Source: Liolophura sinensis (taxonomy: Eukaryota; Mollusca; Polyplacophora; Chitonida; Chitonidae). From it: 64,000 nt of DNA. Positions within the stretch are counted from its first letter, which is position 1, and each line of letters starts with the position of its first letter. Below, one piece after another: positions 1-64,000 of the stretch. The translations under genes were made by a program, and so were the position numbers. Location of the stretch: NCBI RefSeq assembly GCF_032854445.1, contig NC_088307.1:12834001-12898000 (forward strand). The letters are read 5' to 3'. The notes beneath the pieces are model-generated. The model made no database searches. It was not told where the DNA came from and was given only the letters and a program-made list of their open reading frames with translations.

Positions 1-3000
1 GATTTGTGTCATGCACGTATATACCATGACATTTAAATCCATAATAGTCATAAACACCGAATACTAAATATTTCAGTAATATGTGTATAGGTTGTGCTGG
101 TCAAAACAATACAATATAATTAAAGACGCACAGAATAGAGAGTAAAACCAGAGCAGTGCGAACAGATATCATACAGATATCATACAATAGCATTAGACAG
201 GCAGCCATGTACCTTAACTCTAAAACTGAAATGTCGTCTTGTCAATCGACTGATTTGGTGGGTGGATGGATTAATGATTTGATTGGTTACAGGATTATCT
301 GATTAAAGTTGACCGATTTTTTTGGGATCGGTGTTTTAAGTCGTACTCAAGAGTATTTCACTTACACGATGGCGGAGGTCTTTATCCTGGGTGGAAAACG
401 GAGAGAGCCGGAGGAAACTTCACGACTATCCGTAGGCTACTCTTCATTAAATATTTAATTAATTAATTGCATCATATCACTGAATGATTTATTTTATTAA
501 CCTTAATAGATGATTCTTGATTCATTCACGAGCACAACCACCAACAATCGACACATTCCGATGTGCTGGCTGATTGATTGATCATTTTACCGATCTGTAT
601 TATAACGTGTTCAAATGGGTTGATAGCTTAATATCTCCAGATCGTCAAACAACTTTTTGTCAGTCTGCTAATATATTCAAGCTGTTCCACAAAACCGTTA
701 CAGAAGCTGTAACCTTTTACGGGTGTCAAATTGTATCCAGTTTTTAAATACGCTTTTGCGGATGTGTCATACAAAGCTTATCAGGTCGTCAAAACCGAAT
801 GACGTGGAAATGTACTGACGAAGACATAGACTGGTTCACCATCGGGTACACCAACCGTCACCGTATATACGAATACTGAAAGGGACATCTGGAACGATTT
901 AGGCCAGGGAGACAGGAGCTAGCAAGGTTCCCCTAACCCCGGGGAAGGTGGGAATGAGGGGTGACAATGTCATTCCGCCCGGGACGTCGAGCGAAGGCAG
1001 CGAGGGAGCGCCCTGGAATGCTACCCTCACTGTCACCGAGTTGGAAATTACTGATGTGGGGGACAAGCCGATGCAGTTGATGTGGGGTGGGGAGGGGAGG
1101 CTAATACACCATCAGTGGCCCAAGATATAGTTTTACACAAAGAGAACAGGCGTGTCACTGGGTCAGGCTAGTGGGATGTGGCCTGAGCAGTGGGTCTTAA
1201 AAACACTCCGGAAAACAAAGCCCTTAGTCCCCCCTTCCCTCAGAGGGATCTTCATAAAAGTGTGGTGGAAGAGTATGGCTGACCTTTGTCAACTGATGCA
1301 AATTTATTCTAAAATACACAAACAAATAAAATGAAATTCTGTCAAATTTCTCTTCAGATCTAAGTAACTTTTTGTAATCTTTTGTGTCTCGTGCAATGAA
1401 TATACACTGAAAGTGTCATAAGTTGATGTCAAGCTACTGAACAAAGCATAAAACAGGGCCTGAATTTAGTTGCTGCCCACTGACCAGTAGGTTATAACTG
1501 GTATTTGGTCACATCCATAATTCACCACTGAGTGATAATTAGTATTTTGCATGGCGATATATAATCTCATTGCTGAGTTGGTGTAATGAAATATTGATAT
1601 ATGTATAACTTAAAACAGTTATAATTGGTATGTGGTCACATATCACCTCGATAGAATGATAAGTTGTGTCTGCTGACAGGTATGAAGAATAAGCAGACAA
1701 GTATGAAGAATGAGTGGACGGAACTGCTATCTGATCCGAATACTTAGTTTTCTCGCCGGGGCCCAGCTGTATAAAACGTGTATTAGTTAATACCGGTATT
1801 TAGTCATATGATATGTTTACGATTTTCAGTAGAGAAAAAAAAAAGCAGCAACCGATAACGTTGAGATGTACAGAGACCAAACAGACGAGTAGCTGATTTT
1901 GTTCATATTTACTACTCTGTTACGTAATTTTTGGGGGCTAAGCACACAACTGAAAACTTGGCTTAAAGTTTAATCTGGTATAAAGTCTTAAGACGCTTTT
2001 GACCAACGGGTCCTTACGACAAACTTGATTTGTGCTGGCTTAAACGAAACTAAACATAGTCTACTGTTTACTAAATAAATGGTTTCTTCGATATATATGT
2101 GACATATTTATGAAAAAAAAAAAAAAAACGTTCAATCCATTTTCGACAAAAAGACGTGCCAGACCAGATGCTCACAACGTTAACCCATATTGTAATGTTT
2201 TCGCTTTGTCAAAACCATCTGCATTTTGTTCTTTAAAACCTTTCTCACCATGTCAGCTAGACTGTGCGGTATAAAACAGAAATGCCTATTAGGCTAGACA
2301 GACGGAACTTGTGAGAGTAGCTGTTACCGGCAGATTATATGCCCACGAAGCTATTTCCGGAATCGCCAAATCAGCCATGTTAGCGAGGTTAGTTATCGTC
2401 GGGACTTCTAAGAACTGGATCAGAGCGAGGGTCGGGTGTGGAGCGGTTATACGCAGAGTTCCCGGAGCTAAAGCGTGTATTCTCAGCAGTGACAGAATTT
2501 CTCCTGCCTCGGTAGCCTTGTACGGGGGCATAGGGAAAAGGGCGCAGATGGAATTTACTATCCGACGGCCCAGAGATTTACACCGTCAGAAAGCATCTGG
2601 CAGGGGCTATACGTTGCTGTGAAACTTCTGTCCCTAGCTTCGAGGCTAATCGCTGTGAAAGAGACTAGCATGTGGAATGTAAACGTATATGGGTTAATTG
2701 TTAGAATTACGTAACAAATCGCTGCCAGGATGCCGTCTTACTGAAATGAAGGTTTACTCTACGGTATCCCTTAGGAATGTCTTTGAGTGGATGTTTTACT
2801 AACAATGAACAGCACAACAGAAACAAAAGAAGCGCCTTGTTTTGTTAACTTGACCGATTTGTGAACGAAATTACCTCCGATACGTTGCTTTAGTTTCATT
2901 CACAACTTCCTGTTCCAGGAACGTTATATTTTTGTCAATACAAGCTAAATTTTCGAAATGTAAATTAAAACCATAAACCCTAGGTGATGTACATTTGAAA

Positions 3001-5400
3001 TTTAATTTTAACTCATTGGAGAACCTGAAGTGTAGGAGATATAGAGAAAATTACGCATTATTTATATTAATAACCTCCACTATGATAAATGCCAATTACA
3101 AATATGCAAAGCGTCAGTCCACTTTTATATGAAATAAAGCGGTAAATCAGCTTATCAGCTCTATTTTTTGCTGTTCCAAGTGAAGGAATGGGATATAAGT
3201 ACGACTTTGACATATATTACGTGTGTCTTCCGTTTGTATATCCAAAGGACCTGAATTTAATACCATCTCACAAAAAACACCAAATGAAATGTCCGGAACA
3301 AAATGAAGCTAATTTCTAAAAATGTTCCATTAGAGAATGGACGTCATTAAAATTCCTGCTTGAGTTCAGCTTAAGACTTTTTACTTGAGCTACGGATGGG
3401 GATCGAGTTGTGTGTGAATAAAACATAAACAATACGAAAAGAAACTAGAATACGAAGCTACGCGCATGTGTGTAGATGGTCTATTTTTAACGGTTCCGCA
3501 TACTAAGCCGGTCTGTGTAGTACCAGATACGGTTATATCGGCAGACCCTTGCAGCAGATTCATTGAGAAATACTTGTCTCTGCACCTCCCAACTGCTACG
3601 CTTTAAGAGAATGTTTAAGGCTCTAGAATGCCTCTTTACAAACTGTTCCAAGGTAAAATTAAAGTGGACAGAAAAAACAGGAATTTCAATATTTCAGTAA
3701 ATTTCACAGTTCTTGTAAGTGTTCATAAAATGTAGCAACTTAGATGACCTCCATCACCATGGTTAAGCAGAATTATACCTAAAAATACACTGATTTTTAT
3801 AGCAATTAGTTCGATGTCACATGCTAGAAAGTGTCAACGTTTATATATCGAACAGCTTTCTCTTTTTCATTCAGGCAATAAGCGTGGATGTCCTTTCAAT
3901 ATCTTCACCTAAATATACTTGTTGAATCTGGCTCTTTGGCACATGCAAGCTAATACAGACGACATGCGTTACGTGCATGTCGGAGAGCAACGATGTAAAG
4001 TGGTTTATTTTTAGTCGTAGATTGCCGTTCTGTCGACTGTTCGTTCTAAAGAGACCGTGCTATGACGTTAGTCTCGATCTAGTTTGGCACAAGGTCGGTA
4101 AACCCCCTTCGGGAAAACCTGCAGCTCAGTTCCATATTCCGTTGAATTATCTCGTCTGCAAGAAAACCTCTGACGTCAACAGAAACCATTTTCCTCTACT
4201 ACAAACTGTCGTCCCGTACTCATCAAAGCTCGAAATGATTACTTCCCCTTGGTCTTTATCATTAAACATGGGAGATTCTCACCGAGATGCTGGAGCTACC
4301 GCTGCTCGCTAGCGAGAACTCTGGTTTGGGACAGCGCCAAGATGAGGTACACTGACATAATAATGGTATCAGTCTCGGTGTCTTCGACACAGGAATACAG
4401 AGCCTACATATATCCAGCCTGCTGACTCAGTATATTCCCGACAGAAAATGCTCAGCCACTTTTCTACCCGTTGTACAGCACAATGCCCCAACGTGTACCG
4501 ACGTCGAGGTTAAAAAAAATGATCTAAGTCATAATAAAAGCTTTTATAAAGCGTCATTTAGAGCCTTACACGTGATCTTGTCCAACGTGTATCCGTTTAA
4601 TGTAAAAGCCTATAGCACATCGAATCTGTCCAGCGCAGCGAATGTAGTATGATAGTTAACATACTACATCTGCTGAAAACGTTAAACTGTCTTTTTCTGT
4701 CGGGAAAACTGTCTCGATAATCTGTCCCGTGCTTAACTACCAGTTTCAGAAGTCACACAACTTCAAGTTCATTAATTTTTTTTCTCTGCTGTACGTTTTG
4801 TATATTAAGCTTGTGTAGTGAATAATGATGTGTTATTATTATTAATAATGTGTAGTGACTTGGAGCCAAGGCGTTGCAACTCTCGAAGATGTCCTTCATT
4901 CCTATTATCTGCTTGCACTTCACTTGAAATAAAACGTTGAATGTGTTAAGATTTCGTCAACACAACCTTGGTTAAGAAACTTAATATAAAAGCAAAAGTG
5001 CAACGCCCATTTACAAAAAAAAAACTATCACAACATTGCTAATTTGCGAACTTGTTTTTTTTTCTAAAAACACAGGGAAAATGTTAATGGTGTACATTTA
5101 AGTTAGGTTTAACCGACCTGCCTGGTTTACTACAAACCACCTCAAACAGTAAATTCGTGTAATAGCCGAAGGTTTGTACAGGCTGCAAAGTTGTCCTCCG
5201 GTCTCTACGGATGTCAACACTCGGATACAATTTCGGAAAGTCTACCATCTCTTTTCCCCGCACCCACTGTGACAGGGTTCCCGGGATGCGTAACCATGGT
5301 AATGGAATCGTGCTCGCCCAACAGTTTAATAGCCAAAACAGGTCAGATGGTCTACCGCGCGGGTGACCTCTGACCCTCTCGTTCTGAATACATTACATCG
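1..5400. other. Non-coding region upstream of actin
   Basis: I recognise no gene here. The sequence is mostly AT-rich, with many stops in all frames. Two slightly GC-richer islands (about 900-1,340 and 2,290-2,620) hold open stretches of 60-103 codons on one or both strands, and 3,977-4,312 holds 111 open codons on the plus strand. None shows a family motif, and none is linked by convincing splice sites. A degraded SINE copy lies near 315-440. Confidence 0.5.
315..440 (-). repeat. SINE-A fragment (3' half)
   Basis: In reverse orientation this matches the 3' half of the SINE-A family: the tail motif GAGTACGGCGTAAAACACC in degraded form, then the GTATAAGTGAAATATTCTTG and CACCATAATG-like segments. 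The tRNA-like head is missing. Confidence 0.6.
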
Positions 5401-5446
5401 CCACTCGGCGTCGTGCTCCGTCGGATTTGTCCGAGAGTAGCTATGT

Positions 5447-5456
5447 CCATATATGG
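5447..5456 (+). promoter_or_regulatory. CArG box (serum response element)
   Basis: The palindrome CCATATATGG fits CC(A/T)6GG exactly. It lies about 66 bp upstream of a TATA-like box and about 200 bp upstream of the actin ATG. CArG boxes bound by SRF are the classic control element of animal actin genes, so the position supports a real promoter element. Occupancy is inferred. Confidence 0.7.
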
Positions 5457-5512
5457 CGATCGGAACCTCTAAGAGATGGCCGGTTCTAGGAAAGCGGGCT
5501 GGGGAAGCGGCG

Positions 5513-5520
5513 AATAAAAG
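5513..5520 (+). promoter_or_regulatory. TATA-like box of actin
   Basis: AATAAAAG lies about 25-30 bp upstream of a plausible start near 5,541-5,548 (TTCACCAG), 141 bp before the actin ATG. Its spacing from the CArG box fits a core promoter. An untranslated first exon with its own intron cannot be excluded. Confidence 0.45.
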
Positions 5521-5644
5521 CGCTGGTGGCACCAGTCTCGTTCACCAGTCTTGAAAGACAGTGGAAGCATAAGGGTCGGACGGATACCCACGGTTTTTAG
5601 GCTTGAGTCTTTTAGTTTCTTTGGGAGCACTCAACTCACTCTAA

Positions 5645-8424
<2,780 letters not shown>

Positions 8425-8890
8425 ACTAAAAAATTTAGGACACTATCAAAGACTCCAACAAATGTCTTTCTGTCTCAAATGGTTTTTATTTTAAACCGTT
8501 GTTTTTTTTACGTGGGAATCTGTGTCTGCTTCATCCGACCACAGAACCGGAAGTAACACTGACACCACCTGGCGGCGGAAAATTTCTTGACTGGTTCACG
8601 AGAAAATCTTTGAACTGTCTCTATATGGCGAATGATTTCCATCAAGAGCGAGTTGATTTTTAAAAAAAAATATTATACTGCCATCTGTTAACTCATGTTA
8701 ATTTATGTTAAGGAAATGGGGAAATATTTTAAGATTGAAGATCTTTTATAACCACTTGTGATGTTGTAGAGCGATTTCGATGAGATTATAAAAGATTTTT
8801 GTGACAGAAAAGGAAAGACGAATTTCTCAAACAAGCAGCTCCCGAACTCAAACACCGAATTCAGGCAATAAAAAGAATACCCTAGAACAA
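8425..8890 (+). other. Actin 3' UTR with polyadenylation signal
   Basis: The likely 3' untranslated region follows the stop. AATAAA at 8,867-8,872 is the first canonical poly(A) signal downstream of the stop. The end is approximate. Confidence 0.5.
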
Positions 8891-10730
8891 TTCCTCGTTG
8901 TACGAATTGAGCTGATTTTAATTTATCTTTTCAGACGTAAAGGGAAAATTTACATTACCCTTTAAATTTTTTTTATGTTTAATTTAAAAGGAAAATGGCG
9001 ATACCTTTGCACGTTGTATATGTAAACCTCATGGTCTCATTATTTTGCGATATTTGGGTCACGTGATAATCACCCGATTAACGCAACCAATCAATAGAAT
9101 CCAACCGGGTCTACTTTAAATAAAAGAGAAAAACTTGTACATAACAAAATTTTGTCTATGGTGCTTTTTGGCATGGCCGCTTCACGACTTATTTGTGTTG
9201 AGCTTGAAGATGTCGGAACTTGAAGATTTAAGGGTCCGGAGAAATGTACGAGGCAAATGACTCAAATGCGATTGTGTCATATTTTTGCGGTTTCCTAGCA
9301 GTCAGTTATAATCAAATCCAGTGGTTCATTCCTACAAGGCTGACTGACACGAAATCATGGTTCATCAGGTAAAACAACAGTCGGAAATTAAGTGGTGCTG
9401 TTCCAAGAAACAACTGATTCATGCAGCTGATCAGACATAACCGTACAACAAAAAAGGTTTCGATCTAAAACTTACAAATATTGTGGTCACCCGGATGTGG
9501 ATTTATTGATTGGGTGATTCGTCGGCTCATTGGCTGATTGATTACTTTACTGTTCAGCTGACTGGAAAGCTAGCTGATTGATCGATTGATCATGTTGACC
9601 GATTGATTGTACAAGTCGAACGTATCACACTCTTTTGTTTAATCGTCGGGTTATTATTATCTAGGTCCACCTAAAGTATGAATCACTATGAATTTGAAAG
9701 TCATGGTGACCTGGTGGTGAAACGATTATGTGATCTGACACCGATTCAACTGACTAATATGTGGATTGATTGATTGAGTGAATGATTACTTTTCTAACTG
9801 ATAGATAAGTTGACCGATAGCAAAAACTAACAATGAAAATCACAAATACAATTGTCTGCCTTGTACTTCGCTAACAATAGCTGATAAACAGTACATAACC
9901 TGGTTACCTGGCAGGCTCTTCGTTCGGAAGTCATGAGTTCGATTCCAGCTGTTTATGATTTGTCTTTAAGCCATGACAACATAACATTTATAAGGCATTT
10001 TTCCACTTCTTATTCAGTGGTAACAAAATCACAATACTTGAGCACGGGGACAAACTTACAAGAGATGTATGAAATACGCACAAAAGTGGGCTACTTAATT
10101 CGCTCAAGGGTACCGTAGTTTGCGCAGGTGTTATACAATTATGCAAGTAGATATGTCCTGTATTCGGGAAATTGACGTCCACAATATCTCCCTCATTCAC
10201 ACCACAACCTATAGGCCCACAAATGTAAAAAATCATCGTGGAGAACGTACGTGTACTTTTTGAGACTTTCCCCTATACGTGGTTTCAAGTTCCACCAATC
10301 AAATAAAATAAAAAAATAAATGAACAGGTCAAGGACTGCACATACAACAGATACTTCCCTAAGAGTCCACCAAATAAATTTCAAGATATATTGTATGTCA
10401 TTACTATGGGTTGAAGAAAAAAAGAATGAAAGAAACTTCGCCCTGCATCTAGAGGAAGACTAGTATAAGGGAGTTCGGGATACACTACTCACTGCATCAA
10501 GTGAAGGCAATCTTCCTCACGTAAGTAATCCAAAACTAGTCGAAAAACCGCAGGCTACGGACAGACCTTCCCACGCACAACCGGAGAGGGAGCCACCATC
10601 TGGGCTTTAACTGAGAACGATCGCATTGGCGAGAGGCTCCTGGGTCATTGTGCTGTGATGGCACGCTAACCACTAAGCCGCGGCTCAAATGACGAGAAAC
10701 GTTTACAACAGACAGGCTCGGAGAAAGACA
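8891..10730. other. Intergenic region, no gene seen
   Basis: This is AT-rich intergenic DNA between the actin 3' end and the 3' end of the minus-strand CAP gene. It carries stretches rich in ATTGATTGAT-type repeats (about 9,500-9,800) and a SINE-A head fragment at its right end. No coding signal was found. Confidence 0.5.
10540..10690 (-). repeat. SINE-A head fragment
   Basis: The reverse orientation shows the tRNA-like head of SINE-A: a degraded TGGCTCAGTTGG-type A box, AATGACCCAGGAGCCTCTC, and the CGTGGGAAGGTCTG segment. The 3' tail is missing, so this is a 3'-truncated copy. Confidence 0.65.
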
Positions 10731-10766
10731 CACACACACAAAAACACAACAAAGACTTCCAAAATT

Positions 10767-10772
10767 TTTATT
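10767..10772 (-). terminator. Polyadenylation signal of the CAP gene
   Basis: AATAAA on the minus strand lies about 120 bp downstream of the stop codon of the CAP/ShKT gene. It is the nearest canonical signal. Confidence 0.55.
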
Positions 10773-10893
10773 ACATGTTCACAGCAACGATGTTTATGTA
10801 TATATACTCCTGTATGTCGTTGAATTGGAATCAAGAATTGCTGTCTTATCGAACGCTGAGTCTCTGGTGGGTCAACCGTTGGACTTGTTCACT

Positions 10894-13800
10894 TCAAACG
10901 GTACCGCAAAGATAGATTCTATAAAAAAATGAAAATGGGAGTAACATGGAGACATGGTGCATGACATTAAATCATGTGATATCCTGATTTGTTTGTGTGT
11001 GGGGTGGGGGGGGGGGTTGTTTCATTTTTATTTTTTCTTGTCGTTTTGTGGGTTTTGTTAAAGGAGAAGAAAACTATGGGCTGAAAAGGGCACATTTTTT
11101 CTATCTGGTGGTGCCTGCTGCATAATTTTGCGATTTTTCCTCGGAATACATGTAAAGTCTGAAAACGTCAACACTGTCATAAACGGCTAAGCTGGTGGTT
11201 TCTCCTCCTGGAAATTCTCCTCCTAACACAGAAAGACTTCAGGACTAGTTCTTAGGGATGTCGCCCACAGTGGATTTTGGCGCTAACTTTATTTATAATT
11301 TATCATCTTGAGATACATATTAGAATATTTTTATGGCATGTACCTGTGAGGAAATGCATATTCTTTTCAATGGTATTTGTTTGTAATTTAAGTTTTCTTC
11401 TCCTTTAAAGCATGCAGAGGCTAGTTATTCCCACCAGTCTCTTCACTTTATAAAAAGGAAGTACTCCATGTTTCAAATTACTTAACCCGTCCAGACACAG
11501 CATTTCTCTTTCAAGTCAGACAAATTTTCAGAAAAATTTGTTTACTTACTCGCACCACTCTCAGCAATTCTCTCCCCTATAAAACAAGGACACGGTGTTC
11601 ACTTACTCGCACCAAGTTGTCATTCAGGTAAGGAAAATGCTTAGCGTTAGATGGATTTTCTTATTCGCACCATACCCCGAAATCTTCTTTCCATGTAAGG
11701 CAAGTGCTCAGTCCGACTTACTTGCACCACGCTCTGGAGTTCAACTTTATGTAAGACAAGTACTCGGTGTTTACTTACTCGCACCACAAGTCTCCTTCAT
11801 GTAAGACAAGTGTTCGGTATCTATTTACTCACACCAGGCACCGTAATTATCACTTAAAGTATTAAGGTATTAAAGGCAAGTGTAATTCTCTTTCATGTAA
11901 GATAAGTATTTACCCGGTGATTACTCACTCGCTTCACAATTCTCCTCGATGTTTACTTACTTGCAACACGTCACGCATTTCTTCTTCACGTAAGGCAAGT
12001 ATATACTCGATGTTACTTACTCGCACCACGCCCCGCAGTTCTCTCTCACGTAAAGCAAGTATATCCTCGGTGTTTACTTACTCGCACCACGCCCCGCAGT
12101 TCTCTCACACGTAAAGCAAGTATATACTCGGTGTTTACTCCCTCGCCCCTCGCCCCACGCCCCGCAGTTCTCTCTCACGTAAAGCAAGTATATCCTCGGT
12201 GTTTACTTACTCGCAGAACGCCCCGCAGTTCTCCTTCATGTAAGGGAAGTACTCGGTCCCAGGTTTACAGTACGTGTCATAGTCCCAGGTGTTACAACAG
12301 CTGTCCTTGTCTGTCACACACACTGTGTCGTTAAACACACCTGGATAAAAAAAACGTGTACATTTACTCTCAAAAAATAATTTCTTTTCTTTCTGTTAAA
12401 TTAAACACAAAATATGTTGTTTGAGTGATGCTAGAGTGGATTTGGTTATTATGGCAGATTATTCCGCTAGATATGAACACCCTTTGTATTAATTCAACAT
12501 AAAGATTATATCAGACTAACGGGATCTTATGTATGACAAAGTATTATGTTATTATGGTATTATAACTCAAATAACTTTCTGTTAAAATTAACAGATTCAT
12601 CATTTTAGGGTAATGAGTAATTGGATAAGTATATATTTATTTATTTATTCATTTGATTTATGGATAAAAGAGGTACAAGGCGACATTAATTTAAGATTCA
12701 ACGCAGGTATTTAAGACCGCCATGTGGACGGTTAAATTTAAAATTGGACAAAGGATTTGATTAATTAATTTATTTATTTGATTGGTGTTTTACGCCGTAC
12801 TCAACAATATTTCACTTTTACGACGGCGGTCAGCATTATGGTGGGAGGAAACCGGGCACAGCCCGGGGGAAACACACGACCATCCGCAGGTTGCTGGCAG
12901 ACATTCTCACGTACAGCCGGAGAGGAAGACAGCATGAGCTGGACTTGAACTCACAACGACTGAATTGGTGAGAGGCTCCTGGGTAATTACGCTGCGCTAG
13001 CGCGCTAACCAACACAGCCACAGAAGCCCCCGAAGGATGTGAAGATGGACGAATAGATGGGATGGTGAACGGATTCACACAAAGATGGACGATAGGGTTG
13101 ACAAGTAAAAAATTGGAAAAATTCAAGTTCGTGTAGGTAGACGAATAGAACAAAGGAATAATAGTTCCATGTAAATTTATGACACTTGACTGCTCACAGA
13201 GTGGTTAGATCACTGGTATATTATATTTATATTTTATTATATTTTTTATATTATATATATTTTTATACAAAAACAAACACTATCACCTACCTTCAAAAAA
13301 AAAACCTATCTGTAAAATTTAAACGTCTGAGTGATGAACGAATGTACATGTGTGTTCTGTTATTGCAATAGAGTATACTGTCATTACAGCAGATTATTAA
13401 GTTAATTATTGCACACATATCCTGTTAACTAAACACAGAGATTGTATTAGAGAGGATATTATGTTGAATATGACACAGTAACATGTTACAATAACAATAC
13501 ATTCTAACATCACTCTGACAATAACTCTTAAATTTAACAGATTATCACCAAAATATTAAATTAATAAACACGACTTTAATCCTTAATAGACTGAGATGTA
13601 ATTAAGTTTATCTCCATTCTGAAAAGTAGACGAATATTTCTGAAATGACTTACGGCATTGAGCATCAACCGCGGGATCACACACTCCTGAAACAACAATA
13701 ATATAATCCAATCTTTAGAAATTATGCAAACAATGGTAGAATCAGAAACCGTGATAAACTGCATTATTTCCCCCTTATTACACATCAGCACAAAATAATA

Positions 13801-15259
13801 TCTATTTTGGTTACCTGTAGTGCACATCTCTGTGAAAATACGGCATTTTTTTTAAATTTAAATTTAAAAAAAATATTAAGTGTTAATTAAAGGTACACTA
13901 TAAATTTACTGCACTGGTTTCGTTCCCATATCGTAGCTGTATCAAGGTTGCAGTAAGAGGATAGCTGGTGCAAGGTACAACACGTACTTATTGTAAGAGT
14001 TTCCGTCACATGTTAAACTTCAGGTATACTCAACACTTACTGCACCTTTTTTTCTCACCCACATATGATATACCCCTGTTTGAGTCCATTGCTTTCTGGT
14101 TCACACATCGTAGCTGATCAAGTTTGCAGTAAAAACAAACCTCCTTTACCGGTGCATCATATGATATACGTTTTATGTGATATATTTCTGCGTCATGGTT
14201 GCAGTAGAAACACCATGTACTTACTGCACTGGTTGCATTCACATATCGAAACTGGATCTAGCTTGCAGTGATAACATAGCTGGTTCACGAGTACACCGTA
14301 TGCTTACTGCACTGGTTGCGTTCACATATCGAAGCTGGGTCAAGGTTGCAGTAAGAACACAGCTGGTTCACGAGTACACCGTATGCTTACCGCACTGGTT
14401 GCGTTCACTTACCGTAGCTGGGTCTGGAATGCAGTGGGAACATAGCCGGTTCACGAGTACACCGTATACTTACTGCATTGGTTGCGTTCACATATCGAAG
14501 CTGGGTCAAGGTTGCAGTAAGAACACAGCTGGTTCACGAGTACACCGTATGTTTACCGCACTGGTTGCGTGCACTTACCGTAGCTGGGTCTGGAATGCAG
14601 TGGGAACATAGCCGGTTCATGAGTACACCGTATACTTACTGCATTGGTTGCGTTCACATATGGTAGCTGGATCTAGGTTGCAGTAAGAGCAAGGTTCATC
14701 ACTGGCTAAGTACGGATGTTCGTCCTCAAAACCTCCTCTGTTAAGAAAACCAACATAATTCACCTTAAACACTGATTAGTCACAGTTTTTATTCATATAT
14801 TTTCTATAGTACTCCTGCATAAAAGCAACACACATGGCATTTTCACCGTCACAATTTTTGCAACATGGTCAACGTCGTACAATTCCATGACAATGCGAAG
14901 CTACGATTTAAATATTTTCAAGAACACTCACAATGAAATCTCAACTACGTAAGCACATGTAAATACACAGAAGAAATTATAACCAAAATAAACATGACCA
15001 TGGGGAGATTTTATTATCATAGCAAGTAAATCATCAAATTCTCGATGGTATAAATATTTCCAAAGTTAACCTCTTTCTGCCATAATATAGCTTGAGAGTA
15101 GCAGAAAAGTAGCAATCACTCATTCGTTTATCCATTCAGTCAATCTGCTCTTTAAATGTACTTGACTTTAGCATAACGTGTAAGAGTCAAGTCCAGTGTC
15201 AGGATATAGTGCGAGGGTATACATATACGTCATATACATAGGCGTCATATTTGACGTCA

Positions 15260-15357
<98 letters not shown>

Positions 15358-18300
15358 GTTGGAGTCATGTCTGGTGTCAGGATATTATGAGAGGGTGTAC
15401 GTAGGTGTCATGTCTGGTGCCAGGATACTGTGACGGGGTAATATTTATTTATTTGACTATTTGTTTGGTTTCAGCTGAACACCCTACTGAGAAGTCTGAC
15501 TAATGTAGGCCAACGATGGCGTCAGTTTTTTTAGGTGGAGAGAACAGGATTCGACTTCCTGGGCTAAATCAACCATCTTTGGCCTAGATTGCCTCATCAA
15601 ATTAATGGAAGACAAGCAGTCCTCAGTGAACGTCAAACTACGTAAATTGTCACACTTACACCTCCATGTAATTGCACACCCACATCCACGAGCTGAAGGC
15701 AATCTCATTGTCCGGCAAAAGTAGAACGCCGCAGAATTTCTTCCCACAACCCACGTAATTAGTATTGTACCAAATGATCTGTATGGAATAGAAAATCGTA
15801 TTACTTACTTATGTGAATAAGTTTTACGTCACGCATAACAATATTTTATTTATGCAGCGGGTATCAGAGTTGTGAATGATAAACTAATTTAAACAAAAAA
15901 TACAAAGACAAATATTAATAGCGGCAGTTTCCAACGCGCTGTTGGTGTTAGATTTATGTTCTCCATAACATTTCTTCCTATTTAGATTTTTTTTTAAATT
16001 ATGGTTTTTTAAATTATGGCCAGCATTATGGTGGGAGGAAATCGGGCAGAGCCCGGAGGAAACCCACGGCCGTACGTGGGAAGGTCTGCTGGCAACCTGC
16101 GGATGGTCGTGGGTTTCCTCCGGGAGAGGAAGCCAGCATGAGCGGGTCTTGAACTCACAGCGACCGCGTTGGTGAGAGGCTTCTGGGTCACTACGCTGCG
16201 CTAGCGCGCTAACCGACTGAGCCACATAGCCCCCCCCCCTCCCCCCCAACTTTTAGAACACGATTGGATCCGTCTGCACACGTGTTTGTAACCATCCTAT
16301 GGATTAAGTTTCTTCCTAACACATACCTGTGTAAAACGTCTTCTCTCGTTTGATTCTCTATACACGTGATTCTCCCCACCCTATAAAATCTACTTTCTCC
16401 CCTGATATTCAATTTGTTTTCTTTTTAGAACACGTTTGGTTCCGTCTGCTTGAGTTCCGTCCTGTAGATTTAGTTTCTCCCTGACACTTTATTACCTGTT
16501 TGATTCTCAGTTCAGATTACTACTGGTCCTTCCCGCACGTATTTATGACATTCTTATCTATCCATTTTCTCCTTAACACTTAATTATCAATTTCAGCTTA
16601 TATCACATTTGATTCTCCGCACACGACCTTGTGAGCTTCCTATATGTACAGACTTAGTTTCCCCCTGATATTTACCTGTTTCTACTCAGAATGACGTTTG
16701 ATTCCCCGCGATTTCTGGATTTCTCATTGAAACAGTTTCTACTTAGAACTAAAAGGCAAATCACCTTTGTTACCTCCCAAACTCAGCTTGTGTTTAGAAC
16801 ATGCTTGATGACGCGCACACGCTTTCATTCGTCTCCTACGAGTAATAAACTCACTGGCTTGTAGTTAGACCATGCTGGATGTTCCGCGCACGTGCTCGTC
16901 TCGCACGTGTAGTAAGCTCACCTGCCTGTAGTAAGAACAATTTCCGCACACGTCTTCGTCGTTCTCGTGTAGTTAGCTGACCTGGTTGTGGTGAGAACAT
17001 GTTTGATTCTCCGTACACGCGTTCGTCTCACACGTGTACTAAACTCACCTGCTTGTAGTTATAGCATGCTTGATTCCCCGCACACGTTGTCGTTTGGTTC
17101 TCCACACACATCTTTGTCTCGTACGTGTAGTAAACCTAACTGCTTATTAGTCGAACACGTTTCATTCTTCGAATAATGTGTTGGCCACGTACGTGTAATA
17201 AACTCACCTGCTTGTAGTTTGAACAGGTTTTATTCTCAGCACACGTGTTCGTCTCATACGTGTAGGAATTCTTTTCGTCGTTAAATATAGCTAGGAGCGG
17301 CTCCGAAGGTAGTGCAGTTGAGTCGGATCGGAAGATGATTTGACCAACATCGGTGCCGTTGTCAGGACTGAAATATACACATTTTACAACTCACTTGAGT
17401 AAACCTATCTCTCATAAAATACAATTTTAGGAAAAAATAAGGCCGTTTCCATGCTAACCATGCAAAACATTCCATGCCATGCGTTACCACCTTGTTTATC
17501 TAAATTTCGTATAAAAGTCCAGTTATGAATCATGAGTCTCTTTGCAGTTCAGTAATGAGTGACACCGTATTGTGCAACAGACGCACAGCGCCGTGCAGTT
17601 AGTTGAGAGACTGTGTTGCCGATGTAACCTATAACAACGTGTAAACCATTGTGCAGTACTGTGCGGGGATATTTTTGCTTAGTACCATACGGTAATCGTA
17701 TAGTAGGTCAACAGTCAGAATGTGTAGAAACTTATCTCTGCATGTTTCCAAAACCTGAAGACCTCCAGCAGGTTACTTTCATCATCGTTCACGGTGTCGC
17801 TATTGCTATAAGCCACAGAGAATTACGACACATTAATGGATGGGGGCAACCGGGGTGCCCTGAATAAATCAGCACCCTTATCATGCACCTAATAAATACT
17901 ACCGACTTAAAGCGACAATCGGGGCCTCCGTGGCTCATTTGGTTAGCGCGCTAGTGCTGCGTAATGACCCAGGAGCCTCTCACCAATGCGGTAGCTGTGA
18001 GTTCGTCCAGCTCATGTCGGCTTCCTTTCAGGCCGTATCTTGGAAGGTCTCCCAGTACCCTGCGGGTGGTCGTGGGTTTCCCCCGGCCTCTGCCAGATTT
18101 CCTCCCACCATAATACTGGCCGCCGTCTTATAAGTGAAATATTGTTGAGTACGGCGTAAAACACCAATCAAATAGATAAATAAAGCGACAGTCAAACCAG
18201 CCAGAGTTGGATTCGAACACCCGATCTCATTGGTCAGGGGCCAATCGTGTCTTTCGAGAGAATATAGCTTTATCCGAAAGGGCCAGTGAATGTTATCATT

Positions 18301-18974
18301 AGATGCATCATTGCTTCAAGGATGGTATCACTAATAACAAAAATATGTTGACCTAGGCCTATTGCAAATTATCTGTTCTTTAATAATATGATGGTTTTAT
18401 TCACGTTGGTTATCTGTGTTTTATCCTGTTCTGTAGCATTAACTTACAAGTTCAGGTTGGCGTAGTCAAATTTGCACGTGTCCGCCGTCTTCTGAGCAAG
18501 ATTAGCCAAGTCTTCACCATATTGCTGTTAAGAGAGTTAGGTAAAGTGTGAGATATATTTTTAGATAGATTAACAAATGAGACCATCGGAATCTTAACAA
18601 AAAGTAAATAGAAAATCTCAATCATTAACCGAGAATATTAACTGCATCGGAAAAAACCATATAATCAGTGGCCAAATACACAAACGAATTTAATTGTACC
18701 GGAGAAATTTCACCTCTCTCTCCAAAACACACAAAAGAAGTTCTTTGGTTCCTCTGACAAATAGAGAAATGGAGTTCATGTCCTATAATGTTTATTCTGC
18801 CAAAATAAAACATTGTCGATGGGGTAATCTGTATAGAAACGTAAAGAATCTAGGAATACTTTTAGTGTCCATGACATGGCCACTCAGCTGGATTTGATAC
18901 ACAGATATACGTTTCATTATACAAGTTACTGACTGAATAATTTATTCATCAACTGATGCAGATTCCTGTATTTT

Positions 18975-19005
<31 letters not shown>

Positions 19006-21738
19006 TTTTAAAAAAAAGTTCGTGAACAAAATCACTTGTGCTATAGTTGCCAAATTTATGGCGAGGAAACCGGAATTACCGACGTATATGAAGTATAGCA
19101 CCGATTTTGGGCAAGGCACTGGTAAGTTTTCGCCTATATATATATCCTATAATTGCCTTCGGTAAGTCGTCTCAGTGAAGCAGCACTGGATAAAAGAGCG
19201 GTGGAATTCCGTCCTGCAACAAGAAGGATTCCTTCGTCGTCATATGACTGAAAAAAGAGAACTAGGTTAAACGCTAAGTACTCAGTCATTATATGTACTC
19301 CCGGTACATTGGTTGGAGACATGTGATCTTCGAACTACATGTAAGACCAGACAAGAGAGCGCCATTGATCGATGTTGGTCACCAGTAGCAGTAGGCGGGT
19401 ATTTAATGTCTCGTTGCTGTTTGGTGCACAGGAACACTGATCTACGTGAGTACGCGAGAATGTAAGTATGTATATAAGTTTGGGGTTTAACGTCGTACTT
19501 TACAATGTTTCAGTCATGTGACGACGAGGAGTCATTATACATATATGTGTGTACATATATTGTTTCCTCTTGTAGCAGAAGTATCATGCCGAAGACACCA
19601 GACATGACACCCCACCCAGTCTCATTATACTGAGACCGAGCCAACTATTCCTGTTTTCTTGCTCTAACCTCTCAGTGCTGAGCGCCAAGCGAGACAGCAA
19701 CAAGTACCATTTTTAAAGTCTTTGGTATCACATGACCCGGGTTTGATCTCGGGATCTAAAACATTGAAGTGTGTAGAAAAATGTTTTAGTGACGTCGTTG
19801 GCATTATACGTTTATATAGATGTATTTATGTTAACCCTTTAAGGTGTATTATGTCGTGGGTTTCCCCCAGGCTCTGCTCCGTTTCCTCCCACCATAATGT
19901 TGGCCGCCGTCGTATAAGTGAAATATTCGTGAGTACGGTGTAAAACACCAATCAAATAAATAAATAAATAAATCTCACTATTTTAAGCATGTTTCCCGCG
20001 TTTGCTCCGGCCTCCTCCCTTAACTGCTGATGAAGCTCCAATAGCGTGGTCTTGTCTTGATCGAACAGCACAGATGAGGGTAATGACGTCGTCTCTTGTC
20101 TCTTATGACGTAGCTGACCCCTCATAGCGTGTAGACGTCTGGCGTCTCCCAGAACCACAGCGGCGTCATTCTCAACCAGCAGGCTATAGGAAAGAAATAT
20201 AATAATACAGATAAAAACGCACAGTACATGACAAAGTATTTATATCCATAGCTATGGAAACATGACAAAGTGTTTATCTCCATAGCTGTAGAAAGATGAC
20301 AAAGTGTTTATATCCATAGCTATAGAAAGATGACAAAGTGTTTATATCCATAGCTATAGAAACATAACGAAGTGTTTATATCCATAACTATAGAATGATG
20401 ACAAAGTGTTTATATCCATAGCTGTAGAAAGATGACAAAGTGTTCATATCGCCCAGCGATGGCACGATGATTCGAAGCGATGACACGATGTCACTAAGCG
20501 ATGGCAGAGAAGAAGCCAGCACGGGCTCTTGTAATTGTAACTGGGCATAATTAACTGGTGAAATTTGAGATTTTTATTCGAAATTTTGGGACGGCCGGGT
20601 TTTCGTACTATACTTGCTAAGTTCATGATCGACAATGTTTAAGTTGGTTGTAAAGTTTACTAAAGTGTCCAATGACTAGATTACAAGTAACATGACCGCC
20701 TTTTTGTCTGCTTAAGGCAAGGTGCCACGGTGTAATTTGCTACCATTTACTCATGTACGTGACCAGTTAGCAGAAATCCCTAACCAACGTAAATTTACAA
20801 GAAATCCGTATTTCACCGGTTACGTTTAAATGCTTTACTCTCTACGCTGGAAACCCTTTAATATATTCCAACAGATACGCAATGTATTCGCCATTCTCAG
20901 GGGCTTCGTGGTTCAGTTGGTTAGCGCGCTAGCGCAGCGTAATGATCCAGGAGCCTCTCACCTATGCGGTTGCCGTGAGTTCAAGCCTAGCTCAAGCTGG
21001 CTTCCTCTCAGGCCGTACGTGGGAAGGTCTGCCAGCCACCTGCAGATGGTCGTGGATTTACCCCGGGCTCTGCCCGGTTCCACCCACCATAATGCTGGCC
21101 GCCGTCGTATAAGTGAACTATTCTTGTGTACGACGTAAAACACCAATCAAATAAATAAATCAATACACGCCATTCTTCATCAAAGTGGACAAACGGAGAT
21201 CCTCGCGCACGGCTAGTCGCGTACAATGAATTTTGTTCAAACACCGGTGACATGTGACCATTTGCCAATAATCACATTGTCGTCACTGATCTGGTTTTAA
21301 TGTGCAGTAAATTGGGAAAACAGGTACTAGTGGACATTTCGAGTGGTCTGCAGCAAACTTTACACTGTTAAAACAGCCACAAGTGCGTCGTTGACAGCTT
21401 ACTTCTCTACTATAAACGAAGAGACATCACTCTGCATTTGTGTTCTTTCTTGCAATTGGGATGAATACCATCAATAATTCCGGGATCTGGACTCAGATAA
21501 AGACATTTAAATGAATGTGTGCTTGGTCCATGGCCAAGCTGTGCACAGAATTTCGTCCAAATAAATTTTGCTGATAATTACGCGCAGATAGACATACAAA
21601 CGCCGGCATAAACATAACCATCTTGGCGGAGGTAATAAATGAATTAATTCTTCAGTTGATTACCTAGAATCTACCGTTATGTTACCTGGCAAGTACTGTG
21701 ACAATGACGAATCCTGTGCTGAGAAATGTGCCCTTCAT
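10894..21738 (-). CDS. Secreted CAP-domain protein with C-terminal ShKT-like module (nine exons)
   Basis: Exons in transcript order: 21,738-21,686; 20,183-19,979; 18,524-18,448; 17,367-17,208; 15,778-15,660; 14,737-14,640; 13,686-13,654; 12,340-12,211; 10,918-10,894. All junctions are GT/AG and all phases join without a stop, giving about 299 residues. Exon 1 encodes a signal peptide ([17 protein letters not shown]). A basic LRHKR near residues 41-45 may be a processing site. The CAP domain starts at [11 protein letters not shown] (about 65-75), followed by [32 protein letters not shown] and VCNY, which are the classic CAP blocks. The hinge CSYC...CERNQC (221-237) matches the Cys pattern that follows CAP domains. 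Exon 8 plus the last exon give a ShKT-like Cys module with [15 protein letters not shown] and YLCGTV-stop. The usual CAP cavity residues look replaced: GENL is GQII, and GHYTQVVW is SNYKQIIW. The protein is secreted; its target is unknown. It could be related to cysteine-rich secretory or venom-type proteins, but a toxin role is not shown. Confidence 0.88.
11470..12215 (-). repeat. Tandem array derived from the CAP exon 8 donor (~61 bp unit)
   Basis: About 12 copies, most regular at 61 bp in 11,990-12,211 and more diverged to the left. On the minus strand each unit repeats the last ~45 nt of exon 8 (ATGAAGGAGAACTGCGGGGC and flanks) and continues across the donor into intron (TGCGA|GTAAGTAAACACC). 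Each unit therefore carries a GTAAGT-like donor. Confidence 0.85.
12362..12625. mobile_element. MITE-like element, family M1, copy 1
   Basis: The ends are inverted and similar: CTGTTAAATTAAAC near the left end and CTGTTAAAATTAACAGATT near the right end. A TGAGTGATGCTAGAGTG motif lies inside. The same organisation recurs at 13,285 and 23,858. There is no coding capacity. Confidence 0.6.
12763..13031 (-). repeat. SINE-A, full length
   Basis: A complete minus-oriented copy. Reading its own strand it runs from a GGGGCTTCTGTGGCTGTG-type tRNA-like head through the central TTCCTCTCCGGC and CACCATAATGCTG segments to the GAGTACGGCGTAAAACACC tail and AAAT repeat. It lies in intron 7 of the CAP gene. 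Confidence 0.85.
13285..13560. mobile_element. MITE-like element, family M1, copy 2
   Basis: Inverted terminal segments (CTGTAAAATTTAAAC at the left, TTAAATTTAACAGATTATC at the right) flank the same interior as at 12,362 and 23,858, including GAGGATATTATGTTGAATAT. It lies in intron 7 of the CAP gene, about 100 bp from the 33-nt microexon. Confidence 0.6.
13910..14639 (-). repeat. Tandem array derived from the CAP exon 6 donor (~83 bp unit)
   Basis: There are about five regular copies (14,210-14,640) and several degraded ones to the left. On the minus strand each unit repeats the last ~57 nt of exon 6 (TCTTACTGCAACCTTGACCC and flanks) plus the donor and ~25 nt of intron (GTAAGCATACGG). Two variants alternate, so the regular part is a 166-bp dimeric higher-order repeat. 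Confidence 0.85.
15262..15356. repeat. (TA)n microsatellite
   Basis: About 95 bp of uninterrupted TA dinucleotides, in intron 5 of the CAP gene. The array is flanked by near-repeats of GTCAGGATATnnTGNGNGGGT. Confidence 0.95.
16015..16240 (-). repeat. SINE-A copy lacking its tail
   Basis: A minus-oriented copy with a clear tRNA-like head (GCTCAGTCGGTTAGCGCGCT when reversed) and central domain. The GTATAAGTGAAATATTC tail is absent. A segment around 16,060-16,130 appears inverted or duplicated relative to other copies: CGTACGTGGGAAGGTCTGCT reads forward inside a reverse copy. Confidence 0.75.
16245..17207 (-). repeat. Tandem array derived from the CAP exon 4 donor (~63 bp unit)
   Basis: Fifteen or so imperfect copies with spacing near 60-66 bp, clearest from 16,800 to 17,207. 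On the minus strand each carries a version of the exon 4 end (ACGTGTGCNGAGAATNAAAC, then TGTTCTNACTACAAGCAG) and the GTGAGTTTA donor with about 12 nt of intron. Confidence 0.85.
17921..18185 (+). repeat. SINE-A, full length
   Basis: Begins GGGGCCTCCGTGGCTCATTT with GTTAGCGCGCTAG and ends in GAGTACGGCGTAAAACACCA plus an AAAT-type tail. It lies in intron 3 of the CAP gene in antisense. The following ~100 bp (18,185-18,290) resemble a different SINE head (GAGTTGGATTCGAACACCCG). Confidence 0.88.
19185..19300 (+). repeat. SINE-B 3' fragment
   Basis: Carries the SINE-B tail block: CCTGCAACAAGAAGGATTCC, TCGTCGTCATATGACTGAAA and a degraded TTAAACGCTAAGTACTCAGT end. The head is missing. Confidence 0.7.
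19475..19760 (-). repeat. SINE-B, minus-oriented copy
   Basis: Left end: GGGGTTTAACGTCGTACTTT and CAGTCATGTGACGACGAGGA, the reversed tail. Right end: the CATGACCCGGGTTTGATCTC B-box-like part of the tRNA-like head. It lies in intron 2 of the CAP gene. Confidence 0.75.
19853..19975 (+). repeat. SINE-A 3' fragment abutting a splice donor
   Basis: The 3' third of SINE-A (GTCGTGGGTTTCCCCCAGGC to the AAAT tail). Its poly(AAAT) tail ends only a few bases from the antisense CAP exon 2 donor (GTGAG at 19,978-19,974 on the minus strand). Confidence 0.8.
20212..20447. repeat. 34-bp minisatellite in CAP intron 1
   Basis: About seven copies of ATGACAAAGTGTTTATATCC plus CATAGCTATAGAAAG. On the minus strand each unit contains TCTTTCTATAG, which resembles the true exon 2 acceptor TTTCCTATAG at 20,184. 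Confidence 0.8.
20900..21165 (+). repeat. SINE-A, full length
   Basis: Starts GGGGCTTCGTGGTTCAGTTG and GTTAGCGCGCTAGCGCAGCG; ends GTACGACGTAAAACACCAAT plus an AAAT tail. It lies in intron 1 of the CAP gene. Confidence 0.88.
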
Positions 21739-22135
21739 GCTGGTGATAATTAACACAAACCTGTTGTGAGACCGAATGATGAACTTCGGCAGATATACCA
21801 GATTATCGGCAGACAATGCCAGATAACACGTGGGCAGGATCTTTTTTTTAAGAGCAAAACGTGTCACCGACGTGGCTACACGACACCTTTGTTATTTCAG
21901 GCCTTCTTGCAGGTTTATTCCGCTAACACGTACGACCCTGATGTGCTAAAAGCTGGTATGATTAACTTCGTTTATCGCCGCGTGCGGTTACTGAATATGG
22001 GGGGGGGGAGTAGGTCTACAAGAACATATGTATTATGTTATATATGTATGTATATTATGCATTTTCAAAAACATAAACACTTGTAAGCAGTTTAAACTCT
22101 GGGTGGGGCATGAATGGAAAACTTAACTGTAGAGA

Positions 22136-22380
22136 GGGCCTCCGTGGCTCAGTTGGTTAGCACGTATGACCCCAGGAGCCTCTCACCAATGCGGTCGCTG
22201 TGAGTTCAAGTCCAGCTCATGCTGGCTTCCTTTCCGGCCGTACGTGGGAAGGTCTGCTGGCAACCTGCGGATGGTCATGGACTTTGCCCGGTTTCCACCC
22301 GCCATAATGCTGGCCGCCGTCGTATAAGTGAAATATTCTTGTGTACGGCGTAAAACATCAAATCAAATAAATAAATATAG
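22136..22380 (+). repeat. SINE-A, nearly full length
   Basis: Starts GGGCCTCCGTGGCTCAGTTG. A short head deletion removes the GCGCTAGCGCAGCGTA block. The central domain and tail are intact. It lies upstream of the CAP first coding exon. Confidence 0.85.
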
Positions 22381-22954
22381 CTGTAGAGAAACTTTCTTAA
22401 TACCAGAATGTTTTATGCTTTATAATACCAACATGCTTTATAACATGTTTTACTAGAATCACTCGCGCGAAAAGCAAATATAAAAGGTTTTACTTAGCAG
22501 TGTATCTTATGAAAATTTCGATTTGAACTGGGAAGAGTATACCTATTCAATCCAATAAATAAATAAATAAATAAGTAAATAAATAAATAGGAATCAAGAT
22601 TAACTGCTATTCTCTCAATAAGGACGGCAGATTTGCAAAAAGCTTTTGGTTATATGCGTCGTAGCAGACATTCGTATGCAAGCATTCATCCGACAAGGCC
22701 AGCTAAATAATTTCTAATTGATGGTGAGAAAGATACAGCTTTCCATTGCTCTTCATGACCAGAGTATTCAAATTTCCAGTGGTCTTGATGGCGAGATGGA
22801 TTTAAATTCCCAGTAGCCTTCATGGTCAGTAGGGTTTGTATTTCGATAACGCAAAACAAATTACAAAATCCCACTCATCACGGATGTCAGAAGGTTCAAT
22901 CTTAAATTGACCAAACTGGTTACACGAGATGAAAATCTTATTGATCAAGGTGGT

Positions 22955-23710
22955 CACAAGGATTCAGATTTCCACTGCATGATGTGGATGGTCAGGAGGG
23001 ATTTAGATTTCCACTGCATGATGTGGATGGTCAGGAGGGATTTAGATTTCCACTGCATGATGTGGATGGTCAGGGGGGATTCAGATTTCCACTGCATGAT
23101 GTGGATGGTCAGGAAGGATTCAGATTTCCATTGCATGATGTGGATGGTCAGGAAGGATTCGGATTTCCACCGCATGATGTGGATGGTCAGGAGGGATTTA
23201 GATTTCCACTGCATGATGTGGATGGTCAAGAGGGATTCAGATTTCCACTGCATGATGTGGATGGTCAGAGGGATCCAGATTCCCACTGCATGATGTGGAT
23301 AGTCAGGAAGGATTCAGATTTCCACTGCATGATGTGGATGGTCAGGAGGGATTCGGATTTCCACTGCATGATGTGGATGGTCAGGAGGGATTCGGATTTC
23401 CACTGCATGGTGTGGATGGTCAGAAGGATTCAGATTTCCACTGCATGATGTGGATGGTCAGGAGGGATTCAGATTTCCACTGCATGATGTGGATGGTCAG
23501 GAGGGATTCAGATTTCCACTGCATGATGTGGATGGTCAGGAGGGATTCAGATTTCCACTGCATGATGTGGATGGTCAGGAGGGATTCAGATTTCCATTGC
23601 ATGATGTGGATGGTCAGGAGGGATTCAGATTTCCACTGCATGATGTGGATGGTCAGGAGGGATTCAGATTTCCATTGCATGATGTGAGTGGTCAGAAGGA
23701 TTCAGATTGC
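22955..23710. repeat. 39-bp minisatellite
   Basis: About 19 copies of a 39-bp unit (GGATTCAGATTTCCACTGCA, then TGATGTGGATGGTCAGGAG). Degraded copies extend to about 22,740 on the left and about 23,800 on the right. Because 39 is a multiple of 3, long open frames run on both strands. They have no start context or splice signals and are not treated as genes. Confidence 0.95.
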
Positions 23711-23857
23711 ATCTGCGTATACTCTTAATGGTTAGAAGGCCTCCAGTTTAGGGTGACATCGTTTTTGATGGCCAGACGGATTCATATTACAATCATATTA
23801 AACTGGTCCTATCATTTCCCATGGCCAGGCGGTGATGGGGCAGTCGGCATGGATCAT

Positions 23858-24115
23858 ACACTAAAAAATTTAATCTGTTAATTTTAAGAGAATGTCTGTT
23901 ATCTGAATGATGCTAGAATGTAGTTTGTTAGTGCGCCAGATTATTCTGTTTAACATAACACACATATTCTATTAATTTAACATACCCATTGTATTAGACG
24001 AACAGGATATTGTGTTGAATATGTCACAAAAATGTGTTATGATAACAGAGTACATTCTAGCATCACTCAGACAACTTTTTGTTAATTTTAACAGATAAAC
24101 TTTTTGAGTGTAGCC
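23858..24115. mobile_element. MITE-like element, family M1, copy 3
   Basis: Long imperfect terminal inverted repeats: TTTAATCTGTTAATTTTAAG with TGATGCTAGAATGT on the left, and the reverse complement of GTTAATTTTAACAGATAAAC with ACATTCTAGCATCACTCAGA on the right. This is the best preserved copy of the family. Confidence 0.7.
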
Positions 24116-24189
24116 ATTGTGGCAAAAACGTATTTATAGACAAGTCAGCCTATATATCCAGTCCATTGTGTTTAACACAACATACAATC

Positions 24190-24325
24190 AGGGGCTGGTT
24201 TCATAAAGCGCACTTAGTAAATCATGGCCTATCATGACAACCTATGGGCTGCAGAGATATAACGTGCGCTTACGGCTAAGGATTACTTAACACTAAGTAC
24301 ACCTCGTGAAACCGGTCACAGGTTC
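24190..24325. mobile_element. Small inverted-repeat element (M2)
   Basis: The left end CTGGTTTCATAAAGCGCACT is mirrored by the right end GTACACCTCGTGAAACCGGT. CTTAGT/ACTAAG motifs are also symmetric, as in small foldback transposons. There is no coding capacity. Confidence 0.55.
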
Positions 24326-25134
24326 ACGATTAATGAGGGAGGAAACTTGACAGATACATGTACTTGAACAAACCATATCACCACAAAACCAAGTTTTTGA
24401 TAGATTTAAAAGACATAGGCTAGGCCCTATATATAAATGGCGCAATTGGATAACGGCCCCTGAATGCCATTTGTGGACTCGCACATAGGCCCGGGCTGTA
24501 GCATTCTTCCCCTGCCTGGACAGGTGTACCGCAAACGAAACGTGTTTTAGCCACTTTTACAAACTTGAGCGGCTATCTAGGATAAACTATAATAATCACG
24601 AATATTATGTTGTCTTTTTTAAGATCTTCATAGAAATAATAACAATGTTTGGAAAACCGAAGAAACACAGATCAATTGCATTGATTTTCGAAGTTTGTAA
24701 AATCTGCTTTGACACGTGTGTATCTACATGCCACACCCACGCCATATGAGTGACAATTAAGGGTAGCCTAAATGGGTAGCTATATGTTGCTGATGACAAC
24801 AATTTATTAAATTATTTATTTATATCGTTTTATTTCATTTTATTTTATTTTCCACTGTTGTTTAAAGTCCTGGTTAACAATTTTTCATCGACAGCCTATG
24901 AAATAGATCACGTTTATATGTGGAGAAAAGGGGCGTGTCCGAATGAAACCGTCGACCTTCACCATGGTAACAAGACAAATCTCCTAACTTAATAAAGTCG
25001 CTGCCGAACTAACAGAAACTTCATTCAGGTCATCTACCTCACTGGTCAGCCAGGTTAATAGCTTATACCAGTCATACAGTATCTATACATGTCGCCAAGG
25101 CTACACAATGTATACAGTATCGCTACACAAGTTG

Positions 25135-25305
25135 GCTCCGGTCGTATACGTTGGAAGGCCTGTCAGCTACCTGCGGCCGGATGGCCGTGCATTTCTAATG
25201 GACTCCGCCCGATTTCGTCTTACAATAATTCTGGCCGCACAAGTTGTATAAGTGAAATATTCTTGAGTACGGCGTAAAACACCAGTCAAATAAACAAATA
25301 TATAC
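25135..25305 (+). repeat. SINE-A 3' fragment
   Basis: Degraded central domain (GGTCGTATACGTTGGAAGGC), then an intact tail (GTATAAGTGAAATATTCTTG, GAGTACGGCGTAAAACACCA). Confidence 0.75.
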
Positions 25306-26809
25306 ACAACTTACTTTGTCCTTGGATACAGTACACTATATGCCATCTCATTCAAAATCGATCTAATCTTCTCAGATAGGCCAACATATGTAGGCCTATA
25401 TATTTACAGGCCTAATTAACTTATTTAAAAATTAGAATATGGCCTACAGGTACTGATACTTGTGTTAGGCTTATGGTTACAGGTCAAGTTGCATGTGTAA
25501 GCCTACATGAATATAGGTAGCCTATATAAAACTTAACAATTGCGACAAACATCTGGTATAGGCCTCTTATGAATAATTGAATCAGAAATTTCATTCAAAG
25601 TTTTTAAAAAGTGCAAATAATTACCTCGCACAGAGGACCAGATAGGCCTAGGTGTTACCTATAACATTTCGGTCTCTATTCCAAGTAGCCTGCGGAAGGC
25701 TTACATCATAGGCCTGGGTGCTGGCCTAATATGTAGGCCGACGCGTATCCAGTAAGTCTACATGTAATCAACCACAAAGGCCTACATGCATGTGCACGTA
25801 TGCTTATAGGCTGCCGGTACCAGTCAAAGAGATGCGTAGACTTTGTCTGCTAGGCGAAATGACGTACAAGTCGAGAGCTACCGTTGTCTAGTGTTTTACT
25901 GGTCAGTGGTATACACACGGCATAAAACCCGAGTTGCGCTGTACTTTCTTTGCCTTGGGGTGAGTCATTTCCAAAAGAGGACTGCATGACTCGATCTACC
26001 GTCAAAGAGGGTGCGTGGATACATAATTTACCGAGCATATGTTCTGTCGTTTAAATCCTGACTGTCAAAAAAGAGACTTCAATTTTGAAGCCTGTGCATT
26101 TAATTATTTAGCTCTTGTCACGCAAGTCTAAAAAAAGCCGGCATCCGATGTACCCTTCCACTTCTCTGATAAATTCACAGCATTATCTTGGGATGTGGGA
26201 ATGATGAGAGCATGACGCGATGGAGAACTCTCTTATTTTGGAGGAAAATTTAGTGATAGCCATGGCCGCCTCCTGTGTTCAGTGACAGATGAAAAGCAGA
26301 TGTTTGTGACGAGCGTATCGAGTGTCTGACTAACTGTGGAGGTGAAACTTTGCGTAAGTGGAACACTAAATAATACTGTTGTCTGACAAGTCCGTGACAG
26401 CGATTCCGTGCATGTCTTCTTTTCCGTACAGTGCAGAAATTTTGAAGATTTCGTTTCGACCGGCCCGCGGTCACCCTAGCTGACAAAAACTAGGCCTACG
26501 GTGAACTAGCGTTGTTCGGGTTTCACACAGTGCTAGCTGTTATTGTTAATGATATTTACCACCATTTCTTTTAATAATCTACACAGCCTGCATTATGCAT
26601 ACATGAATGCTTTTGAGGAGTACACATTTTCTTGTTGCCAAAGTCTGTGCCTTTTGTCATCTATTTGAGGTTGACATGCTGTATCGTTGGAACGGTAGGT
26701 AGAGATAGTCACACTTAATTTGAGATTGACGTTAGGTTTGGCAAAATTTTGTTTGGCCAAGGATGGCCCCAAAGCAATATCAGAGCGTGCTTCATTTAAA
26801 AACCTGATA

Positions 26810-27515
26810 CAGGTACCTGCCCTTGTCAACTCTGTTGACGCCACAGGGGCTCGAAACCAGTCTGCAAACCTTATACAGTGTTAAATATACCATATACCGG
26901 CCTCCTGCGTGTATATATAAGAAGTAAAGGTATGAAACGACTTTCGGCCAGCACCACCCATTGTCTCCAAAATTCAAGTAATAAAGCCTTAAATCAACCC
27001 CCAGCTTTTCCACTTGTTTCTCCACCTGTGGCTATTATCTTCTGAAATTCACCATTTAGTATTTCCAAAGCAGTATTTTGTCCCAGTGGCACTCATGTGC
27101 TAATTGAGCCCATAAGACATCAGTGGTGTCAATGCACCATCTTACTATACTATATATATCCCTATAACCCCAATAGAGACAAATTTCTAGACTAAGCAAG
27201 ATGGTGCATGGACAACACAGATGTCTTAAGTTAAGCTCAGTTAACACATATAAGTGCCACTAGGACAAAATATAACTGATCTGGAAATGCTAAAGGGGAT
27301 TTGAGAAGAAAATAGCTCCAAATGGGGAAACTAGCGGAAAAGTTGAAGGTTAAAGGCTGTATTTCTTGAATTTCAGAGAGATTGGGTGATGTTGGCTGAA
27401 AGTTGTTTCATACCTTTACTTCTTTTATATACATGTAGGAGGCTGGTATATGGCATATGTAAGGTTTATAGACTGGTTTCCAGCGCCTGTGGTCAAGGCT
27501 GTCAGTACAGCAGGT
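26810..27515. mobile_element. Large foldback (palindromic) element
   Basis: Two inverted arms of about 340 bp meet near 27,170. The left arm reads AAACCAGTCTGCAAACCTTA, GAAGTAAAGGTATGAAACGA and TGCACCATCTT. The right arm, reversed, reads AAACCAGTCTATAAACCTTA, GAAGTAAAGGTATGAAACAA and TGCACCATCTT. Identity is high but imperfect, so the palindrome is old. No transposase frame was found. Confidence 0.8.
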
Positions 27516-27884
27516 CCATCACTTGGAGCACCACCAAGGAATTTTGGACCCATGCGACCTAGGAAATAAGCAACTGATGTTATACTTAAAGATAAAGAAC
27601 ATATAAATGTCAGTAAATTTAAGGCCATGGAGATGTATTTGATGGGTAATTTTTGTCTCCAACTTCATGACAACTGCATCAGGGTTGTAAATGGAAATGT
27701 TGTTTTGGGTCCTTCTTTGCTCTAACAAAACTCTAACAAAAGCCAAACCTAAACTGGAATTAATTTAGGACTGGTCATGACCTGAAGTTGATGTTATACA
27801 TGTAGGCTTAGCAAAATTTTTCAAAAGGTCTTTACAGATCACAGCATTTGGGTATAATTGTAATGTCCTCAAAAGCATGTTGTC

Positions 27885-28072
27885 ATTGTGAGTTCAAGCC
27901 CAGCTCAGGCTGGTTTCCTCTCAAGCCATACATGGGAAAGTTTGTCAGCAACCTGTGGATGCTTGTGGGTTTCCACCTGGCTCTGCCTAGTTTCCTCCCT
28001 CCGTATTGCTGGCGGTCATTGTATAAGTGAAATATTCTTAAAGCAGCTTAGAACACCACTCAAATAAATAAA
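27885..28072 (+). repeat. SINE-A, 5'-truncated
   Basis: From the B-box region (GTGAGTTCAAGCCCAGCTCA) through a diverged central domain to the GTATAAGTGAAATATTCTTA tail and AAAT end. Confidence 0.75.
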
Positions 28073-28535
28073 GATATCCCCAGTTTTAAGCTGTTTTTTG
28101 TTTTAGTTTGTGTACAATGTGTCTCATGTGATGTGAACATGTTCCTGCTGTAACAGTGATTGAGGCTGACGCATTGATATCAGCAATTTTGCTGTAGGCC
28201 TAAACACATGTAAAACATTTGAGAGTACATGTATAACATCATCTGTGGCTCTGAGTCTGCAGCTGGGACAGTCAGAAACAGCAGGAAAATGTTCTTCAAG
28301 ATATGCAAGCACATCACAGGCATTAATTTCTTGTTCCTAATTTGTGAAAGAAATCCAGATTTCCATTATTCTTTTTTAACTTTTCTTTCATAATACAAGC
28401 TTTGGACCTGATGTAGCTGTTTATTTAAGTCAGCATGCTTGAAGATGAAAGAGTATTAGAATATACATGGTATAATAAGGGGATTTTTACTCCTAATTAC
28501 TGTTTTTCTCTCTGAATATTTCAGGTACTGTAAGA

Positions 28536-31500
28536 ATGGATTTGCTTCCACGCAGTCATAAAGAGTTTGGCTCAGTAGAATACTGGGACAAATTCTTCAA
28601 GAAAAGGGGAAGTAAGGCTTTTGAGTGGTAAGAAACAAGTCTTCGTGCTCTTTCTTAAGTTTTACGTAATATTTCATTTTCTTTATCAGTGAATGATCTG
28701 CTAGTGCTTTCAAATGGTAGAAATATGGTTTTGCAAATTATTCCTTGTACCCTTACGGATACTAGGTTCTTTGAAACTTTTGGGAATGTGTCAGTGTCAT
28801 GTGACTTTTTTTGGTGGTGGTGGTGTTGTCTTTGACTTGCATGATGTTGGAGTCTGACATAGGCACTCAATGAGAATTGATGTTAAGACTTTGGAATTAA
28901 GCTCTGGAGTTCATTAACAAACATTGTTAATCAAAGCAATAGGGCCTAGGCCACCACAGGCACTTCATACAGCCAAATATGGGAGGTAAGTGTTTTGATG
29001 GTAGAGGATCATGGTGATGTCAGCCCTTTTGTGCTATGACATTTTGTGACAGGTGATAACTAATCAGTTCATTTCAAAGGGCAGGTATATACAGTAATTA
29101 ATGTTGCCCATAATCAATAACTATCTTCTCTGGAAATATTTACATGTAGTTTGGTGTTGGATTTTGTTGGTAATTTAATATATTTAAGTCATTTTGGGGG
29201 GAAAATTTCCAATATTGTACATTTCTGCCCAAGTTAAAATTGCACTGATTTCCCCTTTACTGTAAATAGAAAGCAATTATGTCATGGCAAAAAGGAATAT
29301 CACCATCATGTTCTAACTTCAAAACTCAAAACTCCTTTATTGAATCTGATTAATCTAACATTAAAAAAAATTGACTGTTTAAAACTGGATTTTAGGCCAT
29401 ACATGTATAAGTTTCGATTTTTGGTTCTCTAACCATTACAAAAGAATTTCATTTTCCTGTGCGCATAGTGAAAGCTATGCTCCAGGAAACAGCATGGCAT
29501 TATTTTTTTTAAAAATGGCAAACAGCCTGAAGTGTTTATCCTCTATGTACATTATACACTGCAGCAGAATTTATGTAAGAAATATAACATAGTTTGTCAT
29601 GCTGAAACAGTGGACAACTCCCGTTTGCTGTGCATTATCTTTGCGAAAACAACTGATATCTTTTTTTTTTTTTTGTTAATATGTAACGGTCTAGGTTGTT
29701 TTGTTATGATTTTGGACAAGTCCATGTCAGTGGAATGAGTGGGAAATAAATGTGCTATTGCAACACAATGACCCAAGATCTTCTCTCCAGGCCTAGAGGT
29801 TAGCATGCTATTGCAGGACAATGACCCAGGATCCTCTCACCAGGCCTAGAGGTTAGCATGCTATTGCAGAACAATGACCCAGGATCCTCTCACCAGGCCT
29901 AGAGGTTAGCATGCTATTGCAGCACCATGACCCAGGATCCTCTCATCAGGTCTGGAGGTTAGCATGCTATTGCAGCATGACGCAGGATCCTCTCATCAGG
30001 TCTGGAGGTTAGCATGCTATTGCAGCATGACCCAGGATCCTCTCATTAGCTCTAGAGGTTAGCATGCTATTGCAGCACAATGACCCAGGATCTTCTCACC
30101 AGGCCTAGAGGTTAGCATGCTATTGCAGCACAATGACCTAGGATCCTCTCATCAGGTCTAGAAGTCAATGTGCTATTGCAACACAATTACCCTATATCCT
30201 CTCACCGGGTTAGCATGCTATTGCAGGACAAAGAGCCAGGATTCTCTCATCAGGACTAAAGGTTAGCATGCTATTGCAGCACAATAACCCAGGATCCTTT
30301 GAACAGGCCTAGTGGTTAGCGTGCTATTGCAGGACAAAGAGCCAGGATTTTCACACCAATGCGATCACAGTGAATTCAAGTCCACCTCATGCTTGCTTCC
30401 TCTCTGATCATATCTGAGAAAGTTTGCCAGATGCATACTTTCTTCCCACTATAATGCTGTCAGCTTTTGTGTAAGTGAAATATTCTTGATTATAGCATAG
30501 AACACCAATCAAATAAATAAATAAATAAACTAAATTATTTTCATTTCTGACTTTTAATGTTTCAGGTATGGGGAGTATCCTGAACTGTGTGACGTCCTGC
30601 ACAAGTACATCAAACCCTCAGACAAGATTCTCATGGTCGGCTGCGGCAATTCTCAGCTTAGCGGGGACATGTATGACGTAGGACACCGCGACATCACCAA
30701 CATTGATATCAGTGATATCGTCATCAAACAGATGACGGACAAAAACAGAGAAAAACGTCCTGATATGAAGTGGGTGAAAATGGATATGTCTCAGGTAAAG
30801 GCTACAGGCAGAAAGAAAAAGATTTTTTTTTGATTTTTTTTTTTTGATTGGTGTATTACGCCGTACTCAAGAATATTTCACTTATACGACGGCGGCCAGC
30901 ATTATGGTGGGTGGAAACCGGGCACAGCCATCGACCATCCGCAGGTTGCTGGCAGACCTTCCCACTTACGGCCGGAGAGGAAGCCAGCATGAGCTGGACT
31001 TGAACTCACATCGACCGGAAAGAAAAAGACAGGACACTAGTTATTGCAGGAAGATACAGGTACATGTAGGGGTATTTCTGCTCTGGAGAAATTTCAGTGG
31101 GTTGTTCTCCTGGAAACTCCTGGAAAATTCACTTGCTATTTATGGCCAACACAGAACATTGTTGAACAAAACTTTGTTACCTTTACAGTGTGTTGTTTAT
31201 TAGCTCCTAAAACTAACCTGTTGGACAGTTCATGACCCTCAACTGCACGAATCTGTGTGGTTATCAGTAATTGCATACTCTTGTGATGAAACGGCTCCCA
31301 TGAAATGAAAGAAAACAAACAAAAAGTGAATACCTGTGTAAAGACATTGAAACTTACAAAACTATGGGGTCAGGGCATACCAACGACTTTAAAAATGATA
31401 CTTGTTGCTGCCTCGTGTGGTACTCAGCACTGAGAGGCTAGAGCAAGGAGCATGACTGGCTGGCCAGTTGTCAGTAAAATGTGACTTGGTTGGGTGTCTG

Positions 31501-34500
31501 GTGTCTTCGGCATGATACTTCAGTAATGGCAATGCGTTGGAGGCATAGCCTCACCCTGCCACAAGAAGTCACATTATTTGTACACGTAACTAATGACCCC
31601 TCTTCGTCAAATGACTGAAAAATTGCTAGGGATGACGTTAAACACTTAGCATACATACATACATACAGAAATATGTTTACCTTTATTTCTTTTTTTCTTT
31701 ACAAATAAAATGCTGTGAAATGCTTGAAATCTATGGCAGTTGTATTGACCAGTTCTCTGAATCTGGGTGATGGTGATGAGTTTTTGTGGTGCATGTATGT
31801 ACAACTATAGTGTGTACCTCTGCACATAAAGAGCTAATACAACAATATGGTAGGGTATATGTGGGAATGTTTGTTACATCATTGATACCTAAAATTAAAT
31901 GTCAAACTACTGTTACAAGGAAACAACTGCTTCAAATATGTCTGATGTAGATTTAAGCTACATGTACATTGATAAAAGTGTGAGCTAAATTGATAAAAGT
32001 ATGAGAGAAAGTGATAAAAGTGTGAGCGCAATTAATAAAAGTGTGAGCCCAGTTGATAGAAGTGTGAGCGAAATTGATGAAAGTGTGACACCAGCTAAAG
32101 TTTTCATTGCTTATTACTTTGCAGATGTCTTTTGCTGATGGACAGTTTAGTGCGGTGTTAGATAAAGGGACACTGGATGCTGTGATGACAGACGACAGTG
32201 AGGAAGTCTCGTCGAAAGTTGATCAGATGTTTAAAGAAATCGGGAGGGTTTTACGACAAGGGGGACGATATGTCTGCGTGTCACTTCTACAAGATCATAT
32301 TCTTAGAAAAGTACTCAAATATTTTCCAGAAATGTAAGTGGTACTCATTGAATTCTAATTACATGGTATGTACCCCAAATCGTCAACCTTTGCTTATATG
32401 AAAGAGCAACTTTCAGTGCAATTTATGCACATTTCTAATTTGATTTTGGAAACAAAATTTTATCAGTCTACACAGAATAATCCCTTCAGAATATGGTTGA
32501 ATAAACACTTTACAAACATGTGAAATGGTTGAAGAATTACAGTATATACATATCTTGGGCTCATTCCAAGCGGCCATTTTTAACTTAGTCCTCAGCATTT
32601 AAAACCCCTGTCAGCATTTAAAACTTCAGTCAGCATTTAAAACGCCTTTCAGCATTTAAAACCCCTGTCAGCATTTAAAATTTCAGTCAGCATTTAAAAC
32701 CTCAGTGTAAAAAGTACTTCATTGGTTGAAAAGGTTGAAGGATCACTGTCTATCAGGTGCAGAATTTGTACAAAATGAAAAATTACCAATGTGGTATGTC
32801 CCCTGAGCTTTTTTTTTTGGCTCCAATTATGAACATGATATGTGTACCTAATAGACAGATCTGTACAATCAGTGGAGGAGCCTTTCCAAGGTTAGGTTTT
32901 AAATAGCCAGTAATTAAAGTTTGCAGGGTCAGCAGATTTATTGTCATAAGTTTATCATTTAAGTAAACACATATCTGTTTCAGAGGCTGGCCAGTGAGAA
33001 TACATCAGATTTCTGAACAGACTAATCCTGCTGAAGAAAAAGAATTCCACATGCCAGTGTTTTTATTAGTGTTCACAAAGTTTAGGAAAATACCATCCAG
33101 TAGACAAGTAAGTACAAGTTTGTGCTGTGACTAGTTTTATTACGTTTTGGAAAATACCATGCAGTAGAGAAGTGAGTACAAGTTTGTGTTGTGACTAGTT
33201 TTATTACGTTTTGAAAAATACCATCCAGTAGACAAGTATGTACAAGTTTGTGTTGTGACTAGTTTTATTACCTTTTGAAAAATACCATCCAGTAGACAAG
33301 TAAGTACAAGTTTGTGTTGTGACTAGTTTTATTACCTTTTGAAAAATACCATCCAGTAGACAAGTAAGTACAAGTTTGTGTTGTGACTAGTTTTATTACC
33401 TTTTGGAAAATACTGTCCAGTAGACAAGTGTAAGATGATAACTTGTGATGTTGATTGAAATTGACATAACACAGATTTTCTAACAAATACTACAAGAAAA
33501 GATACATGTATCTCCATGCCTCAAGGATTCATTCATTCATTCACGAAGTAAGGTGAGGTATTGTGAGTGTGGGGGAAATGTGGTGTTGGTGCCCAGGTAA
33601 GCTGTTTTGTTTGGGTCATTTGAATAAGTTTTTTTGTTTGGGTCTGCTAGTCTCACAGTCTTCACATTATCTTTATGAAACTTGGTGGGAATGATGAACA
33701 GGATTTGGGGATTACTCAGTTTGAATCATGTGGGATATTTGCATTGTTAGCTCACTGTTATGAAATAAGCTTTTTCATGTTCATGAATTTTCTTGGTCTT
33801 GATAAACATGCTTTCAAGATGTTGACATTTTACTTGATTGTTCTGTTTTGGTTAAAACTACCATGTTTTGGACTTGCTGTGCTTACATTCACTTCTCAGA
33901 TGTGTATGTAGCCCCAGAGGAAGGAAACCATTACAGGTGAACTGTCGGGTTTCTCATAACCCTTGTTATGGACTTGAATTGAAATGTAATACATGGAGCT
34001 TCACCGGTATGATGTACATGAAGTTTGAGTTTGGGAGTATTTTTGTTCATGTTTAACAAAATCGTGATCTTTTTCATACATGTACCCTCTGTGGACTTTG
34101 ACATGTAGCCATTACATGTATGCTGATTGCTACATGTCTAGTGAATGTATTTTTGCAGTAATACACATACATCTCCCAAAATGCATGGTATTTGCGTAAT
34201 TACATGTAGTGCCATTATTATCTGTGTTGTCACATGTAATGATGTTTTTCTCTTCGCAGATATTAGAAGTATCAAATGATGATGATAAAATCCAGAGGTT
34301 TGACGATGTGGAGAAGCTATCAGCCTGGGTCAAGGAATCTCAATATTATGCTGTCATTAAACATCAACTGTCACAAAAGTAAGTCCTCCTTTATTCACAA
34401 AAGTAAGTCTTCCTTTATTCACAAAAGTAAGTCCTCCTTTATTCACAAAAGTAAGTCCTCCTTTATTCACAAAAGCAAGTTCTCCTTTATTCATAAGTTA

Positions 34501-37500
34501 AGTTCTCCTTTATTCACAAAAGTAAATCCTCCTTTATTCACAAAAGTAAGTTCTCCTTTATTCACAAAAGTAAATCCTCCTTTATTCACAAAAGTAAGTT
34601 CTCCTTTATTCACAAAAGCAAGTTCTCCTTTATTCATAAGGTAAATCCTCCTTTATTCACAAAAGTAAATCCTCCTTTATTCACAAAAGTAAGTCCTCCT
34701 TTATTCACAAAAGCAAGTTCTCCTTTATTCATAAGTTAAGTTCTCCTTTATTCACAAAAGTAAATCCTCCTTTATTCACAAAAGTAAGTTCTCCTTTATT
34801 CACAAAAGCAAGTTCTCCTTTATTCATAAGGTAAGTCCTCCTTTATTCACAAAAGTAAATCCTCCTTTATTCACAAAAGCAAGTTATCCTTTATTCACAA
34901 AGTAAGTCCTCCTTTATTCATGAAGTAAGTCCTCATTTAATCACATTAGCAAGCCCTCCTTTATTCACAAAAGTAAGTCCTTCTTTATTCACAAAAGTAA
35001 TTCCTTCCTTATTCACAAAAGTAAGTCCTCCTTTAATCACAAAACTAAATCATCCTTTAATCACAGAAGTTTAGCATATTGTGTGAATCTTTAGTTCTGG
35101 CCCATGTGGTATTAAAACAACATTAACAGCTCCTCAAATTTCACAGTTCCACACCGGTTTTCTTTTTTCTTTTTAAATGTAAATCTACGTGTATTGTATA
35201 CAAACCCTGTCCCGATTGCACCTTAGAAACCCAGTGGGACATAATGGGACATCTGGTGTAAGTATTCATCATGTTGAAATACAGGTAACTAGTCAGGGAA
35301 TTTAATACTGAGATTGTCGTTTTGAAAGTAAATGGATCTCAGTGCTGAAACCTGATGACATAATCAGAAGATGTTCAGTGGCCTTTCATTGTACGCTGTG
35401 CATCTGAAAGTATGAACATGTATTCTGTTTGGGGGCCTCCGTGGCTCAGTCGGTTTGCGCGCTAGCACAGCGTAATGACCCAGGAGTCTTTCACCAATGC
35501 GGTCGATGCGAGTTCAAGTCCAGCTCATGCTGGCTTCCTCTCCGGCCGTACGTGGGAAGGTCTGACAGCAACCTGCAGATGGTCGTGGGTTTCCCCCGGG
35601 CTCTGCCCGGTTTCCTCCCACCATAATGCTGGCCGCCGTCGTCTAAGTGAAATATTCTTGAGTACGGCGTAAAACACCAATCAAATAAATAAAATAAATG
35701 TATTCTGTTTGTTTTTTTAATGTGTCGGTCTAGTGCTTTGTCTCCGATTATACATCTTTTCAGGGGTACAAAATCTTGAAATGAGTATAGAAAAGCTTAT
35801 CAAACATGCATGTACTAGGCTATGGTTATGCCTTGACCTTGGTAAGGAAATTTCTAAAGCTCTTATTTTTTGTTGCACCTGAATAATGATAAGCTGTTGA
35901 CGGTGCTTGTGGGTATTTTGTACAGTCTCACATTTCACTTTTCTGCCTCCTTCTGTACATGTATATGCATATGGTGTACAACTCATGTCACAGATGTTAG
36001 TTCATCACTAACTTGCCAAAGGTTGGTGGTTTACCCCAGCTTTCCTGTACCCATGAAATTGACCACAACTGTATAAGCGAAAAATTCTTTTTTTGAAATA
36101 AATAACTCTGATTAACATTTCACATTCTCTTCAAGTCTTGGAGAACTTACCTTTACATGTGGTTTGATGAAGTTTGACAAAAATGCATTTATTAAAACTT
36201 CTGTATAAAATTTTCTCTTTACCCAGATCCATATCAGATGAGCAGATTACATTAGAACTGTTTGGGCTGAATTCTGACTCTCCCCGGTACACGCTCTATG
36301 TGGTTGACAGCCCAACCAAATGTTCCAATAAATTTGCAATATTTATTGTTCCAGAGGGAAGGTGAGTACTTGTAAGGGAGATAACTGCTGTGTGTTTTGA
36401 TTTTTGGGTTTCTTGTTGGTGTCCTGATGCATCATGATAAATGTTTTCTGCTTCTTGTTCAAGTTATCCAGAAGTGTTGGTTGTTGAAGGCAATCAGCTC
36501 TGAAAGCCCAAATTGGCATTTCAGGAGTCCTCACAAGTTCATGCTGGTTCTATGAGACACTGTGGAGACGTTTGGTAGACTGAGTTCACGTCTCAAATGG
36601 TTGGGCTGTTGGTTCAGGGGTGTTGCCGTTCACATGATCCACAGTAAATCATGTCTTTTAGCCATGTTAATTTGCTTGAGCCCCGCCCTTATCTTGCCTG
36701 AACCTGCTTGGTCTCTCGCTTGAATCTTGGAAATGCGGGTTCAGCCTAATAGGTTGTAGGTTCAAATCCAGATTCGGTCAGTACAGCAAGGTAAATGGGG
36801 ATGTTGTACCTGGGATTAAAAATTGTGGTGGTTTTCCCGTGGACTGATTTCCTATACCCGTACACCTGGTCACTGTCCTATACAAAAACAGATCAAAAAT
36901 GTAAATGAATCAATTTAGACTATTTCATGTGGTAGGAATGCAGGTTCTTTTGTCACCATGATGATGTGCTTTTATCCGTTCGACTTCGTAAATGCAAAGA
37001 AAACTTTAACATGAACTATATTTCAGGGAAAGACCCATAAACACTGTCCATAAAAATAGTTTGACATATTTTTTTAGATTTTTTTTCTATCTCCCAAAAT
37101 GCATTGAAAATTTGTATTCTGTGATGGCCTTTCCTTCCCATATTGAGGACCAGTGATGTCACATCAGAGTCTTAACTGCCATGTACTGCTGGATTTTATC
37201 ATTCCAAGTGCATGTACAGGTAAAAATGTAAATGCAAATCGCCGAATGACCCTTGGAACTATTTGACAATGAAAACATAGATATGAGGTAGTGGATACTC
37301 TTTGGGGCACAACAGACCACTGTAGAAAACTGATGTTGTAGAACCATTTACTTGATAGAAAAATTTCTAAAATCATAAATCAAATTATTTTTTCAGTATA
37401 GTGTTTGATGGTCTTTCATGGGGTGTATTCTTCATTTTTATGGGTTTTTTCTTACTTTAATGCCGTGTTTGAAGCAAAAAAAAAAAAACATCTTGAGTTA

Positions 37501-40500
37501 TTAAACAGAAATTAGCAATGATCGACCAGATTTTATTTCATTTTGGGTAAAAATCTCAAGAAGTATCACTTTTTTTTGCTGCATGTGTCATGCACCAGCC
37601 GCAAGCAGAAGTTGCAGAATTTCCAAGATAAATCCTCTCGTCAAATATACAAATGAATAAATGGAATGAATTTTATACCCATCTATAATTGCTTGCTGTT
37701 GTTCTTGAACCTGTATCAGGGAAACGGAATGGCTGTTCTCCAGTACTACGGGAAGGAGTCAGTTGTGTCGCAGTGCAGGGTTTGAAAGACTAGTCATTGT
37801 CACGCTCCACAGAATGCAGAAATATGAAAGTCCTAGAGAAGATTAAAGCTGAGTTATCGACAAAAGTCATGGAGCTGTCACCCCCGTCATTACCCAGGGG
37901 GATACAGGTGGGTGGACTTTGGTCATGACCTGAAAAATGGTTTTGAAATTTCTTACCTTTTTCTCAGTTTTAGTGTACTATTTCTTATCTGAAAAAAAAC
38001 AAAAAAAAAAAAAACTTACACACTCAAGTTTTGTGTATTTAAATTAATGTGATGGACTTTGGCCAAGAATCGGAATCAAAACACAGTTTGAAATTTAAGA
38101 TTTATGAAACGAAATTATTCTTGGACGTCTCCCATTTTAAGAAATCTCTCATGTAAAAAAAAAATGTAAATAATTGTCAATTTATAATCAAACACTCCAA
38201 TGGATCTGGTTATCTCTTAAATAAGTCAATCTGATCAAAAAATACAATTCTGCAAATACACATATGTAATATTTGCCAGAGCAGTACTTCAATATTTTTA
38301 ATCCATGCTCATCAATGAATCCAGTTAAATGATCCTTCACTCAAGGATTAATCCTGCATTTCAGTGAATCCGTTCAGCCGCTCCTTAAACCATCCAATTG
38401 AGGGTAGCCATATTACTCCCCAACAAATGACTCTAGGCCCTACATGATTCAGCTTTCAGTTTTATTTAAATCATTTTCAAGGATGAATCCATATTAGTCT
38501 ATATCACAACAAAGACTGAAAATCATTGTTGTGACTGTTGTGACAACTTTCTCGTATCATGTCTTGTGTATGGCATTTAAGTGATGCAGCACCGAAATGT
38601 GTTGCCATCATTGTTTTTTTTTTTAAGTGCAGGCGTAGCCTCATGTCATACCCTAAGCTTTTAGGCATCCAATAACAGGGAAAGAGATGTTGAACAAAAT
38701 GTTAGGATGGTATCTTAAAAAGTACTGCTTGTATTGAGCTCTGGTTTTGCACACATGTAGAGCACAGTAACACAAGCGGGGATGTTCTATCACTGATTTG
38801 CTGTGTGCATATTAAGTACTGTAAATTACAAAATTCAGGACTTAGTGTTTTGTGTATCAGGATTAATGTAATAAAGCTATTGAAAGAAATATTCTTGATT
38901 TATTTATTTATTTGATCGGTGTTTTATGCCGTACTCAAGAATATTTCACTTATACAACGGCAACCAGCATTATAGTGGGTGGAAACCGGGCAGAGCCCAG
39001 GGGAAACCCACAACCATCCACAGGTTGCTGGCGGACCTTCCCACGTATGATCGGAGAGGAAGCCAGCATGAGCTGGACTTGAACTCACAGCGACCGCATT
39101 GGTGAGAGGCTACTGGGTCATCACGCTGTGCTAGCGCGCTAACCAACTGAGCCACGGGGGCCGCGAAATATTCTTCAGTACGGGGTAAAACACAAATCAG
39201 ATAAATAAATAAATAAATAAAGAGGCAAGCTGTTTGGTAGTCTTGCTACCAAATCTTTGTTTTTATAATCATGTTCTTCAGTCAATATTCTCGCAAGTCA
39301 GGAAATAAAAATCAAACTGCTGTTATTTCATCAATCTTTTTTCGTTTTGCAGGTTCCATTCTTGTCTATGGGAGAAGACATAGGTCTGCGGACAATTCAG
39401 CATCAAGGTCAAAGTCCACACAGCGGCGAGTTCGTCGTGGAGGATGTGGAAGGAGACGCAGGAAGTCTCTTCAGACGCCTCATATTCCTTAGCAACCAAA
39501 ATGCCATCCAATCAGAAGTTAGGCTTTTGAAAGGTGTGACTGAGAATTTTTTTCTTCCGCAAACATCGTACAATCGTTAACAGTATTAGTAAAGAAAAGA
39601 GAAAATCTTAGCCAGCTTTCTCATATAAAATTTGAGAATTTATTGCACTAGAAAAGAGCTATTGTTTAATGTTCAAGATATATGTCAGATATTTATTTGA
39701 TATATATTTCCTATATTTTTAAAGTCAGACTTTTTTTATTTTGTGCTTTATGGGAAAGCCGACACTAAAAAAAAAATCCACGTCTGGAATAAAAATAAAA
39801 TTATTCTGTTTGTTTTCATGAGTTTCATTTTCAATGTTTCCAACCAAATAAACAACTCTTAAGCGAACAAATTGCTGGGACAGTCCACATTTCTCATAAA
39901 TTCGATCATCAACCAAAATGGAATAAAAATAAAACTTAAAACTATTCTGTTTGTTTTCATGAGTTTCGTTTTCAATGTTTCCAACCAAATAAACAACTCT
40001 TAAGCGAACAAATTGCTGGGACAGTCCACATTTCTCATAAATTCGATCATCAACCAAAATGGAATAAAAATAAAACTTAAAACTATTCTGTTTGTTTTCA
40101 TGAGTTTCATTTTCAATGTTTCCAACCAAATAAACAACTCTTAAGCGAACAAATTGCTGGGACAGTCCACATTTCTCATAAATTCGATCATCAACCAAAT
40201 GGAATAAAAATAAAACTTAAAACTATTCTGTTTGTTTTCATGAGTTTCATTTTCAATGTTTCCAACCAAATAAACAACTCTTAAGCGAACAAATTGCTGG
40301 GACAGTCCACATTTCTCATAAATTCGATCATCAACCAAAATGGAATAAAAATAAAACTTAAAACTATTCTGTTTGTTTTCATGAGTTTCATTTTCAATGT
40401 TTCCAACCAAATAAACAACTCTTAAGCAAACAAATTGCTGGGACAGTCCACATTTCTCATAAATTCGATCATCAACCAAAATGGAATAAAAATAAAACTT

Positions 40501-43500
40501 AAAACTATTCTGTTTGTTTTCATGAGTTTCATTTTCAATGTTTCCAACCAAATAAACAACTCTTAAGCGAACAAATTGCTGGGACAGTCCCCATTTCTCA
40601 TAAATTCGATCATCTACCAAAATGGAACAAAAATAAAATTGGAAGCTATTTTGTCCGTTTTTATGATTTTCCAGTTTTTCAAGGTTTTTGATCTAGTAAA
40701 TATCTCTTTTAGAGGAAAAATTGCTGGGACAGTCCACATTTTTGTAAGATTTAGTCACCAGTTTTATTTTTTATATACCCTGCTCAATCATTGAGAAAAG
40801 ATTCATTGTGCCCAGGAAAACAAAAATATGAATTGGGACCAAAGTGTGAGAATTCTGATAGTGTCAGATACACTTAGCCATTTTTTTGTCTCTCTGATTA
40901 TACATTCACCCAAAAAAAATAAAAAGGAAATCGTCCATTGAATTTTGTCTAAGCTTCCAGTGTGTGATTTATGTTTTTCAGATACAGTGAAGAAAAAAGG
41001 TGGCAAGAAGACAAATCTAGTGAGCATTGACAGTAGCTACCTAGCCTGTCAGAATCACACAGCCATGGTGGCTGGCTTGGCATTGGTGGAGGAGATACAA
41101 AATTTCTTAGGTGAGTTGACCGATTGATTGAGAGTGTTTACAGTGTACCTGGGGTCTGTTTTTTTTTTTCAAAACTTCGTCAAAGTTAACATTGTCTGTT
41201 GGCCGGCTAAGGGCCATAAAAAAAATTTTACCAGATCATTTCACAGAAATAGAACTGTTTAAATCCTAGCCAGTTTACTACAGCCAGCTGTGTTACTGCT
41301 CTCTAGCAATCTGATTAGTGGAATCTATGATGGTACTATAAATCTTCAACTGTTTCAACAACAAAAGCACTTTTTTGCAGTAGAACTTTTGAATACATTT
41401 ATTATGGAAATTAAAATAAAAACGATTTGTTTGTGTCATTAAAGATACAAGCTTCATAAATCTTTACAAATCATTTCTCTACACTCCATAGTTCTCTCCG
41501 AATGTTTCAAAATATTGTTTGCAGAGGTGGTTAAAGAGCTTGAAATTCTTATTAATTGCATAATTGTAGCTGTTAATTCATCAAACATCATGGTGGCAGG
41601 TCTTTTTTTTTTCACAAACTTGATTCTTTAAATAAATTAAATTTTCACTCTTAATTACCCTAATTCTTCAACCATTTCTTTAGAGCAATTTCAGTGCAGT
41701 TTATGCACATTTTTAATTTGATTTTGGAGACAAAACTACATTGGATGGATTGACCAGTTTCAGGGCTTCCCAAAAATTATGATTTTATTAGTCAACACAG
41801 AAAAATGCTTTATAGTATGCTTGAATAAACACCTTGCAAACATGTGAAATGGTTGAAGTATTACGGTACATTTTTTCATTTTTTCTCCAGAAAAAATGTA
41901 CAGAAACTTAGTGTTTTAGCAGATTATTTTTAAGCCATCTGCAAGGAGCTTCCCTTTGCCTTGTGACAGCACTTTATCGTCACTGCCACAGTACAATATG
42001 GACAGCCACACTATAATTTGTACAGACACAGTATAATATGTACAGACACATTATAATATGTACAGCCACATTATATTATGTACAGCTATAGTATAATATG
42101 GACAGCCACAGTATAATATGGACAGCCACAGAATAGTATGTACAGCCACAGTATATTATGGACAGCCACAGTATAATATGGACAGCCACAGTATAATATG
42201 GACAGCCACAGTATAATATGTACAGCCACAGTATATTATGGACAGCCACAGTATAATATGGACAGCCACAGTATAATATGGACAGCCAGAGTATAATATG
42301 TACAGACACAGTATAATATGTACAGGCACCAAATGACCTAAAAATTGTTAAGTACAGCATAAAACCCCAAGCATTCATCCTTCTGCTTGTACTGCGTAGT
42401 TTCTCTGCATTTTTGAAAATATTTAAAGAGCTGACAAGAAAATCTTTATTCCTTGAATTTTTGTCTACCTTTTTAGAAGTGGGCTTCTCAGCTTTAGTGT
42501 TGGGTCTGGGTGGTGGTGGGCTCCCGAAGTTTATACACGACCACTTCACTAAGGTAATTCTAACTATTTATTGTTTTAGTTAGTTATTTATTGATTAATC
42601 GATTGATGGTATATATTGATTGTTAATCGATTGATGCTATATATTGATTGATTTAGTTTAGCTATTTATTTAGTTATTTACTGATTTATTGCATTGATTG
42701 ATATGATGTGTTTACCACCATTTTTCACTCGTGTGAGGGGGTCAGGTTTAAGAGTGGAGGAAACTGGAGTGCTCTGAGTAAACCATCATCCCTCATCAGG
42801 TACCTGACAAACCACCTGACTTAAAGCTGCAGTCGAACAAGCCAGAGCTGGATTTGAACATGCGACCTCATTGGTGAAGGGCTAGATGATCACAGTGAGG
42901 CAGCAAGACCCCTTGTAGTCAGTCAGTGAACATGCCTCTGTATAGGATGTCTCGGCTGCAAGACGAATAAAGTGCACATGTTCTACACATTTTGATCCTC
43001 TACATCAAACATATTGTTTAATGTGACAATACTTCAAAATAAATCTGATACTGGTATGGGTTTTTTTTGTGCCATTCTCAGGGGTCGTAGATTACTTGTT
43101 CTTTGTAAAGTTTCTTTACCCATTCAAACATGACAGCGCTATGAGTTCAAATCCAGCTCATGCCGGCGTCTTCCCGGGTTATAGCTGGAAAGGTCTGCCA
43201 GGAACCTGTGGATGGTCTTTGGGTTTTCGCGGGCTCTGTCTGGTTTCCTCCCACCATAATGCTGACCGCTGTTGTATAAGTGAAGTATTCTTGAGTATGG
43301 CATAAAACTCAAATCAAATAAATAAACATCACAACCATTGTGTAGGTGAGTAAAGTCCCAATCAAACTGGCAATCTCCCTAAATTCAGACTGGTTATTGT
43401 TTTAGGTATCTCTGACAGCTGTAGAAATTGACCCGGTTATGCTTACGGTGGCAACCGACTGGTTTGGATTCCAAGAAAGCGATCGCCTCAAGGTTGCCAT

Positions 43501-46500
43501 CGGTGATGCAGAAGATGTGATCAAGCAGATGGCAGATGGAGGTGAGAGATGGAATACATTTGATTGATGTGTATTGCATTTGAAGGGATCTGATGTCGTT
43601 TGAAAGCACTGTTCTCACACTTTAGCCAAGTTAGGACTAACACATGGAGATCACACTTTAACTGAGTTAGAACTAACACATGGAGATCAGTAATCTTAGT
43701 ACATGTAGGTGCATTATAGTCACTTTAAGTGTACATGTACCTGTATGTACAGGGGCCTTCATGGCTCAGTTGGTTAGCCCGCTAGCACAGCGTAATGACC
43801 CCAGAGTTTCTCACAAGTGCAGCCGCTGTGAGTTCAAGTCCAGGTCATGTTGGCTTCCTCTCCAGCCGTAAGTGGGAAGGTCTGTCATTAACCTGCGGAT
43901 GGTTGCAGGTTTCCCCCGGGCTTTGTCGGGTTTCTTCCCACCATAATGATGGCCGCCGTCGTATAAGTGAAATATTCTTGAGTATGGCGTAAAACACCAA
44001 TGAAATGAATAAATAAATAACCTGTATGTACATGAAAGGGGAGCTGTGAAAGACAGGTATCAGTACACTGTATCTGAGGTGGGTTGTCATGTCTCGTGTA
44101 TGGCATTTAAGTGATGCAGCACTGAAATGTATGCTTGTGTTTAAACTCAGCTGGTCAGTCAAAGGGTGCTGGACAGTAGGTGTCAATACACAGTAACTCG
44201 CCTAGATTGGCATGTCTGATGTTTTGACATGGCATTTGAGTGATGCAGTGCTTAGGGTACATGTATGTTGGTGTGGAGGAATTGAGCTGGTACATTTACT
44301 CCTTACTTGTGTTGTTGTCAGGTAAAGCAGAGTTGAACAGCAAGGGTCAAAGGTTATGATTCTTCATCTGTGCCTCCCCAGATTACTTCGTTTAGCAATT
44401 ACTCGTTTACATTGTAAATCTGACAGTCAGTCTGGTAGAATGATTGAGTGGGACATATTACTTAATTAAGTGATGCTAAACGTTGTATTGTAGCGTTAAC
44501 AGTGCAACATCATGGTAAATAGAGCATATATGTTATACAGGGTGATGAAACTGCAGCATAGGACATGTTCAGTATCAGACAACAAAATATACTCAACGCT
44601 GTTCGTGATGCTGATGGTAGACGCACTCAGTACATGAGAGCTGTGAACTATGATTACCAACCAGTGTGTTTTCACACTGCAGTAGCTCCTGGACTTTGTC
44701 CTAAAAATGTGAAAATCTGGTGGAAATTGAAGCCACAATTGATAATGAATACTTACCCTGCTTGTCGAGTGAACACATTATTTAATACAATATATATTAT
44801 ATTGATTTATATTTGCATTTATATTTTTGTTGAGTGTAGATATGATGTGGATGTCTTTCAGCACCGCAGCACCACCTGTTGTGATGAAAATCTGCTGGTA
44901 CCTGATTTATTTATTCATTTATTTGATTGGTGTTTTACGCCGTACTCAAGAATATTTCACTTATATGACGACGGCCAGCATTATGGTGGGAGGAAACCGG
45001 GCAGAGCCCGGGGTTAAACCCACGACCATCCGCAGGCTGCTGGCGGACCCAGCAGCCTCCCACTTACGACCGGAGAGGAAGCCAGCATGAGCTGGACTTG
45101 AACTCACAGCGACTGCATTGGTGTGAGACCCCTGGGTTATTACACTGTGCTAGCGCGCTAACCAACTGAGCCACAGAGGCCCCCGGTACCTCATTTACAA
45201 CCCATGTATATCTATATGGACTCCAAGGGTGACACATTCTGTCATTTCCTCAGTAGACCACCTTGCTGGCCTACTGGTTAGAGCATCCTCCTCAAAGTCA
45301 AGAGACCCGGGATCAAACCCAAGGTTTTAAAATTGTTACTTGCAGCTGCCTCACTTGGCACTCAGAACTGAAAGGTTAGAACAAGGAAACAGGACTGTGT
45401 GGCCCAGTGTCAGTGTAATGTGACTGGGTAGGGTGTCATGTGGTGCACTGCATGGACTTGCCCCACCACAAGAAGACGCAGTATATGTACACACACCTAA
45501 TGACTCCTCGTCGTCATATGACTGAAAAATTAAGGGTTAAACCCCAAGCACTCATTCGTTTATTCACTGTCTTAGTATAAGCATTACTGCACCTACATGC
45601 ATTTGTTTACATTATAGGAGAGCAACATCTGGTGGTGATGCTGGATATTGACAGCAAGGACAAGACAATGGGAATGAGTAGTCCCCCTTTGGTGTTTGTT
45701 CAGCCAGAGTTTCTGAAGACAATAAAGCAGCTGCTTCATCCTGAAGGTGAGTACATGCATCCTTAAGGTGAGTACATGCATGCGGAAGGTGAGTACATGC
45801 ATGCTGAAGGTGAGTACATGCATGCTGAAGGTGAGTACATGCGTCCTGAAGGTGAGTACATGCATCCTGAAGGTGAGTACATGCATGCTGAACTGTTTGT
45901 TCCTTCTGCAGGTGTTACATTCAAATCTTACCTGTTACATGTGTGTTTGGCCTGTTGCGTCCCATTGTTTTTCCTTCCACAGGTGTTACATTCAAATCTT
46001 ACCTGTTACAGGTGTGCTTGGCCCCGTTGCCTCCCAGTGTTTTTCCCTCTGCAGGTGTTACATTGAGATCTTACCTGTTACAAGTGTGCTTGGCCTGTTG
46101 CGTCCCAGTGCTTTTCCCTCTGCAGGTGTTACATTCAAATATTACCTGTTACAGGTGTGTTTGGCCTGTTGCCTCCCAGTGTTTTTCCTTCTGCAGGTGT
46201 TACATTCAAATCTTACCTGTTACAGGTGTTTTTGTGCTGAATCTGGCTTGCAGAGACGAGTCCTTAAAGACTCAGGTGATAAGTGACATCCAGGCTGTGT
46301 TTCCCAAGCTGTACTGTGTTAGCGTCTCAGGTGAGGTTAACGACATTCTCTACTGCCTTCCCTGTGAACGCCCAGACCTGCCAGACCTCGCTGATGAGAC
46401 TTTACCAACGGAACTGTCCAACGATCTTAGGACTCTCAATAAACTCATCAACAAAGCAGCAATTAATGATGAACTGCCAGATCTTTTGGAAGCCATGGAA

Positions 46501-46518
46501 GGCTTGAAAGCTCTCTAA
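28536..46518 (+). CDS. METTL13: METTL13: eEF1A lysine and N-terminal methyltransferase (13 exons, one frameshift)
   Basis: Coding exons: 28,536-28,627; 30,566-30,794; 32,125-32,333; 32,984-33,107; 34,260-34,378; 36,227-36,361; 37,720-37,907; 39,353-39,533; 40,982-41,110; 42,477-42,553; 43,406-43,541; 45,618-45,746; 46,226-46,518 (TAA). All junctions are GT/AG, and every phase joins except inside exon 7, which carries one extra base. The product is about 679 residues against 699 in human. The N-terminal methyltransferase domain starts [19 protein letters not shown], has SAM motif I as VGCGNSQL (55-62) and later DKGTLDAV. The middle carries [16 protein letters not shown] and [15 protein letters not shown]. 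The C-terminal domain has [18 protein letters not shown] (SAM motif, about 475-492) and AVEIDPVML. In vertebrates the N-terminal half methylates a lysine of eEF1A and the C-terminal half its N-terminus, in the cytosol. The preceding acceptor at 28,524 implies an untranslated 5' exon. Confidence 0.95.
29755..30310 (+). repeat. ~53-bp tandem array of SINE-A head sequence
   Basis: About ten copies of GGTTAGCATGCTATTGCAGC, ACAATGACCCAGGATCCTCT and CACCAGGCCTAGA. The unit corresponds to the SINE-A head between GGTTAGCGCGCTAGCGCAGC and CTCTCACCAATGCGG. The array leads straight into a complete SINE-A at its right end. It lies in METTL13 intron 1. Confidence 0.85.
30300..30535 (+). repeat. SINE-A at the end of the head array
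   Basis: Follows the tandem head copies without a break: GGTTAGCGTGCTATTGCAGG, a diverged central domain, then GTGTAAGTGAAATATTCTTG and an AAAT tail. It ends about 30 bp before the METTL13 exon 2 acceptor. Confidence 0.75.
30836..31020 (-). repeat. SINE-A, minus-oriented, head-truncated
   Basis: Begins about 40 bp downstream of the METTL13 exon 2 donor. Tail (GATTGGTGTATTACGCCGTA), central domain and TTGAACTCACATCGACCG are present; the A-box end is missing. Confidence 0.8.
31385..31665 (+). repeat. SINE-B, 5'-truncated
   Basis: SINE-B body (GCTGCCTCGTGTGGTACTCA, CACTGAGAGGCTAGAGCAAG) with the tail CTTCGTCAAATGACTGAAAA and a GACGTTAAACACTTAGCATA end followed by a CATA repeat. It lies in METTL13 intron 2. 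Confidence 0.75.
31975..32095 (+). repeat. ~21-bp tandem repeat
   Basis: About six imperfect copies of TTGATAAAAGTGTGAGCNNAA, ending about 30 bp upstream of the METTL13 exon 3 acceptor. Confidence 0.8.
32385..32545. mobile_element. MITE-like element M5, copy 1
   Basis: The interior TTTCAGTGCAATTTATGCAC and TTGAATAAACACTTTACAAA are shared with copies at 41,645 and 54,930. The right end GAAATGGTTGAAGAATTACA is the inverse of the left-end motif TAATTCTTCAACC seen at 41,645. It lies in METTL13 intron 3. Confidence 0.65.
32590..32705 (+). repeat. ~19-bp tandem repeat
   Basis: About six copies of CAGCATTTAAAACCCCTGT with variants, in METTL13 intron 3. Confidence 0.85.
33060..33430 (+). repeat. 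Tandem array derived from the METTL13 exon 4 donor (~62 bp unit)
   Basis: The exon 4 end plus donor (AAAATACCATCCAGTAGACA then AGTAAGTACAAGTTTGTG) is followed by five further copies at about 62-63 bp spacing, each with a GTAAGT- or GTGAGT-type donor or close variant. Confidence 0.9.
34370..35070 (+). repeat. Tandem array derived from the METTL13 exon 5 donor (~24 bp unit)
   Basis: About 28 copies of TCACAAAAGTAAGTCCTCCT plus TTAT. The first copy contains the real exon 5 end and donor (TGTCACAAAA|GTAAGTCC). Variants change GTAAGT to GTAAAT or GCAAGT. The last copies are diverged. Confidence 0.93.
35431..35698 (+). repeat. SINE-A, full length, with target-site duplication
   Basis: The full element is flanked by ATGTATTCTGTTTG at 35,418-35,431 and again from 35,699. 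Head (GGCCTCCGTGGCTCAGTCGG), body and GAGTACGGCGTAAAACACCA tail are intact. This copy is a good representative of the family. It lies in METTL13 intron 5. Confidence 0.93.
35985..36100 (+). repeat. Fragment of a third SINE-like family
   Basis: GCCAAAGGTTGGTGGTTTAC, then CCATGAAATTGACCACAACT and GTATAAGCGAAAAATTCTTT. The tail resembles SINE-A but the upstream body differs. It lies in METTL13 intron 5. Confidence 0.5.
38897..39163 (-). repeat. SINE-A, full length, inserted in an older SINE tail
   Basis: A full minus-oriented copy flanked by GAAATATTCTT on both sides. The sequence to its right (39,165-39,225: GAAATATTCTTCAGTACGGG, AAAACACAAATCAGATAAAT) is the tail of another plus-oriented SINE-A. 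It lies in METTL13 intron 7. Confidence 0.85.
39780..40765. repeat. 141-bp satellite in METTL13 intron 8
   Basis: About six near-identical copies of a 141-bp unit (AACTATTCTGTTTGTTTTCA, GTTTCCAACCAAATAAACAA, GCTGGGACAGTCCACATTTC) and one diverged copy at the right. A one-base loss near 40,200 shifts the phase. 141 is 47 codons, so minus-strand frames stay open. There is no start or splice logic and no codon constraint. Confidence 0.93.
41415..41560 (-). mobile_element. MITE-like element M6, reverse copy
   Basis: ACAAGCTTCATAAATCTTTA, CACTCCATAGTTCTCTCCGA and TTCAAAATATTGTTTGCAGA form the reverse complement of the element at 55,685-55,905. It lies in METTL13 intron 9. Confidence 0.6.
41645..41875. 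mobile_element. MITE-like element M5, copy 2
   Basis: Left end CCTAATTCTTCAACCATTTC, right end GTGAAATGGTTGAAGTATTA: terminal inverted repeats. The interior is shared with copies at 32,385 and 54,930. It lies in METTL13 intron 9. Confidence 0.7.
41985..42330 (+). repeat. 20-bp tandem repeat
   Basis: About 17 copies of ACAGCCACAGTATAATATGG in METTL13 intron 9. It ends about 145 bp before exon 10 and carries no splice-site copy. Confidence 0.93.
42700..42930 (-). repeat. SINE-like element of another family
   Basis: CTGGATTTGAACATGCGACC, CTCATTGGTGAAGGGCTAGA and CACAGTGAGGCAGCAAGACC read, in reverse, as a tRNA-like head. A related piece is seen at 18,185-18,290. It lies in METTL13 intron 10. 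Confidence 0.55.
43125..43325 (+). repeat. SINE-A, 5'-truncated
   Basis: From GCTATGAGTTCAAATCCAGC (B box) to GTATGGCATAAAACTCAAAT and the AAAT tail. Diverged. It lies in METTL13 intron 10, about 80 bp before exon 11. Confidence 0.78.
43752..44019 (+). repeat. SINE-A, full length, with target-site duplication
   Basis: Flanked by ACCTGTATGTACA at 43,739-43,751 and 44,020-44,032. Complete head, body and tail. It lies in METTL13 intron 11. Confidence 0.92.
44905..45184 (-). repeat. SINE-A, full length, with target-site duplication
   Basis: A full minus-oriented element between GGTACCTGATTTA and GGTACCTCATTTA (one mismatch). It lies in METTL13 intron 11. Confidence 0.9.
45255..45560 (+). repeat. 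SINE-B, nearly full length
   Basis: tRNA-like head (TACTGGTTAGAGCATCCTCC with GACCCGGGATCAAACCC), body (GCACTCAGAACTGAAAGGTT), then tail CGTCGTCATATGACTGAAAA and GGTTAAACCCCAAGCACTCA. It ends about 55 bp before METTL13 exon 12. Confidence 0.82.
45735..45895 (+). repeat. Tandem array derived from the METTL13 exon 12 donor (21 bp unit)
   Basis: Seven copies of CATCCTGAAGGTGAGTACATG. The first copy spans the true exon 12 end (CCTGAAG|GTGAGT). The unit is a multiple of three, but copy 2 has CCT TAA, an in-frame stop ahead of the second donor. Confidence 0.93.
45895..46225 (+). repeat. Tandem array derived from the METTL13 exon 13 acceptor (~72 bp unit)
   Basis: Four copies plus the genuine junction at about 72-bp spacing. 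Each holds GCAGGTGTTACATTCAAATC, TTACCTGTTACAGGTGTG and a stretch resembling the exon 13 start. Each copy offers TTACAG|GTGT- and TGCAG|GTGT-type acceptors. Confidence 0.9.
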
Positions 46519-48260
46519 TGACAACCGTCCAGGCTACTTGTCATTCAGATCAGATTGTCTGTAAACCATTACACTGTAAGAGTGATCTAAGGTATTGGCA
46601 GGCAGTTGTTTTTGTTTTTTGAGCAGGCGTGGGATTGTGACACCCCTTCCAGGAGACTACCTTCCTTCCTTGCACACCCAGGGTCTTCAATAAGTGCAAG
46701 TAGCAGGCTGCAAATAGCTGCCTACTGCTGTCCCTGTAGCTGCCTACTTTGGTATTCTCACCATTTAAGCCTATAGTAACTGTAACGTAATTGCTTTCAA
46801 TTCAGCTGCCTACTTTTGAGCTCTGACTACCTACTCTGAATCTAAATATAAACCCTCCCCAGAGTCTAGATTACATTCACGTAAACAGTGAGTGCATCGA
46901 CTGTCGATCTAGTGGATCGAGTCAGTGCAAGTCTTTTACCACTACGAGTACTACCACTGATGGCAGACTTTTTGTCCCTACCCAAAACATTTGCGCCTAC
47001 TGGAGAATGGAAATGACTGTCTGATACAGGCTGAGACTAACTGTGAGCATTGTCTTCACACTAAACAAGTATATATGTCGCATTATGTTTACAAAAAAGC
47101 TTGTTGTGGCTTGCTAGCCAAAACTCGCTTCGTGTGAGACCCACTTTAGATGTTGTCTGAGGAGTGTGGGCATGTGATAGCATACCTATAAACAAGGCAA
47201 TGCTGAATTACCTCCCTTGAGGTCACTCTCCCATTCAAAAGATACATTTTTATGAGTGTGCTGTGGCAAGGTGGGACCTCAGTTAAAATGGTATAAGGTA
47301 GTTCAAGACCAAACTTTGAGACAGATTCAACGTGTAAGCTTATTTGGATAGCCCAGAATAAACATCATGTATTATTTTAATCCATTCAGAGATAGTTTTA
47401 AAATCCCGACCCAAACTAAATATAATGGACAGCGTTGTTGAACTCTTAGGCAGAAAAACATCAACTTTGGTTAAAGGACAAAAACATATTTCATTCGAAA
47501 GCAGGATACTCAAGCTTTCTAAAAAGTACCATACTTCATTATTTTCATGAGATTTCTCTGGATAACAAGAAGAACAATACTACAGTATGGCACAAATGGC
47601 TGATGTGAGTTGAGGTAGGCATCTTGAGAATTTTATCCAATCAAACACCTTGCTATCAGATTAGGTGGCTGAAGCTGTGAAGGTGCCTTTACCCATTCAC
47701 TCCAGATAGATAACTGTTCTCTTTGTATTGCACGAGTGATGTATAACAAGCCACAAAACTTTAGGGTAAAGGCAAGAATGAACAGTGGACTTTTCCTACG
47801 GAAGGCCAGCTTCCCTCTTTCCAAATAACCTCCAACCACCTTTTTTTTTCTTTTTTTTTCTCCCTTTTGACTGACCTTGAACAGAAAGGGTGTAACTGAT
47901 TTCATTGCCTTACATGAAGCTTACAAATGTTCAGGTCATGGATGGGCACTGTAAAGGCTGGGTGTCTGTTGTATACTAGATCAATTACAAGTGTGGAGGT
48001 TTGCATTCCTGTCTGATCTAATTGGATTGGCCATTCTCTGTATACTAAATCGTCATTGTCAGCTTCAAGTGCTTCAGCCCTTTTCATGCCACTGTTGTTG
48101 TGAACTTCTGATCATCCAAAGAACAGTCATTGCACGTTTACGAAAAAATATTTTAGTTATTTTACCTTTGGCTACTTTTTAACCTTGAGATTAACATGTT
48201 GTTAAGGTTTGGTTTGTATTTTAGAAATAAAATCTTGAGGATTTTGTTTTAATGTCATTT
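46519..48260 (+). other. METTL13 3' UTR (approximate)
   Basis: Sequence after the METTL13 stop. AATAAA occurs at 47,357-47,362 and again at 48,226-48,231; either could end the transcript. There is no further coding exon. Confidence 0.45.
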
Positions 48261-48334
48261 ATGCAGATTTCTTGTACTTTTAGTACATATAAAGTCCTTT
48301 AATTTGAAAATCACAGTATTTTCATTTTGTACAA

Positions 48335-48545
48335 GTAGTAAGTGAAGGACAGGTAGTAAGTGAAAGTGAAGGACAAGTAGTCAGTGAAAGACAAGTAGTA
48401 AGTGTAGTAACTAAAGGCCAAGTAGTAAGTGAAGGACAAGTAGTAAGTGAAGGACAAGTAGTAAGTGTAGTAAAGGAAAGACAAGTAGTAAGTGAACAAC
48501 AAGTGTTAAGTGAAGGACAAGCACATGTAGTAAGTGAACGATATT
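48335..48545 (+). repeat. ~18-bp tandem repeat
   Basis: About eleven imperfect copies of AAGTAGTAAGTGAAGGAC, just downstream of the second METTL13 poly(A) candidate. Confidence 0.88.
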
Positions 48546-49234
48546 ATATGAATACTATGAATGTTGCACTTCATTCAAGCTTCACAATCTCAGGCCTTGT
48601 ACATGAAGTTGCTACCTGTACTGATATGTTGTGTAATAGATCTGAAGTATCACCTCCTCAGCCATTCTGTTGAACTGTCTTGGAATACAGAGACCAAAAC
48701 TCTGCACCAATCAGAATCATCACTTCACTGTCCAAAAAAATGGAAGCAAGAATTTGATTGGACAACCATCATGTACGCTGGCAATGGGTTATATTTTAAA
48801 TCTGTAGTAATCAACGACAAGAAGTCAGTTTTAGTCAGTAGCGATGTCAAGATCTGACCTCAATTTCAGATAGCAATTTTATATTAGTAAATGAAAGCTG
48901 TAGCCAAAAATGAACAATGGCTGGACATTTATGACATACTGTACTTCAGTACTGTTAAGATGTTTATGTTAAATGAGTATAAAGTATGCAAATAAGAGAA
49001 GAGTGTAAAATGTCCAAATTCTCCTGCTTCCTATACAGTGGTCTGGTTGTGTATTGGACACAAGGGTTGCAGTAATATCTTATCAGTGATCATGCAGTCT
49101 GACATGAAGTTCACAGAACACTTGCCTTGATTCCCCCAATATGACTGGTGTGACAGATAGAAAAATTTGCCATTGAACACATACATGAAACTCTGTGGCT
49201 TACAGAAGACATTTGCGTTCCCTCCACTGTCAAT

Positions 49235-49475
49235 TTTACTCGCTGCCTTCATATAAGTGAAGAATTCTTGACTATGGCATTAAACAACAATCAAAAGAAG
49301 AAATCAGTCAAAATTTGATTGGTTGGTTGATTGATTGATTTAATTTTATGCCATACTCAAGAACATTTCACTTATATGATTACCAACATTATGGTGAGAG
49401 GATTGATTGATTGGTGTTTAACTCAAGAATACATGGATTTCGTTTTAACATATGACGGTGGATTTCATGAGTGGA
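49235..49475. repeat. SINE-A tail fragments in both orientations
   Basis: A plus-oriented tail (ATAAGTGAAGAATTCTTGAC, CATTAAACAACAATCAAAAG) is followed by minus-oriented tail pieces (TTTATGCCATACTCAAGAAC, ATTTCACTTATATGATTACC) and a further GATTGGTGTTTAACTCAAGA piece. All are diverged. Confidence 0.6.
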
Positions 49476-51034
49476 GGTATGTGGATGGTCAGGTCAGTAA
49501 ACCACTGGGGTCCACTGACATATTTTCCCATGTTTGATGCACCCTCACATTTACACCCGTAGAGTGATTAAACTTAATACAAATTAATTTGTATGCCATC
49601 TCGGTCAAAGGCAGGTTTCTCCAAAGAACTTCTTGTAAGGCAACATGAAAAGTTTGCTGTCAGCCATTTATTATCGCCTGAAGGCCCCCAGATCAATGGA
49701 GGTATGGGAGACTTGGATTCCCTCTTCATAATCCTCGTGATTATAATTTAACGAGACAATTTTAGACTAAAAAAAAAGTCTTCTGACCTTGGAGCATCTC
49801 TCTAAATGTACCCCAGTGTACATGGTATAAACCATCAAATATACCTGTGAATGTGAAATTTTTTTTCAGTGCCTCTTATTTATAGAATGTGATTTTATGT
49901 AAGGTTGTTCATGTATAGATATGATTATAATTTTAACCACATGTATTGCCTGTGTATTATAACCACTTAGTAACAACACATACCGGTATATCCTTCTTAG
50001 CGTCTGATGTTTTGAAGTCGACTGAGTTGGCTCTTGAAATACATTTATAGCCTTAGAAAAGGTGGGGTTTTTTTTTTGGGTTTTTTTTGATATGGCATAA
50101 GGTTAATTGTATGCATGTTAAACACATCTATTTGCATATTTTCAAATATGATGGTTTGTATGGTTTTTTAACTGAATTCTTGTCTATCTCATTTCAGTCA
50201 CATTTGTTTTGCTTATGAGATGTGTTAAGAATGGGTTGTAACAGTATTTCTACACACACATGAAATCTTGTATAAATACAGCAGCTGCTTTTGTTTCCAA
50301 ATCCTTAAGGAACTTTCAGGTAATCATAAATCAAAAACAAAAAATTGACAGACTATAGATATAAGCCTGCAGTAGAACACTTAGTAAAATGTGGTTTTAA
50401 AGGCCAGTCTATATATACCACTGAAGCAATTGTGTCATTTATGGATCGGAAATACTGCACAATTTACTCATGGTATCAGTTTAAATAAAGTGTTGCTCAA
50501 TAAACATGGGTTAAGTCCCTTGACAGGCTCATTATAGCCAGCTGCCATGAAGTACATCAGTTACACGTAGGTTGATTTTTGCAGGTGCCCTCATGTGTTA
50601 TATGTGTAATGTTTAGTATAGTTGCTCGGGCTTGATGCAGTTATTTTGGGCATAACTTTGTAAATTTTTGACAGTCTTTACGATTAATTAAATTTGCTTT
50701 GTTTAATTAAAGTGTTAGATGCTGTACACAAGCAAAGACTTCAAATTTTTTTTAAAATTAGCTTGCATTAATGGTGCTGTTTTTGTGGAAAAAAATTAAC
50801 GTTTTGGCTTCCTTCTAAACATCATTTGCTTTTTTAACTCATGATTTAACATTCCATAACATTTTTCTTTACAATCTTACAACAAAATTTATTTATTTTA
50901 GCATTTTATTGATCAAATCGAAAATCATAAAATTGCATATTATATAAGCTTGTTTTCTTACTTAAAATTCTTTTGGTAAAATATGTGATGTCAGAGAGGA
51001 AATCAATGCCAAAGTTTTGTGTGAAGTGAGGTGG

Positions 51035-51330
51035 AAGTGTACCTGTAAAATGTGACATCAGACAAATGTTCTTGTAATGGTGTCACATCAGACATAAATG
51101 TTCTTGTAATGGTGTCACCTCAGACATAAATGTTCTTGTAATGGTGTCACATCAGACATAAATGTTTTTGTAATGGTGTCACATCAGACATAAATGTTCT
51201 CGTAATGGTGTCACATCAGACCTAAATGTTCTTGTAACAGTGTGAAATCAGACAAATGCCCTTGTAACAGTGTGACATCAGACATGAATGTTCTTGTAAC
51301 GGCGTGACACCAGATGGAATGTTGCAGTCA
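51035..51330 (+). repeat. ~33-bp tandem repeat
   Basis: About eight copies of GTGTCACATCAGACATAAAT plus GTTCTTGTAATG. Not near a known exon. Confidence 0.9.
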
Positions 51331-54300
51331 TTATGTGACATCTGCAAAGGAAAATGGTCTCGGTCATTAAAACATTCTCAAGTCTTCTGATACATCATAC
51401 ATACAACTATGTATTGATTGTCTAATATTTCTCTTATGTAGTCTTGAATATGCAAATTGAACCTGTTCCCAAGCACTTTGTTACCATGGTAACTTCTGGT
51501 CATTGGTGGATAGAGATAAACTTGGAATAGAGCTGAAGTATTATTATCAACTTTGTATCCACCTCATACAGTGAAATATTTAATTCTGAAATATGGGTGA
51601 CATGACAGTCGTTGATTCCTGGTCGCCGAAAGTCATTTTGGTTTCAAGATTTTGAAGAATCAACCGGCTGATTAACTTGGTTAATAACACATGTATGTCC
51701 AACACCTCTGTCAGACTAATGTTCTTCAATTCTTAGTACCAAGAAAGTAAATGTGTGTACAGAAGTCTGCTAAAGGCAATTATAACGGAATGTTTTGTTC
51801 TTGCATTCTGATTTAGTTTGTTGGTTGTTATGTCCAGGGTAACATGTAGCCTCCCCATAGTGTAGGATCACGAATGTTTCAACTACTCATTCATGTTAAG
51901 TGAATAACACTGGGTGTTGCATCGCATTGCGCTACTTGCCTTTAATATCTCTTTGTATATATACATGTATATTAAGCACTGTGATAATTCAAGCTGGGGT
52001 GTGTGTGGCTGTTAGGCAGACTCAGTATAGGTATACATAGACTAGTAAGCAATGGTATATTTGTGAATTAACGTGTGATTAAAAAGCTTTTCTTATGATG
52101 TAAGCAGGTGAAATTTCGTCAAGCTATGGCGTTAAACAGTAATGAAATAAAGGGTTAAGCATGCATAAAATAAACGAGGCTGAAAGTTCTGACTGTCGAG
52201 ACTCTACATGTGTGTAGCCTTTCGTGAAGCGAGTGCATTGTACTTTAATGTGGCATGATGAGGCAGTGTAGCTAGGGCATAGTAACTAGATTAGGGCTAC
52301 ACTTCTTTGGGCCAAAGAATTAGACCGGAACTGTGACGAGGAAGATTTATCTTGTTGGCATGGTTAACTATTGTCCAAACGTTACCAATCGGCCATTAAA
52401 TCTTTTAGCCCTGGTAGCCGCCTCTACCATTGTTCTGGGACGTTTCCCACAACTGGCTGAGTGGTATAAATTGCCCACACTCAACACCACTAATTAACGT
52501 TTTGCTAGCTTAAATCATGTTAGAGAGCCAGTGAACTGGCTGCGACTCTGAGGGGAAAATAAAACTAGCATAAGCGTACATTATGGCAAGCTATTGTGTA
52601 ACTGCTTTTTCTTTACACCCATAGAGTAGTGATTAGAATGATAAAAGATATCATGCATCCTTTAATAGTTTGGTTTTAGGCAATTTAATCAGCTCGCTCA
52701 GTCCATTGCCACTTCATTGGTGAAATAGCTGTGTTAAAAACAATGTAACGTAAAGTAATGATGCGGCAAATGTGGGTGTGAAGTGGTTGGCATGTAAAAG
52801 TTGTATTAGAAAATGTTAACTTCACAGAATATTGATTGTCAGGAACCTAGCTGCTTTGTGAGAAAATAATGTTATGCAATTGTAGAAACACACATTGTTG
52901 TACAAGACTGTATGGTATGAGACTTTGCATTGTGGGACCCTTTGGGAGGAACTCTGGCGAAGTGGTCCCAAGGTGAGACGTTCTAGTGCTGTGATAGGAT
53001 TGACATGTACTCGGATATTGCCACATCACAGCAGAGAATGATGACACGACTTTTATCCAGTTTGGGACTGATTTGTGTTGGGCATCAGCATTCCCTGTGT
53101 ACTGGAGATTTTTGGCAAAACATGGATCAACGCAAATCCAGTTGCACTTTTACTATTACTATTACTTTAGAATGGCCCAAATACTAGTGATTAGCTTTCA
53201 CAAAATACCAGCTTTTTCTGTAAACTTGTAACTATTCAAAAAGTTCCTGAAATTTATAAAGTGGATCGCAAACTTTAGAATCATTTTAACACTATAGTGT
53301 ATAAGTACCAGTTATTGAATGAAAGGCATTAACTTGAGCTGACCCTGATGAAATAAATGAAGAAAATTTGATTTGGCTAGTGAATGCAGATTTAAGCTTC
53401 AATATTAATTTACAGGTAAGAGAGTGTGATCATGCATTCATGCAGTGTCTGGACCTACCTGTAGGACTGGGAGCTTTGTATATAAATGCTGATAATACAA
53501 AAACTATGTACAGTTCCTGTATTTAGAAAAGATTAGCTGAAATCCAAATGTGCTTATTGCCCAGTATTCAAAACACTTTTGTCAGTCTCAATTAGAAACT
53601 GAATAGTTTGAGTTATTTAAATGGTTTTTATGAAGTTATACATTGTTACATAGCTGCCAACCTACCAACCAAACTGATGCTGGCAAAGGTTTCCAGTGTA
53701 TGTGTCGTCAGTTTTGGCAGACTGCAGAATTTCACGTGGCCGATTCAAAAGTCAAGTTTGGAATGGATTCCTTGTAACAATCATGAGATCAGAACTGCCC
53801 TTCCCACCCTTGCACATTGTTGCCCCTGTATTATAATTAACCCAAAGGTAATGTATCAGCTTATGGTAGATGACGTAAAATTTCCCTCTTGAGTAAGCTG
53901 CACATTTTACAGCATTCAGAGTGTTCTTATAATCTTACAAAGATTTCTGAGGTTTGTTTCGAAGATTTGATGACTGGAATGATGTAAGTCTCCACATGAG
54001 AAGTAACATTTTATATCATAAACATAATTAAAAATGCCCTTTTTTGTGTGGGGGAGTGGGCGAAATTTTACGTCATTTGCCACTGGTCTTTAATAATTAC
54101 CCTCTAGGGTGAATTTGTCTGGACGAGGGTATTAGTCCCTTATCAAGGTATCACTGCCAACAGGGAATGAATCATCAACCAACTCATCACTGGCCATGCG
54201 TATTATTTCATGACTGTTTAATTAATAATGGCTGTTAATGTAATGATTCCAATAATCACATTGTCCAATAAACGTTTTTGTACAAAACCCATTTACGATG

Positions 54301-54464
54301 TTAGTGTCGATTCCTTTAAGGTATAAATTCAAGTTCTGTTTTGTACAACTGTTGCCACGCAGTAACTGAAGAATCTGAAGTGCTGTGTTATATGGTGATG
54401 TGTACTGGACAGCCAGTGCGTTGAGCTTACACGGCATTCACCCAAAGTTCACCCTTTTTGTGCT

Positions 54465-54870
54465 AAGAGCATTGCAAGTCATCTAAAGTTTGGTATGCAA
54501 AAATCCACTTTCAGAAGCACAAAAAGACCGTAAAATTATACTTTTGATGCCAATACTTAAGTTTTCTCTGGTAAAAAATTACTCTTAACTTTTTCTTATT
54601 AACTTCACAAAAATCTCTCGAGTGAGCCGGTGAGGTGGATGAATGTCAGAATCAAGCAAAATGTGTACTGATTACCTCCCTTTTTATTCTTATTGAGTAA
54701 TCCACCTTATACTGGCATATTGCCACTTAGGAGATTTTTGTGAAGCCTGAATTATTTCGTGTTGGCATCAAAAGTATAATTTTACAGTCTTTATGTGCTT
54801 CTGAAAGTTCATTTTACATACCAAACTTTTGATGAAATATAGTACTCTTAGTTCTGAAAAAAATGCTAAA
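54465..54870. mobile_element. Foldback element
   Basis: The left arm AAAGTTTGGTATGCAAAAAT, CTTTCAGAAGCACAAAAAGA, AAATTATACTTTTGATGCCA and TTCACAAAAATCTC is mirrored by the right arm GAGATTTTTGTGAAG, TGGCATCAAAAGTATAATTT, TTATGTGCTTCTGAAAG and ACATACCAAACTTTTGATGA. The arms are about 150 bp around a spacer of about 100 bp. Confidence 0.8.
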
Positions 54871-54929
54871 ATTTGGATGATATACAATGCTCTTTAAGCT
54901 ACTGCTTGCAAGTTACAGTGTGGCCTATC

Positions 54930-55305
54930 ACAAAGTAATTCCCTAATTCCTCAACCTTTTCACATATGAAAGAGAAACTTTCAGTGCGATTCATGCACAT
55001 TTTGAAGTTGATTTTGGAGACAAAGCTACATTGGCTGAATTGGCCAATTTCAGGCCTGTACAAAAATGTAACTTTATGTCTACACTTAATAGACAAAGCT
55101 ACATTGGCTGAATTGGCCAATTTCAGGCCTGTACAAATGTAACTCTGTCTACACTTAATAATTCATTCAGAATATGGTTGAATGAACACCTTCCAAACAT
55201 GTAAAAAGGTTGATTTATTTACTTGAATGGTGTTTTATGATGTATTCAAGAATATTTCTCTTATATGACAACAGTGTAAAAACATTGAAGAATTACAATA
55301 TAAAG
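54930..55305. mobile_element. MITE-like element M5, copy 3, with internal duplication and SINE debris
   Basis: Left end CCCTAATTCCTCAACCTTTT, right part CATTGAAGAATTACAATATA. A ~68-bp block (ACATTGGCTGAATTGGCCAA and flanks) occurs twice in tandem. A SINE-A tail piece (GGTGTTTTATGATGTATTCA, 55,210-55,270) interrupts the right end. Confidence 0.7.
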
Positions 55306-55384
55306 GCTACTGCTGAATACCGCAAGGTTTGTGACTGCGCTGTATGCTCATTACTGTGTTGCCATTTAGCAAATTGCGATTAGT

Positions 55385-55530
55385 GGGTCATGCCTTACAG
55401 CGCCCAGCACTGTTGTGAGAGGAACCCAGGGGAAAGCCACGACCATCTGCAGGTTGCTGGCTAATTTTCCCCTTGTACGACAGGAGAGGAGGCCAACAAG
55501 AGCTGGGCTTGAACTCACTGCTGCACTACA
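55385..55530 (-). repeat. SINE-A fragment, diverged
   Basis: GAAAGCCACGACCATCTGCA, GGTTGCTGGCTAATTTTCCC and TGGGCTTGAACTCACTG match the central part and B box in reverse. Both ends are missing. Confidence 0.65.
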
Positions 55531-55684
55531 TGTATATGGTAGTTTATAAATTCTAACAAAGATCTTTTTTTTTTTTACATAAATTTACTGACCCCAACTA
55601 CATGTATTTGACAACTCTGTACCACGGGCTAAGAGGGAAAGCTTGGCACATTACATTCTCGACGTTGACTGGAGACTTGCTGTT

Positions 55685-55905
55685 ACCCTAATTTTTCAAC
55701 CTTTTCAGCCGCCTCGGCAATCAATATTTTGAAGCATTTCGGGAGAACCATAGGGTGCAGAGAAATAATATTTATAGTTTTATGAAGCTTGTATCTTGAA
55801 TGACACAAAGAAATCATTTTAGCATCATTTTAATTATAATTAATTGCATAAATTCCACTGGGAAAAAAGTGCCTAAGTGGTTGAAAAGGTTGAAGATTTC
55901 CAGTA
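55685..55905. mobile_element. MITE-like element M6, forward copy
   Basis: Left end CCCTAATTTTTCAACCTTTT, right end GTGGTTGAAAAGGTTGAAGA (inverted). The interior ATTTTGAAGCATTTCGGGAG is found reversed at 41,415-41,560. The ends resemble those of M5, so the two families may share a transposase. Confidence 0.65.
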
Positions 55906-57016
55906 AGTCCATTCCAACATCATTATGCTTCACAAGTCACATATCAGGGAAAATATCAGGGAAGCATGGGGACAGTCCTCTGCCATGAAACAGGCTACAT
56001 TCTTAAAATCCTTCTTCCCCAAAAGCAAGATGTTGCAAGCATGTCCTTCTGACAGCTGTTTGTTTGCCGACTCCATCCCAGGACTTGACAGCTGTGATGT
56101 GTTCTTGTAGTTCATCCTTGACTATGACACATGCACACTAGCAAATTAATAGCTCGTCATGAAGGTTTTATGTCCAAATAATCAGCATAATTGTACTTCT
56201 TAAATGGCACAGCCGTTTCTATTAAACCTGGAAAATAAAATTTAAAAAAAAACCCCAAAACATGTTATTAAAATATTTCTTATCAGAATAGGTGTAAAAA
56301 TATGATAAATGGCTTTTTAGTCTGTCCTAGACCAATTAAACAGACTGACATTGCATAAATAAAAAAAATTTTAGCACGCCATTAATCACTATTCAAGGAA
56401 ATAAAATTTTATTTAAACTACCAAACCACTGAAAGCAGTGCTCAAAATTTTTCTCTGTTCTTGGCCCTGACTACTGATAGAGATATATTGTTGGCTTCCA
56501 CTTAAAATCAAGTGCAGACCAAAGAGTGCAAAAAGTTACATGCAGTTGTAATTGTGGCTTTTATTATTTTTTTTTCTTGACCTTTCTTCAAAATAGAAGA
56601 AGACGCTTGAAAATAATTTTTGTATGGTGGGTAATTGCATCTATATATATATTGGCTTTGCATAATAATGTTATAAATGAAGATAAAACATGTTTAATAA
56701 ATATATTTGCACATCCTTATTTAGAATAACATTATGCAACAACCACATATACCAGGAGGTGGTCCCTAATACCCACCATACAAAAATGTTTTCTGAACCC
56801 TTATCTCCTGAAAGAAACATTCTTTAAAAAATATTAATCACCATATTTGTAAATGAGTTTTAACACTCCTTTATCATATTCTGGCATCCTTTTTATGTTC
56901 TCTTCTCTTTTAAACAGTAAAGTGGCCAGTTTCTACGGTGTTCCACCTACATCTACATTACACTGACACCGGGGTTGCTTTAACCTCTCAGTGCTGAACA
57001 CCATGCGAGGCAGAAA

Positions 57017-57178
57017 TATGTATTTATTTATTTATTTGATTGGTGTTTACGCCGTACTCAAGAATATCTCACTTATACGACGGTGGCCAGCATTATGGTG
57101 GGAGGAAACTGGGCAGAGCCCGGAGGAAACCCACGGCCACCTGCAGGTTGCTCGCAGACCTTCCCACCTACGGCGCAA
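57017..57178 (-). repeat. SINE-A, head-truncated
   Basis: Tail GATTGGTGTTTACGCCGTAC, body to CAGACCTTCCCACCTACGGC, then stops at GCAAGGCAGAAATA, a repeat of the target-like sequence GCGAGGCAGAAATA at its left. Confidence 0.85.
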
Positions 57179-57187
57179 GGCAGAAAT

Positions 57188-57442
57188 ATTTATTTATTTA
57201 TTTGATTGGTATTTTACGCCGTACTCAAGAATATTTCACTTATACGACGGCAGCCAGCATTATGGTGGGTGGAAACCGGAAAACCCACGACCATCCGCAG
57301 GTTCCTGGCAGACCTTCCCACGCACGGCTGGAGAGGAAGCCAGCATGAGCTGGGCTTGAACTCACAGCGACCGCATTCGTGAGAGACTCCTGGGTCATTA
57401 TGCTGCCCTAGCGCGCTAACCAACTGAGCCACGGAGGCCCCC
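57188..57442 (-). repeat. SINE-A, full length
   Basis: A complete copy ending GCGCTAACCAACTGAGCCAC and GGAGGCCCCC, bounded by AAGGCAGAAATA on both sides (target-site duplication). Confidence 0.9.
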
Positions 57443-57787
57443 AAGGCAGAAATAAGCACCACTTTTAAAGTCTTTGGTATGACCCGTCCCAGGTTTGATC
57501 CTGGGTCTGCCGACTTCAAGGTAGACCTGTTAACCACCCGGCCGCAGAAGCAGTTGACTGGTGTTTTCACCGGTACTCAAGTGGTATTCATTTGTATTAT
57601 GGTAGTCATGGTTACGGCTGGAGGAAACCATCGCTTTTCACCTTCTGTATGTACTTGACAAACTCACTGACAAAAATGAGGAAAAGCGCAACGGACTCTA
57701 GCTATGTCACAAGCCGTGAATCCCAATGGCCAGTCAATAATCAGCTGTTACTAATATGCACTGTGTGAGAGGAAGATCAAAACTCAC

Positions 57788-60700
57788 CATGATCTTGGGC
57801 CATCTGTACTGCAACTCTTAGCCCCTTTAACTGTTTTTGGCAGATCCCAGTTATTTTAGACGGCAAGATCTCCCCCGTGTATGGAGAAATGAACTGATTC
57901 AAAAGCTTCACATTCTGCAAAAACAACATTTTGAAAAACAATCTTTTCATCAGTTTGAATGTGGTTAACTGAAAACATGTATATTCCAGGATTTCAGGCA
58001 ATGGTGTGACAACAACACACAGAATCTGATATTAATATGCAGACATATTTATAATAATATTAATAATAAAAATAATAAAATAGAAATTTGTACAAGATTA
58101 TTTCACAAATGCATAGACTCTTAAGTAAATACTATAACATTTATAGGAATCTCAATGCAATAATCCATCCAAATTCTTAATACAAAAAGCACATTGCTTC
58201 AGTTCTGTATCTCGCCTTATATGCCTGCTGGTGAGGAGAAGGGGAGGTAACTCAGTAATACCACACTTCTGCATGGTGTTGTCTGGGTTACAGTGCCATA
58301 AGGCGGTGTCATTTACATGAAAAGTTATGAAATATTGCATAAGTTACGAAATTTTGTGAAAGTGGCCCCAAAACCGCTAAAATTTATTACCTATTAGAAG
58401 CCTCCATGCTCTGTATTACCAGGTTCTTACTGAACCTTCTCACATAATGCACTATGCAACCCAACCATAACTTGGGTATATCTCCTTTATGAAGATGGTT
58501 TGGTTTTCCGTTGTGAATCACCTTAAATTTATTTATTTTTTGGATTATTGTTTTACGCCATACTCAAGAATATTTCACTTATACAACGGTGGCCAGCATT
58601 ATGGTGGGTGGAAACCAGGCAGAGCCCAGGGCTAAACCCACAACCATCCGCAGGTTAGAATCACCTACTAAGAGCTACTCCAGTGTACATCTTTAAAGTA
58701 GGGTTAACTGGCAAGGATCAAACTATTACAAACGGCTGTCCCATCCAGTAAAAAGACTGCATTGTGTTAAAACAGCTGACCGTATGTGGGAAGGTCTTCC
58801 AGCAACCTGCGGATGGTCGTGGGTTTCCCCAGGGCTCTGCCCGGGTTCCTCCAACCATAATGCTGGCTGCCGTCGTATAAGTGAAATATTCTTGAGTACG
58901 GCGTAAAACACCAATCAAATAAATGAATGAATAAAACAGCTGAGGACCTGAGGTTTCAGATGACAGTACAGAAACTGTTGCTTAAAATTTTGCTTGGTGT
59001 ACCATCATCGAAGAACACACAAGGCGTCACCCATTGCCGACATATGACTCTCCAGCATAACTGCCTCACTTGACATCACACACTGTATCTGTACACAACT
59101 CAATATTATAAAATCTCAGCAGGAAAATTTTTACCGTAATGGCCGAAGATTTTGTCTTTTAGAATCCTTCACTTATAAGGGTTAAATAGTGTTATTCTTT
59201 GTTAATCCTTTTGAACTATGGTGTGAGCTATGGTGTTGCCTGGGGTATCCTTCATATCATTTTAATATTTCCACCTGGTTTATCTTGGAAATGAAGTACC
59301 ACTTTAAACCATTTACAAGGCAATATCTAGAGCCATTTTAGTCCTGGAAAACATTTGGGCTCCCAAACTGTTGGGTGCCAAATCTACATGTAATCAAACC
59401 GGATGAAAACTAACATGATGTTTTCATAAAATCTCCCATAAAAGTTCCCAAAAAGCATCATTTTGTTGCGTTTCATAAAATTTCTGTATGCACGCTGTCA
59501 GAATGTCACTTTTAAAGTTTGGGATCAGATCCTTCCATTTTTTTTTTCTATATATGGCCCTGACTGAACACCTGTTCAAAACAAAAACGTCCATTACTAC
59601 GTAGATCTTTGTGAGAGCTGTGTGGGTAAAGAAAAAAGGTGAGAAATGATGCTGGGACTTACTGTGTAATGAATGACCAAGTACTCGTCTCTACAGATTG
59701 GACATGGGTTGCCCGCAGATACCACACCTCCTCTCTGTGGATGAAAGAAAGAAAGAAAGAGAGTTCAGGTCAAGCACATCCTCTTCTTCTCTGGTCATAA
59801 GGGAGCAGGTCCACCAGCAACCTGCGGGTCATCGTACAGTTCCCCTGCCCTCTGCCCTGTTTCCTCCCATCATAATGCCGGGTTCCGTCATATAAGCGAA
59901 ATATTCTTGTTATGCGTAAACCAATATTCAAAATAAAGAAAGAAATAGGATGATTCTATCAATATTTAAAAATGTGAAGACCAATCAAACATTCGATTGA
60001 TTGATTGTGGTATTCAGCAAATCTTACAATACACGTCTTTCTGGTTTCTGGTTTATAATGCCCCTTGAAATTCCGCCTGTAGTGTCTCCATACTACGTCA
60101 TCTCCATAGGCTGTTCGATACGCTGTGAAATATAAACAAATAATTCGTGAGAACAGGGAAGACCTGAGTTCAAACTCCTTTATTGCTAAACACATAAGAA
60201 GTCCTACTGTATACTGTGACCAGTCAAAAACGTTAGGTAACTTTTTCTTTACACCAAATTTACAATAAAATATGCATTCGAAAGAACATTTTCATAGGAA
60301 GTAGTTTAGAGTAGATGAACGATGCAGAAATCTGAGGAGCTGAACGTTTGTGGACTTAAATAAAAATAAATAACTCCTAAATGAAACAGATGTTACTTGT
60401 GCATTTGGAACAAACCGGGAGACCGATGACTGGCGAAACATTTTTCACAAGTCATATGATACAGTAGGACTGGTTGAACGACAAAACTGTTCAATCTCCA
60501 AACTCCTCTGTTCATTTTAAAAGGTATAGAGTGGAAACTGACTGACTTCTCCAGTGTTTGAGGAAATTTCTTCAGACTGAACACAAATTATTTTGAATGA
60601 GATACATGTATATATCATGGATACCTCTTTTCAAAATTCCAAGCCTTTTTAAAAGTTTCTGGCATATTTCAAGTTTTTTAAGGCTTACTGAAATGCTTTT

Positions 60701-63700
60701 CAGCTTGCGTCAAAATGAAAATGCATTGACTTTTCTTTTACTGGGAGTCATGTATTGAATTTATTTAAATCATGGAACACTTTATTCTTTAATATCTTTA
60801 TTCCACTCTAGGGGCCTCAGTGGCGCACATTGGTTATCTCGCTAGCACAGCGTAATGACCCAGGAGTCTCTCACCAATGCGGTCGCTGTGAGTTCAAGTC
60901 CAGCTCATGCTGGTTTCCTCTCTGGCCGTAAGTGGGAAGGTCTGTCAGTAACCTGCGGATGGTCGTGGGTTTCCCCCGGGCTGTGCCTGGTTTCCTCCCA
61001 CCATAATGCTGGCCACCGTCATATAAGTGAAATATTCTTGAGTACGGCGTAAAACACCAATCAAATAAATAAATAAATTATTCCACTCTATGATTTGGCC
61101 ATGGCCCAGGGCCTAAAATATCTGCCTCTCTTTTATTTGTATGATGACGCAGTAGTCACCTTAACGAAAAACAATTTTTAATAAACTTTAGACTTTATGA
61201 AGAGCCCCACAAACATCGATGTCAATTTCTTGTTACTGATTTAAGACTCAATAAACTGTAAGTGTGGGGAAGTCTACCATTTTCTTACAATTTTACTAAT
61301 ATATTTGATTAGTGTTTATGTCGTAATATTTCTATTATACAACGGAAACCGGTCAGAGCCCATGAAAACCCACCACCATCCGCAGGTTGTTGACTGCGGA
61401 GCAAGCCATCAGGAGCTTGACTTGAACTCACAATGATCACAATGGTACGAGTCTCCTGGGTCATCCTGTTGCATTAGCATACTAACCATGAAATACCCAT
61501 TCTTTTTACCTTCACTGTCCATGTACTGTAGACTGGTTTGATAGCCAATATCAGGGTAGAGGTCTCCCTTCCTTAATACTTCACCCTCCTTTGGCACCCT
61601 GCCCTTTGGTTCAGTTGTCTCGGAATCAGTCCCTGCTGCATTCTCACAGAGCAATGCCACACCCACACGGGCTTTAGGCTGTAGGCAAAAAAATGAGTAA
61701 ATATATATATACTAAGCAGTCCTTTATTAAGAACACAATCTGATTAATCCAAACTGGGATGAGCAATGGTAGAAGTATACATACCTGTATACTGTATTTC
61801 ATATTTAATAAGTTTAGTATTCTTCAGGTGATATGTTATTCTCAATTCTGATTGATTCATTCATCTTTCAGGGTTTTTCTTTTTTTTTTTTTGTCTTTTT
61901 GTGCAGTTTGATTAATTTTTATCAGAAAAATGTAAGCGTCAGCATCGAATGAACATCATCCTTATGTATCATTTCAAGGCCTTTATTTTAGCATATCAAA
62001 CATTAGGTGAAATGTAGCATCTGTAAATTGTATTGTGCATTTTGTCAACCCATGGCTTTTATTTATTTATTTATTTGATTGGTGTGATTGGTATCATACT
62101 CAAGAATATTTCACCTATACGACTGTGGCAGCCAGCATTAAGGTGGGAGGAAACCGGGCTTTAGGATCCCATGACCATCCGCATTCTGCTTGGAGACCTT
62201 CCCACGTAAGGCCAGAGAGGAAGCTGACATGAACTGGACTGGAACGCACAGAGACCACAGTGGTGAGAGGCTCCTGGTTGTCCTGGGTCATTGCACCCTG
62301 CTGGCGTGCTAACCCTTTCGGCCACAGAGGCCCCTCCCATAGCTTTTAGGCCAGTTTAACCTGACCATAACCAAATGTTGCAACGCCAGAGAAACTTGGC
62401 TAGGTAAGGGTATGTAACAAAATCAGACTGACAGACTGCATCTGAATGACTGTGATCAGGAAATTGACATTTCACTGCCAGGTGTATATCACTACTTCTC
62501 CAATCCACCTAATTCTATAAGCATTCCTACACATAAACATACACAAGGACTATCTATCTTTTAACTGGCCAATAAAAACAAGAAATGCATCAAAAAGCCA
62601 AATTTTCGGCCCAGTATTGAGCAGCACACAAGGACCAAGTTATCAACTTAAAATGCATCTCTTTGCACTGAGAGTAACACATCATAACATCAAGTGAAGT
62701 TTATGTTACTGCTTACTGTCTGTGGTTGTCATCGCTCAAGCCTAGATGGATACACTAGATGGATTTTTTCGCTCGTACATGTGTATTTTGTGAATTTCTA
62801 AAAATCCGCCTAATGTGTCCGCACCAGCAATGGTGTATTTGCAGGCAATCTTGTCCGTCCAGAAATCCACTTCCATGAAACATGTCAGATGCTATTGAGT
62901 GAGTGAGTGCTTGGGGTTAAACGTCGTACTCAACAATTTTTCAGTCATATGACGACGACGGAATCATTAGGGTGCATGTACGTGTAATGTGCCTCCTTGT
63001 TGCAGGACGGATTTCCACCGCTCTTTTATTTAGTGCTGCTTCACTGAGACGACTTACCGAAGGCAAGTAAGCCGCTCCGCCCAAGCCATTATACTGATGC
63101 AGGTCAACCAGTCCTTGCACTATCCCCTTCATGCTGAACGCCAAGCGAGGAAGTTATAACTTCCTCTTTTAAAGTCTTAGGTGTGACTCGATCAAGGATT
63201 GATCCTGGATCTACCGGTCCCGAACCGGACGCTCTACCAACTGTGCTATCTGGGCCGGTCAGATGCTATTGAAGAGATACCCTAGCGATTTCACTTTGTC
63301 TGCATACTGTGTCCACCCAAGCTAATTTCAGCGATCGAGACGATCGAGCTGACCAATAAAACAACATGGAATTGTGTTGAACTGCAAAATTTGGCCTGTC
63401 TCACATGGTTTACTAGGTCACATGACATAACCTACTGACCATGATCAACAAGAAAAATCCCAATAGTGTGTCTGCAACTATACTGCGAATAGTGTCAACA
63501 TATTCCTCAGGCGATTAAGTTCGTCAATACAAGCGAAAAAATCTGCCTGACGTGTCTCCGCCTTATGACGTCTTGATCTGAGATCAGTTTCATTCTCATC
63601 TTAGCTTAGCTTTCAGAAATAGGGTTTATGTGGACGATAAGCTGGCAACATTGCCAACCGATCAGAGCTACCCTTTGTCATATTTTCAATCTTCAATCAA

Positions 63701-63983
63701 TAACAACATACAGTGAATATCGTCTGACATCATATCATCTATCACATGATATACACTGCAATATAAATTTCACAATTCCCTCGTCCATTCCTGAAGATAA
63801 TGTTCCAAGTCTACACACGATAACTGGACACCCTGTGCCACTGTACACGCTGGAGTTTGTCAGGGAAAAGTTTAATTTTATCAACTTAGCAACTTGGCAA
63901 TATGGTTAACTTACAGACGCGCTCAGCAACGGACGGACGCCAATAGTCCTGAAAGTGGCGAAGCCACGGCGCAGGGCATTCAT
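57788..63983 (-). CDS. MRPS18B: Mitochondrial ribosomal protein MRPS18B/mS40 (five exons found; C-terminus missing)
   Basis: Exons in transcript order: 63,983-63,915; 61,678-61,510; 60,122-60,028; 59,734-59,663; 57,914-57,788. All are GT/AG with matching phases (0, 1, 0, 0), giving 177 codons and ending one base into the next codon. Exon 1 encodes MNALRRGFATFRTIGVRPLL, an Arg-rich, acid-free mitochondrial presequence. Exons 2-3 give QYMDSEAYRTAYGDDVVWRH then YRRNFKGHYKPETRKTCI. Exon 4 gives GNPCPICRDEYLVIHYT with the zinc-site CPIC pair. Exon 5 gives NVKLLNQFISPYTGEILPSK and ITGICQKQLKGLRVAVQMAQ, the S18 core. The blocks YG..VW..YRRN.KG, TRKTCI and GNPCPICRD mark the 18B paralogue rather than 18A or 18C. 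The family has about 60-80 more residues; I found no convincing exon for them between 53 and 57.7 kb. The product is a structural protein of the mitochondrial small ribosomal subunit. Confidence 0.92.
58525..58660 (-). repeat. SINE-A, 3' half, minus-oriented
   Basis: GTTTTACGCCATACTCAAGA, CCAGCATTATGGTGGGTGGA and CACAACCATCCGCAGGTT, then the homology stops. It lies in MRPS18B intron 4. Confidence 0.8.
58775..58930 (+). repeat. SINE-A, 3' half, plus-oriented
   Basis: CCGTATGTGGGAAGGTCTTC through GAGTACGGCGTAAAACACCA and AAAT. With the copy at 58,525 it makes an inverted pair about 115 bp apart in MRPS18B intron 4. Confidence 0.82.
59815..59935 (+). repeat. SINE-A 3' fragment, diverged
   Basis: CCAGCAACCTGCGGGTCATC, TTTCCTCCCATCATAATGCC and CATATAAGCGAAATATTCTT, in MRPS18B intron 3. 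Confidence 0.72.
60811..61077 (+). repeat. SINE-A, full length, with target-site duplication
   Basis: Flanked by TTATTCCACTCTA on both sides. Complete head, body and AAAT tail. It lies in MRPS18B intron 2. Confidence 0.94.
61295..61480 (-). repeat. SINE-A, diverged minus copy
   Basis: ATTAGTGTTTATGTCGTAAT, CACCACCATCCGCAGGTTGT, TGACTTGAACTCACAATGAT and GAGTCTCCTGGGTCATCCTG match in reverse with several deletions. It ends about 30 bp before the exon 2 donor of MRPS18B. Confidence 0.75.
62060..62332 (-). repeat. SINE-A, full length, with imperfect target-site duplication
   Basis: A minus-oriented copy between CCCATGGCTTTTA and CCCATAGCTTTTA. Small insertions lie in the tail (GTGTGATTGGTATCATACTC) and head. 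It lies in MRPS18B intron 1. Confidence 0.88.
62899..63257 (-). repeat. SINE-B, full length (reference copy)
   Basis: Flanked by the perfect 15-bp target-site duplication GTCAGATGCTATTGA. Read on its own strand, a tRNA-like head has an A box TAGCACAGTTGG followed by TAGAGCG and a B-box-like GGATCAATCC. The body includes GCACTAAATAAAAGAGCGGT and the tail CGTCGTCATATGACTGAAAA, then GAGTACGACGTTTAACCCCA. Length is about 359 bp. Confidence 0.93.
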
Positions 63984-64000
63984 ATTATTTATCTTTTCAC

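Follow-up and report, generated by a model that had tools for sequence, protein, structure and literature searches.

Intronic minisatellites derived from adjacent splice junctions in genes of the chiton Liolophura sinensis

Introns in two neighbouring genes of the chiton Liolophura sinensis carry tandem arrays, and these raise the question of whether such arrays are built from the splice junctions beside them and, if so, what placed them there. We addressed it in a stretch of 64,000 nt from NC_088307.1 (hereafter the window), in which the arrays lie in METTL13 on the plus strand and in a CAP/ShK protein gene on the minus strand, and in further genes of the same assembly.

Arrays built from the adjoining splice junctions

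Spliced alignment resolved METTL13 into 13 exons; the N-terminal half of the protein matched Pfam methyltransferase domains and the C-terminal half matched PDB 5wcj_A, 'Methyltransferase-like protein 13' (E 1.4e-62). Exon 7 of this gene shows a frame anomaly, distant from every array. On the opposite strand, exons 4 to 8 of the CAP/ShK gene were modelled (numbers 4, 6 and 8 are taken from an earlier note on this DNA), with PF00188 spanning exons 4 and 5 (E 1.9e-4) and PF01549 in exon 8 (E 1.4e-4).

That note had read seven arrays as copies of the junction next to them, namely the donors of CAP exons 4, 6 and 8 and of METTL13 exons 4, 5 and 12, and the acceptor of METTL13 exon 13. Unit alignments and pairing scores bear this out: all seven are tandem copies of the adjoining exon-intron junction, each unit comprising exon and intron sequence of that junction (Table 1). 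Gene models and unit alignments likewise put each genuine site at the edge of its array, as the note stated, leaving the exon intact in all seven. The genuine copy of the METTL13 exon 12 unit includes 10 exon bases and that of the exon 13 acceptor unit 9. METTL13 intron 12 (45747-46225) is filled by these two arrays, with 1 base separating them. For some arrays the TRF edges are too narrow; the copies of CAP exon 4 start at their junction (17207/17208) and extend as far as about 16772, versus a TRF span of 16828-17087.

Table 1. Exons and junction-derived arrays in the window. A slash marks the splice boundary. Copies are counted beyond the genuine unit; for donor arrays they are those above noise identity.
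Feature	Positions	Strand	Genuine site or repeat unit	Basis	Copies	Copies with GT
METTL13 exon 4	32984..33107	+	donor 33107/33108 (AGACAA/GTAAGT)	spliced alignment		
METTL13 exon 4 donor array	33087..33481	+	64 bp: 21 bp exon, 43 bp intron	TRF 33087-33429, unit alignment	5	5/5
METTL13 exon 5	34260..34378	+	donor 34378/34379 (CAAAA/GTAAGT)	spliced alignment		
METTL13 exon 5 donor array	34371..35070	+	24 bp: 8-9 bp exon, ~15 bp intron	TRF, unit alignment	28	19/28
METTL13 exon 12	45618..45746	+	donor 45746/45747 (CTGAAG/GTGAGT)	spliced alignment		
METTL13 exon 12 donor array	45737..45892	+	21 bp: CATCCTGAAG/GTGAGTACATG	TRF, unit alignment	6	6/6
METTL13 exon 13, up to stop codon	46226..46518	+	acceptor TTACAG/GTGTTT			
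METTL13 exon 13 acceptor array	45894..46234	+	71 bp	TRF, pairing test	4	
CAP/ShK exon 4	17208..17367	-	donor AAGCAG/GTGAGT			
CAP exon 4 donor array	16772..17257	-	~67 bp, ~50 bp exon each	TRF 16828-17087, unit alignment	6	4/6
CAP exon 5	15660..15778	-				
CAP exon 6	14640..14737	-	donor AATGCA/GTAAGT			
CAP exon 6 donor array	13871..14688	-	83 bp, 49 bp exon each	TRF 14220-14688, unit alignment	7	6/7
CAP exon 7, 33 bp	13654..13686	-		splice sites; frame compatible with exons 6 and 8		
CAP exon 8, ShK domain	12211..12340	-	donor TGCGA/GTAAGT			
CAP exon 8 donor array	11761..12251	-	61 bp, 41 bp exon each	TRF 11943-12251, unit alignment	5, weaker ones farther along	4/5

In the pairing test, each junction was compared with its own intron and with mismatched partners (1722 donor and 1640 acceptor pairs) across five genes with 42 introns in all, three of the genes lying in the window, which was chosen for the feature; the cut-offs were the maxima among the mismatched pairs, 32 and 37. 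All seven window junctions scored higher with their own intron than any mismatched pair (z 34 for METTL13 exon 4). Over the whole sample, own-intron copies beat every mismatched pair at 8 of 42 donors and 2 of 41 acceptors, with KPNB1 intron 14 clearing the cut-off narrowly at a score of 33. The excess of donors over acceptors is not significant by itself (Fisher P 0.09), and an acceptor test restricted to exon sequence ranked 2 of 41 first, with about 1 expected. A score of at least 27 was reached by exon edges in 4 of 70 tests against the correct adjacent intron and in 0 of 70 against the wrong one, and by exon middles in 0 of 18.

We also considered that the arrays might be dispersed repeats or products of misassembly, a concern that the 14x HiFi coverage of the assembly raises (PMC11068029). 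Searched genome-wide, the METTL13 exon 5 array gave only three partial matches elsewhere (70-71% identity, on C12, scaffold 8 of the Liolophura assembly), and 45737-46234, holding the exon 12 donor and exon 13 acceptor arrays, had no other copy in the genome search. The three arrays searched in this way are thus locus-specific. The units are diverged rather than identical stutters, and the same structure recurs in unrelated genes, which makes an origin in assembly error or dispersed repeats extremely improbable.

Array placement within and beyond the window

Minisatellites are dense in this genome (49 merged arrays in 200 kb of C1, scaffold 1), and it could be argued that some fell on junctions by chance and that only those sparing the exon survived; selection by itself would already put the genuine site at the edge. 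We therefore compared array positions with random placement, counting as a junction array any TRF array that starts within 130 bases of a junction with demonstrated copies, a rule that matters for CAP 4 and KPNB1 12. Among the 15 arrays in modelled introns of the window, 7 crossed junctions versus 0.85 predicted (P 3e-6, a post hoc value for a window chosen for this feature). Across all sampled genes, 9 of 20 arrays were junction arrays where random placement predicts 1.41 (P 1e-6). Splice junctions thus hold more of the intronic arrays in the chiton genes sampled than random placement would put there, in keeping with the bias that the earlier note suspected, and we regard chance placement as improbable.

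Such arrays also occur outside the window. A 50 kb block of C4 (scaffold 12), picked regardless of the finding, contains the conserved genes ARP3 and KPNB1, and their 24 introns hold three further junction-derived arrays; 3 of the 48 junctions have own-intron copies, against roughly 0.03 expected. Junction-derived arrays are common in the chiton genes sampled. When the placement test is limited to C4, 3 of 8 arrays with a TRF score of at least 50 are junction arrays (0.53 expected, P 0.008), but at the stricter cut-off of at least 100 the count is 2 of 5 (0.50 expected, P 0.07). Whole-genome counts of triple donor words agree with this recurrence: relative to five control words they are higher by factors of 2.0 to 8.6, and the strictest of these controls leaves an excess of only about twofold.

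A scan of unit consensuses for donors points the other way. In the window, 5 of 20 arrays reached a donor score of 9.5 (Fisher 0.0007, at a cut-off set after the scores were known), and one of these is the acceptor array read on the wrong strand, hence 4 of 20; 4 of 20 also beat their shuffles. Outside it, none of 58 merged arrays reached 9.5 (best 9.4) and 1 of 58 beat its shuffles at p 0.05. This result speaks against a genome-wide pattern, but the scan is weak, both because the 200 kb C1 block that supplies 49 of the 58 arrays has few coding-like segments and because TRF edges and consensuses overlook degenerate copies, such as the two C4 donor arrays. The same scores bear on the statement that other minisatellites of the window lack splice sites, which holds only roughly: the other 13 of 20 arrays peak at 6.6 and 4 of 6 donor arrays score 9.5-12.2, while the consensus units of CAP exons 6 and 8 score just 4.9 and 7.2.

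Decoy donors and the fate of the copies

The human IFI6 (6-16) minisatellite was reportedly described by Turri, Cuin and Porter in 1995. Its units, in the part of the account drawn on here (PMC4526556), supply splice donors, and downstream units are used, giving rise to alternative transcripts. By this precedent, the chiton arrays could be functional, with repeated donors recruiting U1 or serving as decoys that tune splicing. GT is kept in 44 of 57 retained copies in the window, and in unit alignments some decoys equal the genuine site in strength. In the chiton, however, the decoys are candidate donors whose use would introduce stop codons: in all six arrays that keep GT, an in-frame stop precedes the first decoy, though other introns of the same phase have similar stop rates (product 0.13), giving no sign of selection on decoys through premature stops.

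In the window arrays the decoy donor core differs at 43 of 395 positions (10.9%), about as often as the intronic part (84/783, 10.7%); the exon part differs at 198 of 1181. Furthermore, GT is present in 0 of 30 retained copies in KPNB1 intron 14 and in 0 of the 2 copies displayed for ARP3 intron 7, and arrays therefore persist without working decoys. Since decoys change about as much as the sequence around them and have vanished from two arrays, we interpret the arrays as near-neutral by-products. The proposal that decoys tune splicing thus finds no support in the sequence, and we consider a functional role unlikely.

Mirages, hotspots and intron gain

The earlier note knew of no description of a bias of this kind. 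Junction-spanning arrays have been described, however, in amphioxus, where the portions of two reports used here describe "mirages" in Adh3, troponin C, the globins BflGb6 and BflGb9, and PGBD5, with units from 10-72 bp (Adh3) to 150-160 bp (globins) (PMC3087553, PMC3902484). In those accounts, as in the chiton, tandem units lie across an exon-intron boundary at donor or acceptor, copies are diverged, some splice signals are intact and the genuine boundary is at the array (PMC3087553, PMC3902484). As with mirages, both donor and acceptor boundaries are affected in the chiton sample (8/42 and 2/41). The chiton differs in being a mollusc, whose mitochondrial gene order also sets it apart from amphioxus, in having seven arrays in two neighbouring genes and three in two others, in an intron where a donor array abuts an acceptor array, and in the random-placement tests; amphioxus mirages, for their part, come with RT-PCR and instability data in the sections cited (PMC3087553, PMC3902484), whereas the chiton arrays are known from the sequence of one haplotype. 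Judged by their structure, the chiton arrays appear to work like mirages, in a phylum other than that of the cephalochordate reports. Among other papers tried as parallels, those on earthworm metallothionein and gastropod hemocyanin, as far as their available parts go, and one on C. elegans minisatellites were unrelated.

We consider it likely that the seven arrays are mirage-type minisatellites that arose as follows. A short tandem duplication would span the junction, reaching from the edge of the exon into the intron, and would be tolerated because the exon-proximal copy leaves the exon whole. Extra copies would then multiply into the intron through slippage or unequal exchange, with splicing most likely staying on the exon-edge site. 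The copies would drift nearly neutrally, decoy sites being retained or lost together with the rest of the unit. A mutational origin of the placement bias may be suspected, although the outcome would be the same if arrays tied to a conserved exon survived better or were more easily recognised.

With 10 junction arrays in 42 introns, 3 of them in the 24 introns sampled regardless of the feature, we tentatively entertain a broader reading, for which the case is somewhat short of even. Chiton splice junctions, donors above all, may be a genome-wide hotspot of tandem duplication, a large share of intronic minisatellites may be born at exon edges, and the process, which may also have arisen or persisted in cephalochordates, may reflect a general, overlooked mutational property of exon-intron junctions. 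If the bias is genome-wide, junctions would be hotspots of mutation by tandem duplication, and it bears on the origin of minisatellites, on the rise and decay of decoy splice sites and on whether duplication-based intron gain has constant raw material. Several chiton species have chromosome-scale assemblies, so that junction arrays can be counted. Intronic copies of junctions are no peculiarity of amphioxus, and gene predictors may take them for exons; their occurrence in chiton and lancelet is a hint that repeats can originate at splice junctions in animals far apart in evolution.

Tandem duplication of a junction, as the earlier note remarked, is a proposed route to intron gain; on that reading the arrays would be intermediates or relics of a gain in which an exon segment bearing AGGT was duplicated in tandem. 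In the passages drawn on, this proposal was already made for amphioxus mirages, including the globins (PMC3087553, PMC3902484); the Rogers model of gain by tandem duplication is cited there (PMC3087553), and novel Drosophila intron positions are named in the same connection (PMC2891723). Both those systems and the chiton arrays involve tandem duplication at AG/GT (PMC3087553, PMC2891723), and METTL13 intron 12 consists almost entirely of junction-derived repeats, as the model predicts for a new intron. Unlike duplication-gained introns, however, the chiton introns compared here have ends that are not homologous in register, and they bear no sign of gain. The donor and acceptor units of METTL13 intron 12 score only 16 against each other, and the donor and acceptor junctions of single introns are generally unlike, which makes an origin in intron gain highly unlikely. 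The likeness stands out in 1 of 41 introns, METTL13 intron 10, where the score of 29 exceeds the mismatched 99% point of 19 and the match is off register.

Junction arrays in METTL13 and the CAP/ShK gene

We rebuilt METTL13 as 13 exons by spliced alignment, guided by the human protein sequence; its identity is backed by Pfam and by PDB 5wcj_A. The minus-strand gene encodes a CAP domain in exons 4 and 5 and a ShK domain in exon 8. All seven tandem arrays that the earlier note had assigned to splice junctions lie where it placed them, at METTL13 donors 4, 5 and 12, the METTL13 exon 13 acceptor, and CAP donors 4, 6 and 8. Unit-by-unit comparison shows that each donor array copies an exon end of 8 to 50 bases along with the intron start that follows it, and that the exon 13 acceptor array is the mirror image of this arrangement. 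Locations of individual features, here and in the 50-kb block C4:15,000,001-15,050,000 (C4 block), are collected in the table.

Arrays and other features in the window and the C4 block
Feature	Location	Description
Array at actin exon 2 acceptor (7420)	window 7338-7410	19-bp array, pyrimidine-rich units; stops 9 bases before acceptor
METTL13 exon 7	window 37720-37907	reading frame shifts one base near 37836
METTL13 intron 10	window 42554-43405	first ~30 bases similar to last 24; scores 28-29
METTL13 intron 12	window 45747-46225 (479 bp)	21-bp donor array and 71-bp acceptor array, 1 base apart
Array ~1.8 kb beyond METTL13 stop	window 48331-48521	18-bp array; most units with GTAAGT
tRNA-like match	window 63184-63255, minus strand	Rfam, 31.1 bits
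ARP3 intron 7	C4 block	donor array; exon end copied, GT lost
ARP3 intron 8	C4 block 22446-22816	27-bp array; begins 13 bases past donor
KPNB1 intron 12	C4 block	acceptor array; degenerate
KPNB1 intron 14	C4 block 36207-38065	donor array, unit ~53 bp; GT absent from all 30 copies that exceed noise

The frame shift in METTL13 exon 7 stems either from a damaged allele or from an error in the sequence (14x HiFi). METTL13 intron 10 ranks first in both the donor and the acceptor test described below, but the likeness of its ends is off register and thus does not point to simple intron gain by duplication. The actin array copies the pyrimidine tract and no exon sequence, and the array beyond METTL13 has an open frame, (VVSEGQ)n, with no exon edge identified. 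The window and contigs C1 and C4 also share a dispersed repeat in which coding-like pieces recur, one of them 14 residues long.

Evidence for junction bias in five genes, and donor-word counts across the genome

The earlier note had also spoken of a systematic bias of such arrays toward junctions, and a comparison of matched with mismatched introns shows more junction copies than chance would give. The set comprised 42 introns from five genes of one assembly, with homology-based models (METTL13, 12; CAP, 5; actin, 1; ARP3, 10; KPNB1, 14), and each junction query of 20 exon and 30 intron bases was scored in its own intron and in all others. For 8/42 donors the own-intron score was above that of every one of the 1722 mismatched pairs, whose maximum was 32 (KPNB1 intron 14, at 33, only barely), as it was for 2/41 acceptors against 1640 pairs (maximum 37). 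With 40 exon bases alone, the correct intron ranked first for 6/42 donors and 2/41 acceptors, where about one is expected in each case. Exon edges scored at least 27 in the correct neighbouring intron in 4/70 cases versus 0/70 in a wrong intron, and exon middles did so in 0/18.

Under a model of randomly placed tandem duplications in which only exon-damaging events disappear, 1.41 of the 20 arrays would be expected to cross a junction; nine do (P 1e-6, a test that is post hoc for the window genes and that, like the other P values here, draws its cut-offs from the same small samples). Outside the window we examined 200 kb of C1, 50 kb of C4, 10 kb of C12 and 5 kb of C600, and recognised conserved genes in the C4 block only, namely two that we take, from alignment to human proteins, to be ARP3 (aligned from end to end) and KPNB1 (aligned over residues 263-874). 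The introns of these two genes, not selected for the feature, hold three further junction arrays, at 3 of 48 junctions against about 0.03 expected from mismatched pairs (P 4e-6). Three of eight C4 arrays cross junctions, with 0.53 expected under random placement (P 0.008); at a stricter tandem repeat caller (TRF) cut-off the figures are 2/5 and 0.50 (P 0.07). The ARP3 intron 8 array copies the intron start with no clear copy of the exon, and is possibly an eroded junction array. The 200-kb stretch of C1 (10000001-10200000) holds 49 merged minisatellite arrays, no unit of which reached a donor score of 9.5 (best 9.4); it contains few coding-like segments and tells little about junctions.

Genome-wide, three copies of AGGTRAGT spaced 13-43 bases apart gave 1140 matches, versus 575, 431, 416, 505 and 132 for five controls built from the same letters, and at 44-74 bases 2599 versus 1389 for a single control; these are counts of matches, not loci, and do not imply that each lies at a junction. 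Among the matches listed for C1:1-46.4 Mb, the donor word occupied at least 18 distinct loci, and two controls at least 6 and at least 10.

Origin and fate of decoy donors

The founding duplication would have one end in the exon and the other in the intron. It would be tolerated just as a purely intronic one, because the exon-proximal junction and the protein stay intact, and extra copies would then build up within the intron. The bias itself may reflect either a mutational hotspot or the better survival and easier recognition that a conserved exon lends to the arrays anchored on it.

Across the six window donor arrays, copies differ from the genuine unit about equally in the donor core (43/395) and the intron part (84/783), so that core and intron divergence give no sign there of retention or purging of decoy donors; the exon part differs somewhat more (198/1181). 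Decoy donors are dead in the KPNB1 and ARP3 arrays, and all 34 rows displayed for KPNB1 intron 14 carry AT where GT belongs, as if a dead-donor founder unit alone had been amplified. These observations speak against the suggestion that decoy arrays tune splicing. Reading through the genuine donor, an in-frame stop precedes every GT decoy, and therefore use of decoys would most likely be destructive; the rate of such stops is no higher than in other introns. From the sequence, splicing most likely occurs at the genuine site, and we conclude that the arrays are probably near-neutral by-products.

Known systems and the assembly

The phenomenon was at first thought undescribed, yet amphioxus has junction-spanning minisatellites, called mirages, as do the chiton genes; two papers give Adh3, TnC, globin and PGBD5 as examples, report undisturbed splicing in tested cases, and already propose an intron-gain model (PMC3087553, PMC3902484). 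In human IFI6, a minisatellite is reported to supply donors (PMC4526556). Among the matches listed in the open-licence literature there is no report of junction arrays in chitons or other molluscs, and the portions available of two chiton genome papers (PMC11068029, PMC12005716) do not mention them. The kind of array is therefore already known, and its occurrence in this lineage, its density and the testing of its bias appear to be new.

The assembly examined has 609,464,459 bases in 632 contigs (C1, 96,433,062; C4, 25,057,479; C12, 31,077,156; C13, which bears the window at 12834001-12898000, 30,099,635). The published Liolophura assembly has 609,495,693 bases, 632 scaffolds and 14x HiFi coverage (PMC11068029); its authors later corrected the species, first given as Liolophura japonica, to Liolophura sinensis (PMC12441733). 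Regularly spaced open frames, the sole basis for this reading, suggest that the first 5000 bases of C600, a 16.9-kb contig, form a tandem satellite of ~550-bp units. Contig C632 is the mitochondrion of this chiton, with a molluscan gene order.
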